Source: a virus. From it: a DNA stretch of 47,962 bases. Of the stretch, positions 1-47,962 are shown piece by piece. Under the pieces are notes generated by a model, which ran no database searches, was not told the DNA's origin, and saw only the letters and a list, made by a program, of their open reading frames with translations. Position numbers and translations under genes: made by a program. Where the stretch lies: positions 1 to 47,962 of the IMG/VR virus record IMGVR_UViG_3300021959_010708. One strand, 5' to 3'. Positions within the stretch are counted from its first letter, which is position 1. The number at the start of each line of letters is the position of its first letter.

Positions 1-394
1 CTGATATCACATCAATAGAATCAAAGTTGTATTCCTGTCCATTGTATTTTGCTAACAAGTCGTTGAATGCTTTGGTTCTATCTGAACCCACCACCATGGC
101 CACTCGCTTGTGTCCTGCTTGTTGTAAAAATTTCATCACATCGATGATGGTTCTTATGCTGGGGTCATTGATGATATGATCGCCTGCTTCTGGAAATTGC
201 TTATTAATTATTGCTATCTTTTGATCCCTGTTCAGTGGATTTTTCTTAGGATCTTGTGTGGGCGAAACAAACACAAAGTAGACATCGCTTACTGTTTTGA
301 CTTTGTCAAACAATTTTTTGTGTCCTATGGTAGGTGGATTGAATCTACCGAACACGAACGCCGCTGTGGGATTATCTACCTCTATTAATTTCAT
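1..394 (-). CDS. Nucleotidyltransferase of the NMNAT/cytidylyltransferase fold (C-terminus cut by window edge)
   Basis: Reading leftward from an ATG at 394, an open frame of 131 codons runs off the left edge. Its N-terminal part contains GRFNPPTIGH (about residues 16-25), the HxGH-type signature of nucleotidylyltransferases that join NMN, pantetheine phosphate or glycerol phosphate to a nucleotide. Further on, VGSDRTKAFNDLL fits the second half of the Rossmann-like fold. The start overlaps the end of the upstream gene by 23 bases, as is usual in this genome. The substrate cannot be decided: NMN adenylylation (NAD salvage, known in T4-like phages such as KVP40) and cytidylyl transfer are both possible. 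The ISNRSS-like motif that closes the active site would lie beyond the edge. Confidence 0.8.
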   Translation of the reverse strand, partial: MKLIEVDNPTAAFVFGRFNPPTIGHKKLFDKVKTVSDVYFVFVSPTQDPKKNPLNRDQKIAIINKQFPEAGDHIINDPSIRTIIDVMKFLQQAGHKRVAMVVGSDRTKAFNDLLAKYNGQEYNFDSIDVIS

Positions 395-641
395 TTTGTA
401 CTATCTCGTTGTAAATGTCCGCTGTCAATTCTTCTTTGGCTTCTGATGGAATGCTCTGGTAATCCAATTTGTTGGCCTTACAAAAACGCATGGTAGCATT
501 GTCCACAAGTTCCTGGACCCTTGTTTTGTCCTCAGGATTTTTTCTCAAGTACATAACAGTGGGGACATAATGCCTGCGATACATGTCCTCATCACCGAAA
601 ACTGAATTAAAAATAGCGTCTTTTAGATTTTCGTCATGCAT
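372..641 (-). CDS. Small hypothetical protein (89 aa)
   Basis: A soluble, acidic and probably helical protein without a recognisable family motif, Cys pairs or membrane segment. It opens MHDENLKDAIFN and ends NEINRGR. The start is supported by a late-promoter motif ATAAATA on the minus strand (649-655) that ends seven bases before the ATG, the leaderless geometry seen repeatedly in this window. It sits between an SGNH-like gene and the nucleotidyltransferase, overlapping the latter by 23 bases, so the two are probably co-transcribed and translationally coupled. Function unknown. Confidence 0.7.
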   Translation of the reverse strand: MHDENLKDAIFNSVFGDEDMYRRHYVPTVMYLRKNPEDKTRVQELVDNATMRFCKANKLDYQSIPSEAKEELTADIYNEIVQNEINRGR

Positions 642-647
642 GATATA

Positions 648-1466
648 CTATTTATTGCGTTCAAACCTTGATTGCACTGCTGGAAAAAGATGATCTCTGA
701 CCATTTGCTCATCTATCTGCATGGTGAAATGGCAACCGTCACACAGTATCTCCCCATGGTGTATGTTCATGTAATAGTCCTGTGCATTATCATGATCACC
801 GAATTGAACACGGTTTAGATCGGGCAACAAGTCACGGAAGCATTTGACTGTAAATTCTGTGTTTGAATTGTGGCTCCAACTCACTAATTTTATGTCCAGT
901 TGCCTGCAGAGGCTAACCACAGATTGATAGTCTATCACAGACAGTGTTTGGCGCATCTTGTAGTTGGATGCTATCTCCAGTTGGAATTTTTGCCATTTCT
1001 GCACATCTCTGATTCCAGAAACGATGTTAAGTTTCTTGGACTGTTCTTCCCAGGTCATGTCTCTGATGAACGGCCTTTCCTGCCACAACGGAAACACTCC
1101 GTCATCGTGTTGCAGATGAACTTCCCAACTTTGGAATCCTTGAGGTGCGTAATAAGATTCGGTTATCCAATTTAGATCGTATTCGGAATCGTCTAAGGTA
1201 AAATTTTCAGATAATGGTACATTAATAGATGCTCTATTGTAACACAATTCCATCAACAGGCAATCTATATCGTGTTTTTCCTTGAGTCTTACCACAGATT
1301 GAAGATACTTTTCAGATCCCTTGCCACCGCATGCGAGATTGTGGAAGTGAAAGTCCGAAGTGAGAGAGTGGAAAATATTCTCGAACTTATAGTTTAACTC
1401 GCTCCTACCTGTGGAAAACGAACTGCCTATGATGCCTACATTAATCTTCTTTGTAGACAAATTCAT
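648..1466 (-). CDS. SGNH/GDSL-hydrolase-like protein
   Basis: A 272-residue protein. The N-terminus NVGIIGSSFSTGRSE resembles SGNH block I (G-x-S), ACGGKGSEKYL (about residues 46-56) resembles the block II/III glycine, and CDGCHF near residue 245 provides a D-x-x-H block V. Members of this superfamily remove or transfer acyl groups on glycans and lipids. No signal peptide is seen, so it should act in the cytoplasm. Two other proteins of similar plan occur at 17790-18515 and 18512-19429. It overlaps the 3' end of the upstream small gene by 26 bases. The family call is by motif only; the catalytic Ser assignment is tentative because the classical GDS is replaced by GSS. Confidence 0.6.
   Translation of the reverse strand: MNLSTKKINVGIIGSSFSTGRSELNYKFENIFHSLTSDFHFHNLACGGKGSEKYLQSVVRLKEKHDIDCLLMELCYNRASINVPLSENFTLDDSEYDLNWITESYYAPQGFQSWEVHLQHDDGVFPLWQERPFIRDMTWEEQSKKLNIVSGIRDVQKWQKFQLEIASNYKMRQTLSVIDYQSVVSLCRQLDIKLVSWSHNSNTEFTVKCFRDLLPDLNRVQFGDHDNAQDYYMNIHHGEILCDGCHFTMQIDEQMVRDHLFPAVQSRFERNK
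649..655 (-). promoter_or_regulatory. T4-type late promoter motif (leaderless spacing) for 372-641
   Basis: Minus strand ATAAATA, seven bases before the ATG at 639-641, overlapping the stop codon of the SGNH-like gene. Confidence 0.62.
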
Positions 1467-1632
1467 AACCGTTTAGACTACCCACGTACAATTTGGGTTT
1501 GACCTTCCTTAATGTCAATTTAAGATCACCCGGTTTCAGTAATCCTACTAACCATCCATCCGTGTGATTGAGTATTTCCAAATCAACCCATTTGTTGTTA
1601 TCTGTGCAGTGTACTTTGACTGTTTCTATCAT
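1441..1632 (-). CDS. Small hypothetical protein (63 aa)
   Basis: A 63-residue, beta-rich, soluble protein beginning MIETVKVHC and ending EFVYKED, with no known motif. An upstream in-frame ATG exists at 1647, but the start at 1632 is preferred. It forms a TAATG overlap with the stop of the alginate-lyase-like gene and has a GGGAG Shine-Dalgarno sequence eight bases upstream. Its translation therefore probably depends on the upstream gene. Function unknown; the short beta-rich shape could be an SH3-like fold, but that is a guess. Confidence 0.6.
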   Translation of the reverse strand: MIETVKVHCTDNNKWVDLEILNHTDGWLVGLLKPGDLKLTLRKVKPKLYVGSLNGYEFVYKED

Positions 1633-2840
1633 TAATTTTTCTCCCATGTAAATTTGGTGACCATCTCTGTGTCGTTGATTGTGTCCTGCCCGTCTACTCC
1701 ATATTCAGAGACCGGTACAGGATAAAAACAACCCAAATCCAAACCTTCTGCAGACCATTCTATCTCATCCTGCAGTTGTATTGTTTCCTTAATCCTTTGT
1801 GAGTTGGGGTGATCCGGAAAATTGTTGACATATACATATGCCCACCCATTGTGTCCATCCATGCCGTTAAATTTTAGCATGTGATAATATTCTAAATCTT
1901 TGTAGTCCTTGCGTTGACCTTTGCCATCTAATCCTTTGTTTTTCCTCGCATGCTTCCACATGATCTCATGATCGTGCATTGCATCCAGCAAGAACTTGAC
2001 TGCGTCATGGAAAGTTTGGCCATTGCTATTGCTGTAATCATAAAGATCTTTACCATTCGATCTGTGTATTTCGGCCACGATTGTTAAAAGATTAAGACCC
2101 TTGGAATAGTAGTGCCAACTCCATGCTCCTCTTTGTGCTTCTCTCCACAATGCTCCATCATCATGCAAGTCGTCTATCGCGAAATGAAATATTTTTTGTC
2201 CTTGTTGAAAGTGTTTTGGATCATTGAAAGTGGCTCCGTACAGCACCCTGGTCAATTGAACATCATAGGTATGGTTCTGACATCCAAAAATGTCTCCACC
2301 TTTACTGCATCTTGACATGGTATATGTGTGATTTGCTTCCCTGTTGATGAATCCAAACAAGTTTTTTGAACGAGATCCCAACATTTCTAAAAATATTTCT
2401 TGCTGTGTGTCGTCCAAATGACCGTTTGATTGAAGTGCATGATAAGAAAAATACAAAGCAAATATGGCTGGTTGCAATCTACCTGCGTTGTCTATACCGT
2501 CACCACCACCTACACCATTGGCGAATTTTTTATCATTATATAATTCTAAAAGATATCTGATAAATTGATCTGCATTTTGTTTTGTTGGTTGGCTCCAATA
2601 AAAAGAAAGGTTCCTGATTGTGTTTCTATTGACTTTTGCATAATCAAAATCATTTTTTTGTCTCATTGTCACCCATTTGAAGTTTTTGTTTGGTGACAAC
2701 AAATGATCTAATTCCGAAACTTGGAATTGTGCGTTTTCAAGACACCTGGGATTGTGGGTTCCTTGTTTAGGAAAAATTTGGTATTCACCTGCATGCAGTG
2801 GTATGCATATCAATACAAAATATAAAATATATCTTATCAT
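1632..2840 (-). CDS. Secreted alginate-lyase-like protein (PL5-type alpha/alpha barrel)
   Basis: A 402-residue protein with a signal peptide (MIRYILYFVLICIPLHA, cleavage after about residue 17). It is predicted to cut uronic-acid polysaccharide by beta-elimination outside the cytoplasm. The family call rests on two blocks that line up with PL5 alginate lyases (AlgL/A1-III): CQNHTYDV (about 187-194), with the catalytic Asn-His, and REAQRGAWSWHYYSKGLN (about 233-250), with the Arg and Tyr, followed by IAE-type helices and NGKDLYDY. The start at 2840 is chosen because a TTGACA-N16-TATACT promoter ends six bases before that ATG; an upstream in-frame TTG lies inside the promoter. It follows the subtilase gene. 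Substrate could be alginate or another uronan of host capsule or matrix. It could also be a catalytically different relative. Confidence 0.72.
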   Translation of the reverse strand: MIRYILYFVLICIPLHAGEYQIFPKQGTHNPRCLENAQFQVSELDHLLSPNKNFKWVTMRQKNDFDYAKVNRNTIRNLSFYWSQPTKQNADQFIRYLLELYNDKKFANGVGGGDGIDNAGRLQPAIFALYFSYHALQSNGHLDDTQQEIFLEMLGSRSKNLFGFINREANHTYTMSRCSKGGDIFGCQNHTYDVQLTRVLYGATFNDPKHFQQGQKIFHFAIDDLHDDGALWREAQRGAWSWHYYSKGLNLLTIVAEIHRSNGKDLYDYSNSNGQTFHDAVKFLLDAMHDHEIMWKHARKNKGLDGKGQRKDYKDLEYYHMLKFNGMDGHNGWAYVYVNNFPDHPNSQRIKETIQLQDEIEWSAEGLDLGCFYPVPVSEYGVDGQDTINDTEMVTKFTWEKN

Positions 2841-2874
2841 CCTTTTAGTATATTGCAAATTTAAGTTTTGTCAA
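2841..2874 (-). promoter_or_regulatory. Sigma70-type promoter, leaderless geometry, for the alginate-lyase-like gene
   Basis: Minus strand: -35 TTGACA at 2869-2874, 16-base spacer, -10 TATACT at 2847-2852, then six bases and the ATG at 2838-2840. Transcription would start at or next to the A of the start codon. Confidence 0.8.
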
Positions 2875-2878
2875 TGTC

Positions 2879-5563
2879 TTACCAAACATATTTCACACCC
2901 AAATTCGCCGTCATCAAGTCATTATCTTCAACAAAAGTGTACCTCGAACTTGCAGAAAAATTCCATGATTCTGATAGTTGTTTGGAATACGCCAACTCCA
3001 CTACCTTAGGAACTTCGCTTGATTTTGCCGAAGCAGAACCACTTGTGAATGTGGTCGAGTTGTCGGTCCAATTATATGCTGTTGGAAGGGTATAATTGAT
3101 ATCACCGTCGACGACATTCAATTGTTCACCCATTTTGATAATGAATTGATTGTTAATGTTCTGATAGGTCATCCCCAAATACCATGATTGTGACTGTATG
3201 TTGGAAGATCCAGTGATGTATGAATCATTGGCAGATTTAACGTCCGAATATCCCCTAATAAAACCACTATTCCATGTCCATTTTTCCGTCACTGAGTAGT
3301 TCATGTCTGCCCCAACATAATTTGTGGTGCTGGACTTGATTGCGAATGATCCTTGGAAGGATGATCCCAACAGACTGCCGTCCTGTTTCATGCGTCCAAA
3401 ACTGTATGTGACGTCCAACTTGTCTGAGTGTTCTACTGATTTTCCATACAGCCAATCATCGCCGTTCTCACTCATTGCAAACAGCATGCCATCCCCTTGC
3501 AGTTTTGTCACTGGTTCATAGTTGACATATTGATTGCCCAGTGCTTGTTCGGTCAATTGAAAGGAAGTGAAATTGTCGTCATCGGCATAGTAATCTCTGT
3601 TATATGAATCCATCACAACTATGGATGAAACTGCGGATATGTTGTCCAACCCACTCATGGATGAGTCGCCCACGATGCCACCTGATATGGCACTGATGGC
3701 TCCGGAAGGTTGCACAGCAACTATGTCACCCTGTGGTTTGGTTGCTTCATTCAAATCCACCAATCCGTGTCCATACACAGCATCAACTCCTGGTGCTCCC
3801 AAGTCTCGGGCGGTTGATGTGATTAATCCTACCAGTTGTTCAGGTCTCAGTTGTGGCCATGCCTGTTTCAACACAGCGATAGATCCTGTCACATAAGGAG
3901 CCGCCATAGAAGTTCCACTCTTGGTGGTTGTGCCACCACCGTTGGCACTGGAAAGAATGTTCACACCTGGTGCCACCACAAAGAAATCTTTGGTGTTGAA
4001 AGTGTCATCACAGCCTGTGGCAACGCCGTCCGTGTACACCACATTGGAACAGATGTGTCCCGCCTTGTTGGACCATGAAGCAATTTGATTGTTGGAGTCG
4101 ACAGCACCCACGATCAACCATTGTCCATTAAGATATAAGTCACCATTCGAATCCACTCTGGTGGCGTAGTGCGAAGGCATCATGGGGTAATCCATCCCAT
4201 AGTTGCCTGCGGAGTTCACAATGATCATGCCATTGTCGATCGCTGTCTGATAATTCGACAGTGTGGCATCTGCAACACCATCCACGGAAGTTTGTCCGGG
4301 CAAGTAGTAAGCATCAGTGCTACCAATTTGTGTCAAGATTGTTGTCGATGTGTTAGCGGATAGGTTGGCCACAGCGGCGCCTTGATTGCTCAACACCACC
4401 ATGGCATCATCGAAATAGGAAAATGAACATCTGCCACTGCTCGAACACAATTTTATTGAAATAAGATCAGCATCATAGGCCACACCGTGTGTGCCTATGT
4501 CATTCTTTGCACCGGCGATGATTCCAGCCACATGCGTGCCGTGACCATTGTCATCTTCTGTGCCAGCAAATCTGTAATTGATGGTTGAAAATCTATCAGA
4601 ATCAAGATCTTCATGGTCAGTGTCTATGCCTGAATCTATCATGCCAACTATCACACCGTCTCCAGTCCAGCCTCTGGCATAGGCATATGAGGCTCCTATC
4701 TGATCCAATGCTGTGCTGTTGTACTCGTCAGTCAAAAATATTTCACCTACGGGCACAGTTGATGTTGCAGTCAATACTTCTTCCACATCGGCGCTTTCGC
4801 TCCAAGTGGTGACTGTTTCTGAAACAGGGTCTGAATCAGTTGATGTTGTTGTGCCATCCGACCAATTAAAAGTTGTCCTTGTGGCTCTGGTGGTTGTTGT
4901 GTGTGTTGGTACTTTGGTTGTGGTGGTCGTGGTTTGATATGTCTTGGTCACTGTGCCGTCCAGTGTAGATTCCACAACATTTCTTGTGGTGATCGCTGTG
5001 GTGATCACACTTTCGCCCACAACCACATCTGTGTTTGTAATTGTCTGAGAAATGCTTGTGCTGACAACAACTTTTTGGCCTTGTCCTTGATCTTTGTATA
5101 AATCTAATCTTTCTTGGCTTGATAGTGAATCGTCATACTCAACTATCTGTTGCACTGCTATGTATTCTGCTGACTGATCGTCGAACTGGCCTTGTTCAAC
5201 TGCCATAGACCATAAACTTTCCTTGCCATCATAATACCTCTTTTTGAATCCTTTCAATGCATAATAGCCTTGTTCCAAGGTCATACTTTGGCTGTCGATT
5301 ATTATGTTGACATTTGCCAGCGAACTCGGATCAAAGTTAGGATGCTGTTCCACCCATTGAAATGCTTGATAGGCTTCATTGATATCTATCTGTTTGTCGT
5401 CGGCGATGTCGATCAAAGCACTGACAAATGAATTAGAAACCACATCGGTGCTGATTGAAATATTTGTAGGATTTGGAACAGAAATAGAAACAGGTCCTCC
5501 CCCACTGCCTCCGCAGTTTGTTAAAAATAGTGATAATAATAGAATACTCACTAATCTTGTCAT
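2879..5563 (-). CDS. Lipid-anchored subtilisin-like serine protease with barrel-like C-terminus
   Basis: An 894-residue S8 peptidase. The N-terminus is a lipoprotein signal with lipobox LTNC (Cys17). A Thr-rich linker covers about residues 200-245. The catalytic triad is complete: Asp310 (GMIDSGIDTDHED), His341 (NGHGTHVAG) and Ser552 (SGTSMAAPYVTG). After residue 640 the sequence becomes an alternating polar/aromatic, Gly/Ser/Asn-rich segment with repeated Y/W-x-x strands, ending LGVKYVW, which resembles an outer-membrane beta barrel. This layout recalls SphB1/NalP-type subtilisin autotransporters, which are lipid-anchored and process surface proteins. A gene of this kind is unexpected in a phage. 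The promoter 5570-5597 fixes the start. It could trim host surface proteins or mature other phage envelope proteins; that is inference. Confidence 0.85.
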   Translation of the reverse strand: MTRLVSILLLSLFLTNCGGSGGGPVSISVPNPTNISISTDVVSNSFVSALIDIADDKQIDINEAYQAFQWVEQHPNFDPSSLANVNIIIDSQSMTLEQGYYALKGFKKRYYDGKESLWSMAVEQGQFDDQSAEYIAVQQIVEYDDSLSSQERLDLYKDQGQGQKVVVSTSISQTITNTDVVVGESVITTAITTRNVVESTLDGTVTKTYQTTTTTTKVPTHTTTTRATRTTFNWSDGTTTSTDSDPVSETVTTWSESADVEEVLTATSTVPVGEIFLTDEYNSTALDQIGASYAYARGWTGDGVIVGMIDSGIDTDHEDLDSDRFSTINYRFAGTEDDNGHGTHVAGIIAGAKNDIGTHGVAYDADLISIKLCSSSGRCSFSYFDDAMVVLSNQGAAVANLSANTSTTILTQIGSTDAYYLPGQTSVDGVADATLSNYQTAIDNGMIIVNSAGNYGMDYPMMPSHYATRVDSNGDLYLNGQWLIVGAVDSNNQIASWSNKAGHICSNVVYTDGVATGCDDTFNTKDFFVVAPGVNILSSANGGGTTTKSGTSMAAPYVTGSIAVLKQAWPQLRPEQLVGLITSTARDLGAPGVDAVYGHGLVDLNEATKPQGDIVAVQPSGAISAISGGIVGDSSMSGLDNISAVSSIVVMDSYNRDYYADDDNFTSFQLTEQALGNQYVNYEPVTKLQGDGMLFAMSENGDDWLYGKSVEHSDKLDVTYSFGRMKQDGSLLGSSFQGSFAIKSSTTNYVGADMNYSVTEKWTWNSGFIRGYSDVKSANDSYITGSSNIQSQSWYLGMTYQNINNQFIIKMGEQLNVVDGDINYTLPTAYNWTDNSTTFTSGSASAKSSEVPKVVELAYSKQLSESWNFSASSRYTFVEDNDLMTANLGVKYVW

Positions 5564-5597
5564 ACGTATATTGTAATACAGATTAGTGATCTGTCAA
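5564..5597 (-). promoter_or_regulatory. Sigma70-type promoter, leaderless geometry, for the subtilase gene
   Basis: Minus strand: -35 TTGACA at 5592-5597, 16-base spacer, -10 TACAAT at 5570-5575, six bases, then ATG at 5561-5563. No Shine-Dalgarno sequence fits between -10 and start. Confidence 0.8.
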
Positions 5598-5611
5598 TGT
5601 GGTAAAACCCG

Positions 5612-5956
5612 CTATTTTTGGAAGCCTACAGTGTCTCTCTTGATGTCTTTTTCCGGAAATTCTGCCCAATATAGTTCATACGCCACAGAGTCTTCCAAAC
5701 ACTCAAATTGGTGTAGGAGTCCTGGTTTTACTTTGGTGTAATCACCCGCTTTTAATACAGTTTCATCACATAGATCATAGTCTGATTGCCAAACTCTAAT
5801 CATTAGTGATCCAGATTCGACAAAGAATCCATTCCACTTAAATTCGTGTAGATGTTTAGAACATACTCCGCCTTTTTTGGTTACAATTCTGTGGAATTCG
5901 AGAACGCCGTTGCGTTCCACTAATTCAGTGGTTCCCCATACTTTTCCTGCTATCAT
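5612..5956 (-). CDS. Cupin-fold protein
   Basis: A 114-residue single-domain cupin. The first cupin motif is visible around SKHLHEFKWNGFFVESGSL, with His-x-His and Glu spaced as metal ligands. The second is KAGDYTKVKPGLLHQFEC, where Pro-Gly-x-x-His is typical. Small cupins bind a metal or small sugar ligand and act as isomerases, dioxygenases or binding proteins; many handle sugar nucleotides. No signal peptide, so cytoplasmic. It stands alone between the subtilase promoter and a structural gene. In view of the glycan-related genes elsewhere in the window, a sugar-modifying role is possible but not shown. Confidence 0.75.
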   Translation of the reverse strand: MIAGKVWGTTELVERNGVLEFHRIVTKKGGVCSKHLHEFKWNGFFVESGSLMIRVWQSDYDLCDETVLKAGDYTKVKPGLLHQFECLEDSVAYELYWAEFPEKDIKRDTVGFQK

Positions 5957-5976
5957 GCAGTTAGTTATAATGGAAT

Positions 5977-6324
5977 TTAATAATTAAGTAAAATTTTGGT
6001 TACGGATCCTGTGGTAACATCAACCACTGATCTGATCCATACAAAATTGCCTGTGAAATTCTTATAGGTAGTTGCCACGACGCTGGATCCATCCCCCACC
6101 GAGGTTCCGTCTATGTCGAACCAATCTGTGGACGCAGGATCAGAGGCCAACGAGGCTTGCAGTTTGATGGTTCCTACGAAATCAGAAGAACAAATGTATG
6201 CCACAGTGTGCAGTCCATCGGCATTGCCATAGTATCCATCTGCTTTAACTTTGTCTGATACTGTTGATGCTGACGAATCGCTTGCATCAACTTGGCTTTG
6301 AATGGTGATTGCTGTTACGGGCAT
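5977..6324 (-). CDS. Probable virion structural protein (115 aa)
   Basis: A 115-residue, Ser/Thr/Val/Asp-rich beta protein (opens MPVTAITIQSQVDAS, ends SVTKILLNY) with the composition of phage head-decoration or tail surface proteins. No enzymatic motif. A late-promoter motif ATAAATA on the minus strand (6330-6336) ends five bases before the ATG, consistent with late expression of a structural component. It could also be a small carbohydrate-binding beta-sandwich. Confidence in a structural role is moderate. Confidence 0.6.
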   Translation of the reverse strand: MPVTAITIQSQVDASDSSASTVSDKVKADGYYGNADGLHTVAYICSSDFVGTIKLQASLASDPASTDWFDIDGTSVGDGSSVVATTYKNFTGNFVWIRSVVDVTTGSVTKILLNY

Positions 6325-6329
6325 GTGTA

Positions 6330-6336
6330 TATTTAT
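6330..6336 (-). promoter_or_regulatory. T4-type late promoter motif (leaderless spacing) for 5977-6324
   Basis: Minus strand ATAAATA ends five bases before the ATG at 6324. The motif overlaps the stop codon of the upstream gene. Confidence 0.65.
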
Positions 6337-6617
6337 TAGGCTATTTCAGGAAATAGTCTTCTAATAGTGGGCTCATCCATGCCGTTTACTGCGTGTACCT
6401 TGGCAGAGCCTACGACATATTCTTTTAGATTCTCAGGATCACATCCTTTGATGTAAATCGTTCCCTTGGGGGTGATGGCGCTGTCCTCGAAAAGGATGTC
6501 CTTCTTGAGTATGACCGGTGATCCTCCCAAACCATGCGATTGTATGGTAGCGTTAATCATGGAATTGGTTTTGATGTATTCATGTTCTATCATGAACTTT
6601 AATATTCTATTTTTCAT
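6336..6617 (-). CDS. Small hypothetical protein (93 aa)
   Basis: A soluble 93-residue protein (starts MKNRILKFMIEHEY, ends IRRLFPEIA) with no motif I recognise. A strong Shine-Dalgarno sequence (AAGGAGAA) sits just before the ATG, so this gene has a conventional leader. It lies in a run of small genes downstream of clpA and may be part of the same transcript. Function unknown. Confidence 0.65.
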   Translation of the reverse strand: MKNRILKFMIEHEYIKTNSMINATIQSHGLGGSPVILKKDILFEDSAITPKGTIYIKGCDPENLKEYVVGSAKVHAVNGMDEPTIRRLFPEIA

Positions 6618-6636
6618 TTATTCTCCTTGATTCTTT

Positions 6637-6888
6637 TTATACTATTTCTTCTATTATTCCTAATGCTTCTGCAACAAAAAGTGTCACACCGGACCACATC
6701 ATTAGGAATCCAACTTCGGTTATAAAAAAGTCGGTGTAGACTATTTCGCCACTCCATAATCTGTAACCTGCATATGCCAACAAAAATGAGGCAACAAATC
6801 TAAACATGCTTTTGACTATGCTGACATAGAAGTGTCCTTGTCCCGGATCTTTACTGGCTGGTATGATAATTTTTTCTGGTATTGGCAT
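6637..6888 (-). CDS. Small membrane protein with two transmembrane segments
   Basis: An 83-residue protein with hydrophobic stretches at about residues 28-47 (FRFVASFLLAYAGYRLW) and 57-80 (VGFLMMWSGVTLFVAEALGI). The N-terminal 25 residues are polar. It therefore should be an inner-membrane protein with both ends on the same side. A clear AAGGAG ribosome site precedes the ATG. It is encoded ten bases downstream of clpA. Size and topology would fit a holin or a superinfection/immunity-type protein, but there is no direct sequence evidence for either. Confidence 0.65.
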   Translation of the reverse strand: MPIPEKIIIPASKDPGQGHFYVSIVKSMFRFVASFLLAYAGYRLWSGEIVYTDFFITEVGFLMMWSGVTLFVAEALGIIEEIV

Positions 6889-6897
6889 TGTTTCTCC

Positions 6898-9120
6898 TTA
6901 TTTTGATATTGTAAAATCCTTTTCATCCTTGTCATAACTCACTGTGAGATCTGTGTGCGATATGCCTTCGAATAATATTTTTTTAGATAAAGGCAATTTA
7001 ATTCGTGTGTTGATCACCCTCTGTAATGGTCTCGCCCCCATCTTTGAATCGAATCCTTCTTCGACTAATTGTTCTTTTGCCGTATCATCAAGCCTTATTG
7101 ATATGGATTTGTCTTTCATCTGGTTGTTCAACTCATTAATAAATTTATCAATTATATCGAACATGACAGGTTTTTCAAGTGCCTTGAATCTCAACACAGC
7201 ATCCAGTCTATTTCTGAATTCAGGTGAGAAGTAAGCATTTATATCAACTGCTCCATCATGGTTTGTGTTCTCCATGAATCCGAGTGTGTTGGACTGCATA
7301 TCTTCAGCACCAAGGTTGGATGTCAACAGTATGATAGAATTAGCGAGATTTACTTTTTTGCCGTTGGACGATGTGATAGTTGCGTCATCCATGGCTTGTA
7401 GTAATATTGTCATCACATCTCTGTGTGCTTTCTCAACTTCATCGAACAATATCACTGCGTTAGGATGTTTTTCTAATTCGTTTATCAATTGTCCTGATCC
7501 GGTTTGTCCATCATCGTATCCTACATATCCTGGAGGAGCACCGATCAGTTTGGCCACTGAGTGCTTCTCTTGGTACTCCGACATGTCGAATTTCAATAGT
7601 GGAAGATTCAACCCGTCTGCTAATTTCCTTGCTGTTTCGGTCTTACCACAACCTGTTGGACCCACACACAAGAAAGAGCCTATCGGTTTGTTTTCTTGCT
7701 TCAATCCTGCTTGTGCTACCAAGACAGTGTCCACCATCTTGTCTATCACTTCATCTTGCCCGAACACCTGTGTCTTGATGTGTTCGGAAAGATTCTCCAT
7801 GGATTCAGTTTTGGTTTGCACTATGGATTCGAATTTGATTCCTGATATTTTAGAAACTTGTTCTTGCACATCCTTTAGTTGAACATCTTTGAAGGCATCG
7901 AATATCTTTGCTTTGGCGCATGCCCTGTCCAGCACATCGATCGACTTGTCCGGCAGTTGCCTATCAGTGATGTATTTCACACTCAAGTCGACGCTTGCTT
8001 CGATGGCTGTGTCATCTACCTGCACATTATGGAATCTAACAAATTCATCTTTTAGACCATACATAATCTGTTTGGCATGTTCTATCGACGGTTCCTCAAT
8101 GTTGACTTTGGCGAATCTTCTCATTAATGCACGATCCTTTTCGAAATGCTTTCTGTATTCTTCCCAAGTTGTCGAAGCAATAACTTTTAAATCTCCCCTT
8201 GCCAAGTGTGGCTTTAGCAAATTGGCAAGGTCGACACCACCTTGTCCACCAGATCCTGCACCATGCATCATGTGTGCTTCATCTATAAACATGATTGCTT
8301 TGTTATTTTTTTCTAACACACCTAACAAAACTTTTAAACGTTCTTCAAAATCTCCCCTGTACTTGGAACCTGCTATCAATGATCCCACATCCACAGAATA
8401 AATGGTATGGTCCTTGATCACTTCTGGAACCTGATTGTTCACTATCATGTGTGCAAGGCCTTCAGCAACAGCAGTCTTACCTACACCAGGATCACCGATC
8501 ATGATCACATTGTTCTTGATCTTTCTTCCTAATACCAGAGTAATTTCGTCTATTATGTCTTGTCTTCCTATGCAAGTGAACGTTTTGTTTGCTTTAGCCT
8601 GTTCATTCAAATTGACTGTGTATTGTTTCAAAATCTTTGACGCTTGTTTCGAAGACACATGACTGGCGGTTTCTTCTCCAAGATCCGATCCGACTTCTGT
8701 CATGTAATCTACAACTATTTTTTTAGTGAGTCCATTCTTTAAAAGATAAAACACGGCATGTGAATTAGTTTCTGAGTACATGGATGATAGTAGGTGTAGA
8801 CTGCTCACCGCTTCATGACCTGCGAAGATGGCGTGTGTGAATGCTCTGTTGACCATACGATCTATGGCCGCAGTCCTTTTAGGGTAAACATCGTCTTTGA
8901 CTTTGATTTCGTTGAGTTTAGTTTCGATATGGCTTTTCAGATCAGTTATAAGGTCACCGTATTTGATTTTTTTCGCTTGTTTACAAAGATTAGCAATCTC
9001 CTCATCCGACACTATGGACAACAGCAAGTGCTCTAATGTGATGTATTCGTGCTTGTGTTTCCTTGCTTCTTTGACTGCATCGTCAAACAAACTCTTTAAC
9101 TTATCATCTGGTTCTATCAT
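6898..9120 (-). CDS. clpA: ClpA-type AAA+ unfoldase, ATP-binding subunit of Clp protease
   Basis: A 740-residue double-AAA+ unfoldase that unfolds substrates and threads them into ClpP. The Clp N-domain repeat (LKSLFDDAVKEARKHKHEYI) is at the start. The first ATPase module has Walker A GDPGVGKTAVAEG and Walker B MFIDEAHMM; the second has GPTGCGKTET and ILFDEVEKAH, followed by the arginine-finger region SPEFRNRLDAV. The loop TLGFMEN corresponds in position to the IGL/IGF loop with which ClpA docks onto ClpP. A phage clpP lies at 42944-43549, so the phage may assemble its own ClpAP or a hybrid with host ClpP. The start overlaps the PDF gene by 17 bases and uses an AAGGTAAG ribosome site. Length is close to bacterial ClpA (about 750). 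Confidence 0.95.
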   Translation of the reverse strand: MIEPDDKLKSLFDDAVKEARKHKHEYITLEHLLLSIVSDEEIANLCKQAKKIKYGDLITDLKSHIETKLNEIKVKDDVYPKRTAAIDRMVNRAFTHAIFAGHEAVSSLHLLSSMYSETNSHAVFYLLKNGLTKKIVVDYMTEVGSDLGEETASHVSSKQASKILKQYTVNLNEQAKANKTFTCIGRQDIIDEITLVLGRKIKNNVIMIGDPGVGKTAVAEGLAHMIVNNQVPEVIKDHTIYSVDVGSLIAGSKYRGDFEERLKVLLGVLEKNNKAIMFIDEAHMMHGAGSGGQGGVDLANLLKPHLARGDLKVIASTTWEEYRKHFEKDRALMRRFAKVNIEEPSIEHAKQIMYGLKDEFVRFHNVQVDDTAIEASVDLSVKYITDRQLPDKSIDVLDRACAKAKIFDAFKDVQLKDVQEQVSKISGIKFESIVQTKTESMENLSEHIKTQVFGQDEVIDKMVDTVLVAQAGLKQENKPIGSFLCVGPTGCGKTETARKLADGLNLPLLKFDMSEYQEKHSVAKLIGAPPGYVGYDDGQTGSGQLINELEKHPNAVILFDEVEKAHRDVMTILLQAMDDATITSSNGKKVNLANSIILLTSNLGAEDMQSNTLGFMENTNHDGAVDINAYFSPEFRNRLDAVLRFKALEKPVMFDIIDKFINELNNQMKDKSISIRLDDTAKEQLVEEGFDSKMGARPLQRVINTRIKLPLSKKILFEGISHTDLTVSYDKDEKDFTISK

Positions 9121-9616
9121 TTAACTTACCTTGTTTCTTTTTTGCCCTTTCGTATTTAAATTTGCTCACTCTATCGATAAAGAGTTTTCCATCCAAGTGA
9201 TCGATTTCATGCTGTATACATTTTGCCCATATATTCGTGAATCTGTCAACTGATTTCTTTAATTGTTCATCATACCATTCTACCACTACCCATTCTGGAC
9301 GTTCCACTGTCATGAAAAGATTTGGAAATGACAGGCATCCTTCTTCGGTCAGTGTGGTGGTCTTGGAAAATTCAACAACTTTGGGATTGATAAATGACTT
9401 GCGTTCTCTCATCACAAACATCCTTATGCCAACGGAGACTTGATTAGCGGCCAACCCAAGTCCGCCTGCGGCTTCCATAGTGGTGTGCATGAGGTTGGCG
9501 ATCTTGTCCCATTCTAAATCTTGTTTGAGATCTGTTTCGGGAATGACTTGACGCAGTGCGTCATGAGGATGCAGATTTAGTTTAAGAATATGTTTCTGAG
9601 ATTCTTCTGATGTCAT
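9104..9616 (-). CDS. def: Peptide deformylase
   Basis: A 170-residue metalloenzyme that removes the N-formyl group from nascent proteins. All three conserved motifs are present: GLGLAANQ (motif I), EEGCLSFP (motif II, Cys metal ligand) and QHEIDHLDG (motif III, HExxH metal ligands and catalytic Glu). Unlike the very short PDFs of some cyanophages, it has near-bacterial length, with a basic C-terminal tail (KKKQGKLNDRTR). A GGGAAAAAG ribosome site precedes the ATG, and the start overlaps dnaJ by 35 bases, so the two are co-expressed. Together with the clp genes it gives the phage control over N-terminal processing and turnover. Confidence 0.95.
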   Translation of the reverse strand: MTSEESQKHILKLNLHPHDALRQVIPETDLKQDLEWDKIANLMHTTMEAAGGLGLAANQVSVGIRMFVMRERKSFINPKVVEFSKTTTLTEEGCLSFPNLFMTVERPEWVVVEWYDEQLKKSVDRFTNIWAKCIQHEIDHLDGKLFIDRVSKFKYERAKKKQGKLNDRTR

Positions 9617-10406
9617 CTTTTTCCCTTTCTGTTAAACTTGTCGGTATGCTTACATTTATATGGATGTACAAATGTCCTACTTGATTGCTGGAATTTACCA
9701 TTCCATGTTCGGGTATTCTCATGGTTGTGCCTGGCTGTGTTCCAGGAGGTATTTTTAATGTTATTTTTGATTTGTCCAAATGTGTGATCACTAACTTGGT
9801 TCCTAATATTGCGTCGAAACAATTAACAGTCTGTTCCATGTGCAGATCTAATTTACTTCTTTTGAAGACAGGATGCGGAGACACATACACTTTTATCAAA
9901 AGATCCCCGGCCGGCGCCTCCTTGATTTCACTGCTTCCTAATCCTTTGTATCGTATTGTTTGCCCCGAATCTATGCCACGTGGAATATCTACTGATATCT
10001 TTTTTGGTAGTTGATCCAAATTGAAAAGTTTTTTTGCGCCATGATAGGAGTCTTCAAGGCTTATTTCCAGATTGACTTGAATGTTTTTATTGCTGGGCCT
10101 TCTCGAGTATCTCCTTTGTTGCCTGAATCCGTCACCAAAGAATTGTGCAAACATATCCTGCATGTCAAAGGGGTCGCCCTGCGAAAAGTTGAAATTAAAT
10201 CCATCGCCGCCGAATCTTTTGGATGCTTCGAACTGCTGGCGTTTTTCAGCAGTTTTTATCTTATCGTAGGCTTCGTTGATTTCTTTGAATTTGTTTTCAT
10301 CTCCGCCACGGTCGGGATGATATTTGACAGCCAGTTTCCTGAATGCTTGTTTGATGTCTTGGTCAGATGCAGATTGGTCAACGCCTAATACCGTGTAAGG
10401 ATCCAT
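9582..10406 (-). CDS. dnaJ: DnaJ/CbpA-type J-domain co-chaperone
   Basis: A 274-residue class B J protein. The J domain occupies about residues 1-65, with the HPD tripeptide in KYHPDRGGDENKF, which stimulates Hsp70 ATPase. A Gly/Phe-rich linker (FGGDGFNFNFSQGDPF) follows, then the two beta-barrel client-binding domains (NKNIQVNLEISLEDSY onward). The zinc-finger domain of DnaJ proper is absent, as in CbpA. No phage Hsp70 is seen here, so it presumably recruits host DnaK. The start at 10406 is preferred over the ATG at 10412: the promoter -10 ends six bases before 10406, matching other leaderless genes. It is first in the dnaJ-def-clpA run. Confidence 0.92.
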   Translation of the reverse strand: MDPYTVLGVDQSASDQDIKQAFRKLAVKYHPDRGGDENKFKEINEAYDKIKTAEKRQQFEASKRFGGDGFNFNFSQGDPFDMQDMFAQFFGDGFRQQRRYSRRPSNKNIQVNLEISLEDSYHGAKKLFNLDQLPKKISVDIPRGIDSGQTIRYKGLGSSEIKEAPAGDLLIKVYVSPHPVFKRSKLDLHMEQTVNCFDAILGTKLVITHLDKSKITLKIPPGTQPGTTMRIPEHGMVNSSNQVGHLYIHINVSIPTSLTEREKDDIRRISETYS

Positions 10407-10440
10407 ATCCATAGTATATTATATAATGTTGATTTGTCAA
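10407..10440 (-). promoter_or_regulatory. Sigma70-type promoter, leaderless geometry, for dnaJ-def-clpA
   Basis: Minus strand: -35 TTGACA at 10435-10440, 16-base spacer, -10 TATACT at 10413-10418, six bases, ATG at 10404-10406. This decides between two in-frame ATGs. Confidence 0.8.
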
Positions 10441-10442
10441 AT

Positions 10443-10459
10443 GACAAGTGCTACTTGTC
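10443..10459 (-). terminator. Hairpin at the end of the 10451-10840 gene
   Basis: Seven-base-pair inverted repeat (GACAAGT / ACTTGTC, three-base loop) overlapping the stop codon, followed on the minus strand by ATTT and directly by the -35 box of the dnaJ promoter. A weak terminator or insulator. Confidence 0.45.
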
Positions 10460-10840
10460 GTGCTTTTTAGAAGAGCCTGTGTATAAACCAAACCAAGCCG
10501 CACCGGCACCAACTACAATTGATACCAATCCTGACTGTTCCATGGTTGGATCTGCAAGGTTCATGTACCAAACAACTACTCTGTATAACAAATAAATGTA
10601 AGTGGTAATAAAAATTCTCGGAAATATTCTCCATGAGTCTACAGCACGAGCAAGATGAATTAATTTAGCATAAGGATTTGGGCCAAGATCCTTCACAGAT
10701 GTATCCACTTCCAGTTCAACAGACACTTTCTTAGAAGTTGTCTTTTGGTCGACGGGCGCCACTATCTTGTCTTCCTTGAGTGTGTCCTTTTCAATGTCGT
10801 CGAAAACGTTCAGTTCGTCATCTTTGATATCTTGTGCCAT
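10451..10840 (-). CDS. Membrane protein, holin candidate
   Basis: A 129-residue protein. A charged N-terminal half (about residues 1-65) is followed by two hydrophobic segments, FPRIFITTYIYLLYRVVVWY and SGLVSIVVGAGAAWFGLYTG, and a basic tail SSKKHDK. Two membrane segments plus a charged C-terminus suit a holin, and the lysis cassette lies 1.3 kb away, but holins cannot be assigned reliably by sequence alone. The late motif TTAAATA (10847-10853) ends six bases before the ATG, consistent with late, leaderless expression. It could equally be a structural membrane protein. Confidence 0.65.
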   Translation of the reverse strand: MAQDIKDDELNVFDDIEKDTLKEDKIVAPVDQKTTSKKVSVELEVDTSVKDLGPNPYAKLIHLARAVDSWRIFPRIFITTYIYLLYRVVVWYMNLADPTMEQSGLVSIVVGAGAAWFGLYTGSSKKHDK

Positions 10841-10846
10841 TTTTGA

Positions 10847-10853
10847 TATTTAA
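10847..10853 (-). promoter_or_regulatory. T4-type late promoter motif (leaderless spacing) for 10451-10840
   Basis: Minus strand TTAAATA, six bases before the ATG at 10838-10840, overlapping the stop of the 53-aa gene upstream. Confidence 0.6.
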
Positions 10854-11011
10854 CCTTTTTTACAGATTCTCCAAATCGAGTATGCAACTCCACAGTATGC
10901 TAAAATTTTAGCCAACCCACCGAATGCAATGATTAACAAGCAACCGATCAGCAGTCCTATGCCGTGCTTGGTTGATGATTCTTTTATTCTGTCTTTGATC
11001 CATTGTATCAT
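10850..11011 (-). CDS. Small single-pass membrane protein (53 aa)
   Basis: A 53-codon frame from ATG at 11011 to TAA at 10850. It reads MIQWIKDRIKESSTKHG, then a hydrophobic segment (IGLLIGCLLIIAFGGLAKIL), then a short tail ending IWRICKKG. Only one base separates its ATG from the TAA of the upstream 91-aa gene, a packing typical of real genes here. One membrane segment with basic flanks suggests a small inner-membrane protein, possibly an antiholin or holin partner of the adjacent 129-aa protein. No homology can be claimed. Confidence 0.6.
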   Translation of the reverse strand: MIQWIKDRIKESSTKHGIGLLIGCLLIIAFGGLAKILAYCGVAYSIWRICKKG

Positions 11012-11012
11012 T

Positions 11013-11288
11013 TTATTTCTCCAACTTTTTGATTCTTGCTTCTAATTCATCTATTTTTTTGGTCACATAAGGATATTTTTTACGCCATCCATCTTCGGGT
11101 TGTTGCAACCAAGTCCAACCATAGCGTTCCACCAAAAAATCAACCATCGTATCAAATTTAGCATACATCCAAAGACCTATGCGAGTTGACTTAAAATATG
11201 TGGAAAATGCCAGACCAAACAAAGACCCAACTAATGCTGTGTATATCCACAGTCTATCAGAGGCCATACGTTCTATCATTTCTAACAT
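11013..11288 (-). CDS. Small membrane-associated protein with C-terminal coiled coil (91 aa)
   Basis: A 91-residue protein with a hydrophobic segment near the N-terminus (LWIYTALVGSLFGLAFSTYF, about residues 13-32), an amphipathic aromatic middle (YGWTWLQQPEDGWRKKYPY) and a short charged coiled coil at the end (KKIDELEARIKKLEK). It is followed after one base by the 53-aa membrane protein, so the two are coupled. The role is unknown; location between structural and lysis genes would fit a lysis or membrane-assembly accessory. Confidence 0.6.
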   Translation of the reverse strand: MLEMIERMASDRLWIYTALVGSLFGLAFSTYFKSTRIGLWMYAKFDTMVDFLVERYGWTWLQQPEDGWRKKYPYVTKKIDELEARIKKLEK

Positions 11289-11306
11289 GCTAATACTTAT
11301 CTTTCT

Positions 11307-11945
11307 TTAGTCCTGCAATCTCCAGTATTTTTGGTGAACGCTCTTTAGCTTGGAGTACACCTCTCGGAGTTGTTCGATGTTTTCAATTGCTGTTTGAGAA
11401 GAGATGTGCCTATGGGACTGTGATTTAGGAAATTTTATGTCCTCGTAGTACACCAAAATATCATAGTGCTCGTCTAACTGTGACAGATCATTTTTACAAC
11501 CCATCAACTGTCTAAATTTGTCTTCGAAAAAATCAACCGGAACATTAAATTTTGCAGAGTGAGGAAAATCCCAATTTTGTGTATACTCCGCCAAGGCAAG
11601 ACTGCAGGTTTGGGCGAACCAATCTCTCCTGCTGAGACCCACATTGAACGCGGGTACCTTCCACAGTCTTTCTTTTTCGTTATGGTTTAGATCTAATATA
11701 GCAAAGGCATGATTTTTCATCACTCTGCATTGCGATGCATTATTGTTAAGATATGTCAGCACATGATCTCGCACATGTGGCTTGTTGTTAGGGTCGAAAG
11801 GCTCGTTAAGATTGAATAGTTGCAAACTTCCCGAAAGGCTTCCATACAGGGCACTGCTTCCTGTCCTTGGTTCTGAAATGATGTGTACGAATGGTTTTGA
11901 TTTTAAGAAATCTATAATTCCTATTGTTAGATGTGAGCTGTCCAT
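11307..11945 (-). CDS. Sulfotransferase-like protein
   Basis: A 212-residue protein. FVHIISEPRTGSSALYGSL (about residues 19-37) resembles the 5'-phosphosulfate-binding loop of PAPS-dependent sulfotransferases (P-R-T/S-G-S-S/T). A downstream VGLSRRDWFAQTCSLALAEY matches the 3'-phosphate-binding Arg...Ser segment (R-x-x-x-x-x-x-S). It would move sulfate from PAPS to a hydroxyl or amine, possibly on a glycan. No signal peptide. It is preceded by a 150-base structured leader starting at a late promoter (12102-12108) and has a GGAGAA ribosome site. The lysis cassette is encoded immediately upstream. Target unknown. Confidence 0.65.
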   Translation of the reverse strand: MDSSHLTIGIIDFLKSKPFVHIISEPRTGSSALYGSLSGSLQLFNLNEPFDPNNKPHVRDHVLTYLNNNASQCRVMKNHAFAILDLNHNEKERLWKVPAFNVGLSRRDWFAQTCSLALAEYTQNWDFPHSAKFNVPVDFFEDKFRQLMGCKNDLSQLDEHYDILVYYEDIKFPKSQSHRHISSQTAIENIEQLREVYSKLKSVHQKYWRLQD

Positions 11946-12101
11946 CTTTTCTCCTGTTTCTTCAATGGAGAATGGACCGAAACTATTGTAACGTCACCTT
12001 ATAATATTAACCTGTTCTTTGTCACCAGCCGTGTCGGACGCGAGCACTGTTACCAAAGGTAGGCGTAACTATAAGTCACCGCCAATCAGCATTGATGCAA
12101 A
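11946..12101 (-). promoter_or_regulatory. Long structured leader upstream of the sulfotransferase-like gene
   Basis: About 150 bases lie between the late motif at 12102-12108 and the ATG at 11945, exceptional in a genome where most leaders are absent. The minus strand can form a hairpin at 12062-12083: GGC, bulged G, GTGAC, five-base loop, GTTAC, GCC. One of its pairs is a G-U that works only in minus-strand RNA. Several other complementary segments are present. Candidate cis-regulatory RNA; no known class recognised. Confidence 0.4.
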
Positions 12102-12108
12102 TATTTAT
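12102..12108 (-). promoter_or_regulatory. T4-type late promoter motif upstream of the structured leader
   Basis: Minus strand ATAAATA within AATAAATATTTG, just inside the end of the o-spanin gene. Confidence 0.55.
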
Positions 12109-12473
12109 TGTGATTCGTAGTATTCTCGATACTGTTCTAATGTGAGTTTTTGCTTGATCATGTATGCACGGATCTGTGCGAAGTTAGTGGACAGCGTCTC
12201 GTAGTCATCATCTGTGAGGCCAAACAGCACAGGATCCACGTTCTTTTCCTTGAGCTTGGCAAACACTTCCTCCGCGTTTTCTGACGTGATGATGATGAAG
12301 TTTAGATCATCTATCCTTGGAGTTTCTGGATCAGGTAAATCGAGTGGTGCTCTGGGAACTTCAGTCTTGAACACTTCCAATTTCTTAACTGATGAGCAAC
12401 TACTCAGCAGGAACAAAGTTAGGATTAGCAAGGCTAGGACATTCAGCGTTGATTTCACTTGGCTTAACTGCAT
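12105..12473 (-). CDS. Outer-membrane spanin lipoprotein (o-spanin, Rz1-like)
   Basis: A 122-residue lipoprotein with a hydrophobic signal and lipobox LLSSC (Cys about 26). A short proline-rich stretch (VPRAPLDLPDPETPRIDDL) follows, as in Rz1-type spanins. The o-spanin sits in the outer membrane and pairs with the i-spanin to fuse the two membranes in the last step of lysis. The first 74 bases overlap the 3' end of the i-spanin gene in another frame, the hallmark of Rz/Rz1 pairs. An AAGGAG ribosome site precedes the ATG. It is longer than lambda Rz1 (60 aa); the C-terminal extension is unexplained. Confidence 0.8.
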   Translation of the reverse strand: MQLSQVKSTLNVLALLILTLFLLSSCSSVKKLEVFKTEVPRAPLDLPDPETPRIDDLNFIIITSENAEEVFAKLKEKNVDPVLFGLTDDDYETLSTNFAQIRAYMIKQKLTLEQYREYYESQ

Positions 12474-12888
12474 TTAACTCCTTTTCTGTGAGTGGTGATC
12501 CCATGGCAATTTCTACACATCGCAGAGCATTGACTGAGGCTTTGTTGATGATTTTTTCTACCATGCCGGGTTTGGCAATGGCAAGATCACCTATGTCTCG
12601 CTTTTTGCCAGAAGCATTTGTTTTGTTGAACTTGTCATCCAAATTGGCAAGTTCTTTTGTAAGTACCTCTTTGGTTTCTTGTAACTTTTTGTTGGCATTC
12701 ATTATGGACTCGAAGTCTTGTTTTTGCTGTTCTATAACTTGTTGTTGTGATGACACAGCTTCTTCCAATTTGATTTGATTTGCCTTTAGTATGGCATTGT
12801 CTGATCTAAGTTTCATCACATACAATCCAGCACCTGCCAGCGAACTGACCAGGATGCCTACCATCACAAGTTTAAAGGTTCCAAACAT
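12400..12888 (-). CDS. Inner-membrane spanin (i-spanin, Rz-like)
   Basis: A 162-residue protein with one N-terminal membrane anchor (FKLVMVGILVSSLAGAGLYVM) and a long periplasmic coiled coil (about residues 28-90, EEAVSSQQQVIEQQKQDF onward), the standard plan of Rz. A C-terminal Cys-containing segment (ALRCVEIAM...NAECPS) may make a disulfide. It begins in a TAATG overlap with the endolysin stop and overlaps the o-spanin gene. It is expected to bridge the periplasm with the o-spanin. Function inferred from architecture and position, not from residue conservation. Confidence 0.8.
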   Translation of the reverse strand: MFGTFKLVMVGILVSSLAGAGLYVMKLRSDNAILKANQIKLEEAVSSQQQVIEQQKQDFESIMNANKKLQETKEVLTKELANLDDKFNKTNASGKKRDIGDLAIAKPGMVEKIINKASVNALRCVEIAMGSPLTEKELNAVKPSEINAECPSLANPNFVPAE

Positions 12889-13400
12889 TAGATCATTTTA
12901 AGAGCAAGGGCAGTTGTTTCTTCAACCCTTCGAGTCCAACCTCTGCCAAATGTAGAGAATGTAGATAGTGACTCGTAATATTTTTGTCTGCCCATTTGGT
13001 ACAGTTTGATCGTATGCTCAACTCCTTGATCGTCCACATACTCTTTTAATTTTTGTAATGTTGCAGGACCTATGCCACCATCCGGTGTTGTCCCAATCAT
13101 CTTTTGTAGATATTTGGCAGCTCTGCCCGTTCCGGCGTTCACTCCAAAGTCGAAAACGCACAAGTCAAGACCTGCAGGCAAATGATCGCCTTTGACACGA
13201 TCCCAGTAATTTTTCTTGTAGATGGGTGAAACATCTTCCACTGTTAGATCCTTCATGTCTTTGGTTCCGCCCCAATCCTCATACACTCTTTTGGTAACAC
13301 CCAGGTTGGTCTCGCCACCTGGATCTTTGGGATGGTTAACATAACCACCCTCATGATGTAAAATTGTCTCTAAACATTTTTGCCAGTTTGTTGCCGCCAT
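12888..13400 (-). CDS. Endolysin, glycoside hydrolase family 108 (N-acetylmuramidase)
   Basis: A 170-residue muramidase that cleaves the peptidoglycan glycan backbone at lysis. The GH108 signature ILHHEGGYVNHPKDPGGETN is at about residues 13-32, with the catalytic Glu in HHEGG, followed by LGVTKRVYEDW. The C-terminal peptidoglycan-binding part shows FDFGVNAGTGRAAKYLQK and DGGIGPATLQKL. There is no signal peptide, so release should depend on a holin. It is followed directly by i-spanin and o-spanin genes, giving a complete Gram-negative lysis cassette apart from a proven holin. Confidence 0.92.
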   Translation of the reverse strand: MAATNWQKCLETILHHEGGYVNHPKDPGGETNLGVTKRVYEDWGGTKDMKDLTVEDVSPIYKKNYWDRVKGDHLPAGLDLCVFDFGVNAGTGRAAKYLQKMIGTTPDGGIGPATLQKLKEYVDDQGVEHTIKLYQMGRQKYYESLSTFSTFGRGWTRRVEETTALALKMI

Positions 13401-13401
13401 T

Positions 13402-14115
13402 TTAAAAATCCTTTGCTTTTAATATCATCACAGAATCATCATTGCTTACTTTGAAATCATCTTCGAATTTCACTACCTTGAAACCAGAACCCAACCATGA
13501 GTTTATGTACGAACTCTGTGATTCCGATGAAGCATCTATCTTGTAAGTGCCATGACCATTTGTAGAATTAACTGCCTTGACTTCGAATATATGTTTGCTG
13601 TACATCTTGTTCAAAGTAAGAGTCTTGCCGTTTCTTTTGATGTTGTTAATTTTAGCAGATTCGAAAAATTTAGAAATGTCCTCGTCAACCGTGTCGCTGG
13701 TTAGGAATTCATACTCGGAAGCATTGGTAGGAATCTGATTGGAAAGATTTTCCACATTCAACTTGTGTGTGTCTTCGTTTTTGTAAAATGAGAATTTCCA
13801 TGGTAGCATACCTGTGACTTGTTCGATGTCACGTGCCAACTTCACAATGTTGCTTGGTAGTTCTTCATTTCTTTCTACTTCCACGAATATGTCAAAGCTT
13901 CCATTTTTATTTTTGGATGGTGAATGGTCTGCATCTAAAACAAATTTGTATCCGCTTTCGATGAATGACACGAGATCCTTTGCTACATCCTTGTTTGTGG
14001 ATTCCAAACGTAGCACACTGACTTCACTGTCTCTACCCAACTTTGCTTGGTGCGAATCCACAGCGATAAACGGTTGGATGAAGTCCTTCATTTCCTGGTG
14101 TAGTACGCTTTTCAT
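13402..14115 (-). CDS. Hypothetical protein coupled to a radical SAM gene (237 aa)
   Basis: A soluble 237-residue alpha/beta protein with no motif I recognise (MKSVLHQEMKDFIQPF at the start, VMILKAKDF at the end). The ATG at 14115 is chosen over a TTG at 14121 because AGGA lies eight bases upstream. The radical SAM gene 14118-15278 ends three bases before it, so translation is probably coupled. It could be a structural or DNA-associated protein or a substrate/partner of the radical SAM enzyme; nothing in the sequence decides. One base separates its stop from the endolysin start. Confidence 0.65.
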   Translation of the reverse strand: MKSVLHQEMKDFIQPFIAVDSHQAKLGRDSEVSVLRLESTNKDVAKDLVSFIESGYKFVLDADHSPSKNKNGSFDIFVEVERNEELPSNIVKLARDIEQVTGMLPWKFSFYKNEDTHKLNVENLSNQIPTNASEYEFLTSDTVDEDISKFFESAKINNIKRNGKTLTLNKMYSKHIFEVKAVNSTNGHGTYKIDASSESQSSYINSWLGSGFKVVKFEDDFKVSNDDSVMILKAKDF

Positions 14116-14117
14116 TT

Positions 14118-15278
14118 TCAAATCCTAATGTGCTGTTGCCAATCCAGATTTCTGATAGACCCCAGCATTGTAAGATATTTAGTTAATTTTTCATTGAGCA
14201 TGTCCAATTTATCCTGTTCAACAGAACTATTATCTATTGCTTTTTTTACAGAGTGCACCACAGAGCATTTATGATCTTTGGTTGGATATTTGGCGCAGGT
14301 ATCATGATACACCTGCTTTGACTCTTCTGAACACAGATATGGCCTTAGATATTCAGGCTCCCAAACCAAGTTTATGTCCCATTCGAATATGTCATGATTA
14401 TGGTCGATCCAATCTGCTATCTCTCCTATGTTATGCACGTTCATCGCATGTAGAGTTGTTTTGACGGAAACAGCGGAATTGGTCAGTTCGTTGCACTTCT
14501 TGATGTTATCGCAAATATTGGACCATTTAGACGGCCAACGCACGAACTCATTAACTTTGCCCACTCCATCCACAGAAAAATCAAACCAAACTGATTGGAA
14601 ATCCTTGACGCTGTCGAGCAGGCTCTGAGGAACTTTGAATCCATTAGTTGTCAATTTTAAATCGATGTTTGTAGTGTACTCTCTGAGATATGATAAAAAT
14701 TTTCTCAAGTATCCGTTGACTGTGGGTTCGCCACCGGTGAATCTGATCAATCTAGCATTAGAAGCGAACTTGGCCAGTTCCTGCATTTTTTCTTCACGTT
14801 CGAACCAAGGTGTTTGTCCACTGTATAATTTTTCTTTGGTCGCTTCGAATCCGTATGATTCGATAGTATCGAAGTTCTCTGCAGATTCCGATTCGAGCAG
14901 ACTGGAACAAGCAGGACCGCACATCACACAACCGAGATTGCACTTGTTGCCAAACTTTATTTCCATGTCGTGTATGCGGAATGAGTTGCTCATGGCATAT
15001 CTTCTATTGCCCGCTTCGAACAAAGTATCTCTACCAGACTTTACTTCGTTGATGCAATCACTACACCCACCCTTAGGAAACTGATCGTTAATCATGTTGG
15101 ATTGCAACACAGATAAGAATTTAGAATCTATATAATCTTGTATGGAGGAATCATTAAAATTTATTATATCATTTTCGCCGTAATGATCTTCCCATTCTTC
15201 GAAACGCCATGAACAGCAAGGTCTGATGCGACCTCGTTGGTCCACTGACACGTGTCTAAAAGGCCAAAGGCAAAGCAT
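14118..15278 (-). CDS. Radical SAM protein with twitch/SPASM-like auxiliary cysteines (1)
   Basis: A 386-residue enzyme. The Fe4S4-SAM motif is KCNLGCVMC (CxxxCxxC, about residues 113-121); the SAM-binding GGE is in IRFTGGEPTVNGY. Cys pairs before the core (RIRPCCSW and GGCSDC) look like auxiliary-cluster ligands, here at the N-terminus. Enzymes of this type use a 5'-deoxyadenosyl radical for peptide or small-molecule modification. The start forms a TAATG overlap with the 158-aa gene upstream. Two more radical SAM genes lie at 25229-26296 and 45123-46166; this one shares the N-terminal PCC(L/S)W-type block with the latter, so those two are paralogues. Substrate unknown. Confidence 0.88.
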   Translation of the reverse strand: MLCLWPFRHVSVDQRGRIRPCCSWRFEEWEDHYGENDIINFNDSSIQDYIDSKFLSVLQSNMINDQFPKGGCSDCINEVKSGRDTLFEAGNRRYAMSNSFRIHDMEIKFGNKCNLGCVMCGPACSSLLESESAENFDTIESYGFEATKEKLYSGQTPWFEREEKMQELAKFASNARLIRFTGGEPTVNGYLRKFLSYLREYTTNIDLKLTTNGFKVPQSLLDSVKDFQSVWFDFSVDGVGKVNEFVRWPSKWSNICDNIKKCNELTNSAVSVKTTLHAMNVHNIGEIADWIDHNHDIFEWDINLVWEPEYLRPYLCSEESKQVYHDTCAKYPTKDHKCSVVHSVKKAIDNSSVEQDKLDMLNEKLTKYLTMLGSIRNLDWQQHIRI

Positions 15279-15754
15279 TATAATTCTACAGCGTCTTGAG
15301 GAGATTGATCAACTTGCATTCCTGAAACTGTTTTAGTTTTTTCAGTTTCGTTGTTAAAGTCTTCTATCACAGTTTTTGGGATAGATACCTTAACAAGCCA
15401 TACAGGAATTTCATCTAATTTTGCTTTCCTTGTGCCAGGACGATAATCATCATAGGACTTAATTTTGCGTGGTGTGAGTTTGATATCTTTCTTGAACTCA
15501 ACTTTGGCACCCAAATTGGTAAGTCTCAAAGCACCCTCTGGATCCGGCATTTTGTCTGCTTCCCACATGAATGTTGCTTCTGTGGTATATTTTGTTTGGT
15601 GCGGACCGTCTACTATTTCTCCCAGATTCCAGTTTTGATAAGCATATAGATTGACGTCATCCATAACTTTCTCCATGCCAACCAGCGAGTTAATCACGTT
15701 GTCTGAAGCATAGATTTTTTTGATATTACGGATTACATCAAGTGTGTCAATCAT
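15278..15754 (-). CDS. Conserved-looking hypothetical protein (158 aa)
   Basis: The product opens MIDTLDVIRNIKKIYASDN and ends SPQDAVEL; it is charged, soluble and contains RPGTRKAKLDEIPVWLVKV. The frame stays open far upstream, into the divergent phoH region, so the start has to be chosen. A late motif ATAAATA (15762-15768) ends seven bases before the ATG at 15754, matching the leaderless late pattern, whereas the ATG at 15772 lies upstream of that motif. I believe proteins of this type occur in other marine T4-like phages, but function is unknown. Confidence 0.65.
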   Translation of the reverse strand: MIDTLDVIRNIKKIYASDNVINSLVGMEKVMDDVNLYAYQNWNLGEIVDGPHQTKYTTEATFMWEADKMPDPEGALRLTNLGAKVEFKKDIKLTPRKIKSYDDYRPGTRKAKLDEIPVWLVKVSIPKTVIEDFNNETEKTKTVSGMQVDQSPQDAVEL

Positions 15755-15761
15755 AGTCAAG

Positions 15762-15768
15762 TATTTAT
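15762..15768 (-). promoter_or_regulatory. T4-type late promoter motif (leaderless spacing) for 15278-15754
   Basis: Minus strand ATAAATA, seven bases before the ATG at 15752-15754; excludes the in-frame ATG at 15772 if this promoter is used. Confidence 0.6.
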
Positions 15769-15830
15769 TCATATTAATTTTGTTAACAACTTTTTTATTA
15801 TAGCACAATTTAACGCTAATCACAATCGAT

Positions 15831-15837
15831 CTAAATA
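15831..15837 (+). promoter_or_regulatory. Late-promoter-like motif upstream of phoH
   Basis: Plus strand CTAAATA followed by TTTGTG; 44 bases before the phoH ATG, leaving a leader with a GGAG ribosome site at 15872-15875. Confidence 0.45.
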
Positions 15838-15881
15838 TTTGTGTATGCATTCGCATAGTCCTATACAGATCGGAGATATTA

Positions 15882-16568
15882 ATGAAACACAAAACTGTAC
15901 TATCATTTGACGACCTTCGTGACGATTTTTCACGATACGAAGTACGACCAAGGTCAGCAAACCAGCACAAGTACTGGAATTTGCTCAAAGACGATAAAAA
16001 GTCAATTGTTATCGCTCATGGCCCTGCAGGGTGCGGAAAAACGCTTTTAGCCACCCAAAATGGCATAGATCTACTCAAACTGCAGAAGATAGAAAAGATA
16101 GTTATAACCCGTCCTGTGGTAGGTGCAGATGAAGATATTGGTTTTTTACCTGGTTCATTACAGCGTAAAATGGAGCCATGGACCAGACCATTGATAGACA
16201 TATTCCACAAAAATTACACCGTTAATAGGGTGCAAAAGATGGTGAGAGAAGAACAGATAGAAATCGCTCCGTTGGCATTCATGCGTGGTAGAACATTTGA
16301 GAATTCATACATCATAGCAGATGAAATGCAAAACACCACAGTCAATCAATTCAAGATGTTGCTGACAAGAATTGGAGAAGGTTCCAAACTGGTGATCACC
16401 GGTGACCTTGATCAAACAGATCGAGGCAAGGACAACGGTATGGCCGATTTCCTACACAAATTGTGGAGAAGCCAAGCTCATCATATCTGCAACGTTCAGT
16501 TAGTGGGCGAGGACATAGTCAGGCACAAAGCAGTGACTGAAGCTCTTAAGATCTACGATGAAGCTTGA
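15882..16568 (+). CDS. phoH: PhoH-like P-loop ATPase
   Basis: A 228-residue PhoH-family protein, common in marine phages. Walker A is HGPAGCGKTLLA (about residues 45-56), and RPVVGADEDIGFLPG is a diagnostic PhoH block. IIADEMQNTT carries the Walker B acid and KLVITGDLDQTD gives motif III. The family is an ATPase/helicase-like domain with a proposed role in RNA metabolism or phosphate stress, not settled. The gene is on the plus strand, divergent from the 158-aa gene, and its 3' end overlaps the convergent 101-aa gene by 16 bases. GGAG lies seven bases before the ATG. Confidence 0.95.
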   Translation: MKHKTVLSFDDLRDDFSRYEVRPRSANQHKYWNLLKDDKKSIVIAHGPAGCGKTLLATQNGIDLLKLQKIEKIVITRPVVGADEDIGFLPGSLQRKMEPWTRPLIDIFHKNYTVNRVQKMVREEQIEIAPLAFMRGRTFENSYIIADEMQNTTVNQFKMLLTRIGEGSKLVITGDLDQTDRGKDNGMADFLHKLWRSQAHHICNVQLVGEDIVRHKAVTEALKIYDEA

Positions 16569-16858
16569 TCAAAAGTCTTAGAGACTTGATCCATATGGTC
16601 TTTGTATGCTTTGTAAAAATATTGATAGGACTGATCAAATGTAAGTTTAGGATCTAAACGATTCTGCACAATGACTTTGTCTTTAAGATCCAGGATGATG
16701 GATGCTGATTGATCTTTTGCTCTTATCTTGGAATCGAAGGATATCTGTTCATCATACTGCACATTTGCGGGGTCCTTGTTCCAGCCAGGCACAGATGTTA
16801 TTCCTGGTTTCACCGGAACCATGTAGTAATGACAGATCAAATACTTAATTTGAGCCAT
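16553..16858 (-). CDS. Small hypothetical protein next to the clamp loader (101 aa)
   Basis: A 101-residue soluble protein (MAQIKYLICHYYMVPVKPG...DQVSKTFDQASS) starting inside the last 14 bases of the gp44-like gene, so it is co-translated with the clamp-loader subunit. In T4 the gene after 44 is the small clamp-loader subunit gp62 (187 aa), but this product is much shorter and shows no visible similarity, so I do not call it gp62. It converges with phoH. Confidence 0.65.
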   Translation of the reverse strand: MAQIKYLICHYYMVPVKPGITSVPGWNKDPANVQYDEQISFDSKIRAKDQSASIILDLKDKVIVQNRLDPKLTFDQSYQYFYKAYKDHMDQVSKTFDQASS

Positions 16859-17777
16859 TGCGTATCCTTGCTAATTTGATAAGAACTGCTGACAAATTGA
16901 TTTCTGCTTCTGCTACAAATGAATGATCCACAATACCTTGTTTGATAACAAGTGTGGCCTCATCCTGTTGATCCTCTGTGTCGCCAAATATTTCAATGTT
17001 GTCGTACATCCAACGATAGATGTCTTCCATCTCTTCTGGGCGTGCCTGTGAACACAATAATTTTCTTGCTTCTGTGATCTTGCCCTGTTTGAACAGTTCA
17101 ACCATCTCTATTCTGTAATCTTGTTCACCCACATCTGCCACATTTGGTGCTTGTAGTTTGGCATCCGCAGAATTCATTTGCAGTGTGTTGATGCATTTTC
17201 TTAGATCAGGATACGTTGCCTTGACGTATGTGTCCAGCGTGTCCAAATCAAACTCAACGCCTTCTTCCACCAATATCTCCGCCGCACGAGCAGTGAACTC
17301 TGTCTTGTCTATCTTTTCGATGTGGAAGCCTTGGCATCTCGAGTGCAGTGCAGGAATCACTCTGTTGGGATAGTTGCAAGTGAGTATGAAACGAGCAGAT
17401 TGATGATACATCTCCATCACACCTCTCAATGCCGCTTGTCCGTTGGGTGAAATGTAATCCGCCTCATCCAACAGCACAACTTTGAATTCGCCGAATGGCA
17501 TGGTTTGCACAAAGTTTGTGATTTTATCTCTAATCACGTCCACAGAGTTTTCTCTTGAAGCATTTATCTCAAGTATGTCTGTGCCGATCACTTCCAACAA
17601 GTTCAGCAGTATCTTTGCCAGCGTGGTCTTGCCCACACCCGGAGCACCCGAAAATAATAGATGTGGAATTGATTTTGATTTGACCCACTGCTCTACTTGT
17701 TTTTTCTGTGCTTCATCACGAAACACATATCCCTGCAGTGTGTTAGGACGATGTTTTTCTACCCAAAGTGTGTTCAT
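16845..17777 (-). CDS. 44: Sliding-clamp loader ATPase subunit (T4 gp44-like, RFC small-subunit family)
   Basis: A 310-residue AAA+ protein that loads the DNA polymerase clamp. The N-terminus LWVEKHRPNTLQGYVF is the RFC box II. Walker A is FSGAPGVGKTTLAK, Walker B VVLLDEADYIS, and sensor/SRC-like elements RFILTCNYPNRVIPALHSRC complete the family signature. Length agrees with T4 gp44 (319 aa). In T4 four gp44 and one gp62 form the loader; gp45 and gp62 are not visible in this window. A TATAAT box lies six bases before the ATG, giving the leaderless geometry, though its -35 (TTGTGT) is weak. Confidence 0.93.
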   Translation of the reverse strand: MNTLWVEKHRPNTLQGYVFRDEAQKKQVEQWVKSKSIPHLLFSGAPGVGKTTLAKILLNLLEVIGTDILEINASRENSVDVIRDKITNFVQTMPFGEFKVVLLDEADYISPNGQAALRGVMEMYHQSARFILTCNYPNRVIPALHSRCQGFHIEKIDKTEFTARAAEILVEEGVEFDLDTLDTYVKATYPDLRKCINTLQMNSADAKLQAPNVADVGEQDYRIEMVELFKQGKITEARKLLCSQARPEEMEDIYRWMYDNIEIFGDTEDQQDEATLVIKQGIVDHSFVAEAEINLSAVLIKLARIRNGSN

Positions 17778-17812
17778 GTTGTTATTATACTATAAAATTT
17801 TGGATAACACAA
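17778..17812 (-). promoter_or_regulatory. Sigma70-type promoter with weak -35, leaderless geometry, for the gp44-like gene
   Basis: Minus strand: -10 TATAAT at 17784-17789, six bases before the ATG at 17775-17777; best -35 is TTGTGT at 17807-17812 with a 17-base spacer. Confidence 0.6.
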
Positions 17813-18515
17813 ATGGTTTTATGAATTCGTTATAGGCAATCTCTGCTCCATAATAGTTGAGATGTTTGTCATCGGAAAGATATTTCTTTACAAAAATTTC
17901 ATATCCAAATTTTTCTGTAAGGAAATCATACAAACTTTCCTCTAAATTACAGTTGTTTGTTCTTTGTTGGTAAAAAGAAAAATATACAAATTTATCAAAC
18001 ACATTATCATACAGGTGTAGTGTTTCATTGAACAGGTCTGAGTACATGCTAGAAAGTTGGGAAGGTCCCCACCAGTTACCTTTGCCCACTTTGGACTCGT
18101 AAAAATCTGGGTTAGGACTGTTGGGAGCCAGTTTGATGTGGATGTTAAAATTTCCGGTCATAGCTACTGTATTAAGTTTCAACCTATATTGAGTAAGATT
18201 ATCAGCATACCGATCTGTGTGCCAAAAACTTTCACCTACTGGCAATGCTCGTGAGGCCAAAGGCATGTACCATCTTGAGTTATCTGTGAGTTGCAACAGC
18301 GTGTTCTTGTATCCTTGGGTGACGAGATGTTTCAGCACAGTGTCAAAGTACACTGCACCATTGCCTCCCGAAGCATATGTGTCAAAATGTACATGGGGAT
18401 AATCTTGCACCGCAAACCATAACCAGCTGTAAGTTTGATTAGGATCATCAGGAACCGGATGAAAGCATGGATACAGATCTGTAAAACTACAACCAACCAC
18501 AGCTAATTTTTTCAT
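17790..18515 (-). CDS. SGNH/GDSL-hydrolase-like protein (2)
   Basis: A 241-residue protein. KLAVVGCSFTDL is a block I-like nucleophile segment, ASGGNGAVYFDTVL supplies block II/III Gly and Asn, QLTDNSRW a further conserved patch, and DDKHLNYYGAEIAYNEFI the block V D-x-x-H. The start at 18515 (MKKLAVVG) is preferred to an upstream in-frame start because it forms an ATGA overlap with the preceding gene. Cytoplasmic, no signal. The neighbour 18512-19429 has a similar N-terminal plan, suggesting a pair acting on related glycan or acyl substrates. Hydrolytic function is inferred. Confidence 0.7.
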   Translation of the reverse strand: MKKLAVVGCSFTDLYPCFHPVPDDPNQTYSWLWFAVQDYPHVHFDTYASGGNGAVYFDTVLKHLVTQGYKNTLLQLTDNSRWYMPLASRALPVGESFWHTDRYADNLTQYRLKLNTVAMTGNFNIHIKLAPNSPNPDFYESKVGKGNWWGPSQLSSMYSDLFNETLHLYDNVFDKFVYFSFYQQRTNNCNLEESLYDFLTEKFGYEIFVKKYLSDDKHLNYYGAEIAYNEFIKPFVLSKIL

Positions 18516-19429
18516 GCCAATGTTCCTTTTACTTTTTTTCCTATCACTGTATCTATGCAGTGTTGCCAATCTTCCGAGTCGAAGTATCCGCCTTCAGAAA
18601 CTCTGTAATAGTTTTTCATAAACCATGTTGGTCCTTCGATCCAAAGTTCACTTTTATCTATGTGCTGTCTGTAGGTTTCGTCATACAAATAATGCTTGAC
18701 AAAATTTGGCCTGTTTACATTTAACAACAACAGTTTGACCCCCAATGATGCACAGGTGTTAATTATGTTTAACACATTGTTTAGATATAATATTACGTCT
18801 GTATCGCTTTCGTCCATAAACATAGAATAAAAATAAAAATACTTGTTGACTAAGTCTAAATTTTCTTCAGAGCCTAAAACATTTTTCAAACGTTCAAATT
18901 TAAAATTTACATTTTTTCTTTCATGATCTCCCATATCAAGATCTTGCATAAATGATTGGAATTCGTTTGTGATATGACCTTTGAATAAATCTTTATTTGA
19001 TTTATCTGAAAGATAATGATCTAATGCTTCCTGTTTGGATATACTAATTCTGTTTGGCCAAATATAAGGTTCTCCTTTACTCCAATCTTTGGTCAGCACT
19101 CGTTGCCTTGAGTATATGGGATGATAATCTTCTTTTTGATTGATGTAATCTCCTGTGATGGCAGAACTTATTTCTGCATCTATTTTATCCATGATAGGCA
19201 GTTCTACTATAAAAAGTTCGGGTTTAAATTCATTGTAGAAATTTAAGATCTTATAGGGGAAATAATTTATCGAGAAAGCACTTTCGCCACCGTTGTACAC
19301 ATAATTTTCTATGCCTTGATCTTCCAGCCATTTGCTGAGCAATCCCGGCCAAGTTTGGTCGAACTCGTAGCGAGTAGTTTTCTGGCCACCGAAGGTGTGC
19401 ATGGTGCCCAAACAAACTATTTTGTGCAT
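18512..19429 (-). CDS. SGNH-hydrolase-like protein (3)
   Basis: A 305-residue protein with KIVCLGTMHTFGGQKTTRY at the N-terminus (block I position, but without an obvious Ser nucleophile), YNGGESAFSINYF as a block II/III-like Gly/Ser segment, and EDWQHC near the C-terminus as a possible D-x-x-H. The missing canonical nucleophile is noteworthy: it may be a diverged or inactive member, or a different Rossmann-like protein. It begins in a TAATG overlap with the co-chaperonin gene and ends in an ATGA overlap with the second SGNH-like gene, so all three are translationally coupled. Confidence 0.5.
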   Translation of the reverse strand: MHKIVCLGTMHTFGGQKTTRYEFDQTWPGLLSKWLEDQGIENYVYNGGESAFSINYFPYKILNFYNEFKPELFIVELPIMDKIDAEISSAITGDYINQKEDYHPIYSRQRVLTKDWSKGEPYIWPNRISISKQEALDHYLSDKSNKDLFKGHITNEFQSFMQDLDMGDHERKNVNFKFERLKNVLGSEENLDLVNKYFYFYSMFMDESDTDVILYLNNVLNIINTCASLGVKLLLLNVNRPNFVKHYLYDETYRQHIDKSELWIEGPTWFMKNYYRVSEGGYFDSEDWQHCIDTVIGKKVKGTLA

Positions 19430-19779
19430 TATTTTTTGTAAGGCGCTGTTACTGTGTTTGCTTCTGGTTCTTGGTCTGATGTGAGCAGGATGTCGTTTTC
19501 ATCGATCATTCGCACATCAAGATCTTTGCTGTCAGTTTCTAATGTGATATGACGGGTCCAACGACCGTGTGCAACCAGCACCCATTCTCCGATGTGAACA
19601 TCTTTTTGATCAGGACCAACCGCATACACTTTTGCCCATCGAGGGTGTGTTCCGTCTGCCTTGCCATCATCATCTAATAGTATCACGCCGCCCTTGGTCT
19701 TGACGTCGCCGAAGTGCATGTCTGATACCAACACTCTTTTTTTCAAGGGTGTTATTTTTCCTTTGATCCTACTGGGCAT
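19429..19779 (-). CDS. GroES/gp31-like co-chaperonin
   Basis: A 116-residue protein with a GroES-type beta barrel: ITPLKKRVLVSDMHFGDVKTKGG begins like GroES, GGVILLDDDGKADG sits where the flexible mobile loop would be, and ARWAKVYAVGPDQKDVHIGEWV-like residues (HPRWAKVYAVGP, VHIGEWVLV) match the barrel strands. T4 gp31 replaces host GroES so that GroEL can fold the major capsid protein; the same role is likely here. A strong AAGGAGAA ribosome site precedes the ATG, which lies inside the end of the 47-aa gene. Together with DnaJ this gives two chaperone helpers. Confidence 0.85.
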   Translation of the reverse strand: MPSRIKGKITPLKKRVLVSDMHFGDVKTKGGVILLDDDGKADGTHPRWAKVYAVGPDQKDVHIGEWVLVAHGRWTRHITLETDSKDLDVRMIDENDILLTSDQEPEANTVTAPYKK

Positions 19780-19912
19780 ATATTCTCCTTATCGCTGATG
19801 CAATATTAGGATATAGAAATTTTGACATGTTGTCAAGTTTTTTCAAGTCAGTGTTATCGTACACCAACTTGGTGACAACTTTTATCTTGTAAGGTTTGTT
19901 ATCTTCGGACAT
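19769..19912 (-). CDS. Small hypothetical protein (47 aa)
   Basis: A 47-codon frame from ATG at 19912 to TAG at 19769 (MSEDNKPYKIKVVTKLVYDN ... AIRRIYAQ). It starts in a TAATG overlap with the preceding 59-aa gene and overlaps the start of the co-chaperonin gene by 11 bases. This exact interlocking of three short frames supports it being translated. Charged, soluble, no motif. Its translation may help expose the co-chaperonin ribosome site, which lies within its last codons. Confidence 0.6.
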   Translation of the reverse strand: MSEDNKPYKIKVVTKLVYDNTDLKKLDNMSKFLYPNIASAIRRIYAQ

Positions 19913-20091
19913 TACTTCTGGTCACGTGACTTGACTATTTTTCCGCCCTTGCCCAATGTGTCTCCACGAGCATTAGTTTTAGTGTTACCAACTGCTATCG
20001 ATTTTTCATTTTTTGTTCTCAGCGAATCGAAATCAATTGGTTTACCTTGCATGGTGTAGTGTATTTTCTTACCTGGTGCTTTTGCTGGCAT
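19912..20091 (-). CDS. Small basic protein (59 aa), conserved type in marine T4-like phages
   Basis: A 59-codon frame from ATG at 20091 to TAA at 19912. It begins MPAKAPGKKIHYTMQGKPID and continues with NARGDTLGKGGKIVKSRDQK. The pattern of a basic start, HYTMQGKP and a Gly/Lys-rich end is one I associate with a small conserved protein of marine T4-like phages, but its role is not known to me. An AGGAGA-type ribosome site lies before the ATG. The stop overlaps the next start (TAATG). Confidence 0.65.
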   Translation of the reverse strand: MPAKAPGKKIHYTMQGKPIDFDSLRTKNEKSIAVGNTKTNARGDTLGKGGKIVKSRDQK

Positions 20092-20100
20092 TGTGTTCTC

Positions 20101-20640
20101 CTATCTTAAAAATTCTTCGTAGTTCAATTTGTATTTAACCGGGTCTACAGCATGGACCCCCAAAAGATAGAGTGTCAAACTGCTGACAGATGATCCTCTA
20201 CCCACTCCTGTGACTATATCCTTTTCCTTACAGACCGCCATCAAATAGTTGAGGAATTTCCATAACAGTAAAGAACTCTGTGGTGACATCACTTTGCCCC
20301 ACGCTTCGATCTCGCCCACAAGATAATTCACGTATTCCTGTGTGTTCAGAGACCTTCTTTCCAATTCCGTGCCGAAGAATTTTATTGGATCGAAGTCCAT
20401 GTACTGCTTGGGCATCTTCCATTGAAAATTTCGTTGTTGATGATACTGGATGAGATCCTGTTCGGGCTTGTTGATGATTTCAACTGGTTGTAATTCGAAC
20501 CGAGCACAATGCTCGTTCCATTTTGCTACTTCATCTATGCTCTCCATGAATCCCAACACGGTTTGCCATTCTTGGGAATAGATCTTTTGGATTATTTCTT
20601 CAGTTCCAAATGCTACCTGTCCATACTCATTCACGTTCAT
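20101..20640 (-). CDS. Orphan DnaE-like fragment (bacterial DNA polymerase III alpha palm motif)
   Basis: A 179-residue protein whose C-terminal part reads IVTGVGRGSSVSSLTLYLL followed by GVHAVDPVKYKLNYEEFL. This corresponds closely to the GPGRGSAAGSLVAYLLGI ... DPLRYDLLFERFLNPER region of bacterial DnaE, which binds incoming nucleotide in the palm. The catalytic aspartates (PDxDxDF), PHP and fingers domains that follow in DnaE are absent: the protein ends right after EEFLR. Because T4-like phages replicate with a family B polymerase, a stand-alone DnaE piece is puzzling. It overlaps the upstream gene by 14 bases. It may be a domesticated nucleotide- or DNA-binding module. Confidence 0.7.
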   Translation of the reverse strand: MNVNEYGQVAFGTEEIIQKIYSQEWQTVLGFMESIDEVAKWNEHCARFELQPVEIINKPEQDLIQYHQQRNFQWKMPKQYMDFDPIKFFGTELERRSLNTQEYVNYLVGEIEAWGKVMSPQSSLLLWKFLNYLMAVCKEKDIVTGVGRGSSVSSLTLYLLGVHAVDPVKYKLNYEEFLR

Positions 20641-21196
20641 TTTTCTTGCCCTGTATCACGGTTAGATGTGATCTTATGTTGTTTATTGTAAAACCAATTT
20701 CTTCCCATGTCAACCTATCTTTTTCGAAGTTGGTAAAATTTGGTTGTGGATCATTCCACCATTGGCTTTTGTCGGTTGGCACGAACTCCCATTCGGGCGA
20801 ATCCTGTGTGATGTTGAACCGCAGATTTTCTCCCTGCCATGATTCTATTTGCAAACCATCTATTTTCAAGACATCGCCGCCTATGGTGTTCAATTTGGCG
20901 TACAAACAAGTGCCCGTCATTTGATCCACGGGTCTCACCGGAAAGTCTATCACATAGTTGGCATAATCCTTGAACATGTTGTACTCTTTCTCCTTGTTGC
21001 CGATGAATATGGAATTCTGCAAAATTTTATTGAAGCAGTATTTGTATTTTTCGAAGGTAATATTTTGTTTGTCGGGATCGTCTGAGTTGGGGGACAGGTG
21101 AAGAGTAACGCTGGTTTCATTGGGCCACAGCTTACCAGCCAACAACACCGTGTTGGTAAATCTCGTGCTCCATTGGATTCCGTCTTCTAAGTACAT
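20627..21196 (-). CDS. Hypothetical protein (189 aa)
   Basis: A soluble 189-residue protein (MYLEDGIQWSTRFTNTVLL ... IQGKKNERE) with several Trp residues (WSTRF, WEFVPTDKSQWWNDPQP) and a basic tail; no motif recognised. A weak late-like element (AATAAATT) lies just before the ATG. The next gene, the DnaE-like fragment, starts within its last codons, so the two are probably functionally paired. The 64 bases upstream of it are AT-rich and hold no gene. Confidence 0.6.
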   Translation of the reverse strand: MYLEDGIQWSTRFTNTVLLAGKLWPNETSVTLHLSPNSDDPDKQNITFEKYKYCFNKILQNSIFIGNKEKEYNMFKDYANYVIDFPVRPVDQMTGTCLYAKLNTIGGDVLKIDGLQIESWQGENLRFNITQDSPEWEFVPTDKSQWWNDPQPNFTNFEKDRLTWEEIGFTINNIRSHLTVIQGKKNERE

Positions 21197-21260
21197 TGGA
21201 ATTTATTAGATTTCATTCATATATTATACAAATTTTTTGGAAAAAGAACAACAAAAGAGT

Positions 21261-21497
21261 TTAGTTGACGTTTATCAAGTCATCGAATTGATCATCGTCC
21301 GATTGTTTTTTCTTGGCTTCGATCATTTTCCTTTTTTCAACTTCTAACTGCAAGGTGTTGTTGATTGCGATCAGTTGATGATAGTAGTTTTCGTTCTGCA
21401 TGCGAGATGCTTGATTAATCTTTGTGATTACTTCTTTGACCTTAGATTCTAATTCTTGATCTGAAAGTCCTCTGGGGTCTAAAGTGGGGTGAAACAT
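21261..21497 (-). CDS. Small coiled-coil protein (78 aa)
   Basis: A 78-residue, helix-forming protein: LSDQELESKVKEVITKINQASRM and LQLEVEKRKMIEAKKKQ have heptad-like spacing of hydrophobic residues, and the tail is acidic (DDDQFDDLINVN). It starts in a TAATG overlap with the preceding virion gene, so it is late and co-translated with structural proteins. Possible assembly or tail accessory factor; not assigned. Confidence 0.6.
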   Translation of the reverse strand: MFHPTLDPRGLSDQELESKVKEVITKINQASRMQNENYYHQLIAINNTLQLEVEKRKMIEAKKKQSDDDQFDDLINVN

Positions 21498-22081
21498 TAT
21501 CCAGCGTAATCGTATTCTTCAGGGTTAGACATGAATATTGTAGTTCCGCTGTCTACTGTGAAGAAGTCGAATACGAAGGTAGATTTCCTTGCTGGAAATG
21601 TATATGCTGTTGAATCGTCTGCACCATCGCCCATTGAGTATGGCATTTTAACTGCCGCAGGCATAGTTATGGTGTGTGAGTCAACTGCTCTGTGCATGAT
21701 CACTTTGATCTTCACAGCAACATCTGTGGTGCCATCATCTTCTTTGGGAAAGTTTGAAAAAGAAAATGTCGTGTTGCCGGCAGTTGTCAGAGTGACAACA
21801 TTTCCATTGTTAAGATCGATAGCGGCAGATGTAACTGCACCTAAAGCCTTGACTTTCTGTGACCAGTCTATGAGATTGGCTTGTCCAACATCATGACCAT
21901 TGAAACTTGTTGTTGCATTTGTTGATGCTTTGTTTGATTGCAGTGAAGTTATTTCTGTGCCTGCTGTGGTAAGTTGAGTCTTGATCTGACTGAAATTATC
22001 TCTAAACCCTTGCGAGTCATTGTCTTGTCCTGCTACTGGATATGTAGCATCTATGTTTGTAACTGATATTGCACTTGCCAT
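21497..22081 (-). CDS. Virion structural protein, tail-fibre family (194 aa)
   Basis: A 194-residue protein that begins ASAISVTNIDATYPVAGQDN and then SQGFRDNFSQIKTQL, a start typical of fibre or neck structural proteins in marine T4-like phages: a short anchoring segment followed by a DNF-type helix. The rest is a Ser/Thr/Val-rich beta structure ending NPEEYDYAG. It is preceded by a late motif (22100-22106) and an AGAAGG ribosome site. Similar DNF/NNF start segments occur in 26351-27661 and 27996-28397, suggesting that all attach to the same part of the particle. Confidence 0.75.
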   Translation of the reverse strand: MASAISVTNIDATYPVAGQDNDSQGFRDNFSQIKTQLTTAGTEITSLQSNKASTNATTSFNGHDVGQANLIDWSQKVKALGAVTSAAIDLNNGNVVTLTTAGNTTFSFSNFPKEDDGTTDVAVKIKVIMHRAVDSHTITMPAAVKMPYSMGDGADDSTAYTFPARKSTFVFDFFTVDSGTTIFMSNPEEYDYAG

Positions 22082-22099
22082 TTTGTATTACCTTCTGAG

Positions 22100-22106
22100 T
22101 ATTTAT
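22100..22106 (-). promoter_or_regulatory. T4-type late promoter motif for 21497-22081
   Basis: Minus strand ATAAATA, 18 bases before the ATG; the interval holds an AGAAGG ribosome site, so this late gene has a short leader. Confidence 0.65.
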
Positions 22107-23632
22107 GATGCTTTACGGATTAAATCCCTGTGTTTTGATGTGTTAGTGATGCCTTCCAGCACGTTCTCACGTGCAAACAGCACCTGCGTGTCCTCTGGTT
22201 TTTGCTGATCGAATGTAATGATCTGGCTGAAGAATGTGGTGCCCTTGCCGTCAAAAGTGGTTTCCGTGCCACCAAAGTATGAAGTGTCATACAAGTTGCT
22301 GTCAGCACTTATGCGAATAGTATCCGCTGTGATCTTTGGCAATGCTTCGTTGGGCTTGTCAAATGTCACATAATCGTTGACTCCGAAAGTAGTTTTTTTC
22401 CTTCTGAAAGTGATCACCGAACCAGACCTTGGAGCATAAGCAAAAGTTAAAATGCTTGAATACAAGGCCGTGGAGTCCGCGCCAGCAGAATCCTGCTCGC
22501 TGGAATCGTTGATGGGTTCGACTGTGTAGGTCGGATTGCCGCTGGCATCCAATGTGTTCATGGAGATCCCATCGATGGTAACTTGTACATGTTTAGGCAA
22601 TGTTACCCGTTGTGGTAGTATGTATGAAGTTGTGTTTCCATCTGCTACAAATGTTGCTGTTGGCCTGTTGTCGTCGATGGTTGTTCCCTTGTGTTTGTCT
22701 ATGTAAAGTCTATCGATCTGGAAGAACACTGTAGATAGGTCGAATGATTGCTCATTCTCTAATTTGAACAGCACTCTTTCGGCTTGATTAGGTTTGACGT
22801 ATCTAATTGGTAAAATCAATTTGTATCCAGTAGCCAATTGGTTAGATTGATTAGATTTCATCCAGTGTGGCATGTATTCAAATTCCGAAACATTCAAGTT
22901 GTCCTTGATGGCCTTCTTCATGTTGTTGATGCTGGCAATGTAAAGTTCATGACCGTTTATTTTATCCTGCACGGTGTTGGGTGATTTTTCATATGCGTCG
23001 ATCAGTTCGGCATACACTATTTCGTAGATTACATTGCCTTTTGGATCTCTGGCCTTGCCGACTGCAAAATTAGAAATTCTTAATTTAGTGTTGTAGAAAT
23101 TCCTACCAAGGGCACTGTTGAAATCAGATAGATAAGGTGCTTCTACTCCCGACATTATAAGCACATTCCTTGAGCCTGTCTGGAAATTTATGTCAGACAT
23201 CCTATATAATATGTCCGGATCAAATATCTTAGTGTCCGCCACAAATCTATCAAAAGCATTTTTTGTGATCTTGTCCGGAGATATCTTGGCGTAAATGTTT
23301 CCTACTTGGTTGGTGTTCAATCTTTTTTCAGTTATCGAATACTCATGTGTGCTGGTGACAGGTCTGTCTTTGTTAGTGGCTTTGACTGTAAATCTAAAAA
23401 CTTGATCGAAAGTTGTTTTTTGGCCATCGAAGTATGTGGTGTTTTCGTCACACTCGAACATGTTGTGCTGAGTGATTCCGAATATTTCTCCGGATGGGTG
23501 TACTGATAGTCCTGGTGGTAACTTGCCGGAATAGTAACTGTATTCCAACGGTACTCCAGCATCCGAAACAGCACTCACCCTGAACAGGCTGTTCTTGTTG
23601 TTTGTTATGCTACCCAGACTCACGTGTCCCAT
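22103..23632 (-). CDS. Large virion structural protein (509 aa), putative-Ig (He_PIG-like) N-terminus
   Basis: A 509-residue protein. The start carries PLEYSYYSGKLPPGLSVHPSGEIFGI, the G.LP.GL...G.I.G signature of He_PIG-type cadherin/Ig domains. Near-repeats of the type YFDGQKTTFDQVF and YFGGTETTFDGKGTTF occur near both ends (about residues 67-81 and 457-475). It has no enzymatic motif and is most likely part of a tail fibre or adhesin. It starts in a TAATG overlap with the 315-aa He_PIG protein, and the two may work as, or derive from, a single long fibre protein. Expression should be driven by the late promoter at 24586-24592. Confidence 0.75.
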   Translation of the reverse strand: MGHVSLGSITNNKNSLFRVSAVSDAGVPLEYSYYSGKLPPGLSVHPSGEIFGITQHNMFECDENTTYFDGQKTTFDQVFRFTVKATNKDRPVTSTHEYSITEKRLNTNQVGNIYAKISPDKITKNAFDRFVADTKIFDPDILYRMSDINFQTGSRNVLIMSGVEAPYLSDFNSALGRNFYNTKLRISNFAVGKARDPKGNVIYEIVYAELIDAYEKSPNTVQDKINGHELYIASINNMKKAIKDNLNVSEFEYMPHWMKSNQSNQLATGYKLILPIRYVKPNQAERVLFKLENEQSFDLSTVFFQIDRLYIDKHKGTTIDDNRPTATFVADGNTTSYILPQRVTLPKHVQVTIDGISMNTLDASGNPTYTVEPINDSSEQDSAGADSTALYSSILTFAYAPRSGSVITFRRKKTTFGVNDYVTFDKPNEALPKITADTIRISADSNLYDTSYFGGTETTFDGKGTTFFSQIITFDQQKPEDTQVLFARENVLEGITNTSKHRDLIRKAS

Positions 23633-24579
23633 TACAGTGATAACTCCTTGAGGTCAGCGAACCATGTGATTTCATTGGCGCCTTGGCCTTCCACTTCTAT
23701 CTTGAACTGCCTTGTGAAGGTCTTGTCGTCGAACAGTGGTGATGATTTGATCACTTGGATTGTGAAAGTATAAGTTGTTAGGGTGTCGTATATCAAAGGC
23801 ACTACTCCGTAAATTTCCCCGCTCAAAGTACTCACCGACATGCCAGGAGGCAGTGATCCACTGGAAAGGCTATATCTCAGTGTGGTTTGTCCTGACAGCG
23901 AAGGTATGTCTCCTGGATCATACACATTCACTTTGACCACATTGTAATTTTGGTGCTTGATCCTGCCTATGATACTATCCTCTGCTTGTAACCAGTAAAG
24001 ATCAGAAACTGAGGTGAGTTCGTATGTAATTGAAAAATCTCTGTCCACATAATTTACTCCGTCCGTTACTCTCACGGTGAAGTTGTACACAGTGGTAGAA
24101 TCTGGAGTGTATGCAACCACTCCTATTATCTTGCCCGTCTTCTTGTTGAGTGTAAGATTGGATGGCAATGATCCGGAAACGATCCTGTATTCCAGAATGC
24201 TGTCATCTTGATCGGTCGCCAGCAGTGAATAGTTAACGTAATCTCCGTTGTTGACTGTGAGTATGTTTCCGCTGGCAGTTGTCCAAACTGGACCATCTGA
24301 CCCAAGAATCACTATGGTGAAAGTGCGGTCAACCGAGTATGTGCCATCTGTGACTCGCACAACGAAATCGTACTCTTTTTTCCTGTCCACTTCCAGCGGC
24401 ACTCCTGACAGAAGTCCTTTGCTTGACAGGGTTATTCCTGATGGTAATGTTCCCGCTGATTTAGTGAAAGTAAGGCTTTGTCCTGCAGGGTCATCAGCCA
24501 ACAACTGCTTGGAGAATGAAGATTTTTCTTCCACTGTCGCTAACAATCCAGACCGAGTTTTCCATTGAGGTTTTGCCAT
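23632..24579 (-). CDS. Fibre/adhesin protein with three He_PIG-like repeats (315 aa)
   Basis: A 315-residue protein made of about three repeats of roughly 95 residues, each with a G(T/S)LP(S/P)G(I/N/M)xLxxxxGxxxG core: GTLPSGITLSSKGLLSG, GSLPSNLTLNKKTGKIIG and GSLPPGMSVSTLSGEIYG. Each repeat also carries a YxFxVRVTDG-type strand (YDFVVRVTDG, YNFTVRVTDG, YTFTIQVIKS). Such cadherin/Ig-like modules occur in bacterial adhesins and phage fibres and bind glycans or proteins. It starts six bases after a late motif and is translationally coupled to the 509-aa protein. A host-range role is plausible. Confidence 0.8.
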   Translation of the reverse strand: MAKPQWKTRSGLLATVEEKSSFSKQLLADDPAGQSLTFTKSAGTLPSGITLSSKGLLSGVPLEVDRKKEYDFVVRVTDGTYSVDRTFTIVILGSDGPVWTTASGNILTVNNGDYVNYSLLATDQDDSILEYRIVSGSLPSNLTLNKKTGKIIGVVAYTPDSTTVYNFTVRVTDGVNYVDRDFSITYELTSVSDLYWLQAEDSIIGRIKHQNYNVVKVNVYDPGDIPSLSGQTTLRYSLSSGSLPPGMSVSTLSGEIYGVVPLIYDTLTTYTFTIQVIKSSPLFDDKTFTRQFKIEVEGQGANEITWFADLKELSL

Positions 24580-24585
24580 TTGTAC

Positions 24586-24592
24586 TATTTAT
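24586..24592 (-). promoter_or_regulatory. T4-type late promoter motif (leaderless spacing) for the fibre operon
   Basis: Minus strand ATAAATA ends six bases before the ATG at 24577-24579. Confidence 0.65.
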
Positions 24593-24599
24593 GGAAAAT

Positions 24600-24622
24600 A
24601 GTGGGTGTGTGCTACACCCACT
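24600..24622 (-). terminator. Intrinsic terminator after the 157-aa virion gene
   Basis: Nine-base-pair perfect hairpin (AGTGGGTGT / ACACCCACT, five-base loop), followed on the minus strand by ATTTT. It separates the 24636-25109 gene from the late promoter of the fibre operon. Confidence 0.7.
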
Positions 24623-24635
24623 ATAAAAGTTAAGA

Positions 24636-25109
24636 TTACTGTGAATCTATGTTTGCGATACCAAGTGCCGCAACTGAAGATGCGTCAAATGCCTCGTCAC
24701 CGATCGCCGCACCACCTTGTGTGTTGTTGCCATCTGCGATTGAAGATTTGAACTTGTTAGAACCTGCAGTAGCGTCAGCACCGATTCCTCCTACAACAAC
24801 AGTTCTATTTGTGATTTTAGAAGCGTTGTCTACAGATGAATCAAGTGGGTTTACAACTGAGATTCTGAACTCGCCTTCTCCCAGAGCACCGGAAGCTTTG
24901 TCAACAAGTGTAAGCACGACATCTGAAGCGGCTGAGTCAGCCACTGCGTCTACTCTCACTTTGAATTTTCTTGTTGAACGCTGAGAAACGATGTACGCAA
25001 GTGAATCTTGTGTAGTTGTTGTTTCTGTTCCGCCTACGAGTCTGTATGAAGTTACTTGAATCTTGCCTGCGCCTGATCCTAAGTATTTTTTATTAATAGG
25101 TCTTCCCAT
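24636..25109 (-). CDS. Virion structural protein (157 aa)
   Basis: A 157-residue protein starting MGRPINKKYLGSGAGKIQV, a start I associate with structural proteins of marine T4-like phages. It is rich in Ala, Ser, Asp and Gly, with mostly beta character and low complexity toward the end. Expression looks strong and separately controlled: it has its own late motif (25208-25214), a roughly 95-base structured leader, an AAAAGGAGAA ribosome site and its own terminator (24600-24622). That suggests a high-copy virion component. Confidence 0.72.
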   Translation of the reverse strand: MGRPINKKYLGSGAGKIQVTSYRLVGGTETTTTQDSLAYIVSQRSTRKFKVRVDAVADSAASDVVLTLVDKASGALGEGEFRISVVNPLDSSVDNASKITNRTVVVGGIGADATAGSNKFKSSIADGNNTQGGAAIGDEAFDASSVAALGIANIDSQ

Positions 25110-25207
25110 TATGTTCTCCTTTTGTTTGTGTGTCCAACGTGGGTTCTAGCCACTACGCGGAGGACGTTACCGCATAAGTCCTGCTATGCAAGCTCTATTA
25201 GACTGTG
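25110..25207 (-). promoter_or_regulatory. Structured leader of the 157-aa virion gene
   Basis: About 95 untranslated bases between the late motif and the ATG. The minus-strand RNA can form competing helices: GCATA/TATGC (25072+100 region, i.e. 25172-25176 with 25185-25189), AGGAC/GTCCT (25061+100 region, i.e. 25161-25165 with 25178-25182), GCGG/CCGC (25157-25160 with 25170-25173) and GTGG/CCAC (25139-25142 with 25150-25153). The first three exclude one another. No known riboswitch class is recognised. Confidence 0.4.
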
Positions 25208-25214
25208 TATTTAA
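25208..25214 (-). promoter_or_regulatory. T4-type late promoter motif upstream of structured leader
   Basis: Minus strand TTAAATA followed by CACAG; located in the short gap after the radical SAM gene stop at 25229. Confidence 0.55.
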
Positions 25215-25228
25215 TGGTAATGTTGGGT

Positions 25229-26296
25229 TTATTCTACTGTGCTATAACGATAGTTTTGGCGTTTGGCAAAGTCGCCACACTTTTTAAAGCACTCTGGATT
25301 GTGGAACTTGGCGCCTTTGATCCAGGACTTATATAATAGTTCTTTGTAGTATGGTGTTTTGAGAATCTCATCCAACGAGTTGTGCATTAGGCTGTTCCAT
25401 GTCGACCCGTACTCTTCATCTATTTGCTTGAGTGTTGGTTCGTTGTCGAAATGGTAGTCTGTTGCAAACCAACAGCAAGGCCAAACCTTGCCACTCCAAT
25501 CCACGAACACTTCTTTCTTGTGATACATGAGACAAAATATGGAATCTGCTTTGTCCTGTTCAGTGATGTTTTCTGGTTGCGTCCATTTGCTGACAGTCTT
25601 GGTCTCGGGATGCTCGTGTTTTTCGCTTGTGGTAGGATTGACTATAAATTTCTCTGTGACAATTTTGCCATCTACTTTCTTTTTGATGTAAGAAGTCCAT
25701 GGTGCGATGTTTCTCACGTTCTGTCTCAGCATGAGTGGAATCTTCAAACTGTCCGCCAGTTCCTTTGCCTGTGGTATGCTCTTCTCATTGTGAGCGAACA
25801 CCAGGTACTGCCACTCGCCTATGCCGCCGTTGTGCATGTATGCGGTCATGTTCTCTACTATCTTGTCCCAGTCCACATTCACGCGATAAAGATGGTTAGT
25901 ATCCTCCCACCCATCCACTGAGAATTTGACCTGCAATGATTGTGTGCGGGCACTTAGTTTGCCCAGCCTCTCGAATGTTTGCACGGTGTTGGCTCCACCA
26001 TTGGTGAAGATTTCTATGGTGGCATGGTTGTCTATGAGGTACTCGCAGATGTCTGCTATGTGCCTATTCATGAATGGTTCATCCACGGTGCCGCCGAGGG
26101 TGATGTGTTTATCTCGGATTATGTCAGGAGTGAATATTTTTTGCACTGTGGGAAGATCCCACTCCATCAGCTTGTCCGCCAGATAAGGATGTGTTTCCCC
26201 TTTGTGCGTCCTCGCACATCCAGGACACCTCGAATTACACTTGTTGGTGATTTCAAAATGAATGTTTTGCAGTTTATCGACAGAAATGTCCAGCAT
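25229..26296 (-). CDS. Radical SAM/SPASM-type protein (2)
   Basis: A 355-residue enzyme with the core motif NKCNSRCPGC (CxxxCxxC, about residues 16-25), and LGGTVDEPF in the position of the SAM-binding GGE. C-terminal cysteines VFVDWSGKVWPCCWF and NPECFKKCGDF look like SPASM/twitch auxiliary-cluster ligands. It is set between virion genes but has its own leaderless sigma70-type promoter, so it is probably expressed earlier. It is more diverged than the other two radical SAM proteins and has its auxiliary Cys at the C-terminal end. The substrate could be a peptide or a sugar; unknown. The ATG at 26296 is chosen from the promoter spacing over an adjacent TTG. Confidence 0.87.
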   Translation of the reverse strand: MLDISVDKLQNIHFEITNKCNSRCPGCARTHKGETHPYLADKLMEWDLPTVQKIFTPDIIRDKHITLGGTVDEPFMNRHIADICEYLIDNHATIEIFTNGGANTVQTFERLGKLSARTQSLQVKFSVDGWEDTNHLYRVNVDWDKIVENMTAYMHNGGIGEWQYLVFAHNEKSIPQAKELADSLKIPLMLRQNVRNIAPWTSYIKKKVDGKIVTEKFIVNPTTSEKHEHPETKTVSKWTQPENITEQDKADSIFCLMYHKKEVFVDWSGKVWPCCWFATDYHFDNEPTLKQIDEEYGSTWNSLMHNSLDEILKTPYYKELLYKSWIKGAKFHNPECFKKCGDFAKRQNYRYSTVE

Positions 26297-26331
26297 CAAG
26301 ATATTATAACAGAGTCAGTGGGGTTTTTCAA
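26297..26331 (-). promoter_or_regulatory. Sigma70-type promoter, leaderless geometry, for radical SAM gene 2
   Basis: Minus strand: -35 TTGAAA at 26326-26331, 17-base spacer, -10 TATAAT at 26303-26308, six bases, ATG at 26294-26296. The -35 lies in the loop of the preceding terminator hairpin. Confidence 0.72.
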
Positions 26332-26338
26332 CCCCACT
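26317..26338 (-). terminator. Hairpin terminator after the 436-aa fibre gene
   Basis: Nine-base-pair perfect stem (AGTGGGGTT / AACCCCACT) with a four-base loop, between the convergent-free gene ends; no long T run follows on the minus strand. Its loop contains the -35 box of the next promoter. Confidence 0.6.
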
Positions 26339-26350
26339 TATGAATTAGAA

Positions 26351-27661
26351 TTAACCAGGATAAAAGTCCACGTTCCATGCACCGTTGGCAAATATCGCTG
26401 TCGCGAGTGAACGCACTCCCTGTGTGGAGTCAGCATTGGTAGTGCCAGGCATTATGAATGGATACCATTTGTATGAAGCATCCACATCACCGTCGATAGG
26501 ATTTCTCACATTTGACAGTGTCACTGCTGTGGAACTGACTGCTGACGAGTCCCCTGCGATTGTGAAGTACATGATTTGTCCTTCGGCTCCATCCGCCAGC
26601 GTGTATCCACCTTCGCCCGCCGCCAATGAATGTACAGTGTATGCAAGTGAAAGTGCAGTGGTCGATGTTGCGAGGTTGTCCGACACACCGTAGATTGTTC
26701 CTGCTTCTATGGTTATGTTGCCGTTGGTTCTCACATTGTTGTTGAAGTAGACAGAGTCGGAGAATCTAATCTGCGAAGAATCACCCGCAGATTCCAGCTC
26801 TGATACTCTAAGGATTCCTTCCACATCAGTGGCTCCGCCAATCACTAATCTAACAGAGTCTTTGAGATTGATGTTAGAAGTTGTGATGGATGTGGCATCC
26901 ACATCTCCCTGCACAGCAAGTGCAGGAGTTTCGAGTGCGACGGAATCCGAATTAATGATCTTGTTTGCGTCAATAGTGTTTGCCGATAATGTGCCAACCA
27001 CATGAAGATCTTCTTCCACCGTTACCGCAGTTGAGTCAGCGGATGATATAGAATTGGTGTCTATGCTGTTGGCAGAAAGTGTTCCTTCGCACAGTATGCC
27101 TTCACTGAATGTTACCACAGAAGAATCGAGTGATGATACTGAATTGATTTGTAGTGTTTCGCCTTCGAAGTTTGCCACGATGGTTGCTTTTGCTGTGTCA
27201 GTCACCGAAGTTGCTGACGCATTTGAAGTTGATGTGACCGCTTTCCATTTATCATCACCTTCATTCCAATAGAACACAGCATTGTTACCAGCACCGCCTC
27301 GATTGATGTATAAACCCGCATCAATGTCTGCGCCGGACGAATTTCTGTTGAATTCGACCAAGTTGTCTTCAACTTGCATGGTTGTGGCATTCATTTGTGT
27401 TGTTGTGCCTTTGACCTCGAAATCTGCATTTACTATAAATTTGCCTGTGCCGTTAGGATCAATTGTGATGTCGCCGTTGGTTGTTCTGTTGGTTATTGTT
27501 GAATTTTGGAAATATAAATCAGAAAGTGTGGAAGCACTCGGGCCTCCTAATGTGTCATAAATTTCTGTAAAATTGTCGTTGATTTTATCAAACGCTGTTC
27601 TTAACGGATCACCCGTGCCGTCATTGGCCGCTGATCCTATATTGATGTTTTGGTATGCCAT
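26351..27661 (-). CDS. Tail-fibre-like structural protein (436 aa)
   Basis: A 436-residue protein. The N-terminus AYQNINIGSAANDGTGDPLRTAFDKINDNFTEIYDTLGG is a particle-anchoring segment found on fibre proteins of T4-like marine phages. The shaft has many LSANSIDTNSISSADST-type repeats (beta-helix or triple-stranded fibre). The C-terminal part (GGYTLADGAEGQIMYFTIAG onward) resembles the globular tip found on several marine phage fibres. It has a late motif (27685-27691), an AGGAGAA ribosome site and a terminator at its end. The DNF/NNF start is shared with 27996-28397. Confidence 0.85.
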   Translation of the reverse strand: MAYQNINIGSAANDGTGDPLRTAFDKINDNFTEIYDTLGGPSASTLSDLYFQNSTITNRTTNGDITIDPNGTGKFIVNADFEVKGTTTQMNATTMQVEDNLVEFNRNSSGADIDAGLYINRGGAGNNAVFYWNEGDDKWKAVTSTSNASATSVTDTAKATIVANFEGETLQINSVSSLDSSVVTFSEGILCEGTLSANSIDTNSISSADSTAVTVEEDLHVVGTLSANTIDANKIINSDSVALETPALAVQGDVDATSITTSNINLKDSVRLVIGGATDVEGILRVSELESAGDSSQIRFSDSVYFNNNVRTNGNITIEAGTIYGVSDNLATSTTALSLAYTVHSLAAGEGGYTLADGAEGQIMYFTIAGDSSAVSSTAVTLSNVRNPIDGDVDASYKWYPFIMPGTTNADSTQGVRSLATAIFANGAWNVDFYPG

Positions 27662-27684
27662 ATTTTGTTCTCCTGTGGTAAGTG

Positions 27685-27691
27685 TATTTAC
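27685..27691 (-). promoter_or_regulatory. Late promoter motif for the 436-aa fibre gene
   Basis: Minus strand GTAAATA, with an AGGAGAA ribosome site (27668-27674) between it and the ATG. It abuts the plus-strand motif at 27691-27697. Confidence 0.55.
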
Positions 27692-27697
27692 TAAATA
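27691..27697 (+). promoter_or_regulatory. Late-promoter-like motif for the plus-strand zinc-ribbon gene
   Basis: Plus strand CTAAATA, 20 bases before the ATG at 27718, back to back with the minus-strand motif. Confidence 0.45.
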
Positions 27698-27717
27698 ATT
27701 CTATAAACCTAAAGTAA

Positions 27718-27999
27718 ATGTTCATCAAGCAAACCACAGAGATACACCTACATCAGCGTGAAAGCAAATTAGGTAACGTACACAATTTCAAAAGGCGCAG
27801 GACAGTGTATCATTTCAAGTGCGATGATTGTGGAAAAGAATTCCTCAGAGACAAGGCCAAAGTTACTGCCAAGCGAGCATCAAATGATTATCATCATGTG
27901 TGCACCAAGTGTGATGTGCATAGATATGCTCAGAAAGTGGGTGTTGAGATGCGTAAGATTTGGTCTATCGATGCCAGTTCTACTGAAGTAAAACTTTAA
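27718..27999 (+). CDS. Small zinc-ribbon protein (93 aa)
   Basis: A basic 93-residue protein with two CxxC knuckles, FKCDDCGKEF and VCTKCDVHRY, separated by about 25 residues, which should bind one zinc ion. The N-terminal part is rich in Arg/Lys (FKRRRTVYH). It is one of only four plus-strand genes and is inserted divergently among fibre genes; its end overlaps the convergent 133-aa fibre gene by four bases. I recall similar proteins in marine T4-like phages, function unknown. A DNA- or RNA-binding role, or a remnant of a homing-type nuclease, are possibilities. Confidence 0.75.
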   Translation: MFIKQTTEIHLHQRESKLGNVHNFKRRRTVYHFKCDDCGKEFLRDKAKVTAKRASNDYHHVCTKCDVHRYAQKVGVEMRKIWSIDASSTEVKL

Positions 28000-28397
28000 C
28001 CTGCAGACACTTTGAGTGTGCCTGAATCGTTCCACAGCTGACCAGCATTATTAGGATTTGAAGTAGGTAGATTCGAAAGCATTATCACTGCACCATTTAC
28101 AGTCAATCCATCTTCAATAGTGACTTGTGCAGAATCATCTGACTTGATTGTGTTTACCACAAGGTCTGAACCAATCACAACATCACCAGTTCCGTTGGGT
28201 GATATGTTGATGTCTGTGTTGGTGAAAGTGGATGATATGGTGTTGCCTGATATGTCTATGGATTTTCCTGTGGAGTCCAGCCCCATCAGATCATACAGTT
28301 CGTCGAAGTTGTTGTTGCACTTCTCCATGGCCGAGCGGAGTGTGTCGCCCGTTCCTGTGTTGATTCCTGTGCCTACGTTGATTCTTTGTTTGCTCAT
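27996..28397 (-). CDS. Short tail-fibre-like protein (133 aa)
   Basis: A 133-residue relative of the 436-aa fibre protein. It shares the anchor segment (QRINVGTGINTGTGDTLRSAM then EKCNNNFDELYDLMGL) and one round of the following NTDINISPNGTGDVVIGSDL-type repeat, but lacks the long shaft and tip. It ends with SNPNNAGQLWNDSGTLKVS, a common last segment of marine phage fibres. It therefore looks like a short partner or cap using the same attachment site. The late motif at 28404-28410 ends six bases before the ATG. Confidence 0.8.
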   Translation of the reverse strand: MSKQRINVGTGINTGTGDTLRSAMEKCNNNFDELYDLMGLDSTGKSIDISGNTISSTFTNTDINISPNGTGDVVIGSDLVVNTIKSDDSAQVTIEDGLTVNGAVIMLSNLPTSNPNNAGQLWNDSGTLKVSAG

Positions 28398-28403
28398 TAT
28401 GAG

Positions 28404-28410
28404 TATTTAT
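28404..28410 (-). promoter_or_regulatory. T4-type late promoter motif (leaderless spacing) for 27996-28397
   Basis: Minus strand ATAAATA, six bases before the ATG at 28395-28397, overlapping the stop of the Fe-S carrier gene. Confidence 0.65.
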
Positions 28411-28727
28411 TTTACAGAAAAGGAAGTTCCGCATCCACAGGCCGAAGCCGCATTGGGATTATCGTAGGTGAAATAGGACCCAAATATTTCCTTTTTGTAG
28501 TCTATGCGTGTGCCCAACACGAACATTTCGCACACATCTGCAACCAGCACTTTGACGTCGCCAAACGCCAATTCTTGATCACCATCCTTTTTGCTGTCTT
28601 CTACATCGATTTGATAGTTGAATCCAGCACAACCACCACCTTTGACTCCGAAACGAATGTAAGGTTTGCCGTTGGCATCCAACACTTCTTTCATCTTTTC
28701 TTGTGCTGATTCTGTAACTTCTATCAT
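28407..28727 (-). CDS. A-type Fe-S cluster carrier (IscA/SufA/ErpA family)
   Basis: A 106-residue HesB-like protein. The three invariant cysteines are present: GGGCAGFNY (about residue 33) and the CGCG pair in SACGCGTSFSV near the end. Such proteins accept Fe-S clusters from a scaffold and pass them to apo-enzymes. It has its own late-like motif five bases before the ATG and lies downstream of the SufT-like and Nfu genes, so the three make a cluster-delivery set. Clients could be the three phage radical SAM enzymes. Confidence 0.93.
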   Translation of the reverse strand: MIEVTESAQEKMKEVLDANGKPYIRFGVKGGGCAGFNYQIDVEDSKKDGDQELAFGDVKVLVADVCEMFVLGTRIDYKKEIFGSYFTYDNPNAASACGCGTSFSVK

Positions 28728-28732
28728 ACTAA

Positions 28733-28739
28733 TATTTAA
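28733..28739 (-). promoter_or_regulatory. T4-type late promoter motif (leaderless spacing) for the Fe-S carrier gene
   Basis: Minus strand TTAAATA, five bases before the ATG at 28725-28727. Confidence 0.55.
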
Positions 28740-29045
28740 TCAGAACCCCAGGGCCAATCTGACATCTTCTGACATCATGTCTGGTCCGAATGGTGGATCG
28801 AATGTTGTGATTATCTCACAGATGTCAACACCTTCCACTGATTCTGTGGCTGATTTGATGTCCTCTATGATCATGTCCGCCGCTGGGCAAAAAGCCGATG
28901 TCAGCGTGTGTGTGATCTTCGCTGTGGGTAAATTTTGTAGATCTATGTCGTATATCAGGCCAAGATCATATATGTTGACGCTGATTTCCGGATCATAGAC
29001 GTTCCTTAAATTTTTTACAATCGATTCTTTTATTTGCTCGCTCAC
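28740..29045 (-). CDS. SufT/MIP18-family Fe-S assembly protein (DUF59)
   Basis: A 101-residue protein of the DUF59/MIP18 family. NLRNVYDPEISVNIYDLGLIYDI is the family signature (DPE...N..DLGL), and the conserved Cys is in TSAFCPAADMI. Members (SufT, PaaD, MIP18) help mature Fe-S proteins. It begins in an ATGA overlap with the Nfu gene, which is strong evidence for joint function with it and with the A-type carrier downstream. Confidence 0.9.
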   Translation of the reverse strand: MSEQIKESIVKNLRNVYDPEISVNIYDLGLIYDIDLQNLPTAKITHTLTSAFCPAADMIIEDIKSATESVEGVDICEIITTFDPPFGPDMMSEDVRLALGF

Positions 29046-29563
29046 ACTATCCTCACTTGTTTGATTTCGGGAACTTTGGATGCTATCTTATTGTAGACCG
29101 CTCCAAGGGTGGCTTCGTTGTTAGGGCAACCCCAACAGGATCCATGCATTTGAAGATGCACTATGCCATTTTGATATTTGACAAACTTGATGTCCCCACC
29201 ATCCATTTGCACAGCGGGCCTGATTTCATCTTGGATGATCTGCCTGATTGCACAACATATCTCATCTGTGCAGTATTGATCTGTCTGTCCTGTCTCGATG
29301 AAACACTTATCGGACTCCATCACTTGTTTGACCTTATCGGTAATCTCACCCCATCCCCATTGCGGAAACTTAGTCACGGTGACTTCATGATCCTGTAAAA
29401 GGACATATCTCACTCCCGCGACCCTGAATAACTTTTTCACGAAGTCGTTGGATTTGATGGCGAGATCGATGTCGTACCAAACTGAACCATTGCCCACCAA
29501 CTGAGACCTTGATTTAAATTTCAAAGCATCGGGGTTGGGGGTTGGTTCAGTCTGTACGAACAT
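29042..29563 (-). CDS. Nfu-type Fe-S cluster carrier (NifU C-terminal domain)
   Basis: A 173-residue Nfu protein. The N-terminal domain starts MFVQTEPTPNPDALKF, the Nfu_N signature. The C-terminal NifU domain has IRPAVQMDGGDIKFV and the cluster-binding CxxC in GSCWGCPNN. The ATG at 29563 is chosen because MFVQTEPTPNP is the family's normal start and it forms a TAATG overlap with the superoxide dismutase stop. Nfu hands 4Fe-4S clusters to client enzymes. The set Nfu, SufT-like and A-type carrier, with SOD, forms a compact Fe-S protection and delivery module. Confidence 0.93.
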   Translation of the reverse strand: MFVQTEPTPNPDALKFKSRSQLVGNGSVWYDIDLAIKSNDFVKKLFRVAGVRYVLLQDHEVTVTKFPQWGWGEITDKVKQVMESDKCFIETGQTDQYCTDEICCAIRQIIQDEIRPAVQMDGGDIKFVKYQNGIVHLQMHGSCWGCPNNEATLGAVYNKIASKVPEIKQVRIV

Positions 29564-30195
29564 TACAATTCGAGCATTCTTGATTCGATGAACTTGAAGT
29601 TGATCAAGTTGTTGATCCAAGTTTCCAGATATTTCTTCCTGTCATTTTTGTAGTCGAGATAGTACGAGTGTTCCCACACATCGCATCCCGCCAAAACTTC
29701 AACATCGTCGCCCACCGGATTGTCTGCGTTGGGTGTGGTTTTCCATTTCATCTTGTCGTCTTCTAAAATCAACCAGATCCAGCCTGATCCGAATCTCTTC
29801 ATTCCTGCGTCCACGAACTGGGACTTGAATTCGTCCAAAGATCCAAAGGATTCGTCTATCTTTGCCTGTAGATTTTCCGATGGTTGTTCATACTTCGGAG
29901 TCATGCATTGCCAGAAGATGATGTGATTAAAATTTTGTCCTGCGTTGTTGAAAACGCCCTCGTTAGCATCTCTCGAATCAACTATGATTTGTTTAAGGCT
30001 CTTGCCTTCGTATTCCGAGCCTTTGATTAATTCATTCAATTTGTCGATGTAGGTCTGATGATGCTTGCCATGATGCAGATCCAATGTGTCCCTGCTCATG
30101 TATGGTTCGAGGCTTGTTCTTGAATAGGGCAGTTCCATTAGGGTGAACTTGCCACCTTTCACATTTATATCATCTGCTACTTGATCTAATTTCAT
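29563..30195 (-). CDS. sodB: Iron/manganese superoxide dismutase
   Basis: A 210-residue Fe/Mn SOD that disproportionates superoxide. All four metal ligands are visible: His in LDLHHGKHHQTY, His in NFNHIIFWQCM, and Asp and His in GCDVWEHSYYLDYKNDR. RFGSGWIWLI is the conserved Trp-rich block. About 15 extra N-terminal residues precede the usual start (FTLMELPYS). It has no signal peptide, so it acts in the cytoplasm, where it would protect Fe-S clusters. It is coupled to the Nfu gene by a TAATG overlap and follows the AT-hook peptide gene by one base. Confidence 0.95.
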   Translation of the reverse strand: MKLDQVADDINVKGGKFTLMELPYSRTSLEPYMSRDTLDLHHGKHHQTYIDKLNELIKGSEYEGKSLKQIIVDSRDANEGVFNNAGQNFNHIIFWQCMTPKYEQPSENLQAKIDESFGSLDEFKSQFVDAGMKRFGSGWIWLILEDDKMKWKTTPNADNPVGDDVEVLAGCDVWEHSYYLDYKNDRKKYLETWINNLINFKFIESRMLEL

Positions 30196-30196
30196 A

Positions 30197-30373
30197 CTAC
30201 TTCTTCTTAGGTCGTCCTCGACCTTTTTTCTTAGTCGTTTTCTTTGTTGTTGTTTTCTTAGTCGTTTTCTTTTTGGTGGTTGGTGCTTCTACAGTAGTAG
30301 ATTGGGCAGTCGCAGCCGTTGATGCTGTGGCTTCCTTGTGTCCACCGAATAACCATTTTACTAACCATATCAT
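30197..30373 (-). CDS. Small lysine-rich AT-hook peptide (58 aa)
   Basis: A 58-codon frame from ATG at 30373 to TAG at 30197. The N-terminus MIWLVKWLFGGHKE is hydrophobic, the middle is Ala/Thr-rich, and the end is a Lys/Thr run finishing KKKGRGRPKKK. The GRGRP core is an AT-hook, which binds the minor groove of AT-rich DNA. The combination suggests a DNA-binding peptide with an amphipathic, possibly membrane-touching, N-terminus. It has a strong sigma70-type promoter and an AAGAGGAG ribosome site, so it should be well expressed. It leads the SOD/Fe-S operon. Confidence 0.75.
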   Translation of the reverse strand: MIWLVKWLFGGHKEATASTAATAQSTTVEAPTTKKKTTKKTTTKKTTKKKGRGRPKKK

Positions 30374-30399
30374 TGTTGTGGTCTCCTCTTTATTTTGTT

Positions 30400-30428
30400 A
30401 TTATACTTATTTTTGCCATTTGTGTCAA
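30400..30428 (-). promoter_or_regulatory. Sigma70-type promoter of the AT-hook/SOD/Fe-S operon
   Basis: Minus strand: -35 TTGACA at 30423-30428, 17-base spacer, -10 TATAAT at 30400-30405; then a 26-base interval with AGAGGAG before the ATG at 30373. A leadered counterpart of the leaderless promoters. Confidence 0.8.
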
Positions 30429-31460
30429 TCACCACACAGGCGATCCCACAGACACCAATTGGTATTCTGTCGCCAGCAGTGTTGATGCAAGGTTTTTTGC
30501 CTTGGATTCGCATTGGATGTCAAACAGTTCGCCGAATGGTCGTACCCACTCATTGGTTTTATGATGCCAATAAAAATCGGAGTGTGCTCGTATGGTGGCT
30601 TTGTTTTCACCATTCGCAAACAACCAATCTCTGTCTAACAATTTGTTTGCATCTACTTTGTCTTTAAGTATTTCTCTCGGTTGTGAGTAGTGCATCACAG
30701 GACGCACACCACGCCATGAGTCTATGACTCTCTTGATCCTATCATCTGTGTGGGTTATCCATTCGCCTGTGTTCACCCAATGATGATGGATGTCGAAAAC
30801 CAATGCCACGTGTTTTTCAAGTTCGAGTATGTCAGACAATCCCCATTTCATTTCTTCGTTCTCTATGGTGATGCAATTCCTTGCTTCTGGTGAAAGTCGT
30901 GGCAACACATCTATGATGCCCTGTGGGCCACGTGCGCCTGCTATGTGTACATTGATCTTGAAGTCTTGGAAGGTCTTACCGTATCCCATCCAACGGGCCA
31001 TGTTGACATGATATTCGAATTCATCTATGGATCGTTCTATGACATCATCCGACTCCGATGCCAGCACTGTGAACTGTCCGGGATGGAATGAAACCCTAAC
31101 ACCGAGTTGCCTTGCTGTTTCGCCAACTTCCGCAAAGTGTTTCTCCAAATAGTTTATCACGTCTGGTTTTGACCAGAAGTAACGCCACGTGGCTTCGGTT
31201 GCAACCGGAAGAATAGGTGAACTCAAACGACACATCCTCAGTGGTTCAGGCAGTGCGCCTGTGTATTTTATTAGTTCGTGAATAGATGAAATGTTGTGTT
31301 GCATGAGCATCCAAAGTTTTTCTTCTGCTTCATCGCGATGTTCGTTCAACCATCTCACAGTCGTTGCTTTACAGTTTAAAGGAGACTCTGCTTCTTTCAA
31401 CAATTTGGGTTTTAAACTACGATCTGAATGAAGATATTTACAACAGAAGCCAAGACGCAT
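30429..31460 (-). CDS. uvsE: UV damage endonuclease (UvdE/UVDE)
   Basis: A 343-residue TIM-barrel nuclease that nicks 5' of UV photoproducts and other lesions. Family blocks: MRLGFCCKYL at the start; ISSIHELIKYTGALPEPLRMCRLSS; RVSFHPGQFTVL; NVHIAGARGPQG; ITIENEEMKWG; and LVFDIHHHWVNTGEW, which together supply the His, Glu and Asp metal ligands. Length agrees with bacterial UvsE (about 300-330). In surface seawater this would repair sunlight damage to phage DNA. The leaderless promoter at 31467-31494 fixes the start. Confidence 0.95.
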   Translation of the reverse strand: MRLGFCCKYLHSDRSLKPKLLKEAESPLNCKATTVRWLNEHRDEAEEKLWMLMQHNISSIHELIKYTGALPEPLRMCRLSSPILPVATEATWRYFWSKPDVINYLEKHFAEVGETARQLGVRVSFHPGQFTVLASESDDVIERSIDEFEYHVNMARWMGYGKTFQDFKINVHIAGARGPQGIIDVLPRLSPEARNCITIENEEMKWGLSDILELEKHVALVFDIHHHWVNTGEWITHTDDRIKRVIDSWRGVRPVMHYSQPREILKDKVDANKLLDRDWLFANGENKATIRAHSDFYWHHKTNEWVRPFGELFDIQCESKAKNLASTLLATEYQLVSVGSPVW

Positions 31461-31494
31461 AATTGTATTGTACTGTATTTTAAGATTTTGTCAA
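31461..31494 (-). promoter_or_regulatory. Sigma70-type promoter, leaderless geometry, for the UV endonuclease gene
   Basis: Minus strand: -35 TTGACA at 31489-31494, 16-base spacer, -10 TACAAT at 31467-31472, six bases, ATG at 31458-31460. The -35 overlaps the end of the carbamoyltransferase gene. Confidence 0.8.
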
Positions 31495-32976
31495 CACGGT
31501 GACACCATATTTGTTTGTCCAGTCTTTGGCGTCTTGTTCGTTGTTGACCATGGGTTTGCCCTTGATGTTCAGTGACGTGTTCAACAACATGGGGCAACCT
31601 GTTTTATTGTACCATTGTTCCAGCAGTGATCTGAACCCTGGTGATCCATCATTTTTGCCCACAGTTTGTATCCTTGATGTGTTGTCCACATGCACTATGG
31701 CAGGGAACTCTTCTGGGCGTTTACACACCGCTGTATACTGCATATAAGGGCTCTGTGTGCCTATTGTAGATGTGTCGAAGTAATCTGACACATATTCCTC
31801 CAATATGGCCGGAGCGAAGGGTCTGAACTCTTGCCTGTGTTTGATTTGATTGACCATGTCCTTGATGTTGGGTCCTCTTGGATCCGCCAACAGTGATCTG
31901 TGCCCCAATGCTCTGGGACCAAACTCTGCACGGCCATTGGCCACGCCAACGATCTTGTACTTGTCCAAGTGCTGTATGAGATCATAAACAGGATAATCAC
32001 CCTCGATGTCGTAACCGAGGTATGGCCCTGGCCATTCGATCCTACCTATGGAATCCAGCACACAACCTACCGAGGATCCAGCATCTCCCGGGTTGGGCAC
32101 TATCCAGACATTTTCGTAATATTTTTTTGCGATGGGATTGGCCACGCAGTTTAGAGCACAACCTCCCACCAACACCAAATTTTTGGATCCAAGGGTGTAT
32201 CTGGCTTCCTTGATGATCCTTTGGAAATTTTCTTCGTACAATGCTTGGGTGGTAGCGGCCAAGTCACAAAGGTCTTGGATGGTGTTCGCTTCTGGCAACC
32301 AACCCTGGCAGCCTCTGTGCAAGTTGATGTTAAATTTTGTTGAGAATCCTTGGTTGTCGTAATCAAAGAAGTTTCTTTTCATCTCGCCGAAGTATTTGTT
32401 GGGATCTCCCAAAGCACTCATGCCCATCAAGATGTATTCTTCTTCGTTGGGTTTGAAATGCACCCTCTGTGTCATGGCAGAATACCATAGGCCCACCGAG
32501 TGTGGATAATTTTGCGAATAAACTTTTTTTAACTTTTCTCCCTTGCCTTCCCATACAGTGAGGCATTCCCATTCACCTATTGAGTCGATCACCACAATAG
32601 TTGCATCATTGTAAACACTTGTAAAGTAACCTGCCGCCGCATGGCTCCTATGATGCGAGTGCATCTTGAATTTGGTGAATCTGTCTTTTTTGATGCCGAA
32701 GTCTTCGAGGTGTGCTTGAATGGATGGTTTGTTGAAGACCAAATCCCATTGGCCCGCCCAAGCCTGCCTTGTTTTTTTGATCCATGTATTCTCGTAAAAA
32801 TGTATTTCGAATGGGTGGCCAAACTTTAGAGCATCATCGATGATCAATTGATTGAGCCATTTGTCATTTTTTATGCCAGAATATCTTTCTGCATGGCTGG
32901 CAAAAACCAATTTTTTATCGTCAAATACTGCCAAGGCCGCATCATGGGCCAGTGCTGATATACCCCACCTAATCAT
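31480..32976 (-). CDS. NodU/TobZ-family carbamoyltransferase
   Basis: A 498-residue enzyme expected to transfer a carbamoyl group (via carbamoyl-adenylate) to a sugar hydroxyl. The Kae1-like N-terminal domain shows GISALAHDAALAVFDD, HHRSHAAAGYFTS (metal-binding His) and VVIDSIGEWE. The YrdC-like C-terminal domain shows GRAEFGPRALGHRSLLADPR and LLNTSLNIKGKPMV. Length is somewhat shorter than TobZ (about 570). Phage members are known from marine T4-like phages; proposed roles are glycan or modified-base decoration. It starts in a TAATG overlap with a 38-aa gene. Confidence 0.92.
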   Translation of the reverse strand: MIRWGISALAHDAALAVFDDKKLVFASHAERYSGIKNDKWLNQLIIDDALKFGHPFEIHFYENTWIKKTRQAWAGQWDLVFNKPSIQAHLEDFGIKKDRFTKFKMHSHHRSHAAAGYFTSVYNDATIVVIDSIGEWECLTVWEGKGEKLKKVYSQNYPHSVGLWYSAMTQRVHFKPNEEEYILMGMSALGDPNKYFGEMKRNFFDYDNQGFSTKFNINLHRGCQGWLPEANTIQDLCDLAATTQALYEENFQRIIKEARYTLGSKNLVLVGGCALNCVANPIAKKYYENVWIVPNPGDAGSSVGCVLDSIGRIEWPGPYLGYDIEGDYPVYDLIQHLDKYKIVGVANGRAEFGPRALGHRSLLADPRGPNIKDMVNQIKHRQEFRPFAPAILEEYVSDYFDTSTIGTQSPYMQYTAVCKRPEEFPAIVHVDNTSRIQTVGKNDGSPGFRSLLEQWYNKTGCPMLLNTSLNIKGKPMVNNEQDAKDWTNKYGVTVLTKS

Positions 32977-33092
32977 TATTCGTAGATAAAAGGATCTCTT
33001 TTCTTGAGTTCTTTGATTTTTTTACGATAGGCTAATTCGGATTTGATTTTCCGATAGGGCCATGTGATAATTGATAATATCTTTCTAATCAT
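32976..33092 (-). CDS. Small basic protein ending RDPFIYE (38 aa)
   Basis: A 38-codon frame from ATG at 33092 to TAA at 32976: MIRKILSIITWPYRKIKSE ... KELKKRDPFIYE. It overlaps the end of queD by eight bases and forms a TAATG overlap with the carbamoyltransferase start. The sequence is strongly basic and amphipathic with a WPY motif. I recall closely similar short proteins in marine T4-like phages, which supports it being real. It might sit at the membrane. Function unknown. Confidence 0.65.
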   Translation of the reverse strand: MIRKILSIITWPYRKIKSELAYRKKIKELKKRDPFIYE

Positions 33093-33537
33093 TGCATTCG
33101 TATATAGCAGAATTGTTTTCATGTTCCCAAATTTCTACCTTGCTTACCTTGACCCTGTTGTTGGACTGTTTCTTTGCCCAGTCGTCCACATAGTCATACA
33201 CGAATTTGCATGATGCTTCTATGCCAGGACCATATCCTTTGGTCACATCCATGATATTGATGTTTATAACTCCAATTTGATGCAATTTTTTAATATCTTC
33301 AAGATTAGGATCATCCGAAGCGATCAGTGTTCTGTGATCCCACTGTTCTTCCAACCATGACTTGATTTCACGCAAATAACCAAAATCCATAACCCATTGT
33401 CTGTGATCCAGTTCTCCGCTGAAAGTTATCTGGACATGTCTTCCGTATCCGTGTATGTGTTTGCAGTGTCCGTCATCTCGCCATTGCCTGTGTCCTGTAC
33501 AGATAGGACCGAATCTCTTTGTTGAATAATAATTCAT
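33085..33537 (-). CDS. queD: 6-carboxytetrahydropterin synthase (QueD-type)
   Basis: A 150-residue T-fold enzyme that makes 6-carboxy-5,6,7,8-tetrahydropterin, the second step toward preQ0. Zinc ligands His16, His27 and His29 and catalytic Cys25 fall in CTGH and CKHIHGYG. WVMDFGYLREIKSWLEEQWDHR is the conserved MDFxxLK...D/H block, and VEIWEHENNSAIY is the C-terminal Glu/pterin-binding strand. A QueC-like gene lies at 37546-38256, pointing to a 7-deazaguanine product for DNA or RNA modification. An AAGGAGA ribosome site precedes the ATG. Confidence 0.9.
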   Translation of the reverse strand: MNYYSTKRFGPICTGHRQWRDDGHCKHIHGYGRHVQITFSGELDHRQWVMDFGYLREIKSWLEEQWDHRTLIASDDPNLEDIKKLHQIGVININIMDVTKGYGPGIEASCKFVYDYVDDWAKKQSNNRVKVSKVEIWEHENNSAIYECND

Positions 33538-33553
33538 AAAATCTCCTTTGGGT

Positions 33554-34306
33554 TTATTGTACTACAAAATCGTACATTCGTATACGAAAACCTTTGGTTT
33601 TCATATCCATTATTTTATCTGCGAAATCCTTCACACTGTAGAAATCATTCATTTCAAAAGGATCCTTGGATGATATCACCATCAGCAGTTCATTTGGATT
33701 TTCGTCCTTGACCATCTTGATGTTGTAATTAGAATTTGGCACTGTCAACATGTCGACCTTTTGGCCAGGATGAACCTCATTGGGGTAAACTTTGATGGCT
33801 TCCGAGTTCAGCACAAATATGGCAAAGTATTGTTTGCTCTCTGCATGGACTTCCAACTTCATATAGTCATTGGCATGATATTGTCCATTCTTGTTCATCA
33901 GCACGGAGAAATCATGATCTGTGTCGTACAACTTGTTGATGTCCATCACGAATCCATCTACCTGTGCTACACAGTATCTCCTACCGTCACGATATATTAT
34001 CTCTGTGGCGTAGGTTGATTTCTTGACTATGCCAGGAAATGTGATCCATTTGAACGAGTTCAATTCACAGTTGTCATTGATGCATGTTTTGAGATCGTTC
34101 ACCTGGATGACTTGTCCCAACTCATCTTCTATCAACTGCTTGGTCGCTTTTAGTTTAGCGATCTCGCAAGATTGATTTTCTGTTATGTCAGGTCCAAAGT
34201 CGTGTATGCCTATGGCAGTGCCGGCCCAAGCCGATGCACACCATAGACACACAACGAGTGTGGTGGTTAATTTACTCAATGATTTCCGATTGAGCAAATG
34301 TTTCAT
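33554..34306 (-). CDS. Secreted protein with DUF4384-like domain
   Basis: A 250-residue protein with a signal peptide (KLTTTLVVCLWCASAWA, cleavage after about residue 28). The second half (MKLEVHAESKQYFAIFVLNS, then VYPNEVHPGQKVDM, VPNSNYNIKMVKDENPNEL and ISSKDP) follows the DUF4384 pattern of a strand, a 'yPn' turn, an 'iP' segment and a final strand. DUF4384 proteins often accompany LPP20- or CsgG-type lipoproteins, and here the LPP20-like gene immediately precedes and overlaps it. The ATG at 34306 is used because AAGGA lies eight bases upstream. Predicted periplasmic. It may form part of an outer-membrane assembly or export device. Confidence 0.7.
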   Translation of the reverse strand: MKHLLNRKSLSKLTTTLVVCLWCASAWAGTAIGIHDFGPDITENQSCEIAKLKATKQLIEDELGQVIQVNDLKTCINDNCELNSFKWITFPGIVKKSTYATEIIYRDGRRYCVAQVDGFVMDINKLYDTDHDFSVLMNKNGQYHANDYMKLEVHAESKQYFAIFVLNSEAIKVYPNEVHPGQKVDMLTVPNSNYNIKMVKDENPNELLMVISSKDPFEMNDFYSVKDFADKIMDMKTKGFRIRMYDFVVQ

Positions 34307-34820
34307 CAATTGCATCCTTGTTGATCTCCACTACTCTCGCAGGTGGATACCAATCTGAACGATTGAATTTCATCAATATGAAAGATCTATAGTGAGGTCC
34401 TTCATTGACGACCACTTTGTTTACAACGATGTAACCACCCATGTCCAACTCATCTATAATCGCCTGTGACAATTTTTGAGTCAATTGGGTAGTGTTACCG
34501 TTCACTACAGATCCGGAATCTTCTATGTATCTTTTGAAGTCTCCATTGATATAGTTCTGTAGTTTATCCGCAATCATGACCTTGGCGTCATGGATGCCTT
34601 TGTCGATCGAGAACTGCATGTCCTGACTTTGACCTGTGGCAACACCATAAACCCATGATTCGTCATCCATTGGATAATCAAAGAACCATTCAGGAACTTC
34701 ACTGCCACCACGCAGTTTCACCGTATCAACATCTACTCCTTTGTTGATGTTCTTGTTAAAAGGTCCTGATGAACAAGCACCAAGCATCAACATGAGTAGT
34801 ATTGCTGTTATATGTTTCAT
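34272..34820 (-). CDS. LPP20-family-like outer-membrane lipoprotein
   Basis: A 182-residue lipoprotein with lipobox LGAC (Cys15). The mature part has VPEWFFDYPMDDESWVYGVA, the LPP20 signature (P-W-f...Y.vG.A), and SIDKGIHDAKVMIADKLQNYI, the following A.A...L helix. LPP20-type proteins are often encoded next to CsgG-like pores and DUF4384 proteins. A leaderless promoter at 34827-34854 fixes the start, and the DUF4384-like gene begins inside its 3' end. It probably resides on the inner face of the outer membrane. A phage-borne LPP20 protein is unusual and fits the curlin-repeat gene at the right edge. Confidence 0.78.
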   Translation of the reverse strand: MKHITAILLMLMLGACSSGPFNKNINKGVDVDTVKLRGGSEVPEWFFDYPMDDESWVYGVATGQSQDMQFSIDKGIHDAKVMIADKLQNYINGDFKRYIEDSGSVVNGNTTQLTQKLSQAIIDELDMGGYIVVNKVVVNEGPHYRSFILMKFNRSDWYPPARVVEINKDAIDETFAQSEIIE

Positions 34821-34854
34821 GCTTTTATTATACTACAGAACGATGCAGTGTCAA
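34821..34854 (-). promoter_or_regulatory. Sigma70-type promoter, leaderless geometry, for the LPP20/DUF4384 pair
   Basis: Minus strand: -35 TTGACA at 34849-34854, 16-base spacer, -10 TATAAT at 34827-34832, six bases, ATG at 34818-34820. Textbook consensus at both boxes. Confidence 0.87.
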
Positions 34855-34881
34855 CCAGGGTAAAATTGTTGGAAAATAAGA

Positions 34882-35160
34882 CTAAAGCAGTTCGGCAAAC
34901 CAAGCACCGTCCGGCAATTGGCATTTTCTTGCAGGCAGATACATGCCATTCTGGTAAACTTGGAATACTTGATTCTGACAGGTCAATCCGTGCTCGGAGA
35001 TATAGTATCCGTCGAAGTTGGATGGCTCTTTGTTTGGGTCAACCCAGTCCAATTGATTTTCGGTGTATCTTGGTTCGATGATGACTCCCGCTTTGGCGCA
35101 ATAGGGGATGTAAAGAATGATGAAGAAGAATACTACGGATAAAACGAGTGACCTGATCAT
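34882..35160 (-). CDS. Small secreted protein (92 aa)
   Basis: A 92-residue protein with a signal peptide (IRSLVLSVVFFFIILYIPYCAKA, cleavage after about residue 24) and a short mature part. Two Cys in GLTCQNQVFQVYQ and ARKCQLPDGAWF may form a disulfide. CQLPDGAW faintly recalls the CRQPDGSW end of rickettsial 17-kDa/RT0821 surface antigens, but the match is too short to name the family. Predicted periplasmic. It starts in an ATGA overlap with the 134-aa gene and lies next to the LPP20/DUF4384 pair, so it may belong to the envelope set. Confidence 0.65.
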   Translation of the reverse strand: MIRSLVLSVVFFFIILYIPYCAKAGVIIEPRYTENQLDWVDPNKEPSNFDGYYISEHGLTCQNQVFQVYQNGMYLPARKCQLPDGAWFAELL

Positions 35161-35561
35161 ACTTTCTTACCTGCTGTTTTGATGTCGGCCTTGCCCACCA
35201 CCATGTAAGGGCCTTTGTTGTAGGCCGGCATGATCGAGTATTGTTTGCTGATCTCTAATCTTTCTTGTGTGTCCTTCCAACTGCGATTGCTTTTTGCGAA
35301 CATCTTGTTGGGAGTCGGTAAATCCTGTGGGTTAGACTTGTAGTATGGAGTATTTCTCGGTTCAGAATAATTTGTATGCACTGAACTGTCAAAGATCGCC
35401 ATGTCTCTTTTGTTGTGTTTCTTGTCAGGGTCAACCCCCAATGATCTAAGATATTGTTTGTAATCTTCCTGTGCTTGCCTGTCCTTGGCTGTGAGACCTT
35501 TGGTCTTACGTTTTTTGGTTGAGTTCATACTAAGGTATGGTCCTACAAGATGCATAGTCAT
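35157..35561 (-). CDS. Basic hypothetical protein (134 aa)
   Basis: A 134-residue basic, proline/asparagine-rich protein (STKKRKTKGLTAKDRQAQEDYKQYLR...SYNK) that looks largely unfolded, with no membrane segment. Residues such as HTNYSEPRNTPYY and PNKMFAKSNRSWKD are reminiscent of conserved proteins in marine T4-like phages, but no function is known to me. The start is fixed by a promoter -10 six bases upstream. It is coupled to the secreted protein gene downstream. Confidence 0.65.
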   Translation of the reverse strand: MTMHLVGPYLSMNSTKKRKTKGLTAKDRQAQEDYKQYLRSLGVDPDKKHNKRDMAIFDSSVHTNYSEPRNTPYYKSNPQDLPTPNKMFAKSNRSWKDTQERLEISKQYSIMPAYNKGPYMVVGKADIKTAGKKV

Positions 35562-35596
35562 ACAGTTATTATAAAACGGAGGGTGTCATCTGTCAA
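35562..35596 (-). promoter_or_regulatory. Sigma70-type promoter, leaderless geometry, for 35157-35561
   Basis: Minus strand: -35 TTGACA at 35591-35596, 17-base spacer, -10 TATAAT at 35568-35573, six bases, ATG at 35559-35561. Back to back with the plus-strand late motif at 35602. Confidence 0.82.
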
Positions 35597-35601
35597 CTGC
35601 T

Positions 35602-35608
35602 GTAAATA
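35602..35608 (+). promoter_or_regulatory. Late-promoter-like motif (leaderless spacing) for the plus-strand glycosyltransferase
   Basis: Plus strand GTAAATA, five bases before the GTG start at 35614. It sits inside a perfect five-base inverted repeat, ACTGC/GCAGT (35596-35600 with 35611-35615). Confidence 0.5.
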
Positions 35609-35613
35609 CCGCA

Positions 35614-36600
35614 GTGATTAAAGACTTTTTCATATGGCACCCTGGATTCGACGAAGGCATAGCAGAATCCATCAAAAACCCAGACGTCAGTAAAATCAAC
35701 CTTTTTGCCGGCGAAGAATGGGAGTTGAGATGCGATTGGAACAACCATGCCTATTACCAAGATCTGTGTGAATTCGCTGAATCAAAAGAATTGAACATCA
35801 TTGTGGGATGTCATGAAACCGATTTACACAAACGCAACTTCATTTGTCCTCCCAAGGCCAATGTTCATTACTGGCCCACGCACTGGATACATCACACCGC
35901 CAGCAAATTGAAACCTATTGTATTTCCAAAATCACAACCCATCAAGAAGATTTTCATGAGCCTCAACAACAAGGCGCATCCACACAGGTGCATGATGTTG
36001 GATCACATATCGATGAATAATCTATTCGAGCATGGTGATGTGTCATGGCATGAGACTAATGTAAAGTACGACTTCAAACACTGGAAGATGACACCCATGC
36101 AGTTGGATGAAGACTATCCACGCATGTTGGACTCCTACAACACACTGCCACGATCCTTCTCTGACACTCTGATCAGTTTGGTGGCGGAAGCCAACATGAA
36201 AGCACACTTCGTGACAGAGAAAACATGGATGCCAGTATTCTTCAAGAGACCATTTATGATATTTGGTCCCCGAGGCATCCACAGAGAGATAGAAGGATTA
36301 GGGTTCAAACTGCCCAAGGATGTGATAGATTATTCTTTTGATGCCATAGAAGATGATGCACAAAGATGCCAAACCATCATGGATGTGTTGAAAACTTTCA
36401 TAGGACAAGACTTAGACCATCTGAGGAAAACCATAGAGCCGGTGTTGAATCATAACTACGAAGTGGCCAGAGAGTTGGCATTCAACAGATACTTTTATCC
36501 CAAACCTGTGTTAGATTTGCTACAGAGATATCAGTCAGATGCCAAAATTCCTACCACATATCATTGGGCCAACAATCTCAGCGAGTACGAGCCACTCTAA
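35614..36600 (+). CDS. Glycosyltransferase-like protein (GT10/exostosin-like C-terminus)
   Basis: A 328-residue protein starting at GTG. The C-terminal half contains FSDTLISLVAEANMKAHFVTEKTWMPVFFKRPFMIFGP; the element TEKTW-(M/K)P-x(4-5)-RPFxxxGP is the nucleotide-sugar-binding signature of GT10 fucosyltransferases and related phage glycosyltransferases. The N-terminal half is a Rossmann-like acceptor domain. No earlier ATG/GTG/TTG exists in frame after the last stop, so GTG is the only start, five bases after a late-type motif. It is followed two bases later by a methyltransferase, so they probably modify the same glycan or virion protein. Confidence 0.72.
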   Translation: MIKDFFIWHPGFDEGIAESIKNPDVSKINLFAGEEWELRCDWNNHAYYQDLCEFAESKELNIIVGCHETDLHKRNFICPPKANVHYWPTHWIHHTASKLKPIVFPKSQPIKKIFMSLNNKAHPHRCMMLDHISMNNLFEHGDVSWHETNVKYDFKHWKMTPMQLDEDYPRMLDSYNTLPRSFSDTLISLVAEANMKAHFVTEKTWMPVFFKRPFMIFGPRGIHREIEGLGFKLPKDVIDYSFDAIEDDAQRCQTIMDVLKTFIGQDLDHLRKTIEPVLNHNYEVARELAFNRYFYPKPVLDLLQRYQSDAKIPTTYHWANNLSEYEPL

Positions 36601-36602
36601 TA

Positions 36603-37259
36603 ATGGGAGCATCAGCATACGATTTGATCCGGCAGTATGAACTGAACGGTGACACGATCGTTGAGATAGGAACCAGCAGGGGTGAAGGTAGCACGGATTT
36701 TTTCATATCATACATACAAGGCACGGACAAAAAATTTTACACCATTGATGTAAGGCAAGACGTTGTGGATTTTTTTAACGCCAAGCAAATTCTAAATTTT
36801 CGTGCAATTTGCTGTGAAACCATTGATTTCATTGGACAAATACAAGGTCAGATCGCTTGTGTTTACATGGACGGATTTGATTATATTCCTCCAGATGATA
36901 GTATCAAGCACGATTGGATGCAACAGATGATTGCCGAATACAAAGCCAACAACCCCAACGATCCCAGCAAATGGTTGACCAATGAAAACAGTGCAAGGCA
37001 TCATCTCGACAGGACAGAATTATTATTACCATTTATGTCCGACCGATCTATATTCATATTCGATGACACCTTTGTGCCATCACTGCTCGAACATGTGGGT
37101 TGGTTCAAAAATGCATATGATCCGCAGTCACCAGAATACGATTCCTGGCAGGGCAAAGGAGCAACTGCTGTTCCCTATCTGATAGAAAATGGATGGAGAG
37201 TGTTTCCTAAATCAGTGCGTGAAGGCCGTGATGATTATTCTGTGGTGGGTAATTTTTAG
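36603..37259 (+). CDS. Class I SAM-dependent methyltransferase-like protein
   Basis: A 218-residue protein. TIVEIGTSRGEGSTDFFISYI (about residues 18-38) is motif I of class I methyltransferases, with GxSxGxG-type glycine loop; FYTIDVRQDVVDFF carries the acidic residue binding the SAM ribose; CVYMDGFDYIPPDDSIKHD fits motif IV. It belongs near the methyltransferase-24/glycan-biosynthesis group. It starts two bases after the glycosyltransferase stop, making a two-gene plus-strand operon. It overlaps the convergent 96-aa gene by four bases. Substrate unknown. Confidence 0.72.
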   Translation: MGASAYDLIRQYELNGDTIVEIGTSRGEGSTDFFISYIQGTDKKFYTIDVRQDVVDFFNAKQILNFRAICCETIDFIGQIQGQIACVYMDGFDYIPPDDSIKHDWMQQMIAEYKANNPNDPSKWLTNENSARHHLDRTELLLPFMSDRSIFIFDDTFVPSLLEHVGWFKNAYDPQSPEYDSWQGKGATAVPYLIENGWRVFPKSVREGRDDYSVVGNF

Positions 37260-37546
37260 TCCTTAGGATCTTTGAGATACCCGTTGTCATTGTAAAGGAA
37301 ACTGATATCTATTCCCTTTTCTAAATCTATCTTCGTGGTACTGACGCCATTTGCTTTTAAAATCATGACATGGATCCTATGGATCACATCGCCTAATTCT
37401 TTGGAGTTGACAATCATATCTAAATCACATCCTACTTCAGCCATGTATTCGATCAATAGTTCCACAGCGTCGATGGTCTGTCTATCAGAAATATCGAGGT
37501 CATCCATGTTGTTAAATTTTGGAAAATCTATAATTTTTGCAGTCAT
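37256..37546 (-). CDS. Small acidic hypothetical protein (96 aa)
   Basis: A 96-residue acidic helical protein (MTAKIIDFPKFNNMDDLDIS ... GYLKDPKD). The ATG at 37546 overlaps the QueC-like stop as TGATG; an in-frame TTG just upstream is less likely. It converges on the methyltransferase gene with a four-base overlap. ELLIEYMAEVGCDLDM and LGDVIHRIHVMILKANG look helical. Function unknown. Confidence 0.65.
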   Translation of the reverse strand: MTAKIIDFPKFNNMDDLDISDRQTIDAVELLIEYMAEVGCDLDMIVNSKELGDVIHRIHVMILKANGVSTTKIDLEKGIDISFLYNDNGYLKDPKD

Positions 37547-38256
37547 CAAATCAATCTTCCGAATCCATATTGTCTTTCAGCACACCACCAGCAGTCCCCA
37601 CAGTGTTGTGAGAAATCGGAGGTCTCTTGTTCACAGCTCCTTGTCAAAGGGAACAAGGTGTCTATGATGTCAAAATGTGAATACAATTCCGCCACTGTTT
37701 TCTTGTCCACATGCAGAAGAGGATAGTGTCCCCTGTGAATGATGTCTTGCTTTTGCCATTCTTCATACTCCGAATTAACGAACGACGTTCCCTCCAGTTT
37801 GCCTTTCATCTCGATGTCTCTTTCTTCGCTCCTCCAATCCCACAATTCTACCAGTTTGGGATTTTCTTGGTAGTCTATGGGGTTAGTGGTCTGTCCCATG
37901 AGATGGACATCCAATTGGTTGTCTCTGTACGACTTTTCTAACAAAACCAATTGTTCGTCTGCATAGTGACCATTTGCTGTGCCTACTCCTGTGGTGTGAG
38001 ATGAAAACTTGAAATCAAATTCGTTTTCTAACCACGACATCACTTGTTTGGCAAATTTTACTTGGAATGCTTTGAGTGGATGATCCATTGTGATCACATG
38101 CAGATTGAGATCTGGCCTATACTTTTTCTTGTACAAAGACAGCATGTATGCTATGATTGAACTGTCCGTGCCACCGCTCATTTTAATTCCTATGTTTTTT
38201 ACCAACGGTTCAAAGTTGAACACGAACTCTTTCTGTTCTGTGTTTACCTTTAACAT
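37546..38256 (-). CDS. queC: QueC-like PP-loop ATPase (7-cyano-7-deazaguanine synthase family)
   Basis: A 236-residue PP-loop enzyme. The ATP-binding loop is KMSGGTDSSIIAY (about residues 25-37). The C-terminal zinc site SCEQE...HCGDCWWCAERQYGFGR gives four Cys spaced as in QueC (SC...CGxCxxCxxR). QueC converts 7-carboxy-7-deazaguanine to preQ0 with ammonia and ATP. The middle region is more diverged than in bacterial QueC, so a related PP-loop activity is possible. With queD at 33085-33537 it suggests 7-deazaguanine production, as in phages that replace G in DNA. QueE, FolE and a DpdA-type inserter are not seen in this window. It is coupled to IF-1 by a TGATG overlap. Confidence 0.78.
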   Translation of the reverse strand: MLKVNTEQKEFVFNFEPLVKNIGIKMSGGTDSSIIAYMLSLYKKKYRPDLNLHVITMDHPLKAFQVKFAKQVMSWLENEFDFKFSSHTTGVGTANGHYADEQLVLLEKSYRDNQLDVHLMGQTTNPIDYQENPKLVELWDWRSEERDIEMKGKLEGTSFVNSEYEEWQKQDIIHRGHYPLLHVDKKTVAELYSHFDIIDTLFPLTRSCEQETSDFSQHCGDCWWCAERQYGFGRLI

Positions 38257-38483
38257 CAGTATTTTTTCTTTCCCCTGTAAGTTACTCTTCCCTTGGTGAG
38301 ATCATAGGGAGTCATTTCAACTGTTACTTGATCACCGACCAACATCCTAATTTTGTGTTTCTTTAACTTGCCCGCTGTATAGCACAACACATTGTGCCCA
38401 TTGTCTAATTTAACCATGCATCTTGATTCGGGCAGTAAGTCTGTCACTGTGCCCTGGAATTCTAATACGTCCTGTTTGCTCAA
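38256..38483 (-). CDS. infA: Translation initiation factor IF-1
   Basis: A 75-residue S1-like OB-fold protein. It aligns along its whole length with bacterial IF-1 (72 aa): LEFQGTVTDLLPESRCMV, LDNGHNVLCYTAGKLKKHKI, RMLVGDQVTVEMTPYDLTKG and RVTYRGKKK replace the E. coli equivalents [52 protein letters not shown] and RIVFRSR. IF-1 fills the ribosomal A site during initiation and tunes IF-2/IF-3. It lies in a tight operon (ATGA overlap with the 60-aa gene before it, TGATG with queC after it). A phage IF-1 could adapt host ribosomes to phage messages, many of which seem to lack leaders. Confidence 0.95.
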   Translation of the reverse strand: MSKQDVLEFQGTVTDLLPESRCMVKLDNGHNVLCYTAGKLKKHKIRMLVGDQVTVEMTPYDLTKGRVTYRGKKKY

Positions 38484-38662
38484 TTCATCTCCTTGTCGTG
38501 TTGTTCTATCACCTGTTCAATGTCTTGTTGATTAAACAAAAATCCACTTGAACTCAATCTCGGTCTTTCTCTTTTTATTTTATAGTCAGTTTGTATTTTA
38601 ATCAATCTCTCAAATATCTTATGCGCCAGTGATTTAGCATAGCCATTACCAGATGTCTTCAT
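38480..38662 (-). CDS. Small basic hypothetical protein (60 aa)
   Basis: A 60-codon basic protein, opening MKTSGNGYAKSLAHKIFERL and ending QHDKEMN. The same frame continues further upstream, but that part lies antisense to nothing and inside the membrane protein gene in another frame, so I place the start at 38662, with 38683 as the alternative. It ends in an ATGA overlap with IF-1. Several RER/KR stretches suggest nucleic-acid contact. Function unknown; the start is uncertain. Confidence 0.5.
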   Translation of the reverse strand: MKTSGNGYAKSLAHKIFERLIKIQTDYKIKRERPRLSSSGFLFNQQDIEQVIEQHDKEMN

Positions 38663-39107
38663 ACTTGCCTGCGATTTCTTCATATTTGAGTGTCTTTGTG
38701 CCACGAGTAAAAAATTCAGGACGAATTTCTGCCACCTTGAATGTGCCCACTGTGATGAAAATTGCCGCCACAAGTATAAGGTGTGCTATGGCTGTGTAGC
38801 CAAACACAGTCCAACTGCCCACCAGTATTGAAAACACAATACACCACATCCAACACAGCACCTGTGTGACCAGATGTCTGGTGTTGAAGTCTTTGATGTG
38901 TCTCAGTGGATTTCTGTCCCACCCCATCACAGATGTATAAGCATCATATATCCATTCTCTCATTCCTCGTCTCCATTTCTTCATTTGTTTCAGCATGATG
39001 TATTCATACTCGTCATAGTCTTCGAATCTGCCCTGTTCTGTAGCAGTGTTCTCCAGTTTGTTCCACTGGTGTTGTATGTATTCTCTTCTGGCTGTGTGTT
39101 TGCTCAT
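38646..39107 (-). CDS. Membrane protein with two transmembrane segments (153 aa)
   Basis: A 153-residue protein: a charged, helical N-terminal domain (about residues 1-75), two hydrophobic segments (LVTQVLCWMWCIVFSILVGSW and FGYTAIAHLILVAAIFITVG), and a soluble tail ending KYEDIW. It is predicted to lie in the inner membrane with the N-terminal domain in the cytoplasm. It begins in an ATGA overlap with the DNA ligase gene. No family recognised. Confidence 0.65.
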   Translation of the reverse strand: MSKHTARREYIQHQWNKLENTATEQGRFEDYDEYEYIMLKQMKKWRRGMREWIYDAYTSVMGWDRNPLRHIKDFNTRHLVTQVLCWMWCIVFSILVGSWTVFGYTAIAHLILVAAIFITVGTFKVAEIRPEFFTRGTKTLKYEEIAGKYEDIW

Positions 39108-40417
39108 ATTTTTTCACCAATCTCAAATCCTCTGAATGATTTAAATCTTGGGAATCTCAGTGAGTATGTGCCGTCTTGATTTTGGGTGATGGCATCTGCT
39201 CTCACTTCTACCATTTGTCCGATAATACTATCACGATGAGTCCAAAAGTCATCACGATGCCCGTCGCTGAAACCACTGCCAACATTGACATGAATATCTT
39301 TGCCATCATCTGTGCCTTCACAGACAAACGCCCCGAGTCTGCCTTCGTTCCTGCCCGTGCCCGCTTCGACATCTTTCACCTCCAGTGTGACTTCTATGAA
39401 TGGTTTGGCCTTCAGCATGTGATGTGATCTTTTACACTCGTAGGGAGCATCCACATCCTTGATCATCACACCCTCAAAGCCTTGCTCAACTGCTTGTTTG
39501 TTTATTTTTAAATATCGCTTGTAGCCTTCAGGTGTGTCCAGATTGACTCTGTGTTTCTCTAAAGGAAACAGATGATCAAACTCTTTGTCTATAAACAGTG
39601 CTCTCACAAACGCATCTCTATCAGCACACCCAAGTATGCTTTTGCCTTTGGTGAATTCGTGTTGTGCAATCATATCAAACACAGCAAACTTGGCATCAGT
39701 GGCTTCCACGTTGTCTTTGCGATGCACCTGTTTCATCAGTGCTTGGAAACTTTTGCTGACCATTTCGCCATCCAGTATCATGGGCACTTCAAAGCCTGGC
39801 AGTATCTTTTCTCTAATTTCATCTTCCACATGACCAAAGTTGTGCAACTGTTTGCCGTTCCTGGTGTACATGGCCACTGTGTCTTTGTCTGGATCAAAGA
39901 ATGCCAATACCCTTACACCATCCAACTTGTAGTCAATAAACTTTTCTCCATGCATCTTGTTGGCATGGTTGGCTGAATCATGTGCCAGCATGACATCAAA
40001 AGTAGGAACCATATATTTTTCTAATTGGCACTTTTTGGCCACCGAGTTGATGGTCTTTTCAGAAACACCACATCTCAGATCTTTTATCAAAATCCTGCGA
40101 TACCAGTCATTCCATTCTTCGCAGGTGGCCTGTGCCATGCGTTCTGCCACAAGGTCACGAGCGGCATTGCCTGTGACTGATCTATAATTGAGTTGATGCT
40201 GTAAGTCCCAAAAGGATTCTCTGTCCAATCCTGGACCATCCTGTGAGGCTGTGTCCACTTTTTGGATGTTGAACACATATAATTTGTCTAATGCTATTTG
40301 GACACCTTCGAAGAATTCGTCATTGCCTGCCAGCATTTCGCGGGCAATCACACCTTCTTTGAACAGTCGTGAGTTGTCAGATTCTAATTCTTGTATAATT
40401 TTGTATGGCTTCATCAT
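39104..40417 (-). CDS. 30: ATP-dependent DNA ligase (T4 gp30-like)
   Basis: A 437-residue ligase that seals nicks in replicated DNA. Motif I with the adenylated Lys is FIDYKLDGVRVLAFF (KLDG, about residue 163). Motif III/IIIa is MILDGEMVSKSFQALM, motif IV GFEGVMIKDVDAPYE, motif V MLKAKPFIEVTLEV. The C-terminal OB domain follows (GRNEGRLGAFVCEG, VNVGSGFSD). Length is near T4 gp30 (487 aa). It starts an operon containing IF-1 and the QueC-like gene. The start is fixed by a perfect leaderless sigma70-type promoter. Confidence 0.95.
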   Translation of the reverse strand: MMKPYKIIQELESDNSRLFKEGVIAREMLAGNDEFFEGVQIALDKLYVFNIQKVDTASQDGPGLDRESFWDLQHQLNYRSVTGNAARDLVAERMAQATCEEWNDWYRRILIKDLRCGVSEKTINSVAKKCQLEKYMVPTFDVMLAHDSANHANKMHGEKFIDYKLDGVRVLAFFDPDKDTVAMYTRNGKQLHNFGHVEDEIREKILPGFEVPMILDGEMVSKSFQALMKQVHRKDNVEATDAKFAVFDMIAQHEFTKGKSILGCADRDAFVRALFIDKEFDHLFPLEKHRVNLDTPEGYKRYLKINKQAVEQGFEGVMIKDVDAPYECKRSHHMLKAKPFIEVTLEVKDVEAGTGRNEGRLGAFVCEGTDDGKDIHVNVGSGFSDGHRDDFWTHRDSIIGQMVEVRADAITQNQDGTYSLRFPRFKSFRGFEIGEKI

Positions 40418-40451
40418 ACACTTATTATATAATATTTGGAAAAAGTGTCAA
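40418..40451 (-). promoter_or_regulatory. Sigma70-type promoter, leaderless geometry, for the DNA ligase operon
   Basis: Minus strand: -35 TTGACA at 40446-40451, 16-base spacer, -10 TATAAT at 40424-40429, six bases, ATG at 40415-40417. The -35 overlaps the foot of the porin terminator. Confidence 0.87.
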
Positions 40452-40474
40452 TCGGGGGCGAAAAACCCCCGATT
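40450..40474 (-). terminator. Intrinsic terminator of the porin gene
   Basis: Nine-base-pair GC-rich perfect stem (AATCGGGGG / CCCCCGATT) with a seven-base loop, 14 bases after the porin stop. On the minus strand a T run follows after GACAC. Confidence 0.75.
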
Positions 40475-40487
40475 TTGTTGGGATTTA

Positions 40488-41276
40488 TTAGAATGCTACA
40501 GAAACACCCATTGCTGGTGTTACTTCTTTAGAGTCTAAATTGTAGTTTGCTTCCACATAGTAACCAAGATCTTTCCAAGTTGATTTGTAGCCTGCACCTA
40601 CGTTCTTTGACCAGTCACCCTCGTCACCGTCGACATATGCTGAAACAGGACCCATTGCTACGATTGACTCGTAAGCAACTTCATTTGTCAATGTTTCGTC
40701 ATGTGTTACAACTGTGGACAAGTTTACTGATTCGTTCAAGTCAAATGCTACAGAACCTGCAAAGACGTTGTTGTCATTTGAGATTGTGTGATTAACTGCC
40801 GCTCCAACTGAGAATTTATCAACTGATGTTGAAAATTTCGCTTGGATTGTTGAGAAATCAGAAATGTCTGTGTCTGTGTCTGTAAACAAACCTCTCACTG
40901 ATAATGCACCGAAGTTACCGATGATGCTCTCACCTGCATCACTTGGGTTAGCAAGTGTGTTTGCACCCACAGCTTCAAGACCGCCACCGATAAAGATGTC
41001 GCCCTGGTCACCGTATGATACAGACGCAGTGTCTGTGATGTTTGCACCGATCTGATATTCATCCATGATGAACTGATCTGATGAGTTTGTTTTTGCTTTG
41101 ATGTAACCGAAAGCAACTCCTGAGTCGCCGTTCACATCAAATTTGATTGATTCAGTTGAGATGTAATCATTACTTGCGTTTTCTGTAATGTCCACTTCCA
41201 CAGTACCGGTAATAGTGGCAGCTTGTGTAACACCTGCAAAACCTAAAGCAATCATAAGTGCTATTAGTTTCTTCAT
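40488..41276 (-). CDS. Gram-negative-type porin
   Basis: A 262-residue outer-membrane barrel. The signal peptide is MKKLIALMIALGFAGVTQA with cleavage before ATITG. The mature part consists of alternating amphipathic strands (ITGTVEVDIT, FGYIKAKTNS, ASVSYGDQGDIFIG, FSVGAAVNHTI, GAGYKSTWKD, YYVEANYNLD) and ends GVSVAF, with the C-terminal Phe recognised by the BAM machinery. Acidic overall. It has its own strong leadered sigma70-type promoter, GAGGAG ribosome site and terminator, so it is an independent unit. Phage porins can replace host porins to block superinfection, or alter nutrient uptake. Confidence 0.88.
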   Translation of the reverse strand: MKKLIALMIALGFAGVTQAATITGTVEVDITENASNDYISTESIKFDVNGDSGVAFGYIKAKTNSSDQFIMDEYQIGANITDTASVSYGDQGDIFIGGGLEAVGANTLANPSDAGESIIGNFGALSVRGLFTDTDTDISDFSTIQAKFSTSVDKFSVGAAVNHTISNDNNVFAGSVAFDLNESVNLSTVVTHDETLTNEVAYESIVAMGPVSAYVDGDEGDWSKNVGAGYKSTWKDLGYYVEANYNLDSKEVTPAMGVSVAF

Positions 41277-41458
41277 TTATTATAGTCTCCTCTTTGGTCT
41301 ATTATATAATAGTTGTACACCAAATAGCAACCACTGTGTTGTGGTGGCCACGAAGCATACCGCTTTATATAGTCTCGGCAAGTGTGAATTAAGTGTGTAC
41401 TGAATGCAGATTTGTGGATAACTGATCAAAGTTTTGTTACAGAAAGATTAAATTTTTA
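41277..41458. other. Intergenic region with porin promoter and a consensus DnaA box
   Basis: About 180 bases without a gene. Besides the porin promoter it contains TGTGGATAA at 41413-41421 (TTATCCACA on the minus strand), a perfect match to the DnaA box consensus. The hairpin ACCAC/GTGGT (41330-41334 with 41341-41345) lies just upstream of the -35. A single box may be chance. Confidence 0.4.
41301..41330 (-). promoter_or_regulatory. Sigma70-type promoter of the porin gene
   Basis: Minus strand: -35 TTGCTA at 41325-41330, 18-base spacer, -10 TATAAT at 41301-41306 within the palindrome ATTATATAAT; then a roughly 20-base leader with GAGGAG before the ATG at 41276. Confidence 0.7.
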
Positions 41459-41686
41459 CTAATGAATAGACAGGGTTTTACAGTGTTTTTCTTTCACGAA
41501 ACCTGCATCGTCCAGTTCATCCGGATCACCGAAGCAACACAGCCAAGCTGAGTTTTCGGCATCGGAAACTCTATCATACACACCGTCCGAACAGATTACT
41601 GAATTTGAATTTGGTTTGTAGTATACGAACCCGTGACCTTTGAGATGGTCATCCCAATAGACGTACACATGTTTTTCACGTGCCAT
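41459..41686 (-). CDS. Small hypothetical protein (75 aa)
   Basis: A 75-residue acidic protein (AREKHVYVYWDDHLKGHGFVYY ... KHCKTLSIH) with several Cys (SVICSDG, WLCCFGD, KHCKT) and His but no clean zinc-site spacing. A late motif ATAAATA (41692-41698) ends five bases before the ATG. It stands alone before the porin region and after the DUF115-like pair. Function unknown. Confidence 0.65.
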   Translation of the reverse strand: MAREKHVYVYWDDHLKGHGFVYYKPNSNSVICSDGVYDRVSDAENSAWLCCFGDPDELDDAGFVKEKHCKTLSIH

Positions 41687-41691
41687 ACTAT

Positions 41692-41698
41692 TATTTAT
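41692..41698 (-). promoter_or_regulatory. T4-type late promoter motif (leaderless spacing) for 41459-41686
   Basis: Minus strand ATAAATA, five bases before the ATG at 41684-41686, overlapping the end of the DUF115-like gene. Confidence 0.62.
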
Positions 41699-42267
41699 TG
41701 AAAATTTTTGATGAAAGTCTCTAACTTTGTTTCATGGTAATTCTTAAAAGGTTTAAATTCCTTGACGGGATAGGTTTGCTTGCCCATGACTCGTGTGAAT
41801 CTTATGCCGGGATTTTTTTCCAACATTTCTATGTAGTGAGGCATGTAAACCTTGAAAGAATCGTCATCCTGCCATGCTTGTTTGTAGTTGGCAGTGTTTT
41901 TGTAACAGTTATTGATGAGGCCGTTGGGTGAACCCAAGTCGTGTCCTATGAGGTATATTTCTTTCATACCGTGTGCTATGGCTATCAAACATGCAGTGAC
42001 ACCTGCACACAGCCTTCTGGAATAATTGAATCTTACAAAATTCTTATTGGTTTCCGATATGTCTTTGTAGGGAGTGTAAACCTTCCATAGATTGATGTAA
42101 TTGGATTTTGCAACTTCTTTGGCCATGTCGGGATCTATGGTGACCAACACATCGGGTCTGAAATCTCTGTAGATTGCGTTGCAACCATAGGTGTATCCGT
42201 ATTTGGCCATACGGCTTATGCTCAGTTTCGATCTGCTCTCGCCGTTGCCTAACACAAATGCTATCAT
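41695..42267 (-). CDS. DUF115/Maf-like protein (tandem copy B)
   Basis: A 190-residue protein starting IAFVLGNGESRSKLSI, the GNG(P/E)S nucleotide-binding-like loop of the DUF115 (Maf/MptE-like) family, followed by YGYTYGCNAIYRDFRPDVLVTIDPDM (GCNAIYRD...D). EIYLIGHDLGSPNGLINNCY is the second conserved block. Family members act on CMP-pseudaminic/legionaminic-acid glycosylation or pterin pyrophosphate transfer. It starts in an ATGA overlap with its paralogue and appears to be a tandem duplicate (GNGESR, GCNA-YRDF and the N-Y-K block conserved in both). Target unknown. Confidence 0.7.
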   Translation of the reverse strand: MIAFVLGNGESRSKLSISRMAKYGYTYGCNAIYRDFRPDVLVTIDPDMAKEVAKSNYINLWKVYTPYKDISETNKNFVRFNYSRRLCAGVTACLIAIAHGMKEIYLIGHDLGSPNGLINNCYKNTANYKQAWQDDDSFKVYMPHYIEMLEKNPGIRFTRVMGKQTYPVKEFKPFKNYHETKLETFIKNFQ

Positions 42268-42935
42268 ATGGTTTTGAAGAACAGGTCCAGACTGTTGATC
42301 TTATCTTCGCAGTGATCAATGAAGTTTTGGAAGTTCTTGATGGGTTCCCTGAAAAAGTTTTTGTGTGTCCATTGTTCCGGGGTCTTGATCTTGTCGGGCA
42401 CTATCCAAACGAAAGAACACTTGGGATTGTTTTCAAACAGTTTGGCCAGTTGGTAATGCCAGTACTTTGGATCCACAGGCTTGCTGTCTATTTCATTGTA
42501 ATTTTCTGTTCCCTTGTACACATTGTTGACGACCTTCTGGTCCGGTTGGGTGAGATCGAAACCCAAAAGGAATACGAGATTGGCCCTCTGACCCATCCAT
42601 CCTGCCTTGGAAGATTTGGTAGCAAGATTGATTGCGTGTGGTCCTGAATTCCAGTGCCAAGGATCATCCTCTCGCTTGTCGCCCCGATAAGGCAATTGAG
42701 GATATGCCACGCAGTTGTGTTGTTGGTTCCATTCGGATCGTGTGTAGATGGGATTGTTGAATACTTTCTTGGCTTCCTGAACCATCCTCTGGTCACAGCA
42801 ACTCAGCAGATCGCAGTTGAAATCTCTGTACAGTGCGTTGCAACCAACAGTGAGGCCTATGCCTTTCAGGCTGTCTAAGTCTATCTGAAGTCTGCTTTCA
42901 CCATTACCGATTACAAATGCTGGTCTTACATTCAT
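42264..42935 (-). CDS. DUF115/Maf-like protein (tandem copy A)
   Basis: A 223-residue paralogue of the following gene: FVIGNGESRLQIDLDSLKG, then GLTVGCNALYRDFNCDLLSCCDQRM, then LVFLLGFDLTQPDQKVVNNVYKGTENY. It differs by an insertion after the first third (HNCVAYPQLPYRGDKREDDP) and a longer C-terminus, so the two have diverged in substrate-binding parts. A late-like element (ATAAATT) lies upstream. Given carbamoyltransferase, SGNH-like, sulfotransferase-like and glycosyltransferase genes in the window, a glycan-building role is attractive but unproven. Confidence 0.7.
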   Translation of the reverse strand: MNVRPAFVIGNGESRLQIDLDSLKGIGLTVGCNALYRDFNCDLLSCCDQRMVQEAKKVFNNPIYTRSEWNQQHNCVAYPQLPYRGDKREDDPWHWNSGPHAINLATKSSKAGWMGQRANLVFLLGFDLTQPDQKVVNNVYKGTENYNEIDSKPVDPKYWHYQLAKLFENNPKCSFVWIVPDKIKTPEQWTHKNFFREPIKNFQNFIDHCEDKINSLDLFFKTI

Positions 42936-42943
42936 GCAGTAAT

Positions 42944-43549
42944 TTATGCAGATTCTACATCTGATCTGTGTGTGATGATTTTATCGATAAGTCCGAATTC
43001 AAGTGCTTCTTGTGGCGACATGAATTTGTCACGTTCCATGGCTTGATTGATAACTTCAATGTCTTGACCGGTGTGGTCAGCATACATTTGATTGAGTTTT
43101 TTCTTGATCTTTATTATCTCTTCTGCCTGGATCTGAATGTCTGTGGCCTGTCCTGAAGCACCACCCGAAGGTTGATGGATCATGATCCTTGAATTTTTTA
43201 GGGCATATCGCTTGCCTTTGGTTCCTGCCATGGCCAGCAGTGATCCTGCTGAACAAGCTTGTCCTATCACGAGAGTTGATATGTCACACTTGATGAATTG
43301 CATGGTATCATACATGGCCAATCCTGCTGTGACCAATCCACCCGGTGAATTGATGTACATGTAGATGTCCTTGTCGGGGGCCTGTGATTCTAAGAACAGC
43401 AGTTGTGCCGACACGATTGAAGACACCTGTTCGTTGATGCCTCCGGTTAAAAATATAATTCTTTCTTTTAAAAGACGTGAAAAAATATCATAACTTCTTT
43501 CACCCTTTGATGTCTGTTCTATTACAACAGGTACTAAACTCATATCCAT
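42944..43549 (-). CDS. clpP: ATP-dependent Clp protease proteolytic subunit
   Basis: A 201-residue ClpP serine protease. Catalytic Ser lies in [14 protein letters not shown], His in [13 protein letters not shown], and Asp in [12 protein letters not shown], giving the full triad. [10 protein letters not shown] is the conserved oxyanion strand, and the N-terminal axial-loop segment [23 protein letters not shown] is present. It would form the double heptamer that degrades proteins fed by ClpA (phage clpA at 6898-9120). Three in-frame ATGs are near the start; that at 43549 is chosen because the -10 box ends six bases before it. Confidence 0.95.
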
Positions 43550-43584
43550 GCTCATATTATACTACTCCTCTGTGATTTCGTCAA
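43550..43584 (-). promoter_or_regulatory. Sigma70-type promoter, leaderless geometry, for clpP
   Basis: Minus strand: -35 TTGACG at 43579-43584, 17-base spacer, -10 TATAAT at 43556-43561, six bases, ATG at 43547-43549. Confidence 0.75.
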
Positions 43585-43954
43585 CTGACTTGATGTTGCT
43601 TGGTTTGTCGCACAGCAACCCACAATTGTCAAACCATCTTCCATCGCCCAGTTCGTAGTAGGTTTGCCAAAAATTGCCTTCGTTGTTGATCCTTTTGCGT
43701 GATACTTTCCTTACCTTGATGGATCCTTGATAGTACGAACCGTTTGCTTCGACCACTTTAAAATTATCTTTGGTGTATCCTTCATACAATCTGGCGGTGT
43801 AGTCGTACTCCTGTTTGTCTTCATTCCACGCACCAACACGATTGGATTCTAATTTTGGAAAATTTAATTTCTTTTTGATTTCCTGTTGTTGCAGATATTC
43901 TTTGTATTTGTCTGGGTCTGTGACCCTTAAAAATGCTAATTCTTTGTCTTCCAT
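43562..43954 (-). CDS. Hypothetical protein behind a structured leader (130 aa)
   Basis: A 130-residue acidic, soluble protein: helical start (MEDKELAFLRVTDPDKYKEYLQ), then a beta-rich second half (YYQGSIKVRKVSRKRI, WQTYYELGDGRWFDNCG). No motif recognised. The ATG at 43954 is preferred because the further upstream frame enters a conserved-looking RNA structure. The message carries a three-way-junction element (43969-44057) about 14 bases upstream, and no ordinary Shine-Dalgarno sequence is seen at the usual distance, so translation may be controlled by that structure. Confidence 0.6.
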   Translation of the reverse strand: MEDKELAFLRVTDPDKYKEYLQQQEIKKKLNFPKLESNRVGAWNEDKQEYDYTARLYEGYTKDNFKVVEANGSYYQGSIKVRKVSRKRINNEGNFWQTYYELGDGRWFDNCGLLCDKPSNIKSVDEITEE

Positions 43955-43968
43955 GTTTGTGTGCTGGC

Positions 43969-44057
43969 TAACCCTTGATGCTCTTAAGTTCAAATGCCCT
44001 TAGAGTGACAGAACAAAAAAGACATTCTGACTCTGTCATAAGATCGATCAAGGGTTA
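43969..44057 (-). ncRNA. Three-way-junction RNA element (candidate riboswitch or cis-acting RNA)
   Basis: An 11-base-pair perfect closing helix pairs 43969-43979 with 44047-44057. Inside are a 7-bp helix with one bulge (43981-43988 with 43999-44005, ten-base loop) and a perfect 7-bp helix (44006-44012 with 44032-44038, 19-base loop). The inner helices are directly adjacent, as if coaxially stacked. An alternative pairing (44002-44013 with 44025-44034) would replace both inner helices' shared segment, so two states are possible. It lies between the Hc1-like gene and 43562-43954. Not recognised as a known class. Confidence 0.6.
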
Positions 44058-44070
44058 ACACAATTTTCAT

Positions 44071-44256
44071 TTACTTGGATGAGGCCGCTGCCTTCTCCTC
44101 AAGTATCTCTTTTCTTCTTGCCTTGATGAGTTTACCTAATTCCTGCAGAGCTTTTCTGGCCCTTGTCGCAGATGCTTTCACACCCTTGTCAGTAAACTTT
44201 TCGTTTTCTTCGATGTAAGCCTCGAATTGGCTTTTGATTTCATCATTTGTTGACAT
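44071..44256 (-). CDS. Histone H1-like (Hc1-type) DNA-binding protein (61 aa)
   Basis: A 61-residue protein: acidic helix first (TNDEIKSQFEAYIEENEKF), then the basic helix FTDKGVKASATRARKALQEL and IKARRKEILEEKAAASSK. The pattern K-G-x-K-A-(A/S)-x-x-R-x-R-K-x-x-x-x-L...K-x-x-R-K-E resembles the core of chlamydial histone-like Hc1. It probably binds DNA and may compact phage or host DNA. The ATG at 44256 is chosen by its AGGAG ribosome site; the upstream frame runs through the promoter. Confidence 0.75.
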   Translation of the reverse strand: MSTNDEIKSQFEAYIEENEKFTDKGVKASATRARKALQELGKLIKARRKEILEEKAAASSK

Positions 44257-44280
44257 ATTAATATATCTCCTTGTGTTATT

Positions 44281-44310
44281 ATTATATGCTCTGTAGGTGT
44301 GTGTGTGCAA
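44281..44310 (-). promoter_or_regulatory. Sigma70-type promoter of the Hc1-like gene
   Basis: Minus strand: -35 TTGCAC at 44305-44310, 18-base spacer, -10 TATAAT at 44281-44286, then a roughly 24-base leader with AAGGAG before the ATG at 44256. Confidence 0.7.
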
Positions 44311-44319
44311 GAGAAATGA

Positions 44320-45123
44320 CTACACAGAATAATTAAAATGTTTCCTTAGATTGGTTTTAAACCACAATGGAATCATTTTCAAATCATTTTGATCACCTTG
44401 CACTATTTTCCATTGTGTGATTATTTGATCCAATATCAAAAGTTGATTTGGTAACAAAATAAATTCTCTTTCATATTGTTCATTAAAAATTCTATTGCTG
44501 ATACCTGCTATTAGTTTTCCATGTTCGGGGATCTTGTCCTTGTTGTAAGTTTTCATCTCAGTGATGTACTGCTTGGGAGAAAACATGCAGGCCGTGTGTA
44601 ATGGATGTCTGGGAAACAGTTTGTAATGATGAACATGATTTATGCGTGCAGGCCTGTAGAGGTTTTTATTTTCCTGTGAGAAGTTGATGGCATCGATGAT
44701 ACTTTTGGCGTGCTTGGGGTCAAAGTTATTATTGAACACGGTCACCCATATGTCGTCATACAAGTTCCAAGTGTTCCAATGAACTATCTCTGTGGGTGCG
44801 TACTTTGAGTTGATCAGTGATATTGTGATGGGTTTAGTGTTACTGTTATAGATCAAAATCATTTCTTCGTTGTCGGGATAAAGAGATATGCCAGTGTCGA
44901 ATTCGTGATAGTTACGTGGTGCCATGTCGTCATTGAGATAGTATCCAAGGCCCATGGCCCATTGTTTGATTTCGTCTATGGTGAACACAGGTTTGAGTGC
45001 CACTGCACCATGAGTTCCCACCAATTCCGCTGTGCTGTCGGGGTCTATTTGATCCAAATTATTATTGCGGACTTCACAAATGAAGGAAGGGTTTCCGCAG
45101 TGTCTTACAGATTCGTAGTGCAT
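44320..45123 (-). CDS. Hypothetical partner of radical SAM gene 3 (267 aa)
   Basis: A soluble 267-residue protein (MHYESVRHCGNPSFICEVR ... NLRKHFNYSV) that I do not recognise. It has many aromatic and His residues (HHYKLFPRHPLHTACMF, IVHWNTWNLYDDIW) and a few Cys, but no standard cluster- or nucleotide-binding motif. It starts in a TAATG overlap with radical SAM gene 3, so it is produced in step with that enzyme and is the best candidate for a dedicated partner or substrate. Function unknown. Confidence 0.65.
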   Translation of the reverse strand: MHYESVRHCGNPSFICEVRNNNLDQIDPDSTAELVGTHGAVALKPVFTIDEIKQWAMGLGYYLNDDMAPRNYHEFDTGISLYPDNEEMILIYNSNTKPITISLINSKYAPTEIVHWNTWNLYDDIWVTVFNNNFDPKHAKSIIDAINFSQENKNLYRPARINHVHHYKLFPRHPLHTACMFSPKQYITEMKTYNKDKIPEHGKLIAGISNRIFNEQYEREFILLPNQLLILDQIITQWKIVQGDQNDLKMIPLWFKTNLRKHFNYSV

Positions 45124-46166
45124 TAAACTTCAAATAATTCAGGACACACTGTCCTGAAATCAGTGTTGTGTATTTTGTCTTGGATGGCCATCTGTTTGAC
45201 CAACATGTCCCATTCTTTGGGGTCGTAATCGAATCCAGCATTGATTCTGTATCTTTCTCTTAGAGTAGGATGCAGTGATCTGTAACTCATGAATGTGGGT
45301 TCGTACACTTGTTCTATGTCGAAGGTCTTCATACCGACTGTGTTTTTCCAATAATCGTCCATTTCCTGATGCTGATGTGCTGTAATAGTCATGCCGCATG
45401 CTGATATTCGCACACGGAAATTTTGTTTCTTGTGGGTGAGGTCGAGCAGTTGTTTGGCCATATCGGACACAGGTTGCCATTTGGCACCGGGCCTCACATA
45501 TTCATATCTCTCCTTGATTCCGTCCACACTTCCGCAAATGTTGACCTGTTCGAATTTATCAACAAGATTCATCCACCAATCTGTCCATGGCTGAGTTAAG
45601 TTGGTTGTGACTTCCAGAGTTATATGTTTGCTGTGGCCGGACTCCATCACATAGTTCAACATCCTGTACACTTCTTTCATCAACAGTGGTTCTCCGCCCA
45701 ATATCTTGATGTGTTTGACGTTGGGCAGTTCATGATAGAATTCCAGTTTGTCAAATTTCAAGTGTTCTTGGTAGCCAATGTCTGTGTAATCGCTGTGCCA
45801 ATCTTGATTGCTGTGTTTCTTGATCAGAGACAACCATGTGCTGGACAATGAACCATTGCACATCCTACACGACAGATTGCATGTGTTGTTGAAATTTAAC
45901 TCCCAGAATCCTCCCTTGACTGTTTTATTAGCATGATCTCTAAAACTGTCTCCTTTGAATTTGGTGTCTTCCATACACTGTTTGCACTCAGGAATCCACT
46001 CTGAAGAAGAATTCATCTTGTCTTTCTTGTGTGACATGATCTTCCTGAACTGTTGGTAATCAGTCACAGTGCCCACATCATCCTGCCATCTCCAAAGACA
46101 ACAAGGGTAAAGCTTGCCACCAGGACGGTAGGTTATACCTTTTTCTAACATTACGCAGTAGGGCAT
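45123..46166 (-). CDS. Radical SAM protein with twitch/SPASM-like auxiliary cysteines (3)
   Basis: A 347-residue enzyme. NNTCNLSCRMCNGSLSS holds the CxxxCxxC Fe-S motif and IKILGGEPLLMKE the SAM-binding GGE. Before the core, YRPGGKLYPCCLWRW and IPECKQCMEDTKF offer four Cys for an auxiliary cluster, the same plan as radical SAM gene 1. The ATG at 46166 (MPYCVMLEKG) is chosen because the late-type motif TTAAATA (46172-46178) ends five bases upstream; the earlier frame lies inside the exonuclease gene. It is coupled to the unknown 267-aa gene. Likely modifies a peptide, nucleotide or glycan; not determinable. Confidence 0.88.
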   Translation of the reverse strand: MPYCVMLEKGITYRPGGKLYPCCLWRWQDDVGTVTDYQQFRKIMSHKKDKMNSSSEWIPECKQCMEDTKFKGDSFRDHANKTVKGGFWELNFNNTCNLSCRMCNGSLSSTWLSLIKKHSNQDWHSDYTDIGYQEHLKFDKLEFYHELPNVKHIKILGGEPLLMKEVYRMLNYVMESGHSKHITLEVTTNLTQPWTDWWMNLVDKFEQVNICGSVDGIKERYEYVRPGAKWQPVSDMAKQLLDLTHKKQNFRVRISACGMTITAHQHQEMDDYWKNTVGMKTFDIEQVYEPTFMSYRSLHPTLRERYRINAGFDYDPKEWDMLVKQMAIQDKIHNTDFRTVCPELFEV

Positions 46167-46170
46167 AAAA

Positions 46171-46686
46171 CTATTTAAGTAGGATTGAGTAGGCCTTTTG
46201 CACAGCCTGAGCTTGGGCGACTGCATCTGTGAGTGCGTTGTGTTTGCCCTCTATTCTCACACTAACATCGGCAAGGTCAAACAGTGTGCGAGTGTCTCTC
46301 ACTTCCCAGAACTTCCATGTCACTGCCTGTTGAAATGATCGACAAATGTCTTCTATGATAACAACATCAAACACAGAGCCATGGCTCCATACATTAGAAG
46401 TGCCCAAACCAAATGTGTATAATTTTTTCATTGCATCCTTGAGATCAATACGATCATCGCCTTCACCGAAAGCATCTTCCTGTATCTGTGGATCCTGCTG
46501 GCCCCACCAAGCAACTGTGTCGTCGTTGATAACCCTGCCATATGACTCCTGTGATTCCAGTTTGATTCTTTCGTAGAATGTCGAATGAACATCTTTGCCG
46601 TGGGGATCGAATAAGCATGCGCCTATCGTCAGCACCGCCGCGTTGGGAGTGGTTGCCAGTGTTTCAAGGTCTATCATCAAATGCAT
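46171..46686 (-). CDS. DEDD-type 3'-5' exonuclease (T4 DexA-like)
   Basis: A 171-residue exonuclease. Exo I is LMIDLETLATTP (DxE), Exo II is NVWSHGSVFDVVIIEDI with its Asp, and Exo III is GKHNALTDAVAQAQAV (HxxxxD, DEDDh type). It resembles T4 DexA and related short phage exonucleases that trim DNA or RNA 3' ends. The ATG at 46686 is fixed by the leaderless promoter, not the in-frame ATG 15 bases earlier, which lies in the promoter. It overlaps no gene and is followed by radical SAM gene 3. Confidence 0.9.
   Translation of the reverse strand: MHLMIDLETLATTPNAAVLTIGACLFDPHGKDVHSTFYERIKLESQESYGRVINDDTVAWWGQQDPQIQEDAFGEGDDRIDLKDAMKKLYTFGLGTSNVWSHGSVFDVVIIEDICRSFQQAVTWKFWEVRDTRTLFDLADVSVRIEGKHNALTDAVAQAQAVQKAYSILLK
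46172..46178 (-). promoter_or_regulatory. T4-type late promoter motif (leaderless spacing) for radical SAM gene 3
   Basis: Minus strand TTAAATA, five bases before the ATG at 46164-46166; overlaps the exonuclease stop codon. Confidence 0.55.
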
Positions 46687-46720
46687 ACAAACAGTATACA
46701 CTAAGATAGATCAATGTCAA
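46687..46720 (-). promoter_or_regulatory. Sigma70-type promoter, leaderless geometry, for the exonuclease gene
   Basis: Minus strand: -35 TTGACA at 46715-46720, 16-base spacer, -10 TATACT at 46693-46698, six bases, ATG at 46684-46686. Confidence 0.85.
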
Positions 46721-46966
46721 CTACAAGGATCTATTGGCATGGTGTGAGATGTACATCTTGTCAAGTAGGTAAAACCAAACACCATTTATCATGGGTTCGA
46801 TCAGTGCGTCAACGGCCGCAAGTTCGAGGTCCGCTCCTGTGATCAATCTGTTGCAGGTCATCGCTATAATAATATGTCCCACAGTGTATATGATTGCTCT
46901 GGTGACGGATGAATGCCCCACAATCCTTTTGAGCAAGTTCCATATACCATATCTAAATTCTGTCAT
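46721..46966 (-). CDS. DUF2061-like small membrane protein (81 aa)
   Basis: An 81-residue protein with two hydrophobic segments: VTRAIIYTVGHIIIAMTCNRLITG and LAAVDALIEPMINGVWFYLLDKMY. The layout R-x-I-x-K/T...T-x-x-I/L-x-x-x-(L/I)TG...A...E...Y-x-x-D/E matches DUF2061 proteins (short inner-membrane proteins of unknown role). The leader carries an AGGAAAAAG ribosome site. It has both an early-type and a late-type promoter. Function unknown. Confidence 0.75.
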   Translation of the reverse strand: MTEFRYGIWNLLKRIVGHSSVTRAIIYTVGHIIIAMTCNRLITGADLELAAVDALIEPMINGVWFYLLDKMYISHHANRSL

Positions 46967-46993
46967 CTTTTTCCTAATCTTAGCTCAAGCTAA

Positions 46994-47021
46994 ATTATAC
47001 AAGATATTTATAGAGTGTCAA
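46994..47021 (-). promoter_or_regulatory. Dual early/late promoter of the DUF2061-like gene
   Basis: Minus strand: -35 TTGACA at 47016-47021, 16-base spacer, -10 TATAAT at 46994-46999. Within the spacer is a perfect T4 late consensus TATAAATA (47005-47012). A conventional 27-base leader follows. Confidence 0.78.
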
Positions 47022-47032
47022 CCACTGCCGTT

Positions 47033-47242
47033 TTAATTTGGTTTTGTATAAACATCTGGCTGTTTTTCCACACAGAACATCCTAACCATGCTGTGTGTGG
47101 CCACAAGGGTCCTGTTGTAGCCGGCTTGGTAACGCAGGCAGGTTTCTATGTTGGGCATTTCCACTATGGGCAGTTTGTCAAAGGGTTCCCATTTTTCCAA
47201 CTCCATGTTGAATATCAGAGCGATGAGGAATATCTTTATCAT
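47033..47242 (-). CDS. Small secreted or membrane-anchored protein coupled to curlin gene (69 aa)
   Basis: A 69-residue protein with a short hydrophobic start (MIKIFLIALIFNMELE) and a mature-like part containing NIETCLRYQAGYN and MVRMFCVEKQPD. Two Cys may pair in the periplasm. It begins in an ATGA overlap with the curlin-repeat gene, so the two are made together; a chaperone or assembly helper is possible. The signal is short and its cleavage uncertain. Confidence 0.6.
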   Translation of the reverse strand: MIKIFLIALIFNMELEKWEPFDKLPIVEMPNIETCLRYQAGYNRTLVATHSMVRMFCVEKQPDVYTKPN

Positions 47243-47962
47243 TGTTGGGTGACTGTGGTCGTGCCACAGCCTGCTGTGTTGGTGCAGTTTTGGGTCAGCA
47301 CATAGTTCTGGCTGGTGGTTCCCGACTGGGTGAGATCCAGTGTGGCACTGTATCCAGTCATTGAAATTGAAGCATTGTGATTGCCGGATCCGTCCTGGGT
47401 GACATCCACAGTTTGATCACTGCCAACAGATATTTCCACGTAGTGTGTGCCAGTGCCCTGCTGATACAGATCTATGTCGTTGTCATCGCCCTGTGCTGAG
47501 ATGAATGCCTTCTTGTCACCGTCATTGATTTGACTGGAAAGAATATTGTTGTAATCACCATCAAGGTCGATGGAAAGGAAATGTCCTGAGTTGCCCACGC
47601 CGTCGTTGTGAGTTTGAGTGCCACTTATTGTGTTGTGATCACCGTTGATGTCCACGATCATCCTGTTGTCGTCTGCACCGGTGGTGCCACCTTGATTCAG
47701 CGTGGTCGAATTGTAATCACCCAAGAGTTTGAACAGCGTCACATTGTTGTTGCCACGCTGTGTCATGATGATGGAATTGTTGCTGCCTGTGATGTCAGCC
47801 CTGACTTTGCTGTTGGTGGTAGAAGTTGTGCCAGCAATCAGATTGTCGTTGCCATCCTGTGTGATGTTGAGGGTGTTGTTGTCGCCCACTTGATTGATGT
47901 AGATGCTGTTGCCATCGTTGGTCACTGCTCTGGCATTGGTGACGGTTGTGGTCTGTGCCGAT
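47239..47962 (-). CDS. Curlin-repeat protein (N-terminus cut by right edge)
   Basis: An open frame of 241 codons runs off the right edge; the visible start SAQTTTVTNARAVTNDG looks like the first residues after a signal-peptide cut. The body has about eight curlin-type repeats of roughly 22-24 residues with spaced Asn, Gln and Gly: IYINQVGDNNTLNITQDGNDN, SIIMTQRGNNNVTLFKL and ASISMTGYSATLDLTQSG are typical fragments. A GTG at 47925 could start a frame inside the repeats, but the frame continues upstream without a stop. Such repeats build extracellular amyloid fibres (CsgA/CsgB). The end carries two Cys (LTQNCTNTAGCGTT). Its companion genes should lie beyond the edge. Confidence 0.85.
   Translation of the reverse strand, partial: SAQTTTVTNARAVTNDGNSIYINQVGDNNTLNITQDGNDNLIAGTTSTTNSKVRADITGSNNSIIMTQRGNNNVTLFKLLGDYNSTTLNQGGTTGADDNRMIVDINGDHNTISGTQTHNDGVGNSGHFLSIDLDGDYNNILSSQINDGDKKAFISAQGDDNDIDLYQQGTGTHYVEISVGSDQTVDVTQDGSGNHNASISMTGYSATLDLTQSGTTSQNYVLTQNCTNTAGCGTTTVTQQ

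What the first reader, a model, noticed from the sequence alone, without database searches (positions are those of the whole stretch)
2838..46720. A family of sigma70-type promoters placed to make leaderless mRNAs
Ten minus-strand genes share the layout TTGACA-like, 16 or 17 bases, TATAAT-like, exactly six bases, ATG: starts at 2840, 5563, 10406, 26296, 31460, 34820, 35561, 40417, 43549 and 46686. An eleventh (17777) has the same -10 spacing but a poor -35. Transcription normally begins about seven bases after the -10, that is on the start codon, leaving no room for a ribosome site. The products are diverse (ligase, DnaJ, ClpP, UV endonuclease, radical SAM, LPP20). Other genes here do have leaders with AGGAG (30373, 41276, 44256), so the spacing is a chosen class, not an accident of poor annotation.
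Basis: partly seen in the sequence, partly recalled or inferred. Interest (0 to 1): 0.9.

Follow-up and report, generated by a model that had tools for sequence, protein, structure and literature searches.

The report
Phage promoters making leaderless messenger RNAs
An uncultured T4-related phage and its close relatives place many of their standard bacterial promoters so close to the gene that the message should begin with the start codon itself and carry no ribosome-binding site, a layout known for a few phage genes but here used again and again along the genome.

Summary
In the window, 10 of 26 strong sigma70-like minus-strand sites lie exactly 6 nt before an ATG that opens an ORF; simulations scaled to 26 sites expect 0.7 even without the ORF condition. 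The eleventh (17777) has a weak -35 but the spacing is kept in relatives.

The layout is shared. Among 1876 de-duplicated promoters from the window and relatives, ATG lies 5/6/7 nt after the -10 in 36/153/30 cases, against about 11 per distance. GTG and TTG show no peak. The base before ATG is a pyrimidine in 36/36 (5 nt) and 122/153 (6 nt), as expected if transcription starts on that A. Shine-Dalgarno matches are rare (11%, against 64% in leadered promoters). In UvdE orthologues the promoter moves with the start codon.

The trait is uneven: clear in 7 of 7 close and 7 of 13 more distant records, absent in T4, S-PM2, SCTP-2, Atu_ph07, Vibrio 2.275 and Paride.

Best reading: host sigma70 polymerase makes 5'-AUG mRNAs, read without a Shine-Dalgarno site. 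No transcript start was measured; the host is unknown. Precedents exist, so this is a new variant of a known kind.

The parts
2838..2874 (-). promoter TTGACA-16-TATACT-6-ATG of gene 1632-2840 (alginate lyase-like, PF05426)
5561..5597 (-). promoter TTGACA-16-TACAAT-6-ATG of gene 2879-5563 (S8 subtilase)
   Evidence: same layout in the 64% identical relative
10404..10440 (-). promoter TTGACA-16-TATACT-6-ATG of gene 9582-10406 (DnaJ); a second overlapping site (-35 at 10447, TTGTCA-18-TATAAT-5-ATG) serves the in-frame ATG at 10412
17775..17812 (-). TTGTGT-17-TATAAT-6-ATG of gene 16845-17777 (gp44-like clamp loader); weak -35 here, TAGACA in 6 of the 12 orthologue rows at 86% identity or more, 6-nt spacing in 10 of those 12
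26294..26331 (-). promoter TTGAAA-17-TATAAT-6-ATG of gene 25229-26296 (radical SAM/SPASM)
31458..31494 (-). promoter TTGACA-16-TACAAT-6-ATG of gene 30429-31460 (UvdE UV endonuclease)
34818..34854 (-). promoter TTGACA-16-TATAAT-6-ATG of gene 34272-34820 (putative lipoprotein)
35559..35596 (-). promoter TTGACA-17-TATAAT-6-ATG of gene 35157-35561 (unknown)
40415..40451 (-). promoter TTGACA-16-TATAAT-6-ATG of gene 39104-40417 (ATP-dependent DNA ligase)
43547..43584 (-). promoter TTGACG-17-TATAAT-6-ATG of gene 42944-43549 (ClpP-like protease; PHROG's best label is head maturation protease)
46684..46720 (-). promoter TTGACA-16-TATACT-6-ATG of gene 46171-46686 (exonuclease, Rv2179c-like)
30371..30428 (-). 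leadered comparator: TTGACA-17-TATAAT, 26 nt with AGAGGAG, ATG
41274..41330 (-). leadered comparator: TTGCTA-18-TATAAT, 24 nt with AGAGGAG, ATG
44254..44309 (-). leadered comparator: TGCACA-17-TATAAT, 24 nt with AAGGAG, ATG

Best explanation
These are sigma70-type promoters read by the host RNA polymerase. Their discriminator has the length that puts the transcription start on (or within one base of) the A of the ATG. The resulting mRNAs begin 5'-AUG with no leader and no Shine-Dalgarno site, and are translated by the 5'-AUG-dependent route that lets 70S ribosomes with initiator tRNA start on leaderless mRNA. In the pooled relatives this class stands beside a second class of about equal size with 20-35 nt leaders and Shine-Dalgarno sites. 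Shown by computation: the geometry, its enrichment, its conservation, the AUG restriction and the pyrimidine at -1. Inferred: the actual transcript ends, the polymerase, the translation route, the timing and any benefit.
For: Window: 10 of 26 strong minus-strand sites at exactly 6 nt against 0.7 expected. Records: highest short-range count at 6 in 14 of the 14 related records first fetched, d=6 Poisson P from 8e-13 to 6e-3 (G019 ties at 5 and 6; G001 overlaps the window and is not independent). Pooled 1876 de-duplicated promoters: ATG at 5/6/7 nt = 36/153/30 against 11.3 per distance at 8-19 nt; GTG 4 and TTG 7 at 6 nt, no peak. Pyrimidine before ATG 36/36, 122/153 and 20/30 at 5, 6 and 7 nt, against 53% of 340 ATGs at 20-35 nt. 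SD match of 4 or more: 11% against 64% (shuffled 16% and 34%). Orthologues: of 189 clustered starts 66 have a promoter at 5-7 nt, 39 at 15-39, 5 elsewhere, 79 none; in UvdE 34 of 54 rows are at 5 or 6 nt although the start codon lies at 0, -6, -9, -12 or -18 nt relative to the window's start. Controls without a peak: Paride, T4, S-PM2, SCTP-2, Atu_ph07, Vibrio 2.275. Promoter flanks are no more alike than random 50-mers (mean 0.26 in both).
Against: No transcript 5' end was measured. Six related records that had no strict pattern match, fetched later as a check, show no clear peak: 7 ATGs at 6 nt among 252 promoters, P 0.03 to 1.0 each. ClpP (43549) has AGGAG 9 nt before an in-frame ATG at 43555, so a read-through mRNA could use that; its two close orthologues lack that ATG. 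123 of 189 orthologue starts have a leader, another distance or no promoter. At 7 nt only 20 of 30 have a pyrimidine at -1. Five of the 11 starts have another start codon upstream in frame. The host is unknown, so its ability to translate leaderless mRNA is untested.
Confidence: 0.86

Rival explanations
1. The sites are real promoters, but the proteins are mainly made from longer read-through transcripts that carry ordinary ribosome sites; the leaderless ends are by-products.
For: Gaps between genes are short and nearly all genes run in one direction, so read-through is plausible; ClpP at 43549 has AGGAG inside its spacer, 9 nt before an in-frame ATG.
Against: The stretch before these ATGs is poor in SD matches (11%, below the 16% of shuffles); the fixed distance and the AUG restriction have no evident reason to exist if the leaderless end is not used.
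Confidence: 0.09
2. A phage enzyme, not host sigma70, reads a motif that includes the start codon, like the TATG late promoters of phiKZ.
For: The base before ATG is T in 59%, so TATG is common; phiKZ late promoters have consensus TATG (passages of PMC4666361).
Against: -35 and -10 hexamers at sigma70 spacing are kept in orthologues; in phiKZ transcription starts on the G of TATG, which would cut the start codon from the mRNA.
Confidence: 0.03
3. Chance plus wrong start annotation.
For: Promoters lie near gene starts anyway, and six more distant relatives show no clear peak.
Against: The single-distance peak and simulations in the window, six named control phages without a peak under the same method, and orthologue tracking.
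Confidence: 0.01

Closest known systems
phiYS40 of Thermus thermophilus
   Same: A phage said to make most middle/late mRNAs without leaders (passages of the review PMC3594737).
   Different: Its host belongs to a group where leaderless genes are abundant (PMC3160421 passages: Deinococcus-Thermus mean 39.4%). The primary paper is not held, so promoter geometry was not compared.
PY54 cI/cro and lambda cI leaderless mRNAs
   Same: Phage promoters directly before AUG; in PY54 RACE gave mRNAs beginning with the AUG (PMC4488713 passages).
   Different: Single switch genes of temperate phages, not a set along the genome.
Cluster O mycobacteriophage SigA-like promoters
   Different: Few promoters; mycobacterial hosts, where leaderless transcripts are common (listings).
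TA-led (leaderless) genes of bacteria
   Same: TANNNT/TATAAT about 12 bp upstream of the start (PMC3160421 passages).
   Different: Cellular genes; in gamma-Proteobacteria reported mostly in Xanthomonadales and Legionellales (same passages).
Pseudomonas phage Paride / PA5oct group
   Same: Nearest named relatives by clamp loader (56% identity); TTGACA/TATAAT promoters.
   Different: d=6 in 1 of 213 promoters, 32 ATGs at 20-40 nt.
Xanthomonas phage XacN1
   Same: Cultured; d=6 in 8 and d=7 in 4 of 156 promoters, 10 of 12 with a pyrimidine at -1.
   Different: Clamp loader only 41% identical; the class is a minority (82 ATGs at 20-40 nt).

Membership tests
Leaderless (TA-led) sigma70 genes | -10 box placed so that +1 would fall on the start codon | tested here: met
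   sharp mode at 6 nt in the window and pooled relatives
Leaderless (TA-led) sigma70 genes | no Shine-Dalgarno site | tested here: met
   11% against 64% in leadered promoters; match of 3 or less between -15 and -5 in 11 of 11 window genes; 43549 has AGGAG further off, at -20 to -16
Leaderless (TA-led) sigma70 genes | start codon restricted to AUG (recalled for E. coli 5'-end initiation) | tested here: met
   no GTG or TTG peak at 5-7 nt
Leaderless (TA-led) sigma70 genes | measured transcript start on AUG | not testable with these tools
   no transcript data
phiYS40-type leaderless expression of many phage genes | many phage genes leaderless | tested here: met
   as prediction only: 11 genes in 48 kb; 10 of 30 strong promoters in the window
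phiYS40-type leaderless expression of many phage genes | host IF2 up and IF3 down in infection | not testable with these tools
   host unknown
lambda/PY54-type leaderless repressor | gene is a lysogeny switch repressor | tested here: not met
   9 of 11 products match other families: lyase, protease, DnaJ, clamp loader, radical SAM, UvdE, ligase, ClpP, exonuclease; 2 have no match
Leadered sigma70 promoters (as in Paride) | leader of about 20-40 nt with SD | tested here: not met
   not met by these 11; met by 30373, 41276, 44256
phiKZ TATG late promoters | phage polymerase, start on G of TATG, no sigma70 hexamers (last point recalled) | tested here: not met
   -35 and -10 hexamers kept in orthologues; the polymerase itself was not tested

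The most novel reading that the evidence does not exclude
These phages run a deliberate two-track expression programme: one set of genes on leaderless mRNAs, the rest on leadered ones. During infection they shift host initiation toward 5'-AUG mRNAs, for example through the ribosomal protein bS21 encoded by 15 of 33 related IMG/VR records, so that phage messages are read when Shine-Dalgarno-led initiation is limiting. Against a simple link: Paride also encodes bS21 and shows no leaderless class.
Probability: 0.15. Interest if true: 0.87.

Novelty: new variant of a known kind. Interest (0 to 1): 0.64.

Why it matters
The leaderless phage mRNAs that I found in print are single switch genes, a few predicted promoters, or a phage of a host rich in leaderless genes. 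A group of T4-related phages in which the predicted leaderless class rivals the leadered class gives over two hundred natural candidate designs for 5'-AUG translation. Gene finders that lean on a Shine-Dalgarno site may miss or shorten such genes. It also makes testable whether phages use the 5' end of the mRNA to sort their messages or to escape control at the Shine-Dalgarno step.

Tried and rejected
Host search: alginate lyase gave no relative in genome contigs; the clamp loader gave one contig, labelled an archaeal MAG, which I take to be a misplaced phage contig; the S8 protease in plasmids gave only hits under 60% identity, none covering 80% of the query; alginate lyase in 'phages' gave none. 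No tRNA in the window. Host left open.

In the sampled loci 84 of 124 seeded ATGs open an ORF at 6 nt against 27 of 113 at 10 nt; among the other promoters ATGs at 6 nt number 14 of 629 (6-nt sample) and 9 of 519 (10-nt sample).

Mobile promoter cassette: rejected, flanks not alike. T4-like late motif TATAAATA: one minus-strand site in the window (47012), not at these genes. bS21 as the cause: not supported, Paride is a counterexample.

Mended on checking: the 14 related records first histogrammed were 14 of the 33 IMG/VR records, chosen for closeness and size, and 12 of them had a strict pattern match. I therefore fetched 60-80 kb of each of the six match-free records left; they show no clear peak, so the claim of breadth was narrowed. 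13 of the 33 were not fetched in full; all 13 had at least one strict match.

Rows dropped: promoters near the ends of pieces and duplicates (2022 distinct to 1876); orthologue hits whose alignment began after query residue 8 or that lacked 80 nt upstream.

In print: ten searches of the open-licence library showed no report of a sigma70 leaderless class spread over a T4-related phage genome; of the larger result sets only the top rows were seen (25 of 464, 30 of 137), and subscription papers are mostly not held. Only passages were read of PMC9723584, PMC7162821, PMC9031893, PMC5312081, PMC4666361, PMC3160421, PMC11845039, PMC7372960, PMC3594737, PMC4488713, PMC9693318 and PMC4351075; all other papers were seen as listings.
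Full report
WHAT WAS CHECKED. The window is a whole IMG/VR virus record of 47,962 bases, probably a fragment of a larger genome. Nearly all its genes are on the minus strand. It looks like a T4-related phage: gp44-like clamp loader (PHROG 168), baseplate gp9/10-like N-terminus, NolO-like carbamoyltransferase, ATP-dependent ligase. The nearest named phages by clamp loader are Pseudomonas jumbo phages of the PA5oct/Paride group, about 56% identical.

THE OBSERVATION. All eleven starts have the stated geometry. With a sigma70 weight matrix (E. coli frequencies, recalled), 26 minus-strand sites score at least 12; 10 of them have an ATG exactly 6 nt after the -10 that opens at least 50 codons. 150 first-order Markov sequences gave a mean of 4.6 sites, 0.13 ATGs at 6 nt and 0.007 with the ORF; scaled to 26 sites, 0.7 ATGs are expected. 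The eleventh, 17777, scores 10.6 because of its -35. Among the 12 clamp-loader rows at 86% identity or more, 10 keep the 6-nt spacing, 6 of them with TAGACA as -35, and 2 have no promoter. Of the 11 starts, 6 have no alternative start codon before the upstream in-frame stop. No downstream in-frame start within 40 codons has an SD match of 5 or more; 31460 has one and 40417 two with a match of 4. DnaJ (MDPYTVLGV), UvdE (MRLGFCC) and gp44 (MNTLWVEKHRP) begin as their families usually do (recalled; PHROG or Pfam matches from residue 1-3).

SPREAD. Distance histograms were made for 24 records and six more. The window and the 14 related records first fetched have their highest short-range count at 6 (G019 ties at 5 and 6); P for d=6 runs from 8e-13 to 6e-3. 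These 14 were picked from 33 IMG/VR relatives. The six relatives without a strict pattern match and not yet fetched, added as a check, give 2, 1, 1, 2, 0 and 1 ATGs at 6 nt among 51, 57, 36, 34, 45 and 29 promoters (P 0.06, 0.43, 0.10, 0.03, 1.0, 0.22). So the trait is clear in the window's close relatives (7 of 7: G001-G005, G007, G027; G001 overlaps the window) and in 7 of 13 more distant ones (G013, G019, G022, G023, G029, G030, G032, not G008, G009, G010, G014, G015, G018). Named phages: Paride 1 of 213, T4 0 of 78, S-PM2 1 of 68, SCTP-2 1 of 113, Atu_ph07 0 of 83, Vibrio 2.275 1 of 39: no peak. Phosso 2 of 19 is too few to judge. XacN1 has 8 of 156 at 6 nt and 4 at 7. Melnitz-3 has 1 of 65 at 6 and 4 at 7. 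Of SCTP-2, Phosso, Atu_ph07, Vibrio 2.275, Melnitz-3, S-PM2 and XacN1 only 100-300 kb were scanned.

SIGNS OF A TRANSCRIPT START ON AUG. The window, the 14 records and the 160 loci were pooled and duplicates removed (2022 to 1876 promoters); orthologous promoters less than about 84% alike still count apart. ATG occurs 36, 153 and 30 times at 5, 6 and 7 nt, against a mean of 11.3 over distances 8-19. GTG (4) and TTG (7) at 6 nt stay at their own background. A strict AUG requirement is what is known for 5'-end initiation in E. coli (recalled). The base before the ATG is a pyrimidine in 36 of 36 cases at 5 nt, 122 of 153 at 6 and 20 of 30 at 7, against 53% for 340 ATGs at 20-35 nt. sigma70 start sites favour pyrimidine at -1 and purine at +1 (recalled), so this is an independent sign that the A of AUG is +1. 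SD matches of at least 4 nt occur in 11% of the short class and 64% of the 20-35 nt class; shuffles give 16% and 34%. After subtracting background, the two classes are about equal (about 185 and 160; arithmetic).

ORTHOLOGUES. tblastn of the eleven proteins against all loci then held, clustered at 85% identity over -45 to +12, gives 189 starts: 66 with a promoter at 5-7 nt, 39 at 15-39, 5 at other distances, 79 with none (cut-off 10, best site within 39 nt; the start was taken as the ATG nearest the aligned position, without regard to promoters). The clearest case is UvdE: relative to the window's start the start codon lies at 0, -6, -9, -12 or -18 nt in different relatives, and in 34 of 54 rows the promoter lies 5 or 6 nt before it. 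The exonuclease is leaderless here and in G027 (L224), but in G007 (L183) it has no promoter nearby and an AAGGA-like site, so genes pass between the classes. Promoter flanks share no more identity than random sequence, so a copied cassette is unlikely and selection on spacing is the simpler reading.

WHICH GENES. In the window: alginate lyase-like, subtilase, DnaJ, clamp loader, radical SAM, UvdE, a putative lipoprotein, an unknown, ligase, ClpP-like, exonuclease. PHROG's best label for the ClpP-like protein is head maturation protease, Pfam's is Clp protease; its role is open. In relatives I scanned 20 of the 80 leaderless candidates listed, choosing longer ones. 8 of 20 fall in PHROG's DNA, RNA and nucleotide category (RNR small subunit, exonuclease, DNA polymerase part, HNH endonuclease, two primases, two DnaB helicases). 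Others are a methyltransferase, phosphoesterases, a phosphohydrolase, a deoxyribonucleotidase, an ABC-type protein, a glycosyl/methyltransferase-like protein, an endolysin and an unknown family; 2 had no match. None of the 20 matched a capsid or tail family. That fits early or middle expression by host polymerase, but the endolysin speaks for late genes too, and timing is inference.

MECHANISM. Most likely the host sigma70 holoenzyme starts on the A of AUG, and 70S ribosomes with initiator tRNA bind the 5' AUG. In 8 of 11 cases the promoter fits a gap of 34-70 nt between genes; in 3 (17777, 31460, 43549) the -35 lies inside the upstream ORF (arithmetic). Compactness may be one benefit; escape from competition at the SD step another. 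A change of the ribosome by phage bS21 is possible (15 of 33 IMG/VR relatives encode it), but Paride has bS21 and no leaderless class.

HOST. Not found. Leaderless genes in gamma-Proteobacteria are reported mostly in Xanthomonadales and Legionellales (PMC3160421 passages). XacN1, a Xanthomonas phage, is the only cultured phage in my set with a clear 6-nt class (P 5e-6). Phage use may follow host capacity, but that is one case.

KNOWN AND NEW. Leaderless phage mRNAs are known: phiYS40 middle/late genes (review passages), PY54 cI and cro by RACE, predicted cluster O mycobacteriophage promoters. The AR9 authors remark that phage transcripts are often leaderless. Huge phages with possible ribosomal protein S1 are reported to have few identifiable SD sites (PMC7162821 passages), with no mention of the word leaderless in that text. 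What I did not find in ten searches is a sigma70 leaderless class spread over a T4-related phage genome, AUG-only and co-moving with the start codon. I rate it a new variant of a known kind.

LIMITS. No RNA data; recalled weight matrix; relatives are fragments; ORF calls are mechanical; the pooled set leans towards records with pattern matches.

Noticed in passing
window 25107-25193 (-): Match to the freshwater-2 cis-regulatory RNA family (RF02980, 52.9 bits, over its gathering score of 49.9) at the start of the gene 24636-25109.
   Followed up: no
window 10404-10447 (-): dnaJ has two overlapping promoters, one 5 nt before the in-frame ATG at 10412 and one 6 nt before that at 10406, so two leaderless mRNAs differing by two codons are possible.
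   Followed up: partly
window 43547-43584 (-): The clpP-like gene has AGGAG inside its promoter spacer, 9 nt before an in-frame ATG at 43555; the two close orthologues lack this ATG.
   Followed up: partly
window 40450-40474 (-): A terminator-like hairpin ends inside the -35 of the ligase promoter.
   Followed up: no
records G008, G012, G013, G016, G017, G019, G021-G023, G027, G028, G030-G033 and Paride: Ribosomal protein bS21 is encoded in 16 of 34 records searched, 15 IMG/VR relatives and Paride.
   Followed up: partly
window 1632-5563 (-): An alginate lyase-like gene with no match in the named phages beside an S8 protease gene that has PHROG relatives; both have export-like N-termini (my reading).
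   Followed up: partly
L536-L541 (XacN1 first 120 kb): The 12 short-distance ATGs found in XacN1 lie in the first 120 of the 300 kb scanned.
   Followed up: no
Viral contigs sample: A general sample of viral contigs also shows a small excess of ATG at 6 nt (9 of 519 promoters, neighbours 2 and 4), so leaderless promoters may be more common in environmental viruses than assumed.
   Followed up: no

Follow-up and report, generated by a model that had tools for sequence, protein, structure and literature searches.

The viral record analysed here (from IMG/VR, 47,962 bases long, hereafter the window) holds a 116-nt gap (43955-44070) between a histone-like gene, hc1, and a gene of unknown function, gX. 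Most of this gap is filled by a sequence that the initial annotation described as a compact three-way-junction RNA and as a possible riboswitch, which raises the question of what this RNA is and whether it serves the genes around it. The observation could be partly confirmed and its coordinates were nearly right. The features of the locus are listed below in the direction of transcription.

44071-44256, minus strand: hc1, gene for the histone H1-like protein Hc1, located upstream of the element (Pfam PF07432, E = 1.1e-14)
43990-44070, minus strand: 26-codon frame that overlaps the element and starts beside the hc1 stop codon; without conservation and probably due to chance
43964-44063, minus strand: full extent of the fold, P1 plus two pairs, a bulge and three basal pairs
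43969-44057, minus strand: core three-way-junction RNA (-32.0 kcal/mol, z = -4.97), found in this contig only
44047-44057, minus strand: 5' arm of P1, UAACCCUUGAU (pair probability 0.88-1.0)
44006-44038, minus strand: P2 hairpin, 8+5 bp, with a U-rich loop (pair probability 0.75-0.99)
43981-44005, minus strand: P3 hairpin with 7 bp, one bulged base and the loop GGCAUUUGAA (pair probability 0.45-0.89)
43969-43979, minus strand: 3' arm of P1, AUCAAGGGUUA
43562-43954, minus strand: gX, gene of unknown function downstream of the element, DGRWFD family (59 relatives by profile search)
42944-43555, minus strand: clpP, the next gene of the operon after gX (PF00574, E = 1.7e-83)

Most genes of the window are carried on the minus strand, and since both hc1 and gX lie there, the sense RNA of the element is that of the minus strand. 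A plus-strand reading of the element was discarded, as the fold is weaker in that orientation (-24.0 kcal/mol, z = -3.37) and the neighbouring genes run the opposite way. No promoter-like site was found on the minus strand from 44281 to 43584, and with both neighbours on this strand the element is therefore most likely located inside the hc1-gX transcript. The 26-codon frame that starts at 44070 was also considered as a leader peptide and rejected; it is not conserved and has 8 codons in L005, one of the relatives described below. For gX itself, no Pfam family was obtained and PHROG gave weak matches only, and searches with its AlphaFold2 model (mean pLDDT 89) by Foldseek (PDB and BFVD) and VIA-align returned no significant structural match. 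It had been pointed out that gX lacks a normal ribosome site, which is correct and applies also to the gX orthologues of the three nearest gX-bearing relatives (L003-L005, no Shine-Dalgarno sequence). This is uninformative, because Shine-Dalgarno-like sites precede only 15 of the 55 genes of the window in a crude scan. Ten window genes have a sigma-70-like promoter with 11 or 12 of 12 matches, the -10 box of which ends exactly 6 nt before the likely ATG (minus-strand starts at 2840, 5563, 10406, 26296, 31460, 34820, 35561, 40417, 43549, and 46686). These spacings suggest leaderless mRNAs, and several gene starts would move downstream under such a reading. Elsewhere in the window, at 25107-25193 on the minus strand, a match to freshwater-2 RNA (RF02980, 52.9 bits, E = 2.5e-5) directly precedes the gene at 24636-25109; this virus thus carries a known RNA of the cis-regulatory type.

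On the minus strand, none of 200 shuffled sequences folded as well as the 89-nt core. The 11-bp perfect closing helix (P1) reported initially was recovered, with TAACCCTTGAT (43969-43979) and ATCAAGGGTTA (44047-44057) forming a perfect inverted repeat, and it can be extended by a U-G and a G-C pair to 13 bp and, past a bulge, by three more pairs. Perfect inverted repeats of at least 11 bp were present in 7 of 3000 shuffles of the gap. The two inner helices had been given as 7 bp each with almost no unpaired linker, a description that fits P3 with its bulged base and the junction between P2 and P3, where no base intervenes; P2, however, has 13 bp with a bulge, and 8 nt precede it on the 5' side. 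One base follows P3. The compact three-way junction thus stands, the core leaves only 27 nt of the gap, and a structured RNA before gX is supported on thermodynamic grounds. A functionless chance fold in a non-coding gap has to be weighed here, given that the window contains thousands of 89-nt stretches and that 2 of 3990 such windows on the minus strand had a composition-corrected energy equal to or below that of the element. These two stretches (29473-29561 and 34177-34265) fold more strongly than the element after correction and both lie within predicted coding regions. A genome search also located the same 22 inverted-repeat bases in two unrelated bacterial contigs, against about 0.5 matches expected by chance by our own estimate; both were rejected as homologues, since one proved to be a terminator-like hairpin and the other an unrelated inverted repeat. 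Against chance, the gap as a whole has a z score of -4.4 and was not equalled by any of 1000 shuffles. We conclude that the fold is real, and that chance alone is an unlikely explanation.

The initial annotation also proposed a second, overlapping pairing by which the RNA could switch. This pairing, of CCCUU with AAGGG of P3, forms only in transcripts too short to include the P1 3' arm; it has a probability of 0.0 in the full-length ensemble, and keeping that arm from pairing makes the fold about 15 kcal/mol less stable in the ligand-free prediction. The element is therefore a stable structure with no evident switch; two exclusive conformations of comparable stability, as generally seen in riboswitches, do not appear in the ligand-free prediction. 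Among the 4227 models of Rfam 15, which cover its riboswitch classes as well, none matched the element at E values up to 10 except for chance snoRNA-like matches. Many riboswitches do share with the element a compact multi-helix junction placed before a gene. Assignment to a riboswitch class nevertheless found no support, considering the Rfam result, the lack of an equilibrium alternative, and the terminators that usually occupy this position after hc1 (see below). In a wider sense, a riboswitch or protein-binding RNA could act in cis as a leader that controls gX by refolding, which would agree with the location directly before gX, with the alternative pairing of shortened transcripts and with the conserved structured leader found before distant gX homologues. 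We consider this doubtful, as the full-length ensemble does not refold, there is neither a ribosome site to hide nor a terminator to form, Rfam offers no counterpart, and relatives with the same gX lack the element.

The nearest relatives of the window were chosen by means of ClpP, with sequence reaching upstream of it, and comprise L003, L004, L005, and L006 (97%, 93%, 93%, and 88% ClpP identity, respectively). In L003-L005 gX precedes clpP, and in L006 clpP comes directly after hc1. The element is absent from all four. The hc1-gX gap of L005 measures 26 nt, is without the element and begins with ATGAAAAT as in the window. L003 has a different, U-less 8-bp hairpin at the same place together with an extra small frame. 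In L004, hc1 is followed by a long insertion, and a promoter-like site immediately precedes gX. Directly after hc1, L005 and L006 have no comparable hairpin, and the function of the element can therefore not be essential in the clade. Nor was a copy detected elsewhere: there is no second one within the contig of the window, an exact search of the viral contigs with the P1 repeat and a blastn search of cultured phages and 12 related records gave none, and a covariance model built from the single element (R1) returned, over 32 sources including the window and on both strands, only the copy of the window itself. Judged by title and the first part of the abstract, none of the papers listed by a non-exhaustive literature search describes these elements.

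This distribution bears on the possibility that the sequence is a fold-back DNA insertion (MITE-like, with 11-bp inverted-repeat ends) or an inverted duplication that arose between hc1 and gX and has no regulatory role. Perfect terminal inverted repeats and absence from L003-L006 would be expected of such an insertion, and the core is flanked in the gap by 13 and 14 nt, that is 27 nt in total, as compared with 26 nt for the entire gap of L005. MITE-like elements would, on the other hand, occur in several copies with shared terminal repeats and a target-site duplication. No second copy was found in the contig, among the viral contigs (searched with the terminal repeats) or in cultured phages, and there is no independent target-site duplication, the flanking TTA being part of the repeat itself. 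As a full account of the element, an insertion devoid of function appears unlikely. It would concern the origin of the element, as a possible source, and is compatible with the explanation that we prefer below. An integron attC site, with its RYYYAAC and GTTRRRY core sites, was rejected because the ends of the element do not fit these core sites.

Genes for Hc1-like histones occur frequently among these viral contigs (L032-L110), and a strong intrinsic terminator almost always follows them. Such a terminator lies within 110 nt of the hc1 stop in 74 of 83 hc1 loci and is absent in the window and in L003-L006, from which we infer that it has been lost in the clade of the window. The terminators hold the same position as the element, just after the hc1 stop. 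They are simple GC-rich hairpins with a U-tract, whereas the element is a three-way junction followed by GCCAGCACAC after P1, and does not have the GC-rich hairpin and U-tract of an intrinsic terminator. Termination itself is therefore an unlikely function.

Our preferred explanation, held tentatively and with a probability of about 0.4, is that the element is a lineage-specific, constitutively folded and recently acquired intercistronic structure in the hc1-gX-clpP mRNA that does not respond to a ligand. It agrees with the stronger fold being on the sense strand, with the P1 pair probability of 0.88-1.0 and with the lack of an equilibrium alternative. Related viruses would end the hc1 transcript by an intrinsic terminator that was presumably lost in the clade of the window, and the folded block may partly replace this terminator by protecting the 3' end of hc1. 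It may also separate the expression of hc1 from that of gX. In addition, the element might keep the start codon of gX near the stop codon of hc1, a role in spacing that is possible because its flanks together nearly equal the L005 gap. Protective hairpins between cistrons or at 3' ends occur in bacterial and phage mRNA, as in REP-type barriers, and share with the element a stable fold between cotranscribed genes. The element differs from them as a single-copy, predicted three-way junction.

The suspicion that the RNA belongs with the gene downstream fits in an unexpected manner, as distant gX homologues in other marine viruses have a different conserved structured leader. The profile search with gX yielded 59 loci, many of which have a structured RNA of ~120-155 nt whose end lies a few bases short of the start codon of gX (for example L154:2189-2336, L161:2188-2330, L164:2129-2273, L127:2199-2329, and L133:2188-2324, and about 20 more loci). 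A model built from four of these loci (R2) retrieved 20 loci, all in front of gX, and the R3 model gave 27 matches, two of which are one false positive in overlapping loci of the same record. In total, the leader RNA is present at about 25 loci and always adjoins gX; in L178, L180, and L184, which were found by DNA pattern alone, gX likewise comes right after it. Among 40 whole records, R3 detected eight copies and again this false positive, a match in L005 (24.6 bits) judged as such because of its position within a long open reading frame; no true copy was found in L003-L006 or the window. In alignment A8, which was fitted to the model, 92.7% of the cells are paired and 19 of the 24 modelled pairs have changed on both sides; pairing falls to 28-45% when the partners are slid by 1-3 columns. 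RNAalifold, run on A8 without the model structure, predicted the same outer helices and showed covariation at 14 of 18 pairs. The leader RNA had no match in Rfam 15. Among its conserved features, P1/P2 forms a long closing helix and UCAUUUG occurs with the pairing CUC/GAG; one hairpin carries a loop of five bases such as CUUUA or CUCUA, and another, which is variable, often has the loop GUGACAG. A sigma-70-like promoter (TTGACA...TATAAT-like) is often situated just upstream. One contig with this leader, L161, also matches alphaproteobacterial tmRNA at 267-610 (108 bits), overlapping a permuted-tmRNA match.

Both the leader RNA and the window element stand directly before the same gene family (in the window, 14 nt separate the P1 core from the gX start at 43954), both have a long closing helix around two hairpins, and the leader, like the element, is usually found where gX has no ribosome site. 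They differ in the ~120-155 nt length of the leader, its UCAUUUG/GAG closing motif, five-base-loop hairpin and GUGACAG loop, and its frequent possession of a promoter. The element of the window does not belong to the leader family, with which it shares position and generic plan only. A strongly derived member would account for this position and plan, but is very unlikely: with filters off, the element scored 2.0 bits (R2) and 2.6 bits (R3), no better than neighbouring sequence, compared with 21.7 to 116 bits for the R3 members; UCAUUUG, the five-base-loop hairpin, the closing GAG and GUGACAG do not occur in it in the order of the family (alignments A7 and A8); the promoter usual at the 5' end of members is absent; and the three nearest relatives with gX lack the leader. 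It is conceivable, if rather improbable, that gX is habitually controlled by an RNA leader and that, in the lineage of the window, the family absent from Rfam was lost and an unrelated three-way junction took over its role.

By itself, the element is an isolated case of a folded intergenic RNA. Following gX, in turn, revealed a conserved leader RNA that is missing from Rfam and that accompanies, in uncultured marine viruses, a gene family of unknown function. This leader RNA family in other viruses is a more valuable product of the analysis than the element itself, and offers ligand screens, tests for ribozyme activity and structural studies a concrete target.

Follow-up and report, generated by a model that had tools for sequence, protein, structure and literature searches.

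What kind of protein does a phage genome encode when its sequenced part breaks off within a gene rich in curlin-like repeats, and what would such a protein do for the phage? The window analyzed here is a virus record of 47,962 bases (IMG/VR IMGVR_UViG_3300021959_010708) with no further sequence of its own. At its right edge, a minus-strand frame (47239-47961; feature 47239..47962, minus strand) stays open up to the contig end, where the gene is cut, and encodes 240 residues that form the C-terminal part of a secreted PA14-curlin protein. The Pfam repeat model Curlin_rpt (PF07012) matched four stretches of this protein (E=6.2e-12; 45.7 bits against a cut-off of 20.7), which makes it a curlin by the Pfam repeat definition. 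The comparison with the independent second curlin of phage Melnitz gave 78.5 bits (78 when rounded), whereas the best of 2000 composition-preserving shuffles of the window protein gave -0.7, and chance repeat similarity is ruled out by this test; the second curlin of HTVC008M scored 133.7 bits. In an AlphaFold model, the curlin part folds into about 19 short strands in a solenoid, equivalent to about 9-10 repeats, and in structure comparisons it matches other beta-solenoids best (Z about 11). Sequence comparison points to a single solved relative, the curlin protein 8c50 (E=9e-7), which is absent among the structural matches listed, where PA14 proteins and other solenoids dominate. The curlin part therefore models as a beta-solenoid. 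These results bear out the curlin-type repeats described in an earlier note on this DNA, and the finding of a curlin-repeat protein at the window end is confirmed. Amyloid-fibre formation by this curlin is putative.

Because the record ends inside the gene, we sought the N-terminus in relatives. Over 1,204 nt at its end, the window differs from the viral contig L002 by 3 mismatches (99.75% identity). L002 runs 10 kb further, and in this way it supplied both the rest of the gene and a csg operon when the contig was extended rightward as the earlier note had proposed. The full gene (L002 9419-10723) encodes 434 aa, the first ~194 of which fall outside the window. It begins with a signal peptide, followed by a PA14 domain (PF07691, E=3.6e-9, over the cut-off), a low-confidence linker and the ~9-10 curlin repeats. 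The signal peptide, which lies outside the window and was judged by eye, is of the Sec type expected of a curlin, with a basic start, a hydrophobic stretch and the end ..VPDARA/D. Since the full gene places the head upstream, the SAQTTT segment of the window, previously read as a mature secreted N-terminus, is actually the linker behind the PA14 head, and the true signal peptide is off the window. The head of the window genome itself is inferred from L002; among pairs whose curlin parts are at least 95% identical the head type was the same in 5/5, and at 80-90% curlin identity it was the same in 18 and different in 19.

The gene is the last of a block in L002 that consists of csgF, csgG, a first curlin, fecR and then the second curlin, with Pfam matches to CsgG (E=6.2e-56), CsgF (E=4.6e-17) and FecR (E=9.5e-10); the linkage to csgG and csgF is a further mark of a curlin. 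Farther upstream are two small membrane proteins, an autotransporter-type barrel and a CHASE2/guanylate-cyclase protein. The order csgF-csgG-curlin-fecR-curlin is common to the fetched viral loci that are long enough and to the cultured phages HTVC008M and Melnitz, and the combination typical of a phage T8SS, this order with an adenylate cyclase nearby, occurs in L002 and in many viral loci. No CsgE was seen in the phage csg modules. The window gene belongs to a phage type VIII (curli) secretion operon. We also observed that the autotransporter beta-barrel protein (L002 4188-5711, plus strand), located between the cyclase and the csg operon, makes this the only phage among the loci with one. 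In addition, most loci encode, close to the csg operon, a pair of small single-span proteins whose tails are coiled-coil-like (phrog_18771; L002 5708-6264, minus strand, and relatives), and these look unlike the histidine kinases placed before csgF in a 2022 paper (PMC9599517).

The module has the genes of the pelagiphage T8SS (PMC7029224, PMC9599517) in the same order: small genes, csgF, csgG, a curlin, fecR, a second curlin and an adenylate cyclase, with no csgE seen. It differs in that the clamp loader of the window phage is jumbo-phage-like and the cyclase is divergent and upstream. At the same operon place, HTVC008M encodes AGE60352, whose curlin part is 42% identical and which also has a PA14 head (E=2.7e-6), despite which it is still annotated as ‘hypothetical’. 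The Melnitz counterpart QZI94832 (curlin part 32% identical, same operon place) has no head domain, unlike the L002 gene. Bacterial CsgA/CsgB (Escherichia; 8c50) share the curlin repeat signature, the Sec signal and the CsgG/CsgF partners, whereas the phage second curlin is longer, headed and provided with an invariant C-terminal Cys pair. The codons of this pair (C-x5-C) lie at 47266..47286 (minus strand). Both cysteines that the earlier note had called atypical are present; however, two Cys occur within the last 22 residues in 41/41 distinct relatives, so that the pair is a family trait and not an oddity. It is likely that it closes the solenoid end as a disulfide cap.

Downstream of the curlin gene, and joined to it by an exact ATGA overlap, is a gene for a short two-Cys protein of 69 aa with a hydrophobic N-terminus (47033..47242, minus strand). 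It had been proposed to be a coupled small secreted partner. The coupling holds, but a profile search of all fetched viral loci found the protein in L002 and L025 only (the L025 relative is 62% identical and has the same overlap), which rules it out as a general operon component; at the same place, other loci encode small two-Cys proteins without detectable similarity to it. Its start has a short hydrophobic stretch and no clear signal-peptidase site, and on this basis it may possibly be exported. The next gene encodes a DUF2061 small membrane protein (46721..46966, minus strand; PF09834, E=2.4e-5), with relatives in L025 and L064, and probably forms its own transcription unit after the operon. 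Upstream of it is the T4-type late promoter-like motif TATAAATA (47005..47012, minus strand; L002 10950-10957 via the overlap). The same motif is found before csgF in 15 of 35 distinct loci, in 14 of them at the identical place, where it sits unusually near the start codon, and before none of the fecR, second-curlin and cyclase genes tested. L002 has CTAAATA at the csgF motif place, and no sigma-70 promoter was found before its csgF. Because the motif precedes csgF in 15/35 loci, late expression of the csg block is suggested.

Next, we analyzed the relatives of the second curlin. One scan provided 22 loci; a profile scan of viral contigs, in which 110 candidate stretches encoded a relative, provided 79. 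Six cultured-phage records matched (two of HTVC008M and four of Melnitz). No second-curlin relative was found in 84,980 GTDB species genomes at the sensitivity used. A genome scan with the FecR-domain protein returned four MAG contigs (42-49% identity) and, because each carries a phage-type csg module, these are likely phage contigs binned into MAGs.

Two head types occur among the 41 distinct, complete headed curlins: PA14 in 15 of them and, in the other 26, an unrelated domain of about 190-240 aa whose start is predicted to be Rossmann-like; the second curlins of Melnitz, L014, L015 and L025 are headless. The Rossmann-like head gave no significant profile or fold match (best Foldseek E=0.04, to IFT52, with a model pLDDT of 54). 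The PA14 head belongs to the PA14 domains by both profile and fold: its model matched PA14 lectins, flocculins and other PA14-containing proteins at Z 8.0-10.8, and a profile built from the 15 heads matched the PA14 domain of an RTX adhesin, 6m8m (E=9e-6). Asp-Asp-Gly (D110-D111-G112) is invariant in 15/15 PA14 heads and agrees by sequence with the DcisD Ca2+/sugar site. In MpPA14, the DcisD pair holds a calcium ion that binds sugar (PMC8092209), and the phage head may bind sugar likewise. Thus the phage domain is like the PA14 lectins of RTX adhesins and yeast flocculins (6m8m, MpPA14, Flo5) in its fold and its DcisD-type Asp-Asp-Gly; however, it is mounted on a curlin fibre domain, while RTX adhesins use an RTX stalk and flocculins a yeast wall anchor.

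The curlin tree implies at least 10 changes of head type, at least 7 of them on well-supported branches, a count to be read with the caution that the curlin part may itself recombine and that two long branches meet in the tree. The pair L005/L006 is a clean head-cassette exchange on a shared scaffold: base identity is 80-100% from fecR to the second-curlin start, drops to 21-39% across the head, and returns to 77-94% over the curlin part and to 91-100% further downstream. The dN/dS values (0.10-0.20 for the curlin part versus 0.13-0.49 for the heads) indicate purifying selection on the curlin part and mostly faster evolution of the heads. Exchange also extends to the entire csgF-curlin block, which is seen to be replaced between otherwise close phages: L064 and L002 are 91% identical in the cyclase and 85 and 97% in the small membrane proteins, and the clamp loader of the L064 contig is 94% identical to that of the window, but csgF, csgG, the first curlin, fecR and the second curlin show 37-57% identity only. 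Such block replacement is apparently undescribed, as is a second curlin whose N-terminal domain is of either of two unrelated types, exchanged on a conserved curlin scaffold at least 7-10 times.

The fecR gene of the phage module has been labelled a regulator (PMC9599517). The full-length FecR-domain proteins have an apparent N-terminal signal peptide and no visible cytoplasmic part; although the FecR domain is present, the membrane-joined cytoplasmic sigma-binding end of FecR-type anti-sigma proteins was not seen in them. An end strand resembling N-x-I-x-I-x-Q occurs in 49/51 FecR tails, versus 1.3 in shuffles, and 47 tails have a pair of such strands, for which the usual spacing of 20-22 residues is near the period of curlin repeats. 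Since the profile-profile comparison of the C-tail with curlin is weak (E=0.025, probability 2%), though still the best-scoring segment of the protein, its identity as a true curlin repeat is only suggestive. A fibre-associated role seems more natural for these proteins than gene regulation, and secreted-looking FecR proteins ending in curlin-like strands are apparently undescribed.

The gene content of the window includes a T4-like baseplate connector, endolysin, Rz/Rz1-type spanins and PhoH. The closest matches to the clamp loader of the window are those of the 285-kb PA5oct-type Pseudomonas phages (56%), and PA5oct is among the closest for ClpA (42%); the DNA ligase showed no PA5oct affinity. 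Related csg contigs share the window clamp loader at 71-94%, and the HTVC008M-type contig at 37%. Based on the clamp loader and ClpA affinities, the csg module appears to occur also in a jumbo-like lineage, besides pelagimyophages and HTVC023P-type podophages, a placement that is provisional given the few markers. A PA5oct-nearest clamp loader in a csg-bearing phage is apparently undescribed. Elsewhere on the minus strand of the window, adjoining genes for an A-type Fe-S carrier, a DUF59/FeS assembly protein, an Nfu scaffold and a Fe/Mn superoxide dismutase (28407-30195) form a compact Fe-S repair and oxidative-stress set. An alginate-lyase-family protein lies beside a subtilase with a lipoprotein-like signal (1632-5563), and the phage may possibly have exported enzymes that break down polysaccharide and protein. 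UV-endonuclease UvdE, NodU-type carbamoyltransferase and PTPS/QueD-like genes stand in a row (30429-33537), and a signal-peptide protein like a small outer-membrane porin (40488-41276) has no Pfam or PHROG match above threshold.

We consider it reasonably probable that the curlin sequence at the window end is the half that builds the fibre in a curli subunit encoded by the phage and secreted, and that this subunit bears an adhesin head at its N-terminus. The sequences themselves establish the repeats, the operon, the signal peptide, the PA14 fold with its invariant Asp-Asp, the head swapping and the purifying selection on the fibre part; polymerisation, sugar binding, timing and benefit to the phage are what we infer. 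In the proposed mechanism, the csgF-csgG-curlin-fecR-curlin block would be expressed during infection, probably late, Sec would export the curlin subunits, and the CsgG/CsgF pore would pass them unfolded across the outer membrane. The curlin repeats would then stack as a beta-solenoid fibre anchored on the infected cell, and the second curlin would show its head, a PA14 lectin here and a Rossmann-like domain in relatives. This head may bind glycans on neighbouring cells or particles, with the outcome that fresh hosts or debris are held near the burst, or that the cell is masked from rivals. A surface-glue role of the window protein, as the earlier note had imagined, is plausible. Several points count against the fibre reading: the fact that no CsgE was seen, the unclumped Melnitz cultures (PMC9004378), the position of the head outside the window, and the need for a Ca2+-binding PA14 domain to remain unfolded for CsgG passage.

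Other explanations were weighed against these data. The second curlin could be a non-polymerising cell-surface lectin whose beta-solenoid is merely a stalk. We kept this as a rival because solenoids need not polymerise, and beta-solenoids often do not (PMC10192328); solenoid scaffolds are common among adhesins and enzymes, and the N-terminal head and Cys-closed C-terminal end could cap both edges. However, the gene has csgF, csgG and a further curlin gene as neighbours, its product retains the Q/N ladder of curlins, and we regard the stalk as unlikely. A role in lysis was proposed for Melnitz (PMC9004378), in which the CsgG/CsgF pore would set lysis timing like a pinholin, with the curlins as pore substrates or plugs. 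Small membrane genes flank the operon, one with a weak holin match (E=0.009); nevertheless, the window phage already encodes an endolysin (E=1e-53), after which come overlapping genes for Rz and Rz1-type spanins (12105-13400, minus strand), which argues against CsgG as a lysis pore, and a pore alone leaves the purifying selection on the curlin and the head swapping unexplained, so that we find this role rather improbable. It seems still more doubtful that the module serves uptake via a CsgG pore that stands open, the fibre genes being of secondary importance, as was suggested earlier (PMC7029224, PMC9599517), given that the lectin heads, their swapping and the conserved curlins would then have no explanation. 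Finally, it is very hard to credit that the protein is a virion fibre or tail spike whose repeats resemble curlin by chance. Phage depolymerase solenoids loosely match the model (7vul, Z 10.1), and the earlier note had named a tail-fibre anchor in the full gene as the result that would speak against a secreted curlin. The full gene in L002 has no N-terminal virion anchor and instead has a signal peptide, PA14 and curlin repeats within a csgF-csgG operon, and a T4-like tail protein is located elsewhere in the window. The tail-fibre reading is rejected on the lack of an anchor and the presence of the csg operon.

A phage with curli is not in itself new, although the earlier note thought that a phage secreting such fibres would be remarkable. 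In 2020, csgF/csgG were described from pelagimyophages, and ‘sibling capture’ was put forward as their use (PMC7029224). A 2022 study described full modules comprising curlins, FecR and a cyclase, and reported that these are passed between phage families and expressed in the sea (PMC9599517). For Melnitz, a role in lysis was preferred by the authors, whose cultures did not clump (PMC9004378), and a further T4-like environmental genome has curli genes (PMC7198788). The main text of PMC9599517 has no mention of PA14 or an adhesin, and we found no paper whose main text joins curlin and PA14 in one protein. Thus, phage curli are known as a kind, and the headed, head-swapping curlin is apparently undescribed.

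Phage curli have had no agreed fibre function since 2020. Because the fibre subunit has a lectin-type head, and because the heads are swapped like surface adhesins, adhesion is favoured over uptake or lysis. As a broader idea, which we advance only tentatively, marine phages may run a modular, exchangeable adhesin display on amyloid fibres, with unrelated heads recombined onto a conserved curlin scaffold, CsgG/CsgF secretion out of the dying host and the FecR protein in the fibre, that would catch the next hosts or particles. The jumbo-like lineage would be added to the known carriers of the csg module and, if the heads function as adhesins, the infected cell may thus gain an exchangeable surface glue.
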